From Quercus robur (taxonomy: Eukaryota; Streptophyta; Magnoliopsida; Fagales; Fagaceae): a stretch of DNA of 64,000 nucleotides. Below the pieces are notes generated by a model. It saw only the letters and a program-made list of their open reading frames with translations, was not told the origin of the DNA and ran no database searches. Of this stretch, positions 1 to 64,000 are shown piece after piece. The translations under genes and the position numbers were made by a program. Each line of letters begins with the position of its first letter. Position 1 is the first letter of the stretch. The DNA lies in the NCBI RefSeq assembly GCF_932294415.1, contig NC_065539.1:51789501-51853500 (forward strand), written 5' to 3'.

Positions 1-2057
1 TGTGTATTTTATTTTAGAAAAAAAAAATTGTTATTTTACTTCTTAACTCAATTTTTGTTATCATGATGAAATAATCTTACTTCACGTGTGCATTTTTTAA
101 ATAAGAACTGAACAATTAACTTCTAGAACATAATATAATTTTTCATTGAAATTTATTTTTTGAACTAATAATATATAAGTTATTGTAAGAAAATCTAGGT
201 TTTAAATAGATTGGAAGTAATTTCAAATGGGACTTAAATAGAATGAGCTAGACATAGTTTTAGATTAGGTAATCTTAAATGGAGTTAAAATAGTTTTAAA
301 TAGGTTGGAAATATTATGCATTCAAAATTTTACTAATGAGATGGAATGACACCTAGCACAAATTGATGCTCATTTAAAATATAGAGACACTTGGAATCAA
401 ATTACTTGTTGACATCTCAAATTTGAAATCACATAGCTCTAGCTCTAGATATAATGTGCGGTAGTAGTTTACAAGTATTACTATTTTGTTTTGTTTTGTT
501 TTTAATATTTTATTATTGAATTATCTTCCTCAGTTTATATTCAAATTAATAATCCCTCTTCCAAAGGATAAGATTCTTTAAAAAAGAAAAAAAAGTTTTC
601 TAGTATTATTAAAATAAATAAATTCTAAAACTAAAATTATTATTGAAACTACTGTAATATTTAATATAAAACTAACAAAATCTTCAACAACAGCAATTAG
701 TGATAAATACTTGCACCAAAATTAAGAAATTGATTTGACACATGATATATAATTAGACCTCCAATTTTCGAATTTAATGAGATTTTCTCTAAGTTTTGAC
801 TTTAAATACTATATATACTAGCTAGCTTGTAATCCTATGTATATGCATGACCACATTTAAAAACATATACTTAGATACATAGTGTTTTTTTTTTAATTAA
901 AAAAAAGATATATAGTTTGATTCCTACATAAGTTAAATATAATTGATGATCATTCTTATATTTTGTTAACTCTTAAGAAAAAAAACTTGTAAGACTATCT
1001 ATGAAATAATTCTCATTGGTTGTGCTATTATTTTAATAAAAAGTTAAAATACTTCTCAATTATTGCAATGAGTAGTAAATACCAAATACCTTCACCAAAA
1101 TTAAGAAATTGCTATAAAATAATTATATTTTTTTTAAAAAAATCTCTTTAACATGGTATTACATTTAATATAAAAATTAACTAACTTCATGAGTTTTGAA
1201 ATGAGTAATAAATACTTTCAATTGACACATGTCACAAAATTAGAACTCAATTGAAATCTAATTTAGAAATGTAATTAGATTTTCTTTCAACTTTGAATAC
1301 ACACACTAGTACGTAGCCTTGTGTATATGCATGGGTACAATTAAAAACAATCACAATTATACATTTTTTATAGAAGGGATTCAAATTATACATAATATTA
1401 GCTTACACATTTTTTAAGCAATATATTTCTAAAATATGTAATGGTTTCTCATATTATATATATATATATATATATATATGATGTAGAATTTAATCTGATT
1501 TAGACTCTTAGATTTTTTCACCGAATAATTCACTTGTCACGGAAATTAAAAAAATAAATGGACACATCGCGAAAAATTAGACTTCAATTGAAATTCAATT
1601 TAGAATCTAATTGGATTTGGACTCTTTGATTTTTACACTCTATAATTCACTTGACACAAAATTTAAAATTCAATGGGACATATGGCACAAAATTGAGAAT
1701 TCAAATAAAACCTGATTGAATTTTCTCTGAACTTTAGCTATATATATAGCTTTACACAGGACTAGAGGCCAACAAAGATAATAATAACTAAAATAAACCA
1801 TTTTATTAATTAAAACGAGTCATTTAGTCCAGTACAATCATTTGGGTTCAAAGCTCAGTCTAGTTGTAAGTAAACTCAGTTCAATTAATTGGGATCAAAG
1901 CGAAGTTTAGCATAGTTAAATTTTAATCAAGTAGCTTTTGAACAACTTCCTAGCACTGTCTCTTTGATCTTGATAAGTATATAAGATTGCAATGATAAAA
2001 CAGTTGTGAAGATTAATAGAGCTAAGAAACTAAAAATTTTGTTGCATGTGTGTTTAG
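1..2057. other. AT-rich non-coding DNA upstream of lipoxygenase exon 2 (probable intron 1), with diverged direct repeats
   Basis: No coding exon can be recognised. I looked for the usual lipoxygenase exon 1 (the start of the PLAT barrel) and did not find it, so this is most simply intron 1 of the lipoxygenase or its immediate upstream region. A diverged block recurs about four times, near 735-870, 1213-1390, 1558-1640 and 1675-1760. Each has a GACACATnnCAC-like start, then AAAATTAGAnnTCAATTGAA and a GATTTTCTCT-like stretch. A (TA)n run lies at about 1455-1480. Confidence 0.6.
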
Positions 2058-5000
2058 AAAATGTATTGCAAGGGAAGCTTGGAGAGGTGGCGCATTTGGA
2101 GAAATGGAGAATCACTCCATTAACAGCAGTAGAAACTATATTCACCATTTCATTTGACTGGGATGAGTCCATGGGTGTTCCTGAGGCCTTCATTGTAAGA
2201 AACCATCATCACAGCCAGTTTTACCTTAAGACAGTCACCTTAGAAGATGTTCCTGGGCATGGTCGTGTGCATTTCGTTTGTAATTCTTGGGTTTACCCTG
2301 CTCATCGGTACAGATACAATCGTGTATTCTTCTCAAACAAGGTAATATGGTTTTGATTTCTTAATTCAATTAGTCTAGGTACGCAACATTTTTGTTAGAA
2401 TTGATGCATAATAAAAGTGATGTTAAAAGTAGACTTAAGTGAAAGTGGTATTCGTATTATTTCAATCACAACAAACCATGTCAATAATTGTATCACTTTC
2501 ACTACAAATACAATCGTGCATTCTTCTCAAAAATGATGCTTAAACCTAGGAAATGCTTTCTATCATGATTGTTCCTTTTTACCTATAAAAATGGAAGCTT
2601 ATCATTCTGCTTTCACTTTGATTTGCCAAAATTACTATTCCACTGTTTGTCAGTTGTCACTTTCTCCATCTAGATCCGCTGGTTTCTTCAGTCCTTGTTA
2701 ATCCGTAGGGTTCAGGTTCTGTTGTGCACATTATGAGTTTTGGTAATTTAGCTATGTTAAATTATAATATAAACAGGACTTGAAAGTTAATTTCATACAA
2801 AATGGTTACTGGCTGCTTGACCGACATGGTGAACCAAATAAATAGGGAAATCAGCTTTGGAAGGATGTAACGTTAGTTTTCGTTTCTAGAACAGGACTAT
2901 GATCATGTTTCAATGAAGTAACAAACTTTTTATTATGTGCTAGACCTACCTTCCATGTCAAACACCTGAGCTGTTACACAAGTATAGGGAAAAAGAACTG
3001 GAAAATCTGCGTGGAGATGAATCGGGGGAGCTTAAGGAGTGGGACAGAGTCTATGACTATGCTTACTACAATGATTTGGGAAGTCCAGATAAAGGTAAAG
3101 ATCATGCACGCCCTGTTCTTGGTGGAACAAAGGAGTACCCATATCCCCGAAGAGGGAGAACTGGTCGAAAACCAACAAAAGAAGGTCAGCATTCTAAATT
3201 CTATTCGATTTTTCAGTTTCAAATTCCAACTTCTGTAACTAGTAAACAGTGGCGGTTTGAGCTCCTTTAATTACTAAAAATTTTGAGTAACATAGAATGA
3301 TTTTTGGGTATCCTAGAATAATTGATTTTGATCATTTTTAGTCAGCAACTTAATATTCTGGTTGTAACAGATCCCTGTAGTGAGAGCAGATTGCCACTTT
3401 TAAGTCTAGACATTTATGTTCCAAGAGATGAGCAGTTTGGCCTCTTGAAGTTCTCAGATTTTCTTGCCTATGCTCTGAAGTCCCTAGTACAAATATTGCT
3501 CCCAAAGCTTACATCTTTATGTGACAAAAACTTTAACGAGTTTGACAGCTTCCAAGACGTACTTAAGCTCTATGAAGGTGGGATTAAGCTACCAAATGAA
3601 GAAACAACCAGTAAAATTAGGGAACATATTCCTTGTGAGCTGTTGAGGGAACTCATTCGTAATGATGGTGAGCGATTCCTCAAGTTCCCAGTGCCTGATG
3701 TGATCAAAGGTATTCAATGGTATTCCTCAAGTTCTGTGTTTCACTTGACATTAGATGCTTCAAAATCTTCAATATCCAAAACTTTATTGTAATTTTTAAA
3801 CTATTTAACTACAAGTATAAAGCTTTTAATGGTATAATTGTAGGGGACAAGTCTGCTTGGAGGACTGATGAAGAGTTTGGACGAGAAATGCTTGCTGGAG
3901 TCAACCCTGTTGTCATCCGTCGCCTCCAAGTAAAATATAATTTGTTAGTGATGATAAATAATGTAAATGGTTTTTTTTGCTTCAACATTTTACTGGAATG
4001 GTGTCTGCAGGAATTCCCTCCAACCAGCAATCTAGACCCTGGAAAATATGGGAATCAAAACAGTACAATAACAGAAGAACACATAGAGAAGAATCTGAAT
4101 GGGCTGCCTGTGGATGAAGTATTGATCATTCTTCACGTTTCTGACAATATCTACATTATACAACCGATATGACATCCAAAATATCTTACTATACTGATAA
4201 CCAATCTCTATTTTCTTGTTCTAGGCAATTAGAAACAACAGGTTGTTTATTTTAGATCATCATGATACATTAATGCCATACCTGAAGAGAATAAACTCGA
4301 CTACCACAAAGACTTACGCCACCAGAACGCTCCTTTTACTGCAAGATAATGGGACATTGAAGCCATTGGCAATTGAGTTAAGCTTGCCTCATCCACAAGG
4401 GGAACGTCATGGTGCTGTCAGCAAAGTTTTCACTCCAGCAGAAGAAGGTGTTGAAGGTTTGGTGTGGCAGCTGGCCAAAGCTTATGCTGCTGTTAATGAT
4501 TCTGGCTACCACCAGCTTATTAGCCACTGGTATGAGGCCTTAGAAAAATACTGCGTGATAGAAAAAGCTAGAAACTTGACTGTGATCTAGTAATAATACA
4601 CAAACGCTGCTGACTATTTGCAGGTTGAACACCCATGCTGTAATAGAGCCGTTTGTGATTGCAACAAATAGACAACTGAGTGTGCTTCACCCAGTACATA
4701 AGCTTTTGCATCCCCATTTCCGGGACACAATGCATATAAATGCCTTGGCTCGGCAGATCCTCATCAATGCTGGTGGGGTGCTTGAGAGAACAGTCTTCCC
4801 AGCAAAATACGCCATGGAATTGTCTTCTTTTGTATATAAGAATTGGGTGTTCACAGAACAGGCATTACCTAAAGATCTGCTCAAAAGGTGTGCAAAGCTT
4901 TGTCAAATAATGATCTCTATAGTTTTAATTTTTATCAGAACGAATTTTGATCCACTTTTTGCCTCATTTTAGAGGAATCGCAGTTGAAGACTCATCCTGC

Positions 5001-5741
5001 CGGCATGGCCTCAGACTTCTGATTGAGGATTATCCCTATGCTGTTGATGGGCTAGAGATCTGGTCAGCAATTGAGGAATGGGTTAATGAATATTGTTCTT
5101 TCTACTATCCAACTGATGATGTGGTCCAAAACGATCCCGAACTCCAATCGTGGTGGATGGAGATCCGCAATAAGGGGCATGGTGACAAGAAAGATGAGCC
5201 ATGGTGGCCTGAGATGAAGACACGAACTGAGCTTATCCAAGCATGCACCATTATCATATGGGTGGCTTCTGCCCTTCATGCAGCTGTGAATTTTGGGCAA
5301 TACCCTTATGCTGGCTATCTTCCTAATCGCCCAACTGTAAGCCGCCGCTTCATGCCTGAGCCAGGCACCCCTGAGTATGCTGAACTTGAGTCAAACCCTG
5401 AATTAGCCTACCTGAAAACTATAACAGCACAGTTTCAAACCCTCCTTGGTGTATCACTGATAGAAATTTTGTCCCGGCATTCAACTGATGAGATTTATCT
5501 TGGGCAGAGAGATACTCCCGAGTGGACTTCAGATGCTGAACCACTCGCAGCATTTAAGAGATTTGGAAATAAGCTGGAGGAAATTGGAAACAGAATTAAC
5601 GAAATGAACAGTGACCACAGATGGAGGAACAGGGTTGGCCCAGTCAAGGTGCCTTATACCTTGCTCTATCCTATCACCTCCGATTATTCTAGAGAGGTCG
5701 GGCTCACTGGCAAGGGTATCCCCAACAGTGTCTCCATCTGA
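2058..5741 (+). CDS. Linoleate 9S-lipoxygenase, exons 2-9 (exon 1 not in view)
   Basis: Non-heme iron dioxygenase that adds O2 to linoleic/linolenic acid, starting the 9-oxylipin pathway; family members are cytosolic. Exons with GT-AG borders and matching phases: 2058-2341, 2944-3184, 3371-3709, 3844-3929, 4011-4118, 4225-4529, 4624-4887, 4973-5741. They give 797 aa, against roughly 860-880 for the family, so about 70-80 N-terminal residues (exon 1) are missing. The PLAT/LH2 half shows [18 protein letters not shown]; the catalytic half follows from DIYVPRDE. All five expected iron ligands are present: both His of SHWLNTHA, His and Asn of [10 protein letters not shown], and the C-terminal Ile of GIPNSVSI. 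The Ala of LINAGG predicts S-stereospecificity and the Thr-Val of ERTVFP predicts 9-positional specificity (family rules). No frameshift or stop from exon 2 onward. Exon 1 may lie left of base 1, or the gene may be 5'-truncated. Confidence 0.95.
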
Positions 5742-5859
5742 ATTTTTTGGTTTGGTAGCAGCAATTCTGTTTTGTTTTGTTTTTATTTATTTATTTATTT
5801 TTTAAGTTGTGTTGAAGTAAAAGATTGTGAGAGTGGTTTTTGTATCCTATCTGGTATTG

Positions 5860-6147
5860 AAATTTGGAGAAATATTTTACGACTAATAATCTAGTCAAGT
5901 GGGATATATGTGTTTTGGAGTGGCGTTGTATGTGCAGATGTAATGGAAAATCAGCGGACCATCTTCTACATTGTTCTATTGCTACCGAACTACATGGTGT
6001 TGGGGTTGTTTGGAGTAATTTACTAGGTAATGCAGAATGGTTGTTGATCTATTAGCTTCTTGGCAATTTTGTCCCCATTTGTATTCATTCTGTATACTTG
6101 GGTGAGTCTTTTGGTTTTAATAGAATTTATTACTTATAAAAAATTGT
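5860..6147 (+). mobile_element. LINE (L1-type) 3'-end fragment
   Basis: A short decayed piece of a non-LTR retrotransposon. The frame from about 5864 reads LVKWDICVLEW, then a Cys/His stretch with CRCNGKSADHLLHCSIA, which is the zf-RVT zinc-binding segment found after plant LINE reverse transcriptases. It ends in an A-rich tail after TTACTTAT at 6130-6143, as a LINE 3' end does. It lies just 3' of the lipoxygenase gene. The family assignment is by motif only. Confidence 0.65.
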
Positions 6148-7670
6148 CAGAAATTTGTGTAGATGTGCAGAAATTATCCCCAATTATCTACATATTGTAC
6201 CATAATAATTATTGCGCTTAAATTCGTAGGGTAAAATTGCTTCACCATTGTAGATTAGTTTTAACACGAGGAGAGGTCCAACCATTACACAGAAGCAAGC
6301 AAAAGTTAAGACAATACACCATCTAAAGAGACCATACCAATGAGAACAAATTATATAATAGAGATGCCTACTAAAAGTCTAAAACCTAAGAGGATTGGAC
6401 AGTTGAGATGCAAAAGACCTACTATTGCAATTGAAAACTTGATACAATCTCCATTGCGTAGCACAGCTCGACTAAATCTTCTTGTCTTAGGATCTGTGTC
6501 ATTAAGCAACTAAAGATAACCAGCCACCATGTCTAAATATGTTATAAACACAATTTTTGTATACTAAAACACTTATAAATCAAAGTCTTATGATACACAC
6601 ACCATATTAGAAGTTAGAACGACTTCAGCATTAAGCACGATATGTTCGGTGGCTCTGGCCCATGTGTCAACCCCAAAACTTCCTCCATGAAACTTCAAAA
6701 ACAACAGTGTTGAAAACTAAATGCTTCTGCTATATATAGAACCTTCACTTGTATCACAAGTTTTTGATTTTTTGGTACAGAAGTAGTGCCTAGAGCCTTA
6801 GACTATTGTTTTTGGTAAGTCACACAAGAAAATAGTTTTATCACAAACTTCTCATTTACTTTCTTGCTTATGTTACATGGTACATAACCTAAACGGATGC
6901 AACAACAGAATTGAAGAACATGGATAGATAACTTAGGAGTTAGCACCTAGACTTGCTTGAAATCAACACTAAACAAGAGAGAAATTTTTTGAATTACAAA
7001 AAAGACCTTGACTCTGAGAAATTAAGAAAATGCTAACCTAGTTAGCTACTAAAACCTAAAATAAAATGCAATATATAGAACAATAAAAATACATTTGAAT
7101 TCCAAAATTAGATAAAATAAATATTTCTATGTGCTTCTTGCAATCCTACAAGAATGCAACTTTTACTTTTTCTTGGCATTCCATTACATTCACAATCTAA
7201 CAATTCTCCTCTTACGAAGCCTTTCCTGAATCAAACATCAAAGATATATGACACACTGGTGCTGATCTGGAGCAGAAAAAAAAATGCCCTTAAGTGGGCG
7301 AGGTGATGGTGAGAGGTGGAATAGAGAGAGAGATGGAGAAGAGGGTGAGACAGAGATGGAGCACAGAAGAAAAGAGAGAGAGAGAAGAGAGATTGAGGAG
7401 GCTGAAGAGAGAAGAGGGGCACGAGAAAGAGAGAGACAAATAAAATAATCGAATAAAATATCATTATATTTGTATAACTATTAGCTATAGTAAGTTGCCA
7501 AAGATATGGCAGTTCACAATAGTTAAGTGTTAAAAAATTTGAAGTTTAACACCTTTGATGTTGTGGGAATTTTAGTGTTTTTGGTGTCAAAATAACTTTG
7601 GTATAAATGCTCTAACAATCGCATAATTTCTTCAAATAATTCTGGATATTATTATTATCAAAAATAGAGT
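6148..7670. other. AT-rich intergenic DNA, no gene recognised
   Basis: No convincing ORF, RNA gene or intact element. A purine-rich GA/GAGA tract at about 7260-7440 makes a low-complexity open frame on the minus strand, which I do not regard as coding. Confidence 0.5.
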
Positions 7671-7943
7671 TGTTAGTATGTATATTGTTGTCTAGTCCAA
7701 CGGGCTTAGGCGGCCTAGTGTCCTATATTACTTCATTCTATACATTCTTTGCCCTACACTCCTATTGCTTTGTACTACACACATACATGCCCGTATGAAA
7801 AAAGACAGTCTCATGTACAGTTACAGACATTAGAAGAATATAGAGATTATTCTCCCATACATCTCTCTCTCTCTAAATTATTTTATCAACAGGAGTTGTA
7901 TTGTTCTGTTGCATGTAATGGCATAACCTATTCAAAACTAACA
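7671..7943. mobile_element. Solo LTR, 273 bp
   Basis: Begins TGTTAGTATG and ends AAAACTAACA, so it has perfect TGTTAGT/ACTAACA-type inverted ends. Nearly matching 5-bp flanks (AGAGT at 7666-7670 and ACAGT at 7944-7948) would be the target duplication. No primer-binding site, internal domain or second copy follows, so this is the remainder left by LTR-LTR recombination. The superfamily cannot be decided from the LTR alone. Confidence 0.6.
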
Positions 7944-7988
7944 ACAGTACAGAATAGTTCATAAAAAAAAAAACAACAGTACAGAATA
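7940..7988 (+). mobile_element. Micro-retroinsertion: 15-bp A-tailed insert in a 17-bp target duplication
   Basis: The 17-bp word AACAACAGTACAGAATA occurs at 7940-7956 and again at 7972-7988. Between them is only GTTCATAAAAAAAAA. A perfect duplication around an A-tailed scrap is the mark of target-primed reverse transcription. The GTTCAT(n)A tail resembles the end of the LINE fragment at 13676. Confidence 0.7.
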
Positions 7989-8057
7989 TAGATCTAGTAT
8001 TTGGAACGTTTTTCACAGAACAGAATAAAGCAGACGTAGGTTCATAATTCAATATTC

Positions 8058-8058
<1 letters not shown>

Positions 8059-8129
<71 letters not shown>
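8059..8129. repeat. (GA)n microsatellite
   Basis: About 35 uninterrupted GA units. Confidence 0.98.
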
Positions 8130-8131
<2 letters not shown>

Positions 8132-8304
8132 TCAATACAAAAATGGAATACTTACCTTTTTTGCAATGAGATTTGATTTGGAGGCATGGAAACCGTTGAA
8201 GCACTCGTGGCAAGGGCGACCGATCACATTCATAATATCACGAACACTAGCTGAAAGCTCTCTCAGACAAATTAGGGGAGTGGGAGGACCTCTCTAAACA
8301 ATAA

Positions 8305-9745
8305 GAGCATGTTTGGATGCAGTGAATTTTGAGTGATATGATCCTGTTTTCATCACTCATGATCCAAAATTGATGGGGCCCATGGAAGAGCAGTTGTTTG
8401 GATGATATCACTCATCATCCATGACTCAGTTTTGGTGATTCTATGACTCAAAAAAATGAGTGATGAAGAGGGAAAGTGAAAACACATTTCACCTGTTTTC
8501 ATAACTCATTTTCCGTTACTCAGTGGCAAGTTTGTAATATTGCTGAGATTGTGGCCCCTTTGTGGGACCTGCGTTAGGGACATGTCTACATCAAGTCCTC
8601 AGCACCAACGACTTTCTCTCTCTCTTTTTGCCCTTTCTCCTTCTCCCAACAACAAACCAACATTTCTTCAAAAACCCAGCAACTGTGAAGAATGAAACCC
8701 AGCAACCAAAGACTACCCTCCACCGGATTTGCAGAGTTCTCTGTATCTCCTTGGCAAGATCAAATTTTTTTGAAGGTGAAGAAGCTGAAGAAGCCACCGA
8801 TGACTTCACCCGCCACCAGTCCACCGCTCCCTAAATTTTATTTTACAAAACCTTAAAAAACAAAAACCAAAAAAACCAACCCCACAATAGACTAAGAACC
8901 AAGATTCCAAAAACCCATATGCACACAACCTAGATTGGATATCTTTCTAACCCACATGTACAAAATTATGAAAATTAAAACAGTAACTTATAGAGGTCAG
9001 TGGGTTCGGGAAAAAGAAAAAAATAAAACCTGAAGAATTCGAAATTAACAAAAACGAAGAAAGTACAGCGCTGACAAAAATTTACAGAGCCAAAAAAAAA
9101 AAGGGAAAAGGAAAACGAAGCGTTCAGTTATCGAGTCAAAGAACCGAAGATCAGTGTGAATCTAGAACAGCGATCAAAGAGCTCCGAATTCAAAACCGAG
9201 AGCAAAAAATTAAGCAACGGCGGCGACGGATCGGCGATAGAGCTTGCTGAAGACGTGGATCGCAGTGACGAAGCTGATGAAGCGGAGGCTCATGACGAGC
9301 ATGACGGTTGGCGAGATCTTCAGGAAGGAGGATGAGCGGATTCTGTGTTGGATTTTGGTGGTATCTCTAGAGGTTTTGGGTGGCGTCTTCGACGGCTGGG
9401 CTGAGTCCTAGCCGGTTTGGAGGTCTGGGTATTTGTGGGTTTTAAAATGAACATCTGTTGGTACTGAAGGGGAAGAAAATGAAATGAAGAGAGTGAGGGT
9501 GAGGCGGGTAAGCTAACCGAATTTATGACAGGTGCTCAGGCATGGGTTCCCAAAAAGTAAAAAAAAAATTGAGCGAAGGGAAACTGAAAATATGTGCCAA
9601 ATAGGTAGGTGTAAGAAATTGGGGTATTTTAAGTGATGAGTGATGGGTGATGAGTGATGAGTGATGAGTGATGAGTGACGAAAATTGAGTGATGAGTGAT
9701 GAATGATGAGTGATGAGTGACCATTTTTTAAAACCAAACAAGCCC
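8305..9745. mobile_element. PIF/Harbinger-like non-autonomous DNA transposon (1.44 kb) with captured host sequence
   Basis: The left end begins GAGCATGTTTGGAT and the right end, reverse-complemented, begins GGGCTTGTTTGGTT. Both lie next to a TAA trinucleotide (8302-8304 and 9746-9748). Terminal repeats of this form with a 3-bp TAA/TTA duplication are typical of PIF/Harbinger and Tourist-type elements. Subterminal arrays of GATGAGT/ACTCATC words occur at both ends (about 8335-8480 and 9632-9720). There is no transposase frame. The interior carries a GC-richer segment with a Sec61-beta-like coding fragment, listed separately. Confidence 0.75.
9210..9408 (-). pseudogene. Captured fragment resembling the C-terminus of Sec61 subunit beta
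   Basis: On the minus strand an open frame of about 65 codons runs down to a stop at 9212-9210. Its last 38 residues include LKISPTVMLVMSLRF, ISFVTAIHVF and SKLY. This is the conserved juxtamembrane and single transmembrane region of plant Sec61-beta, the small tail-anchored subunit of the ER protein translocon, whose usual form is GLKISP-TVVLVMS-FVTALHVFGKLY. The N-terminal half of the family (Arg-rich stretch and FYTDDAPG) is absent, and an in-frame TAG lies just upstream, so it is not a complete gene. It sits wholly inside the transposon at 8305-9745, so I infer capture of host gene sequence. Whether it is expressed cannot be told. Confidence 0.6.
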
Positions 9746-9748
9746 TAA

Positions 9749-10222
9749 ACATCTCTATGTGGCTTTGTCTCTTTTCTCATTCGATGCATGTGACAATGAC
9801 ATTTTTAAAGGACAGTTCTTCAAAGCGCTTATGGGGATTGAGATTTGAGAAATCTCACAATTTTATTTTATTCTACTAATTTTTCATTTTTTAACTTTCT
9901 CTCTTACTTTTTAAAAAAAAAAAAACTTTATTATTATTATTTTTATTTTTAGAAAATTATTCAAGGATTAATCTTGATCCTTCAAAAGAATCGCATGCAG
10001 GGATGGACTCAGGATTTTAAGCCAGCCAAAGTATAAAGAAAAAAAAAAACTTCAAATAGGCATTCATATAGTATTAAAAAATTATAAATATATAAAATCG
10101 TTGTTTCTAAATACATTAAAATGCAACCATTTACCAACAAAGACAAAAATAAAAACAAAATAATGTCTTTTTTTAAAATACTAGGCTGGCTAGGTTTTTT
10201 TTTTTTTTTTTTTTTGAAGTTA
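9749..10222. other. AT-rich intergenic DNA
   Basis: Nothing recognised apart from A/T homopolymer runs. Confidence 0.4.
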
Positions 10223-10629
10223 GAACATTCACAGTGGTGATATTAAAAATTTTAACTTGTAGTACTTCAAAAATCTACTTTATCTATTTTACCACTTCAC
10301 TTTACAATACAATCAATATCAAATGTTCTATTTTTTTTTTTTCTAATCACTTCATTTAAAATAATATATAAAAAACTCATTAAAATAATAAGGAAGAGAG
10401 AGAATTTGAAATTTTTAATTGAAGGAAGAGATATAATCTTAATAAAATATTGTATTTTATTTTTAACAACTCATTACAATCAACTAGTATTTATACGAGT
10501 TTATTATAGTTGCAAAAATTTTTAGTTTTAACTTCTTCAATAACACATGATATTTTTATTCTTTGGTGGTAAAACTTTTTTTTTTTTTTTTTTTTTTTGC
10601 TAAAATACAATTACCATTGTGAATATTTT
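10223..10629. mobile_element. MITE-like element, about 400 bp
   Basis: The left end is GAACATTCACAGTGGTGAT, and the reverse complement of the right end contains ATATTCACAATGGTAAT, so there are imperfect terminal inverted repeats of about 18 bp. The left flank is TTA. Non-coding. A Tourist-like (PIF/Harbinger) origin is likely from the shape of the repeat. Confidence 0.5.
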
Positions 10630-10738
10630 TATTGTTTTTGTTGAGTTTTTGGGTTGGATAATTGCTATTTGAGTTATGCTAGCTAGACTGATTGGGGAGA
10701 AGGGAGCCCAACTACAAAAATGAAATATAAAATGACTA

Positions 10739-10775
<37 letters not shown>

Positions 10776-11231
10776 CATTACTAATTTTCCTAGAAATAGA
10801 TTATGCTTATAATTGAACCAAGCTGTTTATAAAAGGCTCGAACTTAACTTAATAAAAATCTTATTCATGTTTGTTTGTTTATGAACAATGCAAGTTTGTG
10901 CCTTAGTTTTAGGCTTGTTTAGTAACTGATTCAAGCCCAAACCAAAAAAAAAAAAAAATAAATAAAAAAATTGAACAAGCTCATAAAAAAGGGGCTCGAT
11001 AAAAAACAAGTCAAGCATAAACTCATTTATGGGCTTGGTAATAAGCTTGATATTAGCTTAAAAAAATAAACTTATGTCTTACTAAGTCTTTAATTAATTA
11101 GGATTTGGTACCACTTGTGTAAACCAAATAAGCTTCATAATATGATTAATATGTGCTTGATAATGTACCTTTGTTGGATCTTGATTAAAAGCTTGATATT
11201 GAGCTCTAGTTTGAGTTTAAAATTGAGTTCC
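10630..11231. other. AT-rich intergenic DNA with a (TA)n run
   Basis: A (TA)n microsatellite lies at about 10740-10771. Several degenerate AAGCTYGA/TCAAGCTT words suggest an old repeat, but no element borders can be drawn. Confidence 0.4.
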
Positions 11232-11451
11232 AACTTAGCTAGACTAAACCCACCGCACACCCTTGGTGCGATGGTCACTCCACAGGTATAAGTGCTTGTA
11301 GGGTGTGGGGGGCAAGGGCCGGGATTCAAATCTTCAGGAGGGAGTTTCACACACATATACACTTAGATTAGGCTAGAGTAGAATTCTATCTTGTAAAAAA
11401 AAATAAATAAATAAAAAAAAAAAAAAAAAAAAAAAAACTTAGCTAGACTAA
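11232..11451 (+). mobile_element. tRNA-derived SINE (family 1) with a 16-bp target duplication
   Basis: The word AACTTAGCTAGACTAA occurs at 11232-11247 and 11436-11451. Between them is a SINE body with an A-box-like TTGGTGCGATGGTCA (about 11260-11274) and a B-box-like GGGATTCAAATCT (about 11321-11333), spaced as in a pol III internal promoter. A long poly(A) tail runs to 11435. Related copies lie on the minus strand at 36709 and 61562. The perfect target duplication implies a fairly recent insertion. Confidence 0.85.
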
Positions 11452-12142
11452 CAAATTACTTTTGAACGTTTTGATAAGCTCGAGTTCAAACATTGGTTGT
11501 TGGCTTAGTTCAAGCTTGGGCCAAGCTTGAACATTCAATATTTGACAAAGCTCAGCTCGTTTATAACTCTAAGAAAGACATGTCTCAATATGGTTATAAT
11601 TAGGGTTATAAACTAGCTTAGAGAGTCTCTTAATCCTTTTGCCTATCCATAGCAGGATCAGCTTGGAGTTTAGGATTTTTAAGTTTTAGCTATCTAACAA
11701 AAATATGGGCGAACATAAAAGTAAAGACAAAGAGCAAGTCGGGCTGAGTATGATTTAAACCGGGCTTGAGAATTATCTTTTGGGCCGGGCTCGGCTAAAT
11801 AATTAAGCCATGAATTTCCGAATGGGCTAGAATTTGGATCCAGTTCAAATGGTCCCCTTTTTGTCTTCTGCTACGCAAAAGACATTGACCAAAACAAAAA
11901 CAAATTAAAAGAAGCTGAGGGGTGAGTGAGTAAGAAATTTTGAATACGAATCAAAATCACACATCCTAATTGGTCCAAGCCATATCCCCTTATCCACACT
12001 CACATATCCACCACTCATCCAAAATCCTACAAACTCTCGAAACTATTACATTCTCAACCTCATTGAATATCCCACAAGACCATAAGCCATTACAAAGCTA
12101 AGAGTCTAAGACCAACCAAATTTCCTTATCTCTAAACCCTCC
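11452..12142. promoter_or_regulatory. Upstream region of psaD
   Basis: Non-coding. Close to the gene there is a CCAAT-type motif (ATTGG at 11969-11973) and an I-box-like GATAAGG on the minus strand (CCTTATCC at 11988-11995), an element common in light-regulated photosynthesis genes. I see no good TATA box at the usual distance. TATA-less promoters are known for some plant psaD genes, so this may be typical. Confidence 0.45.
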
Positions 12143-12736
12143 ATGGCTATGGCAACTCAAGCTTCCCTCTTCACCCCACCTTTCTCTGCTTCAAAATCAT
12201 CAACCTTGTCCTTCACTACTCCTAAGACACTCAAATTCTCAGCCCCAAAGCGCACAACAATTAAGGCAAGTACAGATGCACCCACAAAGAAAGAGGCACC
12301 AGTGGGGTTCACACCACCACAATTGGACCCAAGCACCCCATCACCAATCTTTGGAGGCAGCACTGGAGGGTTGTTACGTAAAGCCCAAGTCGAAGAATTC
12401 TATGTGATCACATGGGAATCTGGAAAGGAACAAGTTTTTGAGATGCCAACAGGTGGTGCAGCCATAATGAGGCAAGGTCCTAACTTGCTCAAATTGGCTA
12501 GGAAAGAGCAGTGCTTGGCTCTTGGGTCAAGGTTGAGGTCTAAGTACAAGATCAACTACCAGTTTTACAGGGTGTTCCCTAATGGAGAGGTCCAATATTT
12601 GCACCCCAAGGATGGAGTCTACCCTGAAAAGGTGAACCCAGGTCGCCAAGGAGTTGGGCTGAACTTAAGGTCAATCGGTAAGAACGTGAACCCAATTGAG
12701 GTCAAGTTCACTGGCAAGCAAGTGTATGACTTGTGA
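12143..12736 (+). CDS. psaD: Photosystem I reaction centre subunit II (PsaD), chloroplast precursor
   Basis: Stromal extrinsic subunit of photosystem I that forms the ferredoxin docking site and stabilises PsaC. 197 codons in one exon, as is usual for plant psaD. Residues 1 to about 45 are a Ser/Thr-rich transit peptide with almost no acidic residues ([13 protein letters not shown], then [11 protein letters not shown]). The mature part starts near [14 protein letters not shown] and includes [19 protein letters not shown], then [40 protein letters not shown] and [16 protein letters not shown], all close to the family, ending in GKQVYDL. The basic segment around LRSKYKI is the known ferredoxin-contact region. 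The first ATG sits in CCATGGCT, a good plant context. The ORF is intact. Light regulation is expected from the family and the upstream I-box. Confidence 0.98.
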
Positions 12737-13675
12737 GGTGTAGCTTTATTTTGATGTTTTTGTGATGTATTTATGTTTCTATGTGACTATTGTTGATGTT
12801 TGTACGTTTATTTTGTTTTTCAATTTGCTACGTCAAAGACAAATATATATTGAATTGTTGTTTGTCTAAGCCTAATATACCAACACTAGATTTTAACCGT
12901 AAGAACGTGACATACGGATGGAGACGATTGTAAATAGAACATAATGAGATTTTCTGACAACAATATTATTAATATAAGCTCAAATTGTCCACTTTAGTTT
13001 AGAATGCCAAAAATAAAAATTTTAAGAAATAAAATAAAAGAAGAAGAAGAAGAAGAAGAAGATATAAGGGCTGAACTATGTATGGATCACTACTCTGTCC
13101 CAACGAAGTTCTTTACTTTCCTTTTTTCTTTCTTCTTTTTTGGGAGGGGTTAGACAAAGTCTTGGATTTATCACAAATAACTTAATAAGATCAAGCATAA
13201 AAATAATAAAAAATTACCCAGAGTCTTGTAATTTATGACATTGCTGAGTTTTCTTCATGTAGAGATCTTGATTTCAAGTCTCCTCCTCCTCCTCTGTTGA
13301 TATGCGCCAAAAATATTGAGGAAAATTTAAATTCTAGAGCTTAGTACAAATGAACGATAATCTCTACAGAGCCACAAAATCAAGTAATGTTACTTGATTC
13401 GTTTCATTATTCTATTTTACCTGCATTTCTTCACTTATATCGTACGAAATATAAAATATTAGGACAATCATGAATTATAGTGGCTAATTTTCATGGCATT
13501 ATAATTTTATCAATTTTGTTGTCAATAACCATGTTTAAGATGATGGTTTCTATTCTGAGAGGGGGGGAGGGGCTGTGGGCTGATCAAGTACTAGAAAAGG
13601 AGGTGGAAGATCTCTTGGTGGGGTTGTCGTCAGCTGTAGATGGAGAGATTGAGAGAGGGGCGACGGTTGTGGGTA
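12737..13675. other. psaD 3' region and intergenic DNA
   Basis: Includes the likely psaD 3' UTR (T-rich, to about 12900). A (GAA)n microsatellite lies at about 13038-13062. No gene is recognised; the 68-codon frame starting at 13480 has no family resemblance. Confidence 0.5.
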
Positions 13676-15327
13676 AATTTTTTTGATGAACAAGAATTTT
13701 ATTCACAAGACCAAACAGAACTACAAAGAGGATACAAGAGCCTCATCCTTAATGATAATCTCAAAACAAGGAGGGTCGAAACCAACATCAAAAGATCCAA
13801 AAACATTGTTCAAAAATGACCACTTAGCTAGAGAGTGAGCTGCTTTATTTGCCCCCCTAAGGATCCAGGTAACATGACAGCCATGAATAAGCGAAATCAA
13901 GTTGAGAATTTCATTGCAAATACCTTTAATTCTCCAGGGAACTTGTTTGCCAGAACGTACTAGTGCGTCTACACAGTCTTTGGAGTCACTCTCCACAATT
14001 ATAGCAGCTACTTCAAGACTTTTATCTAAACTTAAGGCCCATTTAATGGCTTCTGCTTTTGCCTGAAGAGGGAGGTTGGAATATACTCTCTTAGCACAAG
14101 CAAAAACCACTTCTCCTCTCCAATCTCTAGCAACCACTACAATGGAGGAGTTACCATCCTTGAAAGTAGCATCAACATTTATCTTGATTGAATCTCTAGG
14201 TGGTTTCTTCCACCTTTGTACTGGTTTCAGCAATTGGAAGCCTGAATGGAATGCTATGGACATTCTGTGCTCAACTATGGTCTTATCAACTTTCTGGCAG
14301 AGCTCAATTGGATTAGTTTCTTTGCCTTCAAAGATAGCTTGGTTTCTAGCTCTCCAAATCGCTTCACAAATAACAGTCCCAAACAATAAGAATTCACCCC
14401 TCTTGACTCCCTCAATATTAGCTTCAGCGGGAGGATTAAGGAAGACACCAATGAGATGAGAAGGAGAGTTTAAGTTCAGATTTTCTAACCTTAGTCCCCA
14501 TTGGGAGTTAAACCAAATAGCTCTCATAAAGGGGCAAGAGATAAAAATATAGAGGCTAGATTCTTCAACATCCTTGCAAAGAGGGCAAAGGACATCATCT
14601 AAATCACAGAATCTAGCTAAACAAGCTTTAGTAGGTAAGCAATTTGCTGCTATACGCCATAGGTGCATTTTGAGCCTTTCATGGATTTTTGACTTCCAAA
14701 TGAGGCCACGAATTGCATCTTGATTTGTGGGAGGGCTAGTGTTCCTACTTAACCAATAAGTAGACTTGACTGAAAACTCCCCTGAATTATTGGAGATCCA
14801 AATCCAACAATCTATTGGAGCAAGCCGTGAGAGGGGAATTTTTTGGATGAGCTAAGATGTAGTCTCATCAAAAGTATTTCTAATTTTGGTAAGTTCCCAA
14901 CCTTCTTGGTTGACTAGTTGTGAAACAATAAGTTCCATTTCTGGATTGGTCCCCTCCCTTAGACTCGGAATGAAATTAGGAAGATTTGGAATCCAAGGGT
15001 CCTCCCATATTCTGACTATGTTTCCATTTCCTACCAACATGCAAGCACTGCGAGCAAGCAGAGATTTCGTACCTTCTAAGCTTTTCCAAATATTGGAGGG
15101 AGACCCAACAATCTTATGGTTTAGCTAGTTGCCCCTAACTTTGTATTTTGCTCTGAGCACTTTTACACACAGACAGTCTTTCTCTGAAAGAATCCACCAT
15201 GCTAACTTGGAGAGGAGAGCCTGATTGAAATCCTAGAATTTTCTAAGTTCCAAACCTCCTTCCTTTTAAGGCCAACATAAAGACGACCAAGCTATGGGTG
15301 TTAGGAACGAGCCAGATTTAGATTTTA
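13676..15327 (-). mobile_element. LINE (L1-type) 3' portion: end of RT, zf-RVT and RNase H
   Basis: Decayed non-LTR retrotransposon on the minus strand. The longest open part, 14668-13721, encodes a zf-RVT segment (LPTKACLARF, then CPLCKDVEESSLYIFISCPF) and an RNase H domain with INVDATFKDG, QAKAEAIKWAL and VESDSKDCVDAL as its acidic residues. Upstream (15040-14852 and beyond) frames reading MLVGNGNIVRIWEDPWIP and KDCLCVKVLRAKYKV are the linker between RT and zf-RVT, broken by stops and frameshifts. The 3' tail ends CTTGTTCATCAAAAAAA (minus strand, near 13676-13692). The 5' part is missing, and a Mutator-like element begins at 15328. Confidence 0.85.
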
Positions 15328-15606
15328 GGCAAAACTACATAGTAAGTTTCTAAAGTTTACCTACCGACTACAATTGGTCTCTGAGCACTTTTACACACAG
15401 ACAGTCTTTCCCTGAAAGAATCCACCATGCTAACTTGGAGAGGAGAGCTTGATTGAAATCCCAGAATTTTCTAAATCCCAAACCTCTTTCCTTTTAAGGC
15501 CAACATAAAGACGATCAAACTATGGGTGTCAAGAACGAGCCATATTTAGATTTTAGGTAAAACAACATAGTAAGTTTCTAAAGTTTACCTACCGACTACA
15601 ATTAGC
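15151..15606. repeat. 228-bp tandem duplication across a LINE / inverted-repeat element junction
   Basis: Copy 1 is 15151-15378 and copy 2 is 15379-15606, both beginning CTCTGAGCACTTTTACACAC. They differ by a modest number of substitutions. Each contains LINE coding sequence followed by the first ~50 bp of the neighbouring element's terminal repeat. CTCT at both break points suggests microhomology-mediated duplication. Confidence 0.9.
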
Positions 15607-16682
15607 CTCTAAAATTTTAAAAAATGAGCATTATTGGTCTCTTTGTTAACTTCTATTAGCTTTTTTTTTGCCTATTTATCTAACGGAACAATGATGTATA
15701 TTTTTTTAATAACATGGCAACTGTTTTTAGTATTAAAAAAATTACTTGTTAGCAAATACACCACTCTCAGGTTAGCCGTTGTTTCCGACGCCACCTTTGG
15801 CTCAGGCTAGCACTTGGTCCCCCTCCTTGGCTCACCTCCCCATTTGCTCCTCCTCGTGGACACCTCTTGCAACCTCATATGATTATCTCTAAGTCTCATC
15901 AAACAAACTCAATAATTTCTTCAAATGGTACCCCAGATTCCAATCTCAAATTAATATTAGACGAAAATTTGCCCAAGATCTAAGCTTGAATTACAAAATC
16001 CATTTTCAATGACCCCAACTGCAACAAAATAGATGGTGGAAACCAAGAGGTGGGACTGTTAGAGAACACATTTAAGCTCACGAAACCACAAAACCAAGAG
16101 GTGGGTCTCGTTCTAATTTTTTTCTTTTTGGGCTGACTTGGTCTTGCTCCTAATTGATGTTGGTGAGTTTAGCATATTGAAAAATAGCAATATTAATAGA
16201 CATTATAGAACAAGATCAGAAGGAATAGGAAATGATTGGGTGTTTGGCTTTTATTTTTGGGGTCAAACAAGAAATGTATAGTAAGCAAAATTGCGGTTGT
16301 GAGGATTGGGTTCAAACGTTGCTAGTGTAGGTGACAAGGAGGACAAGTTTGGGTGCAGAGCCAAGGATGAGGGAGACCAAAGTATTGGCCGGATCTAGTA
16401 GTGGCACTGGAGACTACGGTGGGCTTAAGGCTATGGCAGTCTGAGGAGAGAACTTGGCATGAGGTGAGTGGTGTGTTTGCTAACACGTAATTTTTTAATA
16501 CTAAAATAGTTGCTGTGTCATTAAAAAAAAAAAAAAAAGACATATTATTGTTCCGTTAGACATATAGGAAAAAAAAAAAAACTAATAAAAGGTAACAAAG
16601 GGACCAATAATGCTCATTTTTAAAACTTTAAAGACCAATAGTGTTCACTTAAAACTTTAGGGACTTGCACTGTAGTTTCGCC
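15328..16682. mobile_element. Mutator-like element with long terminal inverted repeats
   Basis: The left terminus, GGCAAAACTACATAG at 15328 (repeated as GGTAAAACAACATAG at 15556 because of the tandem duplication), matches the reverse complement of the right terminus (GGCGAAACTACAGTGCAAG, ending at 16682). The inverted arms extend about 210 bp and include TGAGCATTATTGGTC, TAACGGAACAAT and AACACACCACTCA-type words. The 9-bp flanks TAGATTTTA (15319-15327) and TTGATATTA (16683-16691) match at 7 of 9, the duplication length typical of MULEs. The interior, about 15770-16440, has no transposase frame, so it is non-autonomous. Confidence 0.7.
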
Positions 16683-16691
16683 TTGATATTA

Positions 16692-16973
16692 TATAGACTA
16701 TATGGGTATTTTTGTAAATATGATTGGGTAGATCGAGGGCGTGGTAACCAAAACCCATTCTAATCCTGCCCTGCAACAGGTGTTGGGGAAAATGTTTCTC
16801 CTCGCCCCTATCCTACCATTCCTTCAAGTTAAGGAAAACCCAAGTGAATCTAACTAGATTGTCATCCTAGTTTTTCAAGCAAATCTAACTAAATTTCACC
16901 CTACTTTTTTTTTTTTTTTTTGGAGAGAGAGTTTCAAGATTGTCATCCTAATTTTTCAAGCGAATCTAACTGG
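16692..16973. repeat. Intergenic DNA with a short imperfect direct repeat
   Basis: From about 16852 a 40-bp motif with TTTTTCAAGC and AATCTAACT recurs about three times up to 16986, interrupted by a T-run. No gene. Confidence 0.5.
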
Positions 16974-17161
16974 ATTGTTATCCTACTTTTTTTTAAGGGA
17001 GTTTCAATTTATGACATCTGTTTCTGATAATAGCTCTTTATCATCAGATCAAGACACCAATTGATTTTTGGTGTAGGCAGGGATTGAACCTTAGATCTCT
17101 TATTCAACCATCAGAGACTTTACCAGCTGAATTAATTAGAACCCACAAATTGTCATCCTAC
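16974..17161 (-). mobile_element. tRNA-derived SINE (family 2), copy 1
   Basis: Target duplication ATTGTTATCCTAC (16974-16986) / ATTGTCATCCTAC (17149-17161). On the minus strand the body starts GGGTTCTAATTAATTCAGC, has an A-box-like TTCAGCTGGTAAAGTCTC and a B-box GGTTCAATCCC, then CACCAAAAATCAATTGGTGT. It ends in an oligo-A tail (oligo-T on +). The tRNA-like head with both promoter boxes identifies a SINE. Confidence 0.85.
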
Positions 17162-17406
17162 TTAAATTGACTATTAATAAATAAGATCCATTTTTTGTTT
17201 GGCTTTTATGATGAGTCTTATCCCGTGATTTAGGTTTCAAATTTTCTGGAATCCCACAATCTTTGCGAAAAGCATATTGTTTTCAATGAAAAAAGAAAAA
17301 GAAAAAGAAAATACATATTTTTATTCCAAACCATTTTAGGATCTTTCTAAAGTTCTTATAATAACTACTAGTGTTATTAATTCCATACCAGGCCACCGAT
17401 TAAACT

Positions 17407-17620
17407 AAAATAACCATGTTTTTTTTTTTTTTTAAGAAAGTCTTCAATTTATGACGTCCACTTTTGATGGTAGTTTTTTATCCCGCTTCTGATAGTAGTT
17501 TTTTTTATCATTAGACCAAGACACCAATTAGTTTTTGGTGTAGGCAGGGATTGAACTTCAGATATCTTATTTAACCATCAGAGACTTTACTAGTTGAGTT
17601 AATTGGAACCCACAAAATAA
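17407..17620 (-). mobile_element. tRNA-derived SINE (family 2), copy 2
   Basis: Same body as the copy at 16987, flanked by AAAATAA (17407-17413 and 17614-17620), with oligo-T at the left. It carries a short internal duplication: TAGTTTTTTATC-like words occur twice near 17470-17510. Confidence 0.8.
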
Positions 17621-18467
17621 ATGTGTTCTATTACATTAGACCAAATGATATGAAGTGGTTTACCAGTTGTATAGTCCATCATATCAACCCATAGAAAACT
17701 ATAAAGACCAAGTTATAATTTGTCTGACCCTCAGCTTGAAATAGAAAATCAACTTGGTGACAAAAGCTATCAAACTTCTGATACAGATAAAGCCACTTTT
17801 TGGGGGTGTTTTTGGTTTATTACTCAAACCTAAAAAAAAAGCTTAGTCTTTACACGTAGTCCCTCCCTGTGCAGAATGAATTGTCACTGCATTTCCTACT
17901 AAACAATGATATTTTTATCTATTTTGGTATAATCTTGGATTTAACAATGAAAATAAAATTTTTATTAGCTAATTTTACTTTATTTTAGTTCATTTTTGTA
18001 ATTAAATATACTTAATTAATTATTAATAAACCTATGATCTAACCATTAGACCACTTGTTGAACAAATGAATCAGTGAACTAATCTTTTAGCTGGGTCATT
18101 CTTCAGAAAGATTTTGATAACTATAACAACTACCCCATGAAATTCCCAAAATCTTATTCACCAATTTTGAAATAAGTGAATTGAAATTATTAATTGTTAA
18201 ACAAGTATTGACTGTCACGATGTATGTTATTTTTTAAGGGTTCGGTTAATGTATATCTTTAGGGCATACAATAACAATCTATTTTAGGAAATTTTTTATT
18301 AGAAATTGAAAAAATTGTCAAACTTTTTTGATAGCTTTTTTAATTCTCGATAAATTTTTTTTTTTTGAAATGACTTACTAACATATACCAAAAGGGCATG
18401 CGTTAGTAAAACTCATTTTATAATGAATAGATAGGATTTTAGTATCTCTATAATATTCTATTAAAAA
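17621..18467. other. AT-rich intergenic DNA
   Basis: No gene or element with recognisable ends. Confidence 0.45.
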
Positions 18468-20337
18468 AACACTAATCCTACCTTTTTTTTTTTTGAGAAA
18501 GAAACTGATGGATTTTATTAATAAAATTCAACTACATCCGATTGTAAAATCGAACCAATATGAGATGGGACATCTTCCATCCATACTTGAAAATCTGGTA
18601 TGCATAATGCATTTTTAGCCAGACTATGAGCAACCCCATTGTCGTTTCTCTTAATGTGAGAATACAACAATCCTTCTCTACGAACATGTGAAAACCTAAT
18701 ACAATGAAATAACCTTGCAAAACATTTAACATCACGACTAAGTAAACCAAAGGATTCCAAAGACTGCGAATCTGCATTCAAAGCATTCATTGCAATCTCT
18801 GAAACTCCCTCTGGAGTGACATCTTCCAAACTTAGATCAACAACCACCTGTAAAGCCTTCGATATAGCCAAAGTTTCAAGCTCTATGATAGTTAAGGGGA
18901 GAGGGATGATTCCGACCATGTGTGCCAAGCCTTTTCCTTGGCATTCTCGGATGATCACTCCAATCACTGCCCTATCTTCTACTTGAAACATTGTATCGAT
19001 ATAATTTTTGGCTATGTTTGTGAGCTGGTTTGGATTGCACCAAGGTTGGTTTATTCTGACTGGAATCCGATATGTCCATATTGACCAAACCGTGACTGAG
19101 AACCACTCTATATTCTGTTTCATTCTGATCATCCACGACAGCCCCTCTTTGAAGTCCATGAATGCTGCTTCCACATTAGAACAGTGAGGAGAGAGACTAC
19201 ACATTGAAGCATTTATTTTTCCTGCCACTTCATGAGGGAAGTTATGAATTTTCTCACGTTCCCCTTCCCTGCTAGCTGTGCTCGTATGTCCTGCCTCCTT
19301 AGTACCCGTTATATCAAACTTCCTTATTTCCTTTTCAAAAACTAAGAGTTGTGAAAGGAATAAATCACCTTGGCATTTATTTTCGGAACGTGATTGAGGG
19401 AATAAATGATCATGGCAATTAATTTCGGAAATTGATTGAGAGAATAACGGATTTGGCTTCTCTTGGTTTAGCACGTTTCTTGCCTCAGATTCCCTTTCCT
19501 TATCAGTTATGGATTTTGAATTTGTAACGGATTTGGAATTAATGTCATCCCCTGAATTTCCGATTTCCATAATTGCTTCGCCTTCTCCAGTCCAATCAAC
19601 CACTGTGCCTGAAAATTCGCCTTCTTGTCGCTGAACTGGCGGAGGTCTCATAGGACGCCTGAAAATTCTCCTACCTATTGTTTCACAAATACTTTCTGCC
19701 ACAGCCTTATTCATGAATTTGTAGGGGACATCATGTACCCTATGGCTGCCACAAAGCTTGATTTTGAGACCATTTGTAGAATGCCAGATTCTTTTGTAGA
19801 GCATCATCTTGAGGAATTTGCTTGTGAGAAATTTTGCTGCTAAGATAAATTCGCCGGACCAAGCACACCGGTTTGTCTAGCACTCTGTTCACCGAACCAG
19901 GCACACCAGTTTGTCTAGTACTCTGTTCGTGAAGACTTATTCTCCCCCCCCTGAACCAGTACCTTAATCCCTCAAACTGGACTGCTTTATCGTTTGATTA
20001 GAGGTCAAATTCTCCAGACGATTTGAAAAAAACTGAGAGAAAAAACTTAAAGAGGAAACTGCAAAAAGAAACACTGAAGTGTTTCCCCACCCCACAAAGG
20101 AAAAAACCCAACAAACCTTAAAATAACCTTGTTATTTTAAGGAGTACAAACTCACCTTCTAAGAGAAGGGACAACTATTCTACTGTTCTAGGAGAAGCAC
20201 AGAGCTTTCTTAGAAACAGAGAAACAGAGCTCTTACCAAACTTCTACTGTTCTAGGAGAAGCACAGAGCTTTCTTAGAAACAGAGAAACAGAGAAGACCT
20301 AATGGAGTTGGTATGCTAGAGAACACTAATCCTACCT
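18468..20337 (-). mobile_element. Internally deleted LINE with both ends intact and a 16-bp target duplication
   Basis: AACACTAATCCTACCT at 18468-18483 recurs perfectly at 20322-20337. Between them is a 1838-bp element on the minus strand ending in GTTTCTTTCTC plus oligo-A (18484-18508). Its 5' region (about 20321-19850) holds two local direct repeats, GTTTGTCTAGYACTCTGTTC (near 19871 and 19910) and TTCTAGGAGAAGCACAGAGC (near 20180 and 20249), as in LINE 5' UTR promoters. The coding part joins ORF1-like sequence straight to an RNase H domain; EN and RT are gone. An intact 5' end plus a perfect target duplication means the deleted form was itself mobilised in trans. Confidence 0.85.
18518..19807 (-). 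CDS. 429-codon frame: LINE ORF1-like N-terminus fused to RNase H
   Basis: Uninterrupted frame inside the deleted LINE. Residues 1-50 (GLKIKLCGSHRVHDVPYKFM, NKAVAESICETIGRRIF) resemble the DUF4283/zf-CCHC-type ORF1 of plant LINEs, itself internally shortened. Residues about 60-230 are polar, low in recognisable motifs, with PLFSQSISEINCHDHLF repeated as LFPQSRSENKCQGDLFL. The C-terminal ~170 residues are RNase H-like (VIGVIIREC, IIELETLAISKALQVV, LNADSQSLESF, NDNGVAHSLAKNAL). The first acidic residue of the usual VDGA motif is not obvious, so catalysis is doubtful. It may be junk kept open by youth, or a product that helps mobilisation; I cannot decide. Confidence 0.6.
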   Translation of the reverse strand: MMLYKRIWHSTNGLKIKLCGSHRVHDVPYKFMNKAVAESICETIGRRIFRRPMRPPPVQRQEGEFSGTVVDWTGEGEAIMEIGNSGDDINSKSVTNSKSITDKERESEARNVLNQEKPNPLFSQSISEINCHDHLFPQSRSENKCQGDLFLSQLLVFEKEIRKFDITGTKEAGHTSTASREGEREKIHNFPHEVAGKINASMCSLSPHCSNVEAAFMDFKEGLSWMIRMKQNIEWFSVTVWSIWTYRIPVRINQPWCNPNQLTNIAKNYIDTMFQVEDRAVIGVIIRECQGKGLAHMVGIIPLPLTIIELETLAISKALQVVVDLSLEDVTPEGVSEIAMNALNADSQSLESFGLLSRDVKCFARLFHCIRFSHVRREGLLYSHIKRNDNGVAHSLAKNALCIPDFQVWMEDVPSHIGSILQSDVVEFY

Positions 20338-20541
20338 AAGCCTTCCTAATACTATCTCTTAAAATAATTTAAAAAACGACAAAGTTCATGACCTTATCAC
20401 CGCATATATTGATACAAAGGTAAAGTTAAACATATCAATTATTTTGACTAATGATACCTGAGGATGTGACTGTCCAATTCCTTAATTAATCAAACAAAAG
20501 TTAACTATGAATAAGATAGTAATTTTTGAGTGATTAAAATA

Positions 20542-20705
20542 ATATTAATTTAGTTTTTTTTAGTGTTTCAACTTATAGCGTCCGCTCTTTTTGATAATAG
20601 CTCTTTATCTTCAGACTAAGATACCAATCAGTTTTTGATATTGGCAGAAATTGAACCCTAAATTTTTTATCAATTGAACTAAGTAAAACTAACATATTAA
20701 TTTAG
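20542..20705 (-). mobile_element. tRNA-derived SINE (family 2), copy 3, truncated head
   Basis: Flanked by ATATTAATTTAG at 20542-20553 and 20694-20705. The body matches the other family 2 copies (GATACCAATCAGTTTTTG, GAAATTGAACCCTAAAT) but lacks part of the tRNA-like head. Confidence 0.75.
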
Positions 20706-21096
20706 ATAATGAAAGAAACATTAATGTTTCCACCGTTCCACAACCACCGTTAATTACAAAATGAATAAATTATAACGTGTATCACATCCAGCAATCTTAT
20801 CAAGGCAATAATGCATCTCTTCAAACTGAATTTTAAATTTATTAGATGACAAAGTTGTTGGTGCACATCTTTTTCTGATACCCTTTTGGGCAACATCAAA
20901 GATAAGGATGCCAAAATATTGTTTATTAACACGTCAAGCTAAGCCAATGCCTTTATGAATATAATAAAAATTAAAAATATATTAAGAGTTTTGTACCCTA
21001 ATTGCTACTTTTAAGATGACTGAAGGGGCACTAACTCTTGCACAAAGTAAAAATATTTAAAAGTCTAGAAGAGAAAGTATTTAAACTGCAGAGTTA

Positions 21097-21146
21097 ACTC
21101 ATTATAATTAGTTTACCAAAAAAAAAAAAAAAACTCATTATAATTA
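21097..21146 (+). mobile_element. Micro-retroinsertion: 22-bp A-tailed insert in a 14-bp target duplication
   Basis: ACTCATTATAATTA at 21097-21110 and 21133-21146 (perfect) flank GTTTACC plus fifteen A. Confidence 0.7.
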
Positions 21147-21392
21147 TTTCATAAAAAAATAGGACAACAAAAACGTTGGAGATTCAAATCTGTTCTCTCC
21201 TAACCATTAAATTATTAATTTTTATTTTTGGTTAAAAAAAGTAATTGTTCATAAAGCTGCACGAAACTAACTAAACGCCATTCGTTTTTGGAGATTCAAA
21301 TAAAAAATTGTTCATTTTTCTTTCGGTTACACACTAAGCATTGTTGGCACTTTCACAAAATAATAATAATAATAATAATAATGGTAAGAAGA

Positions 21393-21440
21393 AAGCTCTA
21401 TTGTAGAATTTTTTTTTTGGGGAAGCTTTATTGTAGAATT
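21393..21440 (-). mobile_element. Micro-retroinsertion: 12-bp insert in an 18-bp target duplication
   Basis: AAGCTCTATTGTAGAATT (21393-21410) and AAGCTTTATTGTAGAATT (21423-21440) flank only eight T and four G, that is CCCC plus oligo-A on the minus strand. Confidence 0.6.
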
Positions 21441-21597
21441 ACAACCATATACTTGGGTTGGGTTAATATGGTTCATTATATGGACAAACCCATTTTCATA
21501 CATACGAACACATGCACATTTATGTACTACACGATTTAGATGACAATGTACAATTGTACACAATGGAGCCCAGCCAGAGGTCTTGATCGAGATTCAA

Positions 21598-24418
21598 TTA
21601 AGCAACAACGGCTGTGATCGCCAAAATGGACTCGATTTCGCTTTTGGAACGGCTGATCCTTTGATCACCGCCATCCATTCCGTTGACCCATATTTCCGGA
21701 ATTACTTGAGCCAGGTTGTTGACATTCTCCAATGCATAATCGGCTTCTTTGCTTTTCACTGTCTTCCCAACCTAAACCAAATAAAAAAAAAAGTACAATA
21801 ATGAGAATTGCTTTTTCTATAGTATACAAAGATTATTGTAATAGATTATATGGGTTATGACGTGTCATCATTGTGTTCACGTTGTGGGATACACATAGAT
21901 TCACGAAATCTTTATATTATTTGTAAATTTTCAAGGAGTAGACTTCCTAGTCACCACCATTAAAACTACCCTATATAGTTCTTCCCAAAATAAAATTCTT
22001 TTAAAAAAAACCCCTATATTTAGGTGTAAAACTTTGCTTTTTCTTGATATGCCAACAATTATTTTTGTCGTTTGGCAAAGCAATAATGGGAAACAACTTT
22101 TCATTCACATAATTTTTAACAACTTATTTAGGTGATAACTTCCAATTAGAACTAATCTGACTAATTGGTATGGTGAATCAATGACATGATACTAAGAGAT
22201 GTTCAAGTCTTTAGTGAGATTGGTTAAGCATATGACTTGATCAGATCCAATCAAATTTGATAAGTTCTTTGTAATCCATTTAACTTGAAAATTTTCTTTA
22301 AAACGGTTTGTGTTATAAAAGTGATTATGAAGAAAATTGTAAAGAGAAAGTCTATAAAGTATAAACACAACAAAATTTTATAACATTTTGCTATAAACGA
22401 ATTATTTATACTTCTATTTTTATTAAACTCAATTTTCTTTTATAATTCATCATGTAGGTATAATTCTCCATGTTGGAATATCAACTCCATAAATATACTG
22501 TTACAATAATTTTTAAACAATATTACACGTATTTTCATACACTTTTTTATTCATACATATTTTCATATATATTTTCAAACACATCTACTAAACACCTGAA
22601 ATTTTATCATAAGATAACATTGAACTCTATCAAACCTACGCAATCAAGTTTCAATCAAGTTTAATAAATTTGATTGGAGTCACATCAGTATTAGCTCATG
22701 AAATCACTTTGATTATACGCATTATTGTTGATAAGTACTGTCTGAAAATTCTTAATCAAAATAGGTAATGTGTGTGTCATTCAACTTAACAATTTTCTTG
22801 GACTTTACAAAGAAGACAATATGTGAGACACGCTAGAGTGTGTCAGCGCATGCTAACAACCTGCTGTCAGTTTGGAAGTACTTATTTAACTTGGTTTTGA
22901 AATTATTGTAAATAAAACTATAAAATAATTAAAATAATATAGTAGAATTTATAAATAATATAAAAAAAATGTAATAAGATTTATAAATAGTAATAAAAAA
23001 ATTGACTTTTTAAGTTAATGTTAAACGAACACTAATCAACAAACCAATCAAAAAAAAAAAAAAACACTAATCAACAAAGATAAGAAACTACCAGAACAGT
23101 TCGGAGACCCAAAGCTTTCCCAGCAGCGACGTTCTTCACGTTGTCATCGAGAAACAACTGCACAGAAAAACAAAGAAAACGACGCGTTTTCATTTTTTAA
23201 TAAACAATTTCTAAACGAAAATGAAAACACTTATATGAGAAATTATACTCCGTTTCGCGGGCGTACCGTTCGACGAGGATCAACGTCCGCAACATCAAGC
23301 GCGATTTTCATGGCGTCCATCGACGGCTTGAGAAGCACGGGGAACTCATTGGGTCGGGTCGAATTAGGCAGGTTCGGGTTCATGGTCTCGAAACATAGGA
23401 TTTGCTCAAAGCAATCCTTTAAACCAAGCCGATCCAACACTTTAACCGCGTGGGTCCTGTCCGAATTCGTGAAAATCTGAAACAAATTCAAACATAACTT
23501 AGTACCAGTGAAAATCTGAAGCAAATTCAAACATAACTTAGTACTAGTACTATGATTTGGTCAAACATTTTATTTGGGACTTCGAGACAATTGTAGTTAA
23601 GGTTTTGGGCTCACGATTTTTCTTTGAGTAATGCTACGCAAGAGGTTGCGTAGCTGAGAATCTGGCTTGATCAAATCGTATGGTAATCTTCCGTGTACGA
23701 AACTGTGGTGAAAAAGAAAACAAAAAAAAAGAACAAAATTTAATTAGAAAGTTTCTATTTTAATTAAGGGAAGCATTTGATTTGCTGGTATAGTATTAGT
23801 GTGCTTTAAAAAGGGAAAATTAGTGGGATAATGCTCTGCTCTCACCTGTGATAATCATCGGCATCGATGTCATAGCCTAATGCCTGTGACAAATTTAGTC
23901 AAATATAGAAATTAATTAGTTGGGTCTTCATGTTAATTATTATTTTTAATTATAAAATGTTCATGTTTTTGGAGAGTTTGATAAAGAGTGAATTCATACC
24001 CTCAAACCAGCAAGGGAGCTGCCGTATTTTTTGAAAAGCTCAACACGGAGAGTTGAGGCCCTGCTTTCTGGGAATCCACACTTCTCAACAAGAAAATCTG
24101 CAAGAAGCAACCAAAGATATATATAAAAATTTGACTTTTAATAGTGTTAATTACTTAATTTGGTAAAAAATTTCAGTTTCTTTCACACACCATCGATGTT
24201 TTTCCTGAGTGATTCGGAAATTCCAACTTTGGTAGAGTACAAAGTGTCATCCAAATCTGTGTTCAACAAACAAAGCCAACACAATCAGAGCCCATTTCAA
24301 AGAGGGAAAAAAAAAATATGAGAGAAAAGAAAGTAAGAGGGAGATGAAATAAGTTACCAAAGATAAGGCAGTTAAAAGGAGAAACAGAATCAAGAAGGGA
24401 TTTGCTGCAGGAATCCAT
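21598..24418 (-). CDS. HAD-superfamily phosphatase, pyrimidine-5'-nucleotidase / SDT1-like
   Basis: Eight exons on the minus strand: 24418-24358, 24256-24191, 24097-24000, 23883-23846, 23702-23615, 23476-23267, 23157-23092, 21771-21598. All have GT-AG borders, and 801 nt give 266 aa plus stop. HAD motifs are in order: motif I DLDDTLYS at the exon 1/2 join (nucleophile Asp and acid/base Asp), motif II IFTNSD at the start of exon 6, motif III Lys in LLKPSMDAMK, motif IV LFLDDN at the exon 6/7 join. The cap insertion (LVEKCGFPESRASTL to PYDLIKPD) matches the plant family named for yeast SDT1 (suppressor of disruption of TFIIS), related to pyrimidine nucleotidases. The likely reaction is Mg2+-dependent phosphate-monoester hydrolysis in the cytosol; the substrate cannot be read from sequence. 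The last intron (23091-21772) is long. The exon 6 acceptor is duplicated (see findings). Confidence 0.93.
23029..23078 (+). mobile_element. Micro-retroinsertion in the last intron of the HAD gene
   Basis: ACACTAATCAACAAA at 23029-23043 and 23064-23078 (perfect, 15 bp) flank a 20-bp insert, CCAATC plus oligo-A. It lies just 3' of the exon 7 donor of the minus-strand gene, about 14 bp into the intron. Confidence 0.7.
23469..23546 (-). repeat. 39-bp tandem duplication containing a splice acceptor
   Basis: Units 23469-23507 and 23508-23546 both begin GTGAAAATCTGA and end CTTAGTACYA, with two mismatches. On the minus strand each unit holds a polypyrimidine-like stretch, TTTCAG or CTTCAG, and ATTTTCAC, that is, a complete 3' splice site of exon 6 of the HAD gene. 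Confidence 0.9.
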
Positions 24419-24568
24419 GGCTAAGCTGAAATCGGAATTGGAAATGAAAGCAAAATTGAGAGCTAAAAAGCAAAGCAGAGCAGAGCAAAGCAAAAATTAT
24501 ATCGAGCAAAAGAGCGACAACAACAATAGAGGGGTGCTTGTGCTTTTGATTTGAGAAGGGTGGGACTA

Positions 24569-24576
24569 TATTTATA
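24569..24576 (-). promoter_or_regulatory. TATA box of the HAD-phosphatase gene
   Basis: The minus strand reads CCCTATAAATATAGTCCC here, about 150 bp before the start codon at 24418. This fits a TATA box with a short 5' leader. It is the best TATA match in the 300 bp upstream. Confidence 0.55.
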
Positions 24577-25059
24577 GGGATAGGTGCACACGCTTCGACA
24601 TGAGGAAAAGGTTTACACGTGGACGGTTGGATAGAGATGTGCTGACTCAGACGTTTGTGTTTGGATTGGGAACCGAGTAGGATGTGGGCCCCACGCTCCA
24701 TAGACGAAAACAGGTGCGAAATTGCGAAATCCTTTTTTTCTATTGGACGATAATACCCCTGCTTGGTCTAATTATTGGGACAGGTGTTCCACTTGTATCC
24801 AATCTTGTTGGAGCTTCGGAGTTGGGATTTTACAAGATTGAGGAAGTGACATAAGAATCAATTTTGTTACACGTACCGTAAATTTTGGAAAATACTGATC
24901 ATACAACGTGAGAAACGAGTATGGAGGGCCGCTCTCTATCTTGCGTTACTGTAGTATCTCGTTACTCTCACTCTGAGGATGATTTGTTCCCTCTAGTGGC
25001 TGCAATACTAGTAGGGCTTGGTTCTTTTACTGTTATCGTTTTCGTTCTTGTGTGCAAGG

Positions 25060-26299
25060 ATGGAGGATCTTACTCGCAGTTGGCAAAAACTCTCTTTATC
25101 CAGTAAGGAGGGAGAAAAGATGGATTTATCCAAGACTGGGAGAATACAAGGGTTTGCTCTTGCAGCAAAATTCTTCACACGTAGGTCATTGAATGTGGAA
25201 GCGGTGGTTCGGACTTTCCGACCACTGTGGCGAACGTGTGGAGATTTTTAGGCCAAAGCACAATCATATGGTATTTACCTTCGAGTTGGAGGAGGATGTT
25301 GAGAAAGTTCTTATGGGCGAACCATGGTCGTTTGACAGGCATTTAGTGGCTTTTACTCGGTACGATGGATCAGTATCAGTCCAAGAATTGCTCTTTGACA
25401 AGGTCTCTTTTTGGGTTCAGATACATCGTTTACCGTTCTCTCACCTTACGGAGGAGACTGCTCTCAGTTTGGGTGAGACGATAGGGCCGGTTGTTAAAAC
25501 TAGAGATGTCTCGGAGTTAAGGGGTGGAACGTTCATGCGTGTGAGAGTATCTGTGAATATTCTGGAGCCGATCTGCTGTGGAAGAAGAGTTACCTTTGGC
25601 CAGAATTCGGAAGGTTGGATTTCCTTTCATTATGAACGTCTCCTAAACTTGTGCTACTGGTGCGGACGGTTCACTCATGATGATAAGGAATGCCCGACAT
25701 GGTTACAGAGTAAGGGGTCGCTTGCATTGGAGGAACAACAATTTGGGACGTGGTTGCGAGCGCCTCAGTTTAATCCTTCCCGTCGGTCTTATGTGGAAGT
25801 TAAGGGGTTTGACGTGTTGAATCATCCTCAGCGTGGTAGGGTGGTGGAGAAGGGATCGGTCGACGAAGGGGGGCGTTCTTTGACTCCGCTGGTGGAAACC
25901 TCCAGTAAAGCAGGGATTAATCCGGATGTTACGGAGGATACGGGGTTTGATTCTCGCATTCAAAGGCAAGAGGATTTTTCGGGAGCAATTATGGGTATTA
26001 TGGCTATGGATTAGGATAGTTTGAATTCAAACTCCAAATACCCAACTGGCAGCTTAGAGGTAGTTAATAAGGAGGTTTTTTCGACGGAAACCACAGGGTA
26101 TTCAATTGTTGATTTGGAGAAAAATAGTGAGGAGAATCTGGAGTCTAAGGATGTGGAGTTGTTTTCAATGGATACTCAACAGATTAGATTTGATATGGGC
26201 TGGGTTGAGAAGAGCCCATTGAGGGTAGGCAGACCAACTAAAAGTAGGGGGAAGGGGAAAGGGAAGCTTATTGGGCCGAGTAATATTCTAGCCTAAACA
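25060..26299 (+). pseudogene. LINE ORF1 (DUF4283-type RNA-binding, CCHC knuckle), disrupted
   Basis: Starts MEDLTRSWQKLSLSSKEG, the common N-terminus of plant LINE ORF1. A frameshift near 25230 follows LNVEAVVRTFRPLWRT; the next frame continues HMVFTFELEEDVEKVLMGE, PWSFDRHLVAFTRYDG (the DUF4283 core) and FDKVSFWVQIHRLPF. The zinc knuckle is CYWCGRFTHDDKEC (C-x2-C-x4-H-x4-C), about residue 215. An in-frame TAG at 26012-26014 splits the variable C-terminal region, which runs to a stop at 26294-26296. The product binds element RNA in related LINEs. Two lesions make it a pseudogene. Confidence 0.85.
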
Positions 26300-26407
26300 C
26301 TGGTGGATCAAGATCAATTTCTGAGTCATGGGCCTAAGAGAGGAAGTCGGAGTTGGCTTAATCTTTCTAGGATCGGCGGAGGCTGCGGAGCAGCCCCGCC
26401 GGGTCCA

Positions 26408-29400
26408 ATGAGTCTTATCAGCTGGAACTGCCGAGGGCTTGGGAACCCTCGGACAGTTAAAGCCTTGCAAAAGGTGGTCAATCAACAAGAGCCCATTTTA
26501 GTCTTCCTTATGGAGACTAAACTAAATGAAGAGAAAGCTGTGATAGTTAGAGATCAGTGTAACTTTAGACATAGTTGGGTTGTTCCAAGTGTGGGTAGGA
26601 GTGGAGGTCTTGCTCTTTTTTGGAAGGATGGCATTGAGGTTGAAATACTTGATGCGGATCAATCACATATTGATACTTTGGTTAAGGGTGGAGTTTCTAC
26701 GAACTGGTGGCACTTGACTGGTTTTTATGGGGCTCCGGAAACTTCAAGAAGAGAGGAGTTGTGGGCTTTATTGACACTGATTCGAGACAGGTCATTGTTA
26801 CCATGGCTGGTCATTGGAGACTTTAACGAGATAGTTTGTGCCTCTGAGAAAGAAGGAGGAAGTTCACGTCAACGACGGTAGATGAAGCTTTTCACGGAAA
26901 CTCTGAACTGGTGCGGTCTGCGCGATATGGGCTTTGTGGGACCACGTTTTACGTGGCTTTACCAAACGGCGGACGGGGGTCAGATAAGAGAACGGCTGGA
27001 CAGAGTTGTGGCGTCGTCGGCCTGGGCGGAACGGTTCAAGGAAGCCCGAGTTCATCACCTTTCGAACTCAGCGTCGGATCACTCTATTCTTGCGCTGCAT
27101 TTTTTCTTGAAACAGAGGAAACGTTTTAAGCGGAAGATATTCCGTTTTGAATCTATGTGGTTGTCGGACCCGAGGTGTGAAGATGTAGTTAAAAATGCAT
27201 GGGAGGAAGGAAGTCTGGCTGCTGGAAACTTTCCGATATCGAGGTGTATGGAGCTGTGTCGGAATCGATTGGAGTTGTGGAGTAAGGGTGAGTTTGGGCA
27301 CGTGGGTTTGAAGATTGCCGAGCTTCAAAGGAGATTAGAATGGCTAGAACTTCAGGTGGCTTCACCGGCTAACATTAGTGCAATGAGGGAGACACGTGTT
27401 GAATTGAATTGTTGGCTGGACAAAGAGTCGGCCATGTGGTTCCAAAGATCCCGGGTGAACTGGTTTCAGGCAAGTGATCAAAATACTCGGTATTTCCATG
27501 CACGGGCATCATCACGCTATAAAAAGAATTCTATTATGGGCTTATTGGATTCTTATGGCATATGGCAAGAAGATGAACACAAAATAGAAGATATTATAAC
27601 CAGCCATTACAGAGCACTTTTTTCATCTATTGGGCCTACGGATTTTACCGAATTATTGGATGCCATTCACCCACGTGTATCCACCTCAATGAACCAGATG
27701 CTCAACAGGACCTTTCAAGGCAGTGAAGTGTACTCGGCCCTCAAACAAATGTATCCTCTTAAGTCGCCAGGCCCGGATGGTATGTCTCCTCTTTTCTTCC
27801 AACATTTTTGGCCTTCCATTGGACAATTGGTTACTAAGATGGTACTTGATTTCTTAAACTTTGGCTATGCTCCTCCGTTGTTTAATGCTACTCATGTTGT
27901 TTTAATTTCAATAAATAAAGATCCAAAAAACATTTCTGATTATCGCCCGATTAGTTTATGTAATGTGATCTTTAAACTTGCCTCTAAAGTGATTGCAAAC
28001 AGGATCAAAAAAGTCCTCCCTTCTATCATCAGTGATACCTAGAGTGCCTTTGTGCAAGGTAGGCTGATTACGGATAATGTTCTTGTGGCTTTTGAGGCTA
28101 TGCACCATATAAGCCAAAAAAAGGCAGGGAGAAAGGGTGAAATGGCTCTGAAACTGGATATGAGCAAGGCATACGACCGGGTTGAGTGGGTATGCCTTGA
28201 GAAGATTATGGAAAAGTTGGGGTTTAATTCGAGGTGGAGGGGTTTGATCATGAGATGTGTGACAACTGTATCATATTCTTTCCGAATAAATGGGAAGATT
28301 AGCATCCTATTCAGCCGTCGAGGGGAATTCGTCAAGGAGATCCATTATCGCCTTATCTTTTTCTCATTGTGGCTGAGGGTTTGTCTGCTTTGATCAAGAA
28401 GTCAGTAGAGGAAGGGGTTTTGGAGGGTATTTCTGTCTGCAGGAGGGGTCCTAAACTTTCACACTTGTTCTTTGCTGATGATAGCCTCATTTTTTGCAAG
28501 GCTACCTTATTCGATTGTGATTCCCTACAACGGATCTTCCAAGTGTATGAGAAGGCTTCAGGTCAACAGCTTAATCGCGCTAAAACATCTCTTTTCTTTA
28601 GCGCCAACACAACAGATGAGATTCAGGAGGAAATCAAGGTCCAGTTTGGTGCACAGGTTATCAGACAACATGAAAAATACTTGGGGCTGCCATCCCTTGT
28701 GGGGAGGAACAAACGAGCCTGTTTTAATGACATCAAAGATAAGCTTTCTAAGAAATTGGCCGGTTGGAAAGGCAAATTGCTTTCAAAGGCAGGTAAGGAG
28801 GTTTTGATCAAAGCAGTGGCTCAAGCCATCCCCACCTATACTATGAGCTGTTTCAAGATTCCGGATTCTCTATGTGATGAGCTGACTAGTATGATACGAC
28901 AATTTTGGTGGGGGCAAAAAGGTGAAGAGAGGAAAATGGCATGGTTGAATTGGGATAAGATGTGTGAACTGAAGGAGTGTGGTGGGATGGGCTTCAAAGA
29001 GCTAAAATCCTTTAACTTGGCATTGCTAGCTAAACAAGGCTGGCGCCTTCAACTTAGGCACAACTCTCTACTATACCGGGTCCTAAAGGCTAAATATTTT
29101 CCCAATGGGGATTTTCTGAATGCTACTTTTGGGAGTAACCCATCTTTTACGTGGCGTAGTATTTTGTCAGCCTAAGCTATTGTCAGGCAGGGTGTTCGAT
29201 GGAGGGTAGGTAATGACAAGAATATCCATATTTGGGGAGAGAAATGGTTGCCTAGAATGTCAAGCTTTGAAGTTATTTCACCCAGAATTTTTCTACATTA
29301 GGACACTAGAGTAAGTGAGCTTATCAACACGGCGAGAAAAAGCTGGAATAAAGTAGTTGTCCGCCAGCTATTTTTACCGGTTGATGCTAATACCATTCTG

Positions 29401-30531
29401 GGCATCCCATTGAGTGATAGACTGCCTGAGGATCATCTAATCTGGGCGGAATCTAATAATGGCTGCTTCACTGTCCGTAGCGCCTACAGGGTGGCTATGA
29501 CACTCAACCGTACTAACCAGAATGCCTCAGCATCCTCAGATAGCTTGCAACGAAGTTTTTGGAGGAAAGTTTGGAGCCTTCCTATCCCTCACAAGGTGCG
29601 TCACTTTGCTTGGAGGGCTTGTCGCAACATTCTCCCTACCAAAGAGATTTTGTTTCATCGAAAAGTGATAAGGGATTCTCTTTGTGAGGAGTGTGGTGAG
29701 GACACCAAATCTTCAGGTCATCTATTCTGGTCTTGCACCAAAGCTCAGCTGGTTTGAAGTTGTTCGAAGCTTCCTAGTTCACTCCGGTCAGGCCAGTTTC
29801 ATTCCTTCTTTGATTTGCTGTGGTTTTTGTTGATGATAGAATCGTTTGACGATGATAAGGTAGCATTGGTGGTCACGATAGCTTGGGCAATGTGGACGAA
29901 CCGTAACTCGGTAAGACATGGGGGTACTAGGAAATCACCGGAAGTTCTTGTTCAATGGGCTTCTCACTATTTGATTGACTATGCATCAGCGACGGAGTCC
30001 CACGTAGTCCATCCGGAGTTGGTTCAGGCCATTTGGACTCCACCACCCCTTTTTGTGCCCAAGATAAATGTGGACGGTGCCTTTTCTAAGCATAGTGGTT
30101 CAGCAGGAGTAGGTGTTGTGATCCGGGATGATGCAGGGCACTGTGTGGCAGCGTTGAGCAAGAATCTTCATGTTCCTTTGGGCCCACTAGAAGCAGAGGC
30201 AAAAGCTTTTGAAGTTGGCCTTCAACTAGCGTGGGACCTGGGTCTTCAAAACGTGATTCTAGAAGGTGATTCACTGGTGATGGTGCGGGCTCTCGGTGGA
30301 CAGTCCATTCCGCCTTCATCCGTTGACTCTGTGTGTCTTGGCATGCAGCAAACCAGTATGGAGTTCCATTCGGTCACTTTTTCTCATGTGCGGAGGCAGG
30401 GGAACAGACCTGCCCATATTTTAGCTAAGTTTGCACTTAGTTTGGATGATTCTTTTGTTTGGATAGGGGAGTACGCTCCTTGTATTGTACAAGCACTCAT
30501 CCAGGATACTGTCTTTGTTTCTTTTGGTTGA
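26408..30531 (+). pseudogene. LINE ORF2: endonuclease, reverse transcriptase, zf-RVT, RNase H (disrupted)
   Basis: Begins MSLISWNCRGLGNPRT. The AP-type endonuclease has METKLNE, GDFNEI and SDHSIL. The reverse transcriptase has KSPGPDGMSPLFFQ, PISLCNVIFK, LDMSKAYDRVEW, GIRQGDPLSPYLF and FADDSLIFC (catalytic Asp pair). It is followed by zf-RVT (CEECGEDTKSSGHLFWSC) and RNase H (INVDGAF, EAEAKAF, EGDSLVMV, NRPAHILAKFA), ending VFVSFG. In-frame stops lie at 26879-26881 (TAG), 28040-28042 (TAG), 29173-29175 (TAA), 29299-29301 (TAG) and 29755-29757 (TGA), with a frameshift near 28300. No full polyprotein can be made. Confidence 0.9.
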
Positions 30532-30639
30532 ATAAAAGTGCAACTTTCTTATCAAAAAAGAAAAAAGAAAAAAAGAAACAAGTATGAGTGAACCACTTGG
30601 GTAACAGTAACAAAGCTTGGTGGAATTGAGCTAATTATG

Positions 30640-30700
30640 GCGTTGAATCTAATGTTTTTTTTTTTTTTTTTTTTTTTTTGAGAGAGCGTTGAATCTAATG
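30640..30700 (-). mobile_element. Micro-retroinsertion: 31-bp oligo-T insert in a 15-bp target duplication
   Basis: GCGTTGAATCTAATG at 30640-30654 and 30686-30700 (perfect) flank twenty-five T followed by GAGAGA. On the minus strand this is TCTCTC plus a poly(A) tail, like the tail of the deleted LINE at 18484. It is only 50 bp past the full-length LINE. Confidence 0.8.
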
Positions 30701-30918
30701 CTCAATAGTAATAATGTTATCACAACCCATTTGAATTTTACAGTGCCAATTAACATAACTCATTTTTATAAACTCTTTCACAAATCATTTGAATCTTGTA
30801 TACGCTGTAATTAATTAATATTTTTGATTTAATAATGAAGAATAATTATTATGAAATGAACCTAGTATATTTAATTCTTATCTTATCTATAACAAAAAAA
30901 ACAATTGGGTAATTTTTA

Positions 30919-32039
30919 ATCTTAACAAAGATTCTGAAACCCGGACCATTCAATGAACTGTAAAAGGAAGATGTTCAAGATTTTTGAGATTGGACCGAGG
31001 TCAAACTGAGGTCGAATCGTGATGATGTCATAATTAATTTAATAATTATTTAAAATATAAATAAATATATTAAATTAGTAAAAATTGAAAATTTATCTAA
31101 AAATAAAGAGAAATAATTATATACATATATATATATATATATATATTTAAAAATTTTGTTAGAACTCTTAGGTTATGACAAAGCTCATTTGAGTACCCCA
31201 TAATTTTTATTTTTATTTTATGAGACCCAATAAAATGGTAAAGAGATAAATTAATGTCTGCCCATGGCTAAGCCCATTTGACAACCCAAACAATTTTTTT
31301 TTATGCCTAAGCCCATTAGAATAGTCCACCATTTATGAATTAAGAAAAAAAAAAAAAACTATAGGATAAATACGAAAGCTAGAGCCTAGAACTAGAAGTG
31401 TTTGACAGTTGTTTGACTTGTTAAAAAGAAGAAGTGGTTGACAGTAAAGCAAATGTTGGTGGTTGACAGTAAAGCAACAGGCAGTAAAGCAACAGCAAAA
31501 AAGAGGACTTCATTTACCAAAAACAGAAGAAGACTCCAGAAGGAAAAATGAAGAAACAGCATTGTCAAAAACACAGAGAGAGAGAGAGAGAGTGCGAGTG
31601 AAACAGAGAAGAAGAATAGGAAGATGGCGGTGTGATCTCAAGTCTGATAGCATCTCACGGTGGTTGAAGCTTTAGCCTTCAAGAATGGTTGTAAGCGTGT
31701 AAATACTCTGAAGGGAGCTGCGTGATGTACTTTGAAGGGAGTAGAATTTAAAACTTGTTTTTCTGTGTTCTATTTTGTTTTTGTTTTTGTTTTGTTTTTT
31801 TTTTTTTTGTTTTTTTTTTTTTTAAGGTTCAGATTCAAAGGGAAGTAGGGAAGGGAACCGTGAGAAGCAGTCTGATCACGGTTCTCGAAACCGTGTAGTT
31901 GGACCACAGTTTGAACGGTTCCCTGCTTTTTTGGCATAGACCGGTTCTTAAGACTAAAAGAACCGTGTTTGTGAGAGGTTCACAGTTAATCCGGTCAGAC
32001 CATACGGTCCGGTTCGGGTTTAAAAACCTTGATCTTAAC
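30919..32039. mobile_element. hAT-like non-autonomous transposon, 1.1 kb
   Basis: An 8-bp target duplication, ATCTTAAC (30919-30926 and 32032-32039), encloses 1105 bp. The left end is AAAGATTCTGAAACCCGGACC-like; the right end, reverse-complemented, is CAAGGTTTTTAAACCCGAACC-like. 8-bp duplications and CAAGG-type ends are hAT features. The interior has a (TA)n run (31130-31147), repeats of GGTTGACAGTAAAGCAA near 31436-31500 and ACCGT/ACGGTT-rich palindromic DNA near the right end. No transposase frame. Confidence 0.7.
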
Positions 32040-32501
32040 TATAACATTATAATAATGTTTACCATGATTAATGTTTTATAAAGCTTACTTTAATGTTATT
32101 GATGTTTTAGGGAAAATTATTCAATAATTCGGTGGGAGGAATAAAGAATACATGAAAATAGTAGGTGTCACTATAAATTCATTTAGTGAGGTCTCCCATA
32201 ATGTGAAAAGAGAGAACGGTGCTATAGAAGTATTGAATAATCACTTGGTGTTTAAGGGTTAAGTCATGACTTCAAATAAATAACTTCTTAATGTTCATAA
32301 AAAAAAAATAAATAACTTCTTAAGTATAATTTTATACACAGATGGAATTTTTTATTTTTTATAATAAAATTTCCTTTCATATTTCTCTTATATGATGTAA
32401 ATAGAAAATTGGTATGGGTTGGGGCATATAGAGAAAATTGGTCTAGCTACAACACATATACTATGAAGCAAATGAATGCCTTGATATTAATTAATTTTGG
32501 C
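32040..32501. other. AT-rich intergenic DNA
   Basis: No gene; contains one micro-retroinsertion at 32274-32323. Confidence 0.5.
32274..32323 (+). mobile_element. Micro-retroinsertion: 14-bp A-tailed insert in an 18-bp target duplication
   Basis: AAATAAATAACTTCTTAA at 32274-32291 and 32306-32323 (perfect) flank TGTTCATAAAAAAA. The insert's TGTTCAT start matches the 3' end of the LINE fragment at 13676 (CTTGTTCATC plus A). Confidence 0.75.
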
Positions 32502-34844
32502 TAAGAGCAACCGCCCGTCTAAAAATTTTCATCTACCTACTTTTTCTATTTTACACAATTACTTTACAAAAATACCAACATCAAATTATATATTTTACAC
32601 TTTCTTTTAATATAATATTAATTCTTCCTTTATTTTTTTACTATTATTTCTGTCCTTTTTTTTCCCTTTGTTTTCTCACCAAACAAACACAATCTAACCC
32701 AAATCAAACTCACGACAAACCTCTACAGACACAAATTACAACAAATTCAAGCCAAGATACCACTAAGCAAACCACTACCAAAATCAATAAATCGGCAAAA
32801 TTGATCCACCAAAATTAGCAAACCACTGAGCAAACCCAGTCACTCACACTTCTGGCAAAGTTCTGAATCTTGGTGGACATGGTAGCAAAAAATAGAAGAG
32901 CACCAAAGAGGAAAATGAGCTAATCTATTATGAGTTTTCAGTTGAGAGAGAAGATAATGGGTAGGAAACAAAGAAGAGCCACCAATTGGAGTGGTGGTGG
33001 CGGCGGCTAACAGGTGATGAGCAAGGACTGTAAATTAAGGAGAAGAAATAAAGAAAGAAAAGAAAAAAGAGAAACAGAATAGCCATAGACGGAGAGAAAA
33101 GAAAAAGAAGGAAGCAAGTAACAAAATGGAATAGAAAGAAAGAGAGAGAAATTAATTAAATATTGATGCACAAGTGAACATTAATCGTGTACCTTTATAT
33201 GGTTACTTTAACTTTTTGGAAATTTGCACAATTTTAGAAGAGGTGATGCGGATTATTTTTAAGGTAAAATGTGTAAAATTGTGCACTTTTTGTATTTTAG
33301 AAGAGTTGATGTGAGTGCAAAAGTTTCCTTTTATTTTACAATAAAAACCTACTTTTTCTATTTTACACGATCAATTTGCAAAAACATTCGCATCAAAATA
33401 TCTATAATACACTCTTTTTATTAAAATAATACTTTTTCACTTTCTTTTTATTATTTCCCTTACCCATACACGGCCCCACCACCTTACCTCACTTCTCTGA
33501 AACACTCTTGCTCTTTCTTTTTCCCCTTCTTCTTTCTACTTACTTCTTTCTTCTTCTACGTTTTTCTTATTCGGCATCTTCTTTCTTTCTTTCTTCTTCT
33601 TCTTTTTCTTTTGCTATTCTTTCTTTCTTCTTCTTCTTCTTCCTCTTCTTCATTTCTAAAAAAAATTCTTTCTCTTTCTCCCCCTTTCTTTCTCTATCAA
33701 ATTAGTTCTCTCTTCAAATTTGAAAAAAATCTCTCTACCAAGCTTCCATGGCTCAATACACTCACACTCTCTCTCTCATGGCGGTGGCAAGCTTGGGTTT
33801 TGGGTTGATTTGTATTTTGCCAAATGGGCTTTTTGTTGTGTTTTGTTTTGAGTTGATTTTAAGTTGGGTTTGTGATGATTTTCATTAATTTTGGGTTGGT
33901 GGTGATTGGTTAATTGTGATGGTCAGCTTCTTCTTCTTCTTCTTCTTCTTGGCATTGAAGAGTGGGTGAGAGAGAATCTAACAAGGCAAGTAGGGCAATC
34001 CACGGGTCAGTCCGGGTCGGGTTTGTGCCCAACCCGAAACCGACCCGTCGGAATTGGGTGGGGAAAAAATGCACCCGCCTCCGACTCGCCTGAGTAATCG
34101 GGTCGGACGGTTCAGATTATGAACGGATGGCGGGCGGGTCGGTCGGAGTCGTAGATCTGAGAAGACGGCGAGAAAACGGTGAAAAAAACACAGATTCGGC
34201 GAAGAAACCTATATTTCGGCAATAGTTTTCCAGATTCCGGCGATATTTTCCTTAGATCCGACGAAAATCTAACTGGATTTGATGAGATTTCGCAAGATTC
34301 GGTCAAAATCTCACTGGATTGAAGGGAAATGTCGCCGGAATCTAGGTTTCTTTGTCGGATTCTGGAAAATTCTCATCGGATTCTGGAAAATTCTCACCGG
34401 AAACTGGAAATTCTTGCCGGGATCTGGAAATTTTGGCCGGAATCTGGAAATCTTTCGGTCGGTTCGGGTTTTCGGGTTTTAGGGGAGGAAAACCGAAACC
34501 GATCCGCCGGAATCGGTTTCTGGTGGTGAAGATTCGCCGCCGACCCGTCAGAGCAGTCGGGTCGGCCGGATTCGGGTCGGTTCCGGTCGGTTTTTCGGGT
34601 GGGTCGGGTTACCAGATCAATCTGGACGGCCCTAAAGGCAAGGGAGAGCAGAGAGAAAAAAATATAAAATAATAGATAGAAGAGTTACAATAACCGTGCA
34701 TATATGCACAGTTATTGTAGCAATTGTGCATAAATGCAAAATTTTACACCCACTGATGTTGGTGTTTTTTTCCTCAAAATGTGTAAAATGGTCAACTTTT
34801 TTCTATTTTGCAAGACTTTACAAATACTAATGCTAATGCTCTAA
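32502..34844. mobile_element. Compound TAA-flanked foldback/MITE-type element (2.3 kb)
   Basis: A TAA lies on both outer sides (32502-32504 and 34842-34844). The left end begins GAGCAACCGCCCGTC; the right end, reverse-complemented, begins GAGCATTAGCATTAG. Left-type sequence (CTACTTTTTCTATTTTACAC) occurs at about 32537 and again at about 33346. Right-type sequence (AAAATGTGTAAAAT followed by TATTTT) occurs at about 33262 and about 34775. It thus looks like two related elements joined head to tail. The interior is TTC-rich (33500-33700), then GC-richer with a short minisatellite. No transposase is visible. Confidence 0.55.
34357..34460. repeat. Minisatellite of about 20-bp units
   Basis: Five degenerate units of the GGATTCTGGAAAATTCTCAC type in a row, inside a CpG-richer stretch (about 34000-34620) with many GGGTCGG/CCGACCC words. 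All three forward frames stay open because the unit lacks stops. I do not regard them as coding. Confidence 0.75.
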
Positions 34845-35739
34845 GAGTGGAAAAGACCCATATAGAAAGAATAAGAGAATATACTTTGTGCCCTTCTTTT
34901 GTACATGCATGATGCAACAAGCGTTGTTGCTAGATAATATGGGCTGGGGCATTGATAGAAATTGCCCCACTTTTGTAAATACCTTTGATCTATGACTTTG
35001 TAATATACTCTTAATCATATCCTTGTTTATCAAAAATGAAAAAAAAAATGGTATGTAGAAATTCTATTTTAGACTATTTTGTGTTTTTACTTTTAAAAAA
35101 CCAATAAAAATGATTTGTTTTTGTGAAAATTATTATATTTAAAAAAAAAACACACACATTTATCTTTCTAAATGAATGAACAGATTCATTATAAGGTGTA
35201 GAGGTGTACATCAAACTTACCAACCTATCGAAATAGATCCAACCCTGTCTCAGATTGATTTTCGTGGATTGAGTTGGGTTGAAATCTTATTTTGAATCTT
35301 TGGTCAGGTTATGTTTGGGTTGGTAGTTTTTTCAACCCACTTGTCCCATCCTAATCACCATGTAAATAAATTTAGATTTTACCATTATTTTATTTGTTTT
35401 AGTTTGACGTATTTTGAGAATTGTTTAGACAGATTTGGAAATTTTGAATGTAGCTCAAGTATATTATATGAATTGTAATTATTTATTGAGAAGATTGTTT
35501 AGATAATTGATGAAAGTTAATTTTTTACAATGCCTAAAACCAAAGAACCAAAGGCAGAACTAAGAATTTTTGCTTAAGGAGCCAAGTTATATAGTACTGA
35601 TAAATTAGTTAGTCATACTTCATAAATGTATTAGATACAAAATTATCAACTTTTATCTAATCTACTATTTCATGGTGAAATTAACTTTTATTTTCATCAT
35701 ATATAAGTTATGAAGCTGTCTGCCAATGTAAATAGACAA

Positions 35740-35770
<31 letters not shown>

Positions 35771-35889
35771 TTAAAGTGAGACTATTGCACCAAGACTATT
35801 GAGTAGTTCATGCCTGGAATGTAGAGTACTCAGTAGTTCAGTGCTGGGAAATGGAAATTACTAGAAAGTTGAATGAAAAAGAAGGTAGT

Positions 35890-35921
<32 letters not shown>

Positions 35922-36109
35922 TAAAAAATAAAAAAGGAAGAAGTGTTGATTTGCTACTGGCTAACGTGTTTGGAAAAGAAATTTGAGGGTTGAAGGGAAC
36001 ATGAACAAGTGGGGGCCAATCGATTTCCTTTTGGGGGGGGGGGGGGGGGGGGGTGGGGGTGGTGGTTTGGCTCATTAAAGTAAAATAGAACAGAATGCGA
36101 AAACGTGGC
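34845..36109. other. Intergenic DNA with a LINE-like tail and a dispersed repeat
   Basis: 34850-35050 ends CTTGTTTATCAAAAATG plus oligo-A and resembles a LINE 3' end. About 35200-35540 is related to 63560-63900: both have a GGTTGGTAGnTTTTnCAA-like start, then TGAATTGTAATnATTTATT and AATTGATGAAAGT. Also (TA)n near 35748-35771 and 35905-35925, and a run of about 21 G at 36033-36053 followed by GGTGGTGG. No gene. Confidence 0.5.
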
Positions 36110-36366
36110 AAAAGCTCCGAGTAGCTTAGAAACTACGAGAGTTTTATGGCATGTGAAAGGCGTGGTAGTTTAAAACTATATATATATCATTTACCAAAAG
36201 CTCCGAGTAGCTTAGAAACTACGAGAGTTTTATGGCATGTGAAAGGCGTGGTAGTTTAAAAATATATATATATATCATTTACCAAAAGCTCCGAGTAGCT
36301 TAGAAACTACGAGAGTTTTATGGCATGTGAAAGGCGTGGCAGTTTAAAAAAAAAAGAGTCATTTAC
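36110..36366. repeat. Three tandem copies of an 86-88 bp unit
   Basis: Units start AAAAGCTCCGAGTAGCTTAG at 36110, 36196 and 36284. They are nearly identical apart from the length of an internal (TA)n run, so the array is young. Within a unit, AAACTAC and GTAGTTT can pair as a small stem. Confidence 0.92.
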
Positions 36367-36447
36367 CAAAAGCTCAAAGCACGGACATGTATATAATGAA
36401 GGTTAATGAGAGGCTAAGGGCTAAGTTGTCCTTGGCCACCTGTCAAC

Positions 36448-36486
36448 ACTAATTAATGTATTTATAAAAAAAAACTAATTAATGTA
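36448..36486 (+). mobile_element. Micro-retroinsertion: 13-bp A-tailed insert in a 13-bp target duplication
   Basis: ACTAATTAATGTA at 36448-36460 and 36474-36486 (perfect) flank TTTATAAAAAAAA. Confidence 0.65.
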
Positions 36487-36828
36487 AGATTCCAGGACTC
36501 TTTCACTAAACGTCCCTTAAATTTTCAGGCAAAAATTCTAGGAGTTTAGGACAAAAAATAAAAACCCCACAAGTTTAGGTATAATTGTCCATGTGAAAAA
36601 TTATGAGTAGTAAAAAAAAGTGATGAATTCATGTAAAAGTGACAAGCATCTAATAACAATCTATTATATAAGATAGTTGTGGTAATAATTATGATTTTTT
36701 ATGTGATACATTTTTTTAATACAAGATATATAAAAATTCTACTCTAATCTAATTTAAGTGTATATGTGTGTGAAGTTTTTTCGAGATTTAAATCCCAACC
36801 TTTGTTTCTCACATCTCACAAGCACTTA

Positions 36829-38363
36829 TGATGCAGCTTAGGCGTGTAGAAGCATAATCTGTAACACACAATTACTACAACTCTTCCACGAAACCTAAGT
36901 TCCACAAGAACATTAGGCTAGTAGGCAAAATAATAGAGAAAACATCTCTAACAAACTTTTATTAATCAACTCATAACAACAATAATCAACCCTTTTATAA
37001 AGAGTATTTATAGGAATAGAATTTCTCCTACTCCTTTTAGGAAAAGAAATAATAAACCTACTATTACTTGAGAAAGGAAAAACAATTTAACTAGGAAAAG
37101 AAAAACAATTAAAATCCTAATTCAACAAGGAAAAAGAAAACAACATAAAATATTAAAATATTTTATTCTTCCTTAACCAATCTGCATCATTCTCTCGGGG
37201 TTGGGGAAAACTCGTCCTCGAGTTTTGTGGCAGTCTTCCACGATCAATTGGAACCCTGAATAATCGTCTCCATCCTATTCTTCTGTGCAAGACAAGACGA
37301 ATCAATACGCTACTTATCAATCTTTTCTCACTCATAATAAATCTTGATGTACGAATTTTTATTCTTGACCTCTTTTGCCATGGTAGGATATAAGAAGTAG
37401 GTACTAAAAAAGAATCCATGCACACATCCATAAACTTCATATTTCCTCCTCGACAAAGATTACTTAGAATCACTCGTTCACACCTCTTGTTGACCTCTAT
37501 CAATTCTTGTTCAATAAAATCCTCCCAAAAGGGATTAATAACCTTTTGTTTTTGAATGTCAAAAGTCTCATCAACGATGTGAGTTATGGACTCATCTCGT
37601 ATGTATATTACTTTATTTTTATCAAGCTCAATCTTTTCTCCTTGACTAAAATCTTCAGGATAGTCATCATAAATTGGTGGAGAATCCCAATCTACTTGAC
37701 AAACTCTTTCAATACATTCATCATCCTCTTTGATATCGCAGCCCTTCTGCTCGATATCAAGATCCTCCTCCTCCTCCACAAAACATGGATTTGGATGGTA
37801 GTTTTGAGGTTGACTTCCAACGGCTAAGGCGATGAGCTGCTTTGAAAGCGCATCAAACTACTCCTCTATTCGTTGAAAGAACGCCTCTAATTCTGCGTTG
37901 CGTGCAACCTCATCGCATTCATACACGTCTTCTATGGCAACAGGTCTTCCCCCACGTCCTCTTTGTGCCATGGTAGGAACCTAACCTGGCTCTGATACCA
38001 ACTGATGCAGCATAGGCGTGTAGAAGCAGAATTTGTAATACACAATTACTACAACTTTTCCACGAAACCTAAATTCCACAAGAACACTAGGCTAGTAGGC
38101 AAAATAATAGAGAAAACATCTCTAACAAACTTTTATTAATCAACTCATAACAACAATAATCAACCCTTCTATAAAGAGTATTTATAGGAATATAATTTCT
38201 CCTACTCCTTTTAGGAAAAGAAATAATAAACCTACTACTACTTGAGAAAGGAAAAACAATTTGACTAGGAAAAGAAAAACAATTAAAATCCTAATTCAAC
38301 AAGGAAAAAGAAAACAACATAAAATATTAAAATATTTTATTCTTCCTTAACCAATCTGCATCA
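36829..38363 (-). mobile_element. Non-autonomous LTR retrotransposon (gag-only), 1.5 kb
   Basis: Two 361-bp direct repeats, 36829-37189 and 38003-38363, start TGATGCAGC and end AATCTGCATCA and differ at about 11 sites (roughly 97% identical). Next to the right-hand LTR, 37987-38000 reads TGGCTCTGATACCA. Its complement TGGTATCAGAGCCA is the initiator-tRNA-Met primer site, so the element runs on the minus strand with its 5' LTR at 38003-38363. The 3' side before the other LTR is CCCCGAGAGAA, a plausible polypurine tract. Only about 810 bp lie between the LTRs, so reverse transcriptase and integrase are missing. Mobilised in trans, probably by a Ty3/gypsy relative. Confidence 0.88.
37153..37970 (-). 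pseudogene. gag-derived reading frame of the LTR element, with an in-frame stop
   Basis: Reading on the minus strand from MAQRGRGGRPVAIEDVYECD (start near 37970) to an in-frame TAG near 37862, then open from 37779 as EEEEDLDIEQKGCDIKED, DWDSPPIYDDYPEDF and on to RTSFPQPRENDADW, which overlaps the 3' LTR. The start resembles Ty3/gypsy gag N-termini and the DWDSPP-YDDY part resembles the acidic linker after gag/protease in plant gypsy elements. No RT, RNase H or integrase motif. The product, if any, is unknown. Confidence 0.6.
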
Positions 38364-38446
38364 TTTTGTAGAGTGACTATAACACCAAAGATACTTGATG
38401 ATAGATTTTTTATGTGATATTAGAATTACTTACAAAGGAAAAAAAA

Positions 38447-39487
38447 TGTTAGGAAATTTAGATCCCGATTGATATAATTAACAAGTTTTAAATCTAAGTT
38501 GTTAATTAGATTTATTATGAATAAAACTTGTTAAAACAAACAAACATCAATATCATGTCAATAATGAATGTAGCGGAAAAGTAAATAAGACAAGATATGA
38601 TGATCTAGGAAAACCAATAAAACAAACTAGTTTTACAGTAAAAAACCTAGGGGGAAACCTTCCCGAAAAACAATCCACTATAGTAAAGAGAAGTTTCAGA
38701 TCTAGTACAAAACTTTTATCCCTAGACTCTACAATCCCCGTAGATGAACTCACAGCAGAAACCTTCCACCGCTTCAGAACCTCTGAACTCTTCAATATAT
38801 GAACGCCACTCTTTGATGCACGAATCCCAGTACGTGATTAACCAATTGCGCGAATCCCAATACGTGACTTAATCACCAACTAGAGAAAGTTATTGGCTGT
38901 AAAGTTTTTCAGTTCATCCCAACGATGAAGATCAAGAAGATGCTTGGTCACAAAACCCTACGGTGCACAAGCACAACAACTTCTTCAAGAACGATGAACT
39001 AGAACAAATTTTGTCTCCGGTCACAATTTGCTTGAACAAATTTTGCTCAACACTTGTGCAACTTGTGAACACTTTGACGACCCTTAAAATAATCATTTTA
39101 TATGTCTAGGGTTGTGAGAAAATAAAACTCAAACACATAAAACTGGATTGGAGTCAAAACAGAACTGAAATTCTGTTTTTCATAAAGCTCGACAAATACC
39201 TATCTGTCGAGATGTTGTCGAGTAGCTGTTGAGCAACGGGGGTGGAACAGCTTCTTAAGCTCAATGGATAGTTAGCTGTCGAGTTTTAATGACAAACACT
39301 TCTTCAGCTTGTTTCTTGGATAGACTTGCATATCTTCAACATTTGATCTTGAAACACAGTTTCTTGAAGTATTAAATACATCCTAGATCTACTCAAATAC
39401 AAGTAAAATGCGTTTTGTCAAATGATTAGCCAATTACATAAAATAGTGGCAAATGTTCTTAACAAGTAAATAACATATGTCCTAATA
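38447..39487 (-). mobile_element. LTR of a copia-type retrotransposon, 1.04 kb
   Basis: Begins TGTTAGGAAAT at 38447 and ends GTCCTAATA at 39487, so the ends are TGTTAGGA and (one change) its complement. Immediately right of it AATCTCCCCTTTT is the complement of AAAAGGGGAGATT, a polypurine tract. This therefore is the 3' LTR of a minus-strand element. The long T/GTCGAG-type repeats (CTGTCGAGATGTTGTCGAG) near 39200-39240 are within the LTR. Confidence 0.7.
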
Positions 39488-40260
39488 ATCTCCCCTTTTG
39501 GTAATCTGTGACAAAACCACAACAAACAAATGAGATATGAGAGAAGTTATAAATCACTTAACTCATATTCACTTGTTACACAAATACAAATGTACACAAA
39601 CACACACTATTTTTGTATTTTTCTGATTTTTCTCTTTTTATTTTGAAAAACAAACAAAATAAAGACTAAACAACCAAACAAAAACAGACAAACAACATGA
39701 ATGCATGAAAGAAAGATGCAAATGCATGAAGGCATGATAGAAAGATGCAGATGCATGAAAGCATGATTCCAAAAGCAGATAAGAAATTAAGCAAAAAGAG
39801 TCCTACTTTAGATAGAAAGAATTAAAGTAGAGGACAAACAGAAAAGACAATTAAGTCTTGGGCTCCTTTCTTACCCACACAGTATGAGTCTTTGGCCATG
39901 AAGATGAAAATGCACGTGTCCTAGTATGTCTACTAAAGGACATCTCATCTTTTTCATTTTTTTACCTCATTAAGCTCTCTTTTCTACAAAGATGAGATGT
40001 CTTTTCAGATTTTATAAATTTAGTGCATAGCTTATCATAGACTTCCTAAAGGGTCATCTTCTTGGGTACTTCATCATCAGAAGAATCCTCACTGTTACTA
40101 GCACTCTCCATAATCATCTTATCGGTTGAGGTAGCAAAAGCCATAAAGTGACCACATTCATCCATATACTCATCAGAAGAGTCATTCTCAGTATCACTCC
40201 AGGTAGCAACCAACCCTTTATCTTTTGAATTCTTGATCTTTTCCTTCATAAGGTAATTTG
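39488..40260 (-). pseudogene. Remnant internal region of the copia-type element, with a gag fragment
   Basis: At 40249-40046 (minus) a 67-codon frame reads KGLVATWSDTENDSSDEYMD and ends DSSDDEVPKKMTL. This is like the acidic Gag segment of plant Ty1/copia elements that follows the zinc knuckle (the usual form is KALMATWSDSE-SS-EE). All of pol is missing: the Gag piece is followed almost directly by the polypurine tract. The 5' LTR is absent and the sequence breaks at about 40260, near the edge of the segmental duplication. Confidence 0.6.
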
Positions 40261-41759
40261 GACACTCTTATCTTTATATGACCAAAACCAGGGTAATTAA
40301 TTTCCTCATGTTCCACGCCAAACATGATTGATTACTTCATTTTTTTTTTTTAAAAAAATTTCTTTTTGAGGGAAAAGATAGTGAGATTGATTACTTTAAT
40401 TAATTATGACAAGGTTTGAGAATTTATTTTTTTTGGGCATCAATTTGAGAATTGTGATACAACACCATTTGGCTATTGGATATGTTGATGGGTTTTGGGT
40501 CTTGTAGCGCCGACCCTGTGCATATTACAAGTCTTGCAAGATCTACTACTTTTCAATTTTTCATAAATATATATGGGATGCTAATAGCATCTGTGTATTA
40601 AAATGAACAGTATCAAAAAAAGATTCTACATTTCTACTCAGCTTTTCTAGTTGATTATTGGCTGTTGAGAGAAAGAATGGCATCTATATTTGGGCCCTTT
40701 AGTCTGGCTCAGCCCAATGAAACATTAATGTCATAGGACATGGTTTTATTTTAATGGGCCCGAGCCTTGCAAAGTTTAGGCATAGGCCCAAATAGTGGGA
40801 TTTTAATTTAACTTTTTTTTTTTTTGGGAATAAAGGAATTTATTGAGAAGAATACACTCTAAAGACTTAATTACACTATGAACGTGAGTTCTAATATACT
40901 TCAATTATAAAGTTTCTTATGGTCAAATTAATAAAGTACCTTATATCAAAACTTACCTACACAAAAGAAATTTATAGGTTCCTTGGCAATGATGATAAAA
41001 AAAAATTCACAATAAAAAGTACACCATGATTTTATATCTTACCATATCTAAATAAATAAAAAAGGGGACTAAAATCCAAATAACACCGGTTTATTTCAGG
41101 TCAATTGTAATTTTCATTTATAAACTTTCATATTAAATATGTTCACCCCTAAGTTTCGCAATTATTGCCAAAGTTGACCCTTTTGGCTATAAATTACTGT
41201 TATCTATCAAAAAACCTATCTTATTAAAAAAAAACTATAAACATTTTTCTAAATAAAATATAATTTTTTAATAAAAAAAAAGTAAAATCATCCACGGATG
41301 ACTCAGAAGCCACTATAAACCATCAAATGTTGTGTTTTTGGTTTTCAATATATGTTTAGAAAAAACATATTGCACAATATGTTGTTGTTAAACATATGTT
41401 GAATGAATTTTAAAATGATAGAATGATATTTGATGTTTTGCTAAACATATATTGTACAAACATGAGATTTAATTTTTTCAATGATAGAATGAATTTTAAG
41501 ATGATGGAAGTTGGTTCCATTTGATGTATTTTTTTAATATTATCAGAGATGTATTGATATTCATTTGTAACAAAAAAAAGAAATTTATGTATAAGATTTT
41601 TATAAATTCAAATCTTTTGTAACAAATTGAATAAAAATACATCTTCGATAAAAAAAAAAATACACCAACTAGAATCAGCCTACATCATGTGAAAATATAC
41701 TCTATCATTGAAAATAACAAATGTCTTGTATTTGGTTTCCAACATATGTTTTGCAACAT

Positions 41760-41834
41760 ATTTTTCTTAGACCTGCTAGTCCACCATTTTAAGGTGTCAT
41801 GGACTTATTTGATCATTATCATTCTACTTCTTCT

Positions 41835-41865
<31 letters not shown>

Positions 41866-41870
41866 ATGTT
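41760..41870. repeat. Foldback half-unit and (CT)n microsatellite
   Basis: CTGCTAGTCCACCATTTTAAG here is the inverted form of the sequence near 44500 and 50850. (CT)n runs at about 41838-41865. Related inverted pieces lie at 41320-41560 and 43680-43860. Confidence 0.6.
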
Positions 41871-42089
41871 TAGGATGAACTTGCTTTAGAGTTTTTTTTA
41901 GTTGTTCTCTAGTTTCTATTTTGGCCCACATAATTTGGGAGTATAGAATCAAAGAGAGAGACAAATCAATTATAAAATGTATTTAAACCACAATTGTTAG
42001 GGACAAACTCGTTGTAGAGTTTGTATATTAATATTTGCACTATCTTCACCCTTTAATTTCTATTTGATCTCGCATAATTGGGGAGGTAT

Positions 42090-43451
42090 TGATGAGAATG
42101 CAAATTGTCATATTTTTCTCCCTTAATGTTTAGTCTTTTATACTTATTTGGTGCCTAAATGTACTCATTATTCTTATATTTTGATTTAGGATGCAAATGG
42201 AGGCTTTAAGTGCAAAACGTTGCTAATTGGGCGATTTTGGACAGTTTCGACATCGCTTTGTAATCTGGGCATAACTCTCTCATCAGAGCTCCAATTGAGA
42301 TGATTCAAGAATGCTAAGAGAAAGTTCTATAACTTTCATGTTTTGAGTTTTGAGGAATACTGGCTGCATCAAGGTCGAAAGCGGGCTTGAATTTGCTACA
42401 CTTGCACTGCTGATGTTCTAGAATGTTCCTTTGTCTAAAATACTAATACCTGATGCAGTTTATTTTCAGAAGCTTCCAGATTTTTAATATTTTCCTTAAT
42501 TAGTTCGATTTGGATATTATTATTTAGAATATTTTTAGGAGATTTTGTAGGTTTGGGAAAGGGGGAATTAAAATGTAAAAGAGGGGAGGAGAAATCAGAT
42601 TGGACACACACGCCTCTCTCTCCCCTCTACTCTAATTTCTCCTTTGAGTTTTTATCATGGCCCTACTTGGCTAAACTTTTATACTTGGTTGAAGGAAACT
42701 GAAGTCTCGAAATCAATAAAACTGTGAGATTTAATTTGTTTTCATTTTTCAATTTATGTTTTGAATATCGGATGTTCTTTTGTGCCTATTTTCATGATTG
42801 TCTCATTTAATTACTAGGAGGCCTACTAGTTTATTATTCATTGCAATCTACTTCTAGGTTAGATATCAAATCCGTAATTGTTTGACCTTTCTAATTTGTG
42901 AAGCAATCAAGATTTAATGATTTGTTGCGTCAGAAATTATTAGATCTTAGAAAGAACATTCGACTAAATTAAATGCAACCGCTTGTGCTTGTGTTGTTTA
43001 GCTTTGGTGATCTCTCTAATTCTTAAGGCTGCTGCTAGATTAAACCTTTAGTGCTTGTCTTGAGTTGTTTAGGAGTTTGGGTTAATTAGAGCGCTTGTTT
43101 TCTAATTAACTGTGACTAAGGAGAAATAGGAAAATAGTTCCAACAGTGAATATTCAAAGTGTGAATTGATATATGCTTGCATCAATGATCAGTTATAATA
43201 TTCTAATGGTGGATGCTGACTTAGACCAAGGTTTGTTCTTTTGATTGATTTCGATATTTTAATTTGAATTGTTTCTTAGTTGTTTTTCTTAAAATTGTTT
43301 CTGTTATACTCAAACGCCCCCCCCCCCTTTTCTTGTTCACGTAGCATAAAACTAGACTAGACACTCTTCGTGGGAATGATCCTTACTCACACCACTACAT
43401 GTATTTTTAAGAGTATAGGTTTCATTTTTGGTTGCTTGCGATAGCACACCA
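42090..43451. mobile_element. Probable solo LTR (Ty3/gypsy-like), 1.36 kb
   Basis: Interrupts a sequence whose uninterrupted relative is at about 44005-44070 (TAATTTGGGG, then GAGAGACAAATCAATGATA) and which is also uninterrupted in duplication copy B at 49095. The interval starts TGATGAGAATGC and ends AGCACACCA (TG...CA), with weakly matching flanks GGTAT/ATTAT. It has a poly(C) run at 43315-43327. It is non-coding and of LTR length. The borders and superfamily are inference. Confidence 0.5.
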
Positions 43452-44190
43452 ATTATACAGTTGATGGGAGAGACAAAACAATGATAAAATATATTCTAAG
43501 ACATTGGAAGCTGATTCCATTTAATGTTTTTTCTTATTATTTTTTTTTTATCGAAGATGTATTGTGGTTCAATTATTAAAAAAGATAAAGAAATTTATGT
43601 CTAAGTTTGTTACAAATTGAAAAAAACTTTTTATACATAAATTTATTTCTTTTGTTAAAAATTGAATAACAATACATCTCCAATTAAAAAAAAAAAAAAA
43701 AAAAAACCCAACAAGAATTAGCTTCCATCCTCTCAAAATATACTCTATCATTAAAAACATCAAATGTCACATTTTTTGGTATCCAACATATGTTTAGCAA
43801 CATATTTCTCTCAAACCTACTATAGTCCACCACTTTAAGGTGCCAAGGACTTATATTTTTGAAATTAATATTATGGCTTATTTCTATGAAAAAGAATAAA
43901 GAAAAAGTGAGCTAGCATTTGAACACACTCTACTTTCAAAACATACATGTTTGGGACTAGATTGCTTTTAGTTTCTTTTTTAGTCTTTATCTAATTTCTA
44001 TTTTGGTCTGCGTAATTTGGGGTATACTGTCGAAAGGAGAGACAAATCAATGATAGAATGTATTCTAAGATGTTGGAAGATGATTCCATTTGATGTATTT
44101 ATTTATTTATGGGAGCGTAATGTTATTCAATCTATAACAAAATGAATAAATTAATTTATAAGAATAACAATATATCTCTAATAAAAAAAA

Positions 44191-44388
44191 TCAAATGGAA
44201 TAATTTTCCATCATTTTAAAATTCATTCTATCATTAAAATCGTCAAATGCTGCATTTTTGGTTTCCAACATATGTTTAGCGACATATTGCAATATGTTGC
44301 TCAACATATGTTGGAAACCAAAAACGCAGCATTCGATGTTTTCAATGATAGAATGAATTTTAAGATGACGGAAGTTGATTCCATTTGA
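44191..44388. repeat. 198-bp near-perfect palindrome (foldback hairpin)
   Basis: Symmetric about 44289/44290 (ACATATTG-CAATATGT). The left arm begins TCAAATGGAAT and the right arm ends ATTCCATTTGA; the 99-nt arms match at roughly 88%. Partial relatives lie at 41320-41540, 43500-43800, 48590-48780 and 50640-50740. The RNA would form a long hairpin. Likely the core of a foldback-type element. Confidence 0.85.
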
Positions 44389-44812
44389 TGTGTGTGTGTG
44401 TGTGTGTGGGGATGTATTGTTATTTAATTTGTAACTATTGAAATATGAGGGAAAAAAAGAGAGAAGAAGAATGGGAATGTTCAGATAAGTCCTTACCACC
44501 ATAAAGTGTTGGACTAGCAAGTTTGATAAAAAAAGGAATATAATACTCTTTCGTAATAAGTTGCGAAATAGATGTTTAAAACCAGTGAAAAAGGAATATA
44601 ATACTTTTTTTGAGAAGGAAGTTCTTTTTGAATTAGGTAATGAATATAAAATTAATTTATAAACATATGTTTATTTTATAAATGATAAACATTTTGTTTT
44701 ATAATAGGGAAACATTAATGGATGCCTTAAGAGTATCGTTTTAGGAAATATTTTTAGAACTTTTTATTTGAAAAGGAAAAATAGACAATTAATTTTCTGA
44801 TAGCTTAATATA

Positions 44813-44864
44813 TTTCCCATGAAATTTTTTTTTTTTTTTTTTTAGAAAGAAATTTTCCATGAAA
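44813..44864 (-). mobile_element. Micro-retroinsertion in copy A with an empty site in copy B
   Basis: TTTCCCATGAAA (44813-44824) and TTTTCCATGAAA (44853-44864) flank a T-run followed by AGAAAGAAA. The other duplication copy reads ATTTCTCATGAAAGTAG near 51515 with no insert, so the insert arrived after the duplication. Confidence 0.8.
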
Positions 44865-45284
44865 GTAGTATCAAAACTTTCATTAAATAGTTTATTAACA
44901 AATGCTCTGAGAATTTGACCTTTTATAATATGTTTATACATATCTATTATCTTTATAGACTTGGAGTTTTAATAAATTGTGATCCATTTTCATGTAAAGC
45001 TAACAAACTAGTTACAAAAAACTAGTAAGGATTGAAATGGCGGCTTGGTCCATAGTAGTTAGTTGTTTAGAGCATTTTCTTAAAGAAAAAATTTAGTTAT
45101 AAAATTGGTTGTAGTCTAAGGCTATGACCTTACTCAATATCTTTTTATTGAAGGTGAATTTTGATAAATCCACCATTGGAATACATTTTCTTCTTATATG
45201 CTTCATGCTTGCAATATTTCTTGAAATTAAAGATCAATACTTATATCATCAATAAATTGTTTAATTTGCAAGTTTTTGTAGTTT

Positions 45285-45324
45285 AAAGTTATGCATAATC
45301 TTCTTAAAAAAAAGTTATACATAA
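45285..45324 (+). mobile_element. Micro-retroinsertion: 12-bp insert in a 14-bp target duplication
   Basis: AAAGTTATGCATAA (45285-45298) and AAAGTTATACATAA (45311-45324) flank TCTTCTTAAAAA. Confidence 0.55.
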
Positions 45325-45539
45325 AATATAAGCTTATTGATTATATAGTAAATAATATCTGATTGACACAAAATTTGATATGTATATTAAGAGTGTAAAG
45401 AACATATAATTCAACGGTTAGATTTTTAAAATATGTAGTAATGTTTATTTTATTGAATAGGGTAGCTTAACTTTGTCATTTTCTTAATACCTATATCTGT
45501 TTTTAAGTTTTTTGATCATGTGACACATTACATAGATTT

Positions 45540-45573
<34 letters not shown>

Positions 45574-45637
45574 AATATTTTAATATTTTATTTTCATTTA
45601 ATTGTGGGAAAAGTTAAGGGATGATTCCTTAAGGACA

Positions 45638-45886
45638 TTTCCTAAAAAACTTAAACTTTTGGAACAATCCGTAATTTAACATGGTACCAAAGCATGAGAT
45701 CCTGAGTTCAATCCCTGATTTTACTCTATCTCCCATTTAAAATGTTAAATTCCCACTTATTAGTCTCCCACTTATAAAGGGAAAGTTTAGGGTCACAAGT
45801 GAGGGAGAGTGTTAGACTTATGGTGAAGTGATTAAATTCACGATTTTCTAAAAAGTTTAAGTTTTTGGGACAATCAGTAATTTAAC
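45638..45886 (+). mobile_element. Miniature LTR retrotransposon (TRIM/SMART-like), about 250 bp
   Basis: The 3' LTR is 45810-45886 (77 bp, TGTTAGACTT to AATTTAACA, perfect TGTTA/TAACA ends). The last ~44 bp of the same LTR recur at 45638-45681 as a truncated 5' LTR. Directly after it, TGGTACCAAAGC (45682) resembles the initiator-tRNA-Met primer site TGGTATCAGAGC. Directly before the 3' LTR, GTGAGGGAGAG is a polypurine tract. Only about 128 bp lie between. These parts in this order define a TRIM/SMART-type element. Confidence 0.7.
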
Positions 45887-46110
45887 AGACTTCATGTTAT
45901 TACTCTCCTTTCTAAAGATGAATTTTCTAGGAATTTATGGTACTGAACGCCGGTTTAAATTGTTGCTAGCTGAGCTTTGTTGTTTGTAAATGGTAAGCAA
46001 CCCTTCTCTTTCTTTCTCTCATACTCGGCAAAAAAAAAAAAAAAAAAAAAAATGAACTCCTCCGGTCCTTCTCCATCTGAAGATTCTAAAAGACAACAAA
46101 AATCACCGTC

Positions 46111-46317
46111 ATGTTTCTATTAAAAAAAAAAAAAAATCATCATGATGATGCTACTACCAACTCCAACAAACAAAGCTTGGTAGTCCGAAACTTTCCTAAC
46201 TTACCAAAAATCAACAACGACGTGGAAAGAAGAAGCTCACTAAGCTACGAATCTTGCTCAAATTTCTTTCCAGAATCGAATTCAACCACTAGCTATTTCC
46301 CTCATCTGTCAGTGTGA
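46111..46317 (+). CDS. Small hypothetical ORF (68 codons), doubtful
   Basis: Reads NHHDDATTNSNKQSLVVRNF and NFFPESNSTTSYFPHLSV; polar, Ser/Asn-rich, no domain recognised. An open stretch just upstream (MNSSGPSPSEDSKRQQKSPS, from about 46052) ends in a stop before an A-run, so a frame may have been broken by poly(A) expansion. It lies between blocks shared by the two duplication copies and is not seen in copy B, so it probably arrived with an insertion. It could be an exon fragment of an unknown gene. Confidence 0.2.
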   Translation: MFLLKKKKNHHDDATTNSNKQSLVVRNFPNLPKINNDVERRSSLSYESCSNFFPESNSTTSYFPHLSV

Positions 46318-46629
46318 GGAAGGAAAAGTTTGAATGAGTTGGGTGTTAGGAGTGTTTGCATTCTTTTGTATTTTTGTACATGTATATAAAATGATTGGAA
46401 TGGCCACATCGGTCAGCAAAGAATTTTTTTTTAAAAATCCTTTAAGGAATCAAGGGTATTTATCTTGTTAAATATTGAAAGGAAGTCAATAGATTATAAT
46501 TAGTTTCCTGTGAGATAAATCACATACAAAGTTGAGGATGGAGGGTGACCCTTAGAATTAAATCACATTAAAATTATATTTCTAAACTATTAGTCAAGTT
46601 ACAATTAAGACTCATTGTTATCCAACTAT

Positions 46630-46908
46630 ATGTGTGTGTTTGGATTGCATGCTAGAAGCGTGCAATCCAGCGTTTGCGTTTTTGGCTGGGTCTCACGGTA
46701 CTGTTCATGACTCAGTCAAAAAAGCAAAAATACGTATACTAATGCATTTTTAGGTCCCACGGCACTATTCATACCTTTAAAAATTGCATACCAATGCATT
46801 TTTAGGTCCCACGATACTATTCATATCTTTAAAAATTATTTTGCTACAGTATTTTTAGTAATAAATTTTTAGTTTTCAGGAAATAAACAGCATTTAAACA
46901 CACCTTAT
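46630..46908. mobile_element. MITE-like insertion with an empty site in copy B
   Basis: The ends GTGTGTTTGGATTGC and (complemented) GGTGTGTTTAAATGCTG form terminal inverted repeats. Copy B reads CTATATGGCCCAATTC at about 54196 where copy A has CTATAT, the insert, then TATAGCCCAATT. A 45-bp direct repeat inside begins AATGCATTTTTAGGTCCCAC (about 46741 and 46793). Non-coding. Confidence 0.7.
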
Positions 46909-47684
46909 AGCCCAATTAAACTTAGCAACACTCAATGTGGGACATTTGATACCCGTATAAAACATTTATTTAATCCAATCCACACAATCTTGCGTGTCAC
47001 GAAAACAATAAACCGTAGTTTGCTTTTAAATGTTGCTTCACACAGACCGAGTGCTTATTTTTATGTTCGTGGTCACACAAAGACAACTTATGCCAATGTA
47101 TTTAATTAGTTTTCAAAATCATTCAACCACGTGAATTTGTTTTCTTGCTAGTTAGAACAAAGATGGATGCAGTGGTTAGTGATTCACTCTTATTATTAGT
47201 TGCATGTATTTTTCCTTTGCTTTATTTAAAATGATCCTCCATCCTGGTTATTTATTTATTTATTTTCATAATCTGTGCAAACTAGACTAACTAGTTAAAT
47301 AAAACTTTTAAACCAGTGAAGGTTAACCAAGGTAATTTCCTCATGTTCCACGCCAAACATGATTGATTACTTCAATTTTTTTTTCTTTTTTCTTTTTGAG
47401 AGAAAAGATAGTGAGATTGAATACTTTAATTAATTATGATAAGGTTTGAGAATTGTGATACGACACCATTTGACTACTGGATATGTTGATGGGTTTTGGG
47501 CCTTGTAGCGCCGACACTGTGCATATTTCAAGTCTTGCAAGGTCTACTACTTTTCATAAATATTTATGGGATGCTGGAAGCATCTGTTTATTAAAATTAA
47601 CAGTATGAATAAAAGATTCTACATTTCTACTCAGCTTTTCTAGTCGATTATTGGCTTGTTGAGAGAAAGAATGGCATCTATATT

Positions 47685-47734
47685 GGGCCCCTTTTGGTAT
47701 TTTTTTTTTGTTGAGAAAGGGCCCCTTTTGGTAT
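47685..47734 (-). mobile_element. Micro-retroinsertion in copy B with an empty site in copy A
   Basis: GGGCCCCTTTTGGTAT at 47685-47700 and 47719-47734 (perfect, 16 bp) flank nine T and GTTGAGAAA. Copy A has TTTGGGCCCTTTAGTCTGG at about 40694 with no duplication. Confidence 0.85.
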
Positions 47735-49199
47735 GGTTCAGCCCAATGAAACACTAATTTCATAGGACATGGTTTTATTTTAATGGGCCTGAGCCTTACA
47801 ACGTTTAGGCATAGGCCCAAATAATGGGATTTTATTTTTTTACTTTTTTGGAATAAAGGAATTTATTGAGAGGAAAAGCAAATCCCACTGGGACCAACTC
47901 CATTCTATACAGTCTAAAGACCCTTTTCTTTTTTTTTTTTTTGGTTGAGAAGATTACATCGTAAAGACTTAATTATACCATTTGAGACTCCACTTATAAA
48001 GTTTCTTATGGGCAAATAATTAAATTACCTTATATCAAAATTTACCTACACAAAAAGGACTTTATAGGTTCCTTGGCAGCGATGATAAAGAACAATTCAC
48101 AATAAAAAGTACACTATAATTTTATGGGCAAGACTTAGGTACAATACTTAGGTGTTGTTTCTTAGGTTTCCCTCTTAAGATTTTGTCATGTGGATTTTTT
48201 CTCATAAGATAAAAGTGTATTTTTTAATTAAGTAGCCACATGGCTGAATCTTAAGAGGGGAACCTAAGGAACAGTACTTAAGGTATTGTATCGAAGTTTT
48301 GTCCTAATTTTAAATATAAAAAAAGGGACAAAAATCCAAATAACACCAATTCAGTTTGGGTCAATTGTCATTTTCATTTATAAACTTTCATAATAATTAT
48401 TTTCACCTGTAAGGTTCACAATTATTGTCAAGTTGACCCTTTGGTCTATAAACTACAGTTATTTATTTTTTTTAAAAAAACCCTCTTATTACAAAAGAAA
48501 ATTTTAACATTTTACTAATTAAAATATAATTTAAAAAAAAAAGTAAAATCATCCACAGCTGACTCACAAGCCACTAAAAAACAATCAAATGTCGCATTTT
48601 AGGTTTCCAACATATTGCACAATATGTTGTTGCTAAACATACATTGAATGAATTTTAAGATGACGGAATGACATTTGATGCTTTTCTTAACATATATTGC
48701 ACAAACATGACATTTGATGTTTTCAATGATAGAATGAATTTTAAGATGATAGAAGCTGGATCCATTTGATGTATTTTTTTATATCAGAATTGTATTGATA
48801 TTCATTTGTGACAAAAGTAAGAAATTTATGTATAAGATTTTTACAAATTAAATGAAACTTCTTTTGTAATAAATTGAATAACAATACATCTTTGATAAAA
48901 AAAAAAAAAAAAAATACAACAACTGGAATTAGCCTCCATCATCTTAAAATATATTTTATCTTTGAAAACAACAAATGTCTTCTTCTTCTTCTTCTTCTTC
49001 TTCTTTCTCTCTCTCTCTCTCTCATGTTTTGGATGAACTTGCTTTAAAGCTTCTTTTTTAGTATTTCTCTAATTTCTATTTTGGTCCACATAATTTGGGG
49101 GTATATAGTCAAAAAGAGAGACAAATCAATGAACCATCTGAAGTGTATGTGTAATGAAAAACTGAAGGGGAAGGGAGTTTTTTTTTTTTTTTTTTTTTT

Positions 49200-49421
49200 T
49201 TGTAATAGCGGCAGTCGTAATGCAGATTTGGAAAATTTTCATAAGGGAGTGATTAGTCTATTGCAACAAAATTATTACAAGTTATTGCAACAAATAACAT
49301 ATTGATGCAATAAATTAATACTTTTATTCCTTATTACAACAAAAAAATGTTCACAAGGTAAATTAGTTCATATTGGCACTAAAGTTCCTTTTTGTTGCAA
49401 TATAGGTTTTTTCTTGTAGTG
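49200..49421. mobile_element. Terminus of a CACTA (En/Spm-type) transposon
   Basis: Ends TTTTTTCTTGTAGTG at 49407-49421, the complement of the standard CACTACAAGAAAA terminal repeat. The preceding 200 bp repeat TTGCAACAAA-like words in both orientations, as CACTA subterminal regions do. The opposite end (CACTAC...) was not found, so this is a remnant or its far border is obscured. Left edge approximate. Confidence 0.65.
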
Positions 49422-49992
49422 ATAAGTTATTATAAATATTTTTAAGTTTATGATTAATGTAGCATTAAATTCATATAAAATTCTCCTATTTATCTCTTTC
49501 TTTCTTAAATTAAAAAATATATATTAGACATTTTTTTTTTAAGGTGATTAGGACATGGGTTTAAGAGTTATTTTTGAATTGGGTAATGAATAAAAATTAA
49601 ATTTATAAACATATGTCTACTTTATAAATGATTAAAATCTTGTTTTATAATATGTTTCTTCTTCACAAATTAGGAGTTTTAATCAGTTAGGCAAAACTAT
49701 ATTTAGTTGGCTTAGTTCATAATATCTATTTATTTGTTAAGAGTACTTTCTTCATACATATATTTTTTATGATTTTTTTTTAAAATTTTTTTATTTAATA
49801 TCATGCTTACATGGGATTCATCGTCCCTTTTTTAATTTTTATCTTCATTTAATTATTTAACTCATCATATATATATCTGGTCCTAAAATCTATATATATA
49901 TATATATAATAATATCTAAAATCTGAAATGTAACATTTATTGTTATTATACTCCTATTAGGCCACATCATTCTAACGTTTCAGTCAACTTCG

Positions 49993-50045
49993 ATCTGTTC
50001 GGTCTATATATATATATTTTTTTTTTGAGAATCTGTTTGGTCTAT
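49993..50045 (-). mobile_element. Micro-retroinsertion: 23-bp insert in a 15-bp target duplication
   Basis: ATCTGTTCGGTCTAT (49993-50007) and ATCTGTTTGGTCTAT (50031-50045) flank ATATATATA, a T-run and GAGA. Confidence 0.65.
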
Positions 50046-51644
50046 TTTAGTCCATTCAATCCACTTTAGTCCATTCAATCCACTTTTGTCCATTCGATAT
50101 ACTTTAGTGATGCTTTAGGATAAGAGGTTTTTATAGAAAAAATAGCAACTTCATTAATAAGTATGGCACATTCTTAGCGTAATAATGGTAGATTTTTTTA
50201 TATTTATTTATATAATTACATTTTTCTTATATTATTAAAGTTTTGTATTTTTTTTTCTCTAATATAAGTGATGAACTGGAATTCATCCCGGTTGGGTCCA
50301 TATGGGCAAGCCATATTCACTCATGAGCTTGAGCAAAGTAGGTGAAACATGCTTGAAGAAAAATATGTTGAATCTTGATCACTTTAGTTGTTCTTTTTTG
50401 AAAATTTAAACACTTTTATGTTTAAGATGAATTATGAAGTCAAAAGATTGAATTGAATTTTAGGCAAAGTCAGAGAATGCAATTTATAATTTAGCCTAAA
50501 AAGAATTTACATGTTGACTCAAGTAAATAAAATCAAGCTCCTATTTGTTAACCAATCTCTTATTTACACAGTTATCTACGACTTTTTATTTACATAGTTA
50601 CACCGTTAAACAATCTTAAGTCATTGCTCAATATGTTGCTAAACATATACCGTAAACAAAAAAGCAACATTTGATGTTTTCATTGATAGAATGTATTTTA
50701 ATTAAGATGATGGAAGCTACTTCCATTTTATGAATCTTTATTTTTTATTTTTATTGGAATTGTATTTCTATTCAATCTATAAACTATTTAAATATAAGGG
50801 GAAAAATAAAGAGAGAATAAGGGAACGATTGGATAATTCCTTACCACCTGAAAGAGGTGGACTAGCATGTTTGAGAAAAAGGAAGGCGAAAATACACTTT
50901 TGGCCTAAAAACACGTCATTTGTTGTTTTTTTAAAGATAAGGACTCATATATCTGCCTTACGACATCTATAACTAAAGATGTAGTGTCCAATCCAAGGGA
51001 AGTTCCCAAAGCGGTTTATATGAATTTAACGGAACATCACACCTTAAAAGTTGTACTCTTATATCTTTATAGACGAGGTTGATCTTCATGTGTTTTGTTT
51101 GGTTTTGGTAGGCTAGGAATATTGGCACTATTGTTAAAATTACTGTTGATGCGGTTGTAATTTTGTCTGCTATTGGTTGCTGAAAATGGGAGTTAATCTC
51201 TAATGTTAGGGTTGTTGACCATGAAAAGAAGAGATATTTGAACTAAAAAAAAAAAATTATTAGTTGATTTTTATGGTGATTAAGATATGGGTTTTAAGAG
51301 TTTTTTTTTTTTTTAGAAGGAAGTTTTTTTGAATTTGGTAATGAATATAAAATAAATTTATAAACATATGTTTATTTTATAAATGATAACCATCTTGTTT
51401 TATAATAGGGAAACGTTAATGGATGCCTTAAGGGAATTGTTTTAGGAAATATTTTTAGGACTTTTTATTTGAAAAGGAAAAATAAACAATTAAGTTTTTG
51501 ATAGTTTTATATATTTCTCATGAAAGTAGTATCAAAACTATCATTAAATAGTTATCAACAAATGCCAAACTGGACCTTTTATAATATGTTTATACATATC
51601 TCTCTTCTTTACAGACTTGGAATACATTGTGCTCTATTTTCATG

Positions 51645-51691
51645 TAAAGCTAACAAATTTTTATTTTTAGAGAAACTATAAAGCTAACAAA
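51645..51691 (-). mobile_element. Micro-retroinsertion in copy B with an empty site in copy A
   Basis: TAAAGCTAACAAA at 51645-51657 and 51679-51691 (perfect) flank TTTTTATTTTTAGAGAAAC plus TA. Copy A reads TGTAAAGCTAACAAACTAG near 44994 with a single copy of the word. Confidence 0.85.
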
Positions 51692-54600
51692 CTAGTTACA
51701 AAAAAACTGCTAAAGATTGAGATGGTGGCTTGGTCCAAAATATTTAGTTGTTTAGAGCACTTTCTTAATACTTTTTATTTGTTTTTAATTTTTTTTTATC
51801 ATGTGACACGATACATAGATTTCATCATCTCTTTTTATTTTTATTTTTATATTTTATTTTTATTTAATTATGGAAAAAGTTAACGGATGATTCCCTAAGG
51901 ACATTAGTTTAGAAAATATTTTTGGAAACTTTTTATCAAAAAAGATAAAAGTGATTAATTTTTCTGATAATTTTTTATATTTCCCATAAAAGTTATATCA
52001 AAACATTCCTTAAGTAGTCCATTAACTTCTTAGGGCACCCAAACCCTTTAATTATTTAACTACCGACAGCTTTGTTTGAAATTATTTCTTGCAGTGTAGG
52101 CACAATCATCCTCTATTTATAGCAAACAACATTGAAATCAATTTTGAACCATTCTGTGTAAGCCAAAGAATTGCAAAAGAATGAAAAATTGAGCTTGACC
52201 GTATGATTCCAAATCCAAACAATAAAATGGAAAGATTGATAGATTATACAATCATCCTTTGATACGTGTTAGATTTCCAATGCTATTATTAAGTCAAATA
52301 TTTTCATTTGCCAGCTCGGTTCCTCTAGACATTCAGTTTGTGCTTGAAGGCAATTTAATCATTAGTTGAATAAAACTATTTGATCGGATTCTCTAGAAAA
52401 AGAAGAAGAAGAAAGATTATACATTATTTATTTCTTTTTGGATTAATTAATGTGAATGTGATTTGAAATTATCAAATTGTACTGCGAATATCTTTGACGG
52501 TGGTGGTTGTTGAACTGGAATTCAACTTGGTCTGGTCCATATGGGACAAACCATATTTACTCATGAGCTTGGCCAAAGTTGGTGAAACATGCTAGTAGAA
52601 AAATATGTTGAATGTTGATCACTTCAGTTGTTTTTTTAATTTTTTTTTTAAAATTAAACACTTTATATATGCTTAATATGAATTATGAAGTTAAGAGATT
52701 GAATTAAATTTTAGAAAAATCAAAGTGCCGTAATTTGTAATTCAGCCTAAAAATTTTTTACGGTTGATTCAACTCTCGAGTAAAATAAAAGTAAGCTCCC
52801 ATTTGTCAACCAATCTCTTATTACGTGATTACTACGACTTTGTATTCAACTTTGAGGCAATAGTAGTTAGTATCCCTTTCTAATAGGTGGTTTCTGGCTA
52901 TCTATATATATTAAGAGGATTTAGAAAATTAATTATTTTATTTTTACTTACAAAAATACCTCTAATTTAATTAACTTATCCTTATTCTCAAAAAATAAAA
53001 AATAGGGTTAAAACCATAAATCGAAAAAAATTAATAACAAAAAAGTGAAAAATAAAAACTCTCCACAGTCCCCACTTTTTCCTAAAAAAACCATCCCACC
53101 TTTTTTTTTTAAAAAAAAAAAACCACCCAAATTCTGTTAAAAAAAAAAAAAAAAAAACCTACCCCACCGTCTTAAAAAAAAAAACCCACCCACGGTTTCC
53201 TAAAAAAAAAAAAAAAAAAAAACTGTCCCATATCACATCCAAAAAAAAAAAAAAAAAAAAAAACTAAACATATTTTAATGTTATTTTGGTGTTTATTTTT
53301 TAAAACTAGCCTTATCAAAACTTTTAGTCATAAGTGAAACTTTTGTGGAAAAATAAGTGCAAAACTCAAGTAATAAGTGAAAAGTTATAACACTGATCCA
53401 AAAAAAAAAAAAAAAAAAGCCTAATTGCACGCGCGAAGATAGTTGTTCTGTCATTGCTCTATTGCAAATAGAACTTTTAATTATAGAACTTTGGTAGTAG
53501 AGTTTTTGTGGAATATAGCTTTAATTTAAAAGTACTTTAGTGTTTTGATTTTAGCGAATTAGAATGAATAATTTATTAAAATTTTGAATTTATAAAGTAT
53601 GAAAGACCCTATAAGCCTAACTTCCGTTTGTCCATTACTTGAAAAAAGAAAAAAATGGTTTGCCCATTGCGGTTTTGAACTTTTAGTCATTATTTTCTTA
53701 GTCGACTGTATGTTGGCATGTCCTAATTATGTGGCCAAGGGTCAAGTTGCTTTCATGGGACTACTCTAATTATGTGGCCAGGGGTCAAGATGAATTTTCT
53801 AGGAATTTCTGGTACCGACTACCAAGCACCGGTTTTGGTTATAAGATAGCAGTTTTGACAAAGTCCCAAACCAGCTGCTCTAGCTGAGCTTTGATGATTG
53901 TAAGCAAACCACTCGGTTAAATACTTCAAATACGTAGGAATCATTTGGAAAGGCATATAATCCATCCACCATGAAAAAATGAAAATATTGTTTATTCAAG
54001 GAACCAACGGGTTGGAGGGAACTCTGTGTTCTCGATAGATTATACTAATTCTGCTATTATACATGGTATTAGATTAGTTTCCTACGAGGTAATTTACCGA
54101 CAAAGTAGAGGATGGAAGATATCCTGTCCCGAAAGGGTTAGTCACATCTGAACCATATTTCAAAAGTATTAGTCAAGTTTGCTCATCACTATTATCTATA
54201 TGGCCCAATTCAACCTTAGTAACACTCAATGCAAGACTCTATATTACCCCTTATTACATTTTTATCCAATCCAATCCACATGATCCTGGTATCACAAAAA
54301 TCCCATCCACATGATCCCGGTATCACAAAAACTGTCAACCGCCCTTCGCTTTTAATGTTGATTCCACATATAGTGTGCTTATTTTATGTTTTTGGTGGTC
54401 ATACAAAAATGAGCTTATGCCATTGTGATTAGTTTTCAATCATTCAATCAAGTGAATTTGTTTTCTTGATAGTTAGAACAAAGTTGGGAGCAGTGGCTAA
54501 TGATTCCGTCTTATTATTAGTTGCATGTAGTTTGTTCTCTTTTTTCTGTAAATGATACTCCATCCTGGTTATTCTTTTTCATAATCTGTGCAAACTAGTC

Positions 54601-54957
54601 AAATAAAAGTTTCAAACTAGTGAAGGTTAACAAAGGTTGTTTTTTGCCAGAGTAAGTCATTTAAGCATTCATTTATAACAAAGCACTGGTTTATCAAAGC
54701 GAGTTCCTATAGTCTTATAAAGTAGTTGGCTCTTGAGTTTCAGCTTTAACATACAAGTTACTCCCTTATGAAGAGAGAAACACAAAGACCATCCATGACC
54801 ATTATATCATACCTTTCAAGTAAGTACGCATACAAAAAAAAGAAAAAAGAAAAAAAGGAAAATTGGAAATATAGATAATACACCCAAGATTGTGTTCCAG
54901 TACTTGCAGTCTTATATTTCTGTGTTCTTTGCTAGGGGCTCCCTTCTATTCCATTTC

Positions 54958-58260
<3,303 letters not shown>

Positions 58261-58292
58261 TTTCCTATATCACTCAAAGAACCTTGACACAA

Positions 58293-58295
<3 letters not shown>

Positions 58296-58335
<40 letters not shown>

Positions 58336-58346
58336 GAGAGAGAGAG
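58296..58346. repeat. (GA)n microsatellite in the 5' leader of the thermospermine synthase gene
   Basis: About 20 GA units with two GT interruptions, i.e. (CT)n on the transcribed strand, 36-86 bp before the start codon. CT-rich leaders are common in plant genes and can be length-variable. Confidence 0.85.
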
Positions 58347-58387
58347 TGAGAGCTAAGTGATGAGGAGAATAGAGGGCTTGGTACAGA

Positions 58388-58395
58388 ATATAAAT
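58388..58395 (-). promoter_or_regulatory. TATA box of the thermospermine synthase gene
   Basis: The minus strand reads CCCATTTATATTCTG here, about 130 bp before the start codon. Best TATA candidate in the region. Confidence 0.45.
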
Positions 58396-59391
58396 GGGAG
58401 GGCAGTAGGGAAAGAAATGAAAAGGACTATGATTTGTGCTATGGATGAGTAGAGATATTTATCGGAGTGGGTGTACTCGAGAGTGTAAAAGAAACACAAT
58501 ATCCTCATGGATTTTCGGGACAGAGTGCGTGGTTTCTAAGGTTGATTTCTTCGCGTGGTTGTATCCATATTGTCTTCAATCTCTTTTATCCAAAATATTC
58601 ATTATATTGGACATACGTGATGATCTTTGCCATGTGCATGCGCAGCCATGAGTATGATAAAACGAACGAAGTGATTTTTACGTGTATGATGTGGCAAGGG
58701 CTAAAGATTGTGTAAAAAGTAAAAACTTAGCTAAAAGAAAAATAATTTGTAGCTAGGGACCAATGTACTATTGAATTAATTGAACCTTTGTGAATATTAC
58801 AATGGGAGCATTTGACACGTGGCATGTTAATGTGATGGCATACATAGATAAAGCTAGCGTGGATGATGATGACCATTGTAGGTAAAAAAAGAAGAAGTAA
58901 TGTTAGGGATATTACAAATTTTATTATTTATAATTGATGTTTTGACTTGATGATAAAGAATAATTATTATGGAGCAAATATCATAAATTAAAATTTTATC
59001 TTATCTATCTATATAAAAAAATCTAACTAAAAAATTTATTTATTATATGTTATTGATGTGGTACCAATCACATTTATTGTCATGTCAGTTTGCAAATTTT
59101 TTAGATTAAAATTAGTAGTACCTTTAAGTGGTTTGCAAGTTTTATATACTAAATTTACCATACCTTTAAGAATAGTGAAATCTTCTATCTCACTTTTATT
59201 GTTCTAATTTATGTTCAACCTATTGTAGTATATCATATGTTTGATTTTTTTTTTAAAAATATTTTGTAAGGAAAGAATAAAAAAGATATATGAAAAGTTA
59301 TTATTGGGGGAATATAAAGTGAAACACTCAAAATGGGACAAATGATATTTATTCATACCTTTAACATTTTTTATAATTAGATTCTAGTTAG
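58396..59391. other. Thermospermine synthase upstream region and AT-rich DNA
   Basis: No gene recognised. The GC-moderate stretch up to about 58700 is probably promoter; beyond that it is AT-rich. Confidence 0.4.
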
Positions 59392-59530
59392 CTTAATTAG
59401 TAAAGTCTATAATGGTTGAATAAGAGATCTGGAGTTCAGTCTTTGCTTACACCAAAAACCGACTGATATCTTAGTTTGATAATAAAAAGTTATTAGTAAA
59501 AGCAGACGTTATATATATTGAAATTCTCTA
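59392..59530 (+). mobile_element. tRNA-derived SINE (family 2), copy 4, degenerate
   Basis: Forward-strand relative of the copies at 17.0, 17.5 and 20.6 kb: TTAGCTTAATTAGTAAAGTC (A-box side), GGAGTTCAGTCTTTGC (B-box side), ACACCAAAAACCGACTGAT, then an A-run. Many substitutions and no clear target duplication, so old. Confidence 0.7.
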
Positions 59531-61561
59531 TAAAAAAAAAATTTCATAATAATTAAAAAAAAAAAAAAAGAATTCCTAATACCACTCTCATTGTTTTATT
59601 TTATATTCTACCAATTGCAATCCGTATCTTATAAAGTTCTAAAGTATCAAAAGTTTAAAATAGAAAAATATTTAGATACACCACATCATCCTGTAGTTGT
59701 AGAGCGCATAAAGTAGAGCATGGGATATGAATTTTTATTTAGTTAATTAGAGTGGTAGAAAAGGTTAAAGGATGATGATTGATAGGCTGACAATTACCGA
59801 AAATTTTGGTTATTATTCTTTTCTTCAGGAATGTGTGCAAATCTTGGTTGGAGAGAGAGAAGACGAAGAAGTGAAGAGCGTGCAGTGGAAATCATCATCA
59901 TATTCTCTTTGTTGCCTCAAAAGATTGAGGAAGAGCGTGCTATGCCAGGCGCACTCATAATCACCATCACAAACCAAAGGCATCAATATCCTCTCTAAGT
60001 CTCTATCCCCACCATGCCCTGAAAAAAAATCCAGGAGAAAAAAAAACACCACTAAGACTGTAGAGTTCACCATTTTGATCATGCTTATTCCACGTGTCAC
60101 GACATGTTCACATCTTGTAAATCCACTTTGTGGGTCTAGTGGGACCCCAAATGTCACGTTTCAAACAATATGATGTAATTTTGGCATCAGCATGATGTGC
60201 ATATTTTGGACCATTGGTAGACAAGGAGGGTTCATTAGAGAATTCGAGTGGGTGTGTTTGTTCTTGAATCTTTTTCTTCATGCACGCCAACTATGAATAC
60301 AAAGAAAAAAAAATCAATCCTTTGTAGGGTTTCAGGGGTTATCATGAATTGGAAAGTTATCATGTTACCGAAGGGTCTTAAAGCCAATCCTCTTTCATTT
60401 GCTTCACTGTTCTGTTCCCCCTTCTTCTTTTACTTCCCTCTGTTCCCCTCTTCATGACCTGTAGAAATCATTACAAATGGCAATGTTTTAGCCACCATCT
60501 GATATAACATAACATAAAATATGATTGGTATGTTCCACTACTTGATGCTTTTTTAAAGCTATTTGTATCTGTCTGTTTGGATTAACCTTCTTTTTTTTCT
60601 TTTTCTTTTTTTCCTTTCTCCTAGTTTATTTGTTTATGTATAATTTTTAATATATATATATATATATATATATTTGAAGTACATTGATAATTTTTTAGCT
60701 TTTAGCAAATAAATAATTAAACTTTTGAGTTTTGAATAAAAAGCTAATGCAAATCCAGGCTTAGATTTTGTAGATGTATACTGACACATATTAATTTTCT
60801 CTTGTCCTCCTTTATTTTGTTACAACCTTCATAGTTTCTCATTTTATTTGAAACAAATTAATCCAACTGATAGTTCCTTTTGCATTCTATGCACAAAATA
60901 AACCTGTTTGCTCGCACTAATAAACACCATGTTTTCAATTTTCTCTTGGGGAAGTTTCACAAACTTTGTTCAGTTTGTGAACATAAAGCCAGACTTGAAA
61001 GAAGTTTGAGGCTTTTCTTCAAATACGAATGTATAAGTTAACTTGGGAAATTTTGCAACCTATACCTAAGATTATTAATTTGTTATTGTTATTATTATTT
61101 TAAAATTTAAGAGTATATACCTAAGATTCATTACAAAATCAAACTTACACCGGCTGTATACCTAACTTCACATGCAACTACACATCTTTAACTTTAAGAA
61201 TATTTAGACCTAACTTTCCTTTCTCATAAATCCGAATTTATTCAACCTAAAAAGGTATAAGCATAAAGAAAGTGCATAGCCACTGTCAGCCAATGAGACT
61301 ATTAGTCAATGGTAGGGTGAGTAAAAATCCTTTTCCTCAATGTGGGTACTCCACTCAATGCTTCACTGACCGCAATCTCTTACATATTTATGTTTATTCT
61401 TATAAAGCATAAATAAATAGAATATATGATAATATTGTAATGGATAGAGTATAAAGTGAAACTGTTTCACCAATTACAATCTCTTACATATTTATGTTTA
61501 TTCTTATAAAGCATAAATAAATAGAATATATTGCAATATTGTTTTTTTATTTATTTTTTTT
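59531..61561. other. Intergenic DNA with a tandem repeat near its right end
   Basis: Contains the doubtful small ORF at 59825-60082, a (TA)n run at about 60650-60673, and a direct repeat: AATCTCTTACATATTTATG followed by TTCTTATAAAGCATAAATAA occurs at about 61374 and 61481. No other gene seen. Confidence 0.45.
59825..60082 (-). CDS. Hypothetical small secreted peptide (about 85 aa), doubtful
   Basis: The frame is open from 60157, but the ATG at 60082 gives MIKMVNSTVLVVFFFLLDFF followed by SGHGG, which looks like a cleavable signal peptide. The rest (DRDLERILMPLVCDGDYECA to SSLSPTKICTHS) has four Cys and no family I know. The frame does not overlap another gene. Nothing confirms transcription; a chance ORF is quite possible. 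Confidence 0.22.
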   Translation of the reverse strand: MIKMVNSTVLVVFFFLLDFFSGHGGDRDLERILMPLVCDGDYECAWHSTLFLNLLRQQREYDDDFHCTLFTSSSSLSPTKICTHS

Positions 61562-61711
61562 TAAAATTTTTTTATACAAGATATAATTTCTACTCTCATC
61601 TAATCTAAACGTATATGTGTGTGAAACTCCCTCCTGGAGACTTGAACCCTGACTCTTGCCCCTCACATCTCACAAGCACTTATACTTGTAGAATGACCAT
61701 TGTACCAAGGG
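61562..61711 (-). mobile_element. tRNA-derived SINE (family 1), copy 3
   Basis: Reverse-strand copy of the SINE at 11248. On the minus strand: CCCTTGGTACAATGGTCATT (A-box region), AAGTGCTTGTGAGATGTGAG, GGGTTCAAGTCTCC (good B-box) and GGGAGTTTCACACACATATA, ending in an A-rich tail (T-rich on + before 61575). Confidence 0.8.
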
Positions 61712-63559
61712 TATAAAGTGAAACTCTCTCTCTCTCTCTCACATATGTGGTGAATCCCTTATAGAAATTTGGAAAAAAAAAATAGAATACATGCGGTAGA
61801 AAATGGTTTGTGGAGCATGAAATTCAGTATTTAGAGGGAGAGTTAGAAGATTTGGAATCCTAGTTTTAATTATATACACCTAACTAATTGACACACTTTC
61901 TTAGCAAAAAAAAAAAAAAAAAAAAAGAAAAAAAAAAGAAAAAGAAAAGAAGAGAGGCATTCATGACAGACAAACTATCTATCCTAATAGTTTTTAAAAT
62001 GACAGATTTAAATTGATGGGGGTTCCAATCTTACTAATTTAAAATGATGATAGTAAATTACTAAATTGTAATGGTAGAAATAATGATTTGTTAATGGTGG
62101 TGGTATGGAGTTTTGATGTTTAAATTTTAATAGTAGTGGTGGAGGCAACACTGGGTTATTGGGAGCAGAAGTGACAGTAGTGACGGTGGTAACACCGCCA
62201 GCAACGAGTCAGGTTGATATGGCTTCAGCTATTATGGTGACAACAATGGTGGTGACATGATGAAGCGTAAGGCTGATGAATGTATATATGAAAATGATAA
62301 TGTTTGTACAATTTGTCAAATGCCAAATTAATTATCATCAATGGGATTTAATTCATCAGGAAGTTTGAAATTTCACAGGAAATTTTGAGATATCTCTTTT
62401 GTTTACCCAAATGAAACTAGTATTGACAATCCTCAAATTACAACTTTTAAGTAAGATCTCGTGTCAAAACTTCTCATCTAAAACATACCTTTGTTATCAT
62501 ACCTAAATACCTAATGTCTATAGCTAGTTGCATAATTTATAATCCAAACGCATCAAATTCATTCTCAAAACTAATATTTGTTGATAGTATAACAGTTGCA
62601 GCCAAATTTACACCTAACTTAGACTACCTTATATGGTACACGTCAAAGCTTCATCTAACTGATAGACTCACAATCCAAAACACTGAATAATGCAAGATAT
62701 GCTTATAAATGCATTTATCAAAAAAAATTGACGAATCAAAAGTTATGTAAAAAGAATAAACTAATATTTATAGTAGTTTTCAAGGTCGTGGCCCCTTTTA
62801 TTGCACATACATTTGATGAATATGAGGAAAAGGTATTTGGTATCATTGGGATATATTAAACCACCTATTACACAAGAATGGATAGTGTGAGCTAGACTTT
62901 CTCTTATGTGGGAGGAGTGTGATATTGGCATTAGATTGGTAAAGGCAAAATATGCATTGTGGAACCTCAAGGGTTTTCTTATTAGGGAGTTAGGGACATT
63001 AAAAACAAATCCCATGTATAAGGTTTAGGTCCAGTGCCTAACCCTAGCTATTGTGTTATCATATAATCAAATCCACTGTCATAATACTAGGTCTTGTCTT
63101 GTCATCCCCTTGGCTTGCAATTCAAGGTGGTATTCTGTGTTTCGGTTGCATGTAGGTAAACTCACAAAATATGGGAAACTTTTTCTAGCAACTCTTACCC
63201 ATGAACTTTGCATCATCACATGACATTGTTTCTTCTAAATTTATCAATGCCAAATTTCTATTTATTCAACATGTGCTAATTTATTAGAAGTCGATCTTAT
63301 AGTTTTGTGGTATTGTTTGCTCTTCTTCTATATAAAGAGAATCACGGTACGAATTTCTTTCCCTACTTAAAATATTAATTGAACTATAAAAAAATTACAT
63401 GTACGCTAATTGAAAGGAATTATACATTCAAGCATTATTTATCCATAAAATTTTAATATGTTTACTAGAAAAAGAGAAGTGGGCTAAGCACAAAATTCTT
63501 TTAGAAGGATCCCCCTACAAAATATAAGGCCCAGTATGTGGGGTCCAAGTTCTTTGTAC
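61712..63559. other. AT-rich intergenic DNA
   Basis: A (CT)n run at about 61721-61741, an A-rich run at about 61905-61950, and a GGTGGT-type trinucleotide-like stretch at 62095-62260. No gene recognised. Confidence 0.45.
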
Positions 63560-64000
63560 TCTTTTTAGGGTTGTCCAACTACCACCCAACAAAACTGATC
63601 CGACCTAATCTAATCCGAGACACCTTAGGTTGGTAGATTGGAATTTTATTACGAGTCTCGAGATTTGATAGTTTTTCAATCCTATCTAATCAATTTTGAC
63701 TCAATATCTATATAAATATATTTTATTAGCCTTATTTAATTTTGTTAGTTTAATTTATTTTGTTGTTTTGGGAATTATTTTTATTGAGTTCAAAACTTTG
63801 GAATATAATTGAAACATTTTCTGTGAATTGTAATCATTTATTAAAAAAAGTGTTGAAATTAAGAATTGATGAAAGTCCAAGTTTTTATAAGGGATGAAAC
63901 ATAAGCCCAATCTACACATATGATGGGTTGACAATTTTTCAATCCAACAAGGTTAGGTTGGTTTGAAAAAACCCAATCTCTTGCACATTTCTACTCTTTT
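63560..64000. repeat. Dispersed repeat related to 35200-35540
   Basis: Shares order and words with the earlier copy: GGTTGGTAG, TTTTTCAAnCC, TGAATTGTAATCATTTATT and AATTGATGAAAGTCC. Probably part of a larger retroelement cut by the window edge. Non-coding here. Confidence 0.5.

Follow-up and report, generated by a model that had tools for sequence, protein, structure and literature searches.

Insertions that consist of little more than an A-tail raise two questions: whether they form a class of their own, and what process would leave them behind. In the window analysed here, a stretch of 64 kb of the Quercus robur genome, a preliminary description had listed 12 places at which a short word is repeated around an oligo-A or oligo-T run and a few further bases (eight repeats perfect, four with one mismatch). 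All 12 are present at the positions given below. The flanking duplications measure 13-18 bp, and every site has the order target-site duplication (TSD), non-tail bases (X), A-run, TSD, with an ambiguity of +/-1 nt in the homopolymers. A thirteenth member, with a TSD of 10 bp, was spotted in an alignment of paralogues, and the existence of the class in this window is confirmed. Its members, given as coordinates, strand and insert, are:

7940..7988, + strand: GTTCAT+A9 at 7957-7971, 17-bp TSDs
21096..21146, + strand: GTTTACC+A14-15 at 21111-21131 (or 21132), 15-bp TSDs
21393..21440, - strand: CCCC+A8 at 21411-21422, 18-bp TSDs with 1 mismatch
23028..23078, + strand: CCAATC+A13-14 at 23044-23062 (or 23063), 16-bp TSDs
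30640..30700, - strand: TCTCTC+A25 at 30655-30685, 15-bp TSDs
32274..32323, + strand: TGTTCAT+A7 at 32292-32305, 18-bp TSDs
36448..36486, + strand: TTTAT+A8 at 36461-36473, 13-bp TSDs
40415..40453, - strand: TTGATGCCC+A8TA at 40425-40443 (the thirteenth), 10-bp TSDs, empty site in the paralogue at about 47445
44812..44864, - strand: (T)TTCTTTCT+A19 at 44825-44851/2, 13-bp TSDs with 1 mismatch, empty site in the paralogue at about 51518
45285..45324, + strand: TCTTCTT+A5 at 45299-45310, 14-bp TSDs with 1 mismatch
47685..47734, - strand: TTTCTCAAC+A9 at 47701-47718, 16-bp TSDs, empty site in the paralogue at about 40698
49993..50045, - strand: TCTC+A10+(TA)n at 50008-50030, 15-bp TSDs with 1 mismatch
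51645..51691, - strand: TAGTTTCTCT+A5TA5 at 51658-51678, 13-bp TSDs, empty site in the paralogue at about 44995

The inserts are 12-31 bp long, with tails of 5-25 and an X of 4-10 nt whose boundaries were drawn by hand (at 44825 its leading T is possibly part of the TSD). The tail lies flush with the TSD except at 50008, where (TA)n follows, and at 40425, where TA follows the A-run. All 13 sites, which were selected for having a TSD, carry duplications of 10-18 bp that sum to 193 bp with 4 mismatches. The density in this window, 13 per 64 kb, corresponds to about 200 per Mb. At such lengths the inserts lack the body of about 100-300 bp that, together with a pol III promoter, defines a SINE, and an Rfam search returned nothing at gathering scores. 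Protein searches with PsaD and lipoxygenase had top matches at 99% and 96%, and the best of those assigned to a named species were from eudicots (79-90%).

Tail polarity and empty sites

If the inserts were products of target-primed reverse transcription, a 3' A-tail should abut the downstream TSD in one polarity. We scanned the window for gapped direct duplications (gap 8-45, scored as length minus 3 per mismatch, low-complexity pairs removed), counting as predicted polarity an A-run of at least 5 flush with the 3' copy, or a T-run flush with the 5' copy, and as mirror the opposite. At scores of at least 12, 9 duplications had the predicted polarity, 1 was a mirror case and 21 were neither; the corresponding numbers were 9, 0 and 15 at scores of at least 13, and 11, 2 and 49 at scores of at least 10. 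Markov simulations (order 2 and order 5, 100 each) yielded at score 12 means of 0.03 predicted, 0.01 mirror and about 0.5 neither, with a maximum of 1 in either run class. Every one of the nine predicted-polarity sites at score 12 was already on the earlier list, such that the scan confirms members and adds none. Absent from the nine are 44825, 45299, which qualifies at score 10 only, and 50008, which is scored as having no flush run owing to its (TA)n.

The tail lies mostly on the side predicted by target-primed reverse transcription, an observation that supports this mechanism, and it is less lopsided in looser scans. Predicted to mirror ratios were 10:1 for exact 12-mers, 11:3 for exact 10-mers and 18:8 for 12-mers with one mismatch; 14-mers gave 14:7 with one mismatch and 21:9 with two. 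Assigning the longest run (at least 6) to its nearer end gave 11:2 (p = 0.011; 0.011-0.035 across six settings), and one of the two wrong-way sites is the listed insert at 50008, whose tail is lengthened by (TA)n. Two candidates were judged too weak for membership: 1355-1393, considered as a fourteenth member (10-bp TSD, T5) and among the 11 at score 10, and 22530 (10-bp TSD, T6), among the 11 under the nearer-end rule. Duplications without an A-run are also in excess at 12 bp (21 vs. about 0.5 expected), so other gapped duplications exist in the window; some of these are diverged tandem arrays.

Part of the window is duplicated, which allows occupied and empty sites to be compared:

40298..45639 (parts) against parts of 47333-51905, no strand: paralogous blocks aligned for the empty-site comparison

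Empty sites, which the preliminary description would have sought in relatives or haplotypes, were found here in diverged paralogues rather than alleles: at 3 of 3 listed sites inside the aligned blocks, the remaining 9 lying outside them, the paralogue has neither the insert nor a second copy of the target. The site at 40425 was discovered as a paralogue gap of the same kind, so that a single target copy is seen at four sites, and four of the six alignment gaps of at least 20 bp belong to the micro-insert class. The window holds a further insertion at 47875-47951, which was not counted among the micro-inserts.

Non-tail bases and the 3' ends of LINEs

The same window contains LINEs with endonuclease and RNase H-like domains, which from their domain order we take to be L1-type, and a SINE-sized insert that serves for comparison of sizes:

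13678..14668, - strand: LINE a, 3' part, RNase H-like and zf-RVT domains, 3' end ...CTTGTTCATC+A7
18483..19807, - strand: LINE b, 3' part, RNase H-like domain, 3' end ...GTTTCTTTCTC+A12
25193..30580, + strand: LINE c, DUF4283 and zinc knuckle, endonuclease, RNase H-like, 3' end ...CTTTCTTATC+A-rich tail
11232..11451, + strand: SINE-sized A-tailed insert of about 188 bp, 16-bp TSD

LINE b lies within a 16-bp TSD around about 1.84 kb, and a search for convincing TSDs around LINE a and LINE c found none. The ORFs of LINE c are interrupted, and its reverse transcriptase match is under the Pfam cut-off.

That the non-tail bases resemble LINE 3' ends, as had been proposed, is borne out statistically. 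Right-aligned to the three LINE ends, which come from the same window and two of which the preliminary description had already indicated, the X sequences score 51, against 30.4 +/- 4.1 for shuffled X (reached in 0/1000 shuffles). With the three best X removed, 10/1000 shuffles reached the match, and the single ends taken separately gave 0, 11 and 27 of 1000. None of 1000 sets of three sequences from before other A-runs attained 51 (mean 11.8). Five SINE-like ends of the window did not exceed the control (355/1000); an earlier run with three such ends (979/1000) was unfair, pyrimidine-rich ends being found on further SINE-like copies of the window. The pyrimidine content of X is 82% vs. 53% before other A-runs (0/5000), and X ends in C or T at 13 of 13 sites, as do 75% of other positions preceding A-runs. 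CCCC and TTGATGCCC match the LINE ends with scores of just 0-1; these two, together with TCTCTC and TCTTCTT, score higher against a SINE-like end. Since X comprises only 4-10 nt, no single template can be named; the match is a statistical one, and the inserts hold no recognisable element sequence.

Matches to the end of LINE b occur at four listed inserts (44831-44852, 30668-30686, 47701-47719 and 50017-50031). Three other matches were not added as members: 17422-17440 and 16911-16930 proved to be SINE-like ends, and 51302-51322 is at the edge of a paralogous block. Another, at 18509-18530, falls within LINE b. LINE-like motifs precede 6/14 A-runs of at least 7 at micro-inserts and 10/158 elsewhere, a count that was discarded as circular, the motifs having been drawn from the inserts. 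At the 13 sites, TSD position +1 is A in 10 and position +2 is A in 8, but no clear TT/AAAA nick site and no upstream consensus emerged; the boundary is ambiguous against the A-tail.

Origin of the micro-inserts

Because of the tail polarity, the empty paralogues and the match of X to a LINE template, aborted target-primed reverse transcription, the reading offered in the preliminary description, is favoured and now supported. The micro-inserts are probably footprints of LINE integrations that halted about 10 nt or less beyond the poly(A) tail. Which enzyme and template were involved, and where copying ended, we infer as follows: a LINE endonuclease would nick the target, a LINE-like RNA would pair at the nick through its poly(A) tail, and the reverse transcriptase would copy the tail plus 4-10 nt of the RNA 3' end and then quit; the second strand would be cut 10-18 bp away, and filling of the gap would produce the observed layout.

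An unlikely variant is that LINE proteins acted in trans on polyadenylated mRNAs or SINE RNAs, leaving ultra-truncated processed pseudogenes or SINEs. The structure expected is identical, four of the 13 X are closer to a SINE-like end, and the C or T at which X ends would also be expected at plant mRNA cleavage sites generally; however, the X set as a whole matches the LINE ends above shuffled controls, and the five SINE-like ones it does not. Slippage during replication, or tandem duplication, at homopolymers already in place would draw on abundant material (330 A-runs and 344 T-runs of at least 5 in the window), but it is highly improbable: at the four sites with a paralogue, one of them found by this very comparison, both the homopolymer and the second target copy are missing from the counterpart, which speaks against a homopolymer that predated the duplication there.

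Repair of double-strand breaks, in which offset nicks are filled to give a duplication with A/T-rich filler between its copies, would be in keeping with the common A-run-free gapped duplications, and patch-mediated duplications of this kind, with a short direct duplication around new sequence, were reportedly described in rice by Vaughn and Bennetzen. These are like the micro-inserts in layout, but come with no expected tail polarity or LINE-end bases. Filler gives no reason for the A-run to lie mostly on the same copy (9:1, or 11:2 under the looser rule), nor for LINE-like, pyrimidine-rich bases opposite it, and we consider this origin improbable.

Comparable insertions are on record. An L1-endonuclease insertion of poly(T)/poly(A) only, in exon 25 of human NF1, is likewise essentially a tail plus TSD (dupTTTCTT), and its authors propose that it is an Alu, L1 or processed pseudogene in severely truncated form (PMC3219598). 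One of 18 insertions in that study, it has a 6-bp TSD and a T-run of about 120 nt (PMC3219598), as against 13 inserts in 64 kb of a plant host, where the tails measure 5-25 and the TSDs 10-18 bp. The canine RPGRIP1 insertion of 44 bp (A29 plus a 15-bp duplication) is also an A-tract flanked by a duplication, but it is a single mutation with no non-tail bases seen in the paper's description, the main text of which does not contain the term 'LINE-1' (PMC3520932). Sadhu elements of Arabidopsis are 5'-truncated plant retroposons that resemble the micro-inserts in having poly(A), TSDs (7-16 bp in A. thaliana, 8-18 bp in A. lyrata, starting with adenines) and clean empty sites, and their partial copies are termed consistent with abortive retrotransposition (PMC2848041). 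Sadhu copies retain a recognisable element body (PMC2848041), whereas that of a micro-insert is at most about 10 nt. Lone tail-only insertions are already known in mammals; their density and the size gap in a plant look new.

We tentatively raise the possibility that LINE reverse transcription in this plant has an abortive-initiation phase, in which many integrations end no more than about 10 nt beyond the tail, with few or none stopping between that point and a full SINE or long LINE, and that insertions of 20-60 bp across the genome derive mainly from tail-only footprints, which would outnumber recognisable LINE copies. If so, failed target-primed reverse transcription would have left a genome-scale record. 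LINE activity is usually counted from copies with element sequence, and at this density most attempts would be missed; failed retrotransposition would then underlie a sizeable share of the short indels and small duplications of plant genomes, and of new microsatellite seeds such as A-runs and (TA)n. When tailed inserts of up to 9 kb were sought, 26 matches had the predicted polarity and 11 the mirror one; many of them join paralogous copies, so that use was restricted to LINE b and the SINE-sized inserts. Predicted-polarity inserts measured at most 31 bp or 131-200 bp, with none at 32-130, and such a gap, with sizes resuming at those of a SINE or larger, would mean that most failures of the reverse transcriptase come at the start, after which it is processive.

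Structure and polarity of the micro-inserts

The premise that tiny A-tailed insertions represent aborted LINE retrotransposition was put forward in the preliminary description for twelve sites (micro-inserts, 12-31 bp, named by start position), all 12 of which were recovered in the window with the target-site duplications (TSDs) originally claimed (eight perfect, four with one mismatch). With the tail oriented as A, each of these 12 has the layout TSD–X–A(n)–TSD, where X denotes the non-tail bases between the 5' TSD and the A-run; X spans 4-10 nt and the A-tail 5-25, followed by (TA)n in one case. Paralogue alignment supplied a thirteenth, at 40425-40443, with a 10-bp TSD, and over the 13 sites the TSDs amount to 193 bp with 4 mismatches. 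TSD position 1 is A in 10 of 13 and position 2 in 8 of 13, the start being ambiguous against the tail, and there is no clear TT/AAAA motif at the TSD starts of the 13 sites.

We scanned the window for gapped direct duplications (gap 8-45 bp), removing low-complexity pairs and locating flush A- or T-runs of at least 5. At score 12, nine duplications had the predicted polarity (A-run flush with the 3' TSD copy, or T-run with the 5' copy), one had the mirror arrangement and 21 neither; the corresponding counts were 9, 0 and 15 at score 13, and 11, 2 and 49 at score 10. Order-2 and order-5 Markov sequences (100 each) gave means at score 12 of 0.03 predicted, 0.01 mirror and about 0.5 neither, with a maximum of 1 per run class. 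All nine predicted-polarity duplications were already among the sites first described. Cruder scans yielded weaker asymmetry (predicted to mirror, 10:1, 11:3, 18:8, 14:7 and 21:9), and assigning the longest run (at least 6) to its nearer end gave 11:2 (p = 0.011; other settings, p up to 0.035), one of the two wrong-way cases being listed site 50008, where A10 precedes (TA)n. Polarity is the distinguishing mark of this class among gapped duplications. The run-less duplications (e.g., 8672, 16040, 53723), part of which are diverged tandem arrays, far exceed simulation, and further duplication processes are therefore at work in the window.

Empty sites in paralogous blocks

A diverged, tandem-like segmental duplication (40298-47333 and 47333-54637; ~74-91% identity in aligned parts) offers a built-in control for insertions. 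Comparing the blocks at 40.3-47.3 kb and 47.3-54.6 kb, we found that at all three listed sites within aligned parts the paralogue has a single, sometimes slightly diverged, target copy without X-A(n), so that the check for empty sites proposed earlier, run here on paralogues, found insert and second target copy both absent.

Micro-inserts and their empty partners in the paralogue alignment
47701, empty partner near 40698
44825, empty partner near 51518
51658, empty partner near 44995
40425, empty partner near 47445 (discovered as an alignment gap)

Because the four inserts are split two and two between the paralogous copies, they are most simply younger than the duplication. Counted within 11 pairs of paralogous blocks, over 3,524 aligned columns (larger elements sit in the gaps between blocks), there were 14 gaps of at least 7 bp and six of at least 20 bp, four of which belong to the micro-insert class. 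The other two are adjacent pieces of one complex insertion (47875-47951, relative to the paralogue near 40852-40869) that contains T14 and a near-repeat of flanking TAAAGAC, and is possibly another retro-insertion or a composite. A self-inverted MITE-like element of ~180 bp (48126-48304) is missing from the paralogue at 41035.

Template and mechanism

Three LINEs of the window (a, 3' part at 13678-14668, and b, 3' part at 18483-19807, both minus strand; c, 25193-30580, plus strand) share a 3' end in which AATAAAA is followed by a pyrimidine-rich stretch closing with TC and then by the A-tail. Right-aligned to these three ends, X scored 51, against 30.4 ± 4.1 for shuffled X (0/1000 shuffles); tested singly, the ends gave 0, 11 and 27 per 1000 shuffles, and omitting the three best X gave 10/1000. 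The X string of 44825 was scored with a leading T that is possibly part of the TSD. The likeness to LINE ends claimed at the outset holds for X as a set; under right-aligned scoring it is absent in two of 13 (CCCC and TTGATGCCC). X is 82% C+T, compared with 53% at equal lengths before other A-runs (0/5000).

The SINE-like family of the window (related copies at 16900-17200, 17400-17620, 20530-20730 and 59380-59540) has variable, often pyrimidine-rich 3' ends with A-tails. Against five SINE-like ends of the window, X gave 355/1000 shuffles (this test replaced an unfair three-end version, 979/1000); site by site, a LINE end scored higher for nine of 13 X and a SINE-like end for four. An A-tailed, SINE-sized insert at 11232-11451 is distinct from this family.

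It is highly probable that the micro-inserts reflect target-primed reverse transcription in which a LINE reverse transcriptase would begin on the poly(A) tail at the target nick, copy 4-10 nt beyond it and stop, after which the second strand would be cut and filled in. That the template was LINE RNA, over other poly(A) RNA, is the less certain half of this reading. Structure, polarity, empty paralogous sites and the LINE-like X as a set are directly established, and the last three back the abortive process originally proposed.

Insert sizes and known systems

Under a size rule (TSD score at least 11, A-run at least 6, insert up to 600 bp) that captures eight inserts of up to 31 bp, not all 13, predicted-polarity inserts in the window numbered eight at up to 31 bp, three at 131-200 bp and none at 32-130 or 201-600 bp; the mirror control totalled four, two of them at 32-60 bp. 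Tightening to score 13 left eight, one (131-200 bp) and one mirror. LINE b has a 16-bp TSD flanking 1.84 kb. Such a size gap would not be expected from simple gradual 5' truncation, on what are few inserts. At 31268-31317, an 11-bp duplication surrounds an insert whose T9 run lies towards the 3' side, the mirror polarity; a maize survey notes poly(T) ends for some plant SINEs (PMC2774510).

Tail-only insertion is known in mammals: one case lies in NF1 exon 25 (PMC3219598), and in canine RPGRIP1 an A29 tract is accompanied by a duplication of 15 bp (PMC3520932). For Arabidopsis, abortive retrotransposition has been invoked to account for Sadhu copies that are truncated (PMC2848041), and the same process is considered for human L1 (PMC2912911). 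Excerpts of a study of human retrotransposition structures contain no tail-only class (PMC12016303), and among the matches listed from open-licence literature none was recognised, by title or start of abstract, as describing tail-only footprints at high density in a plant. The maize survey took the final 30 bases of LINE consensus sequences for its anchors, and it needed to tell SINEs from severely truncated LINEs (PMC2774510). The window, whose proteins mark the host as a eudicot, also holds a partial lipoxygenase gene (4947-5741; Pfam match) and a photosystem I PsaD open frame (12143-12736).
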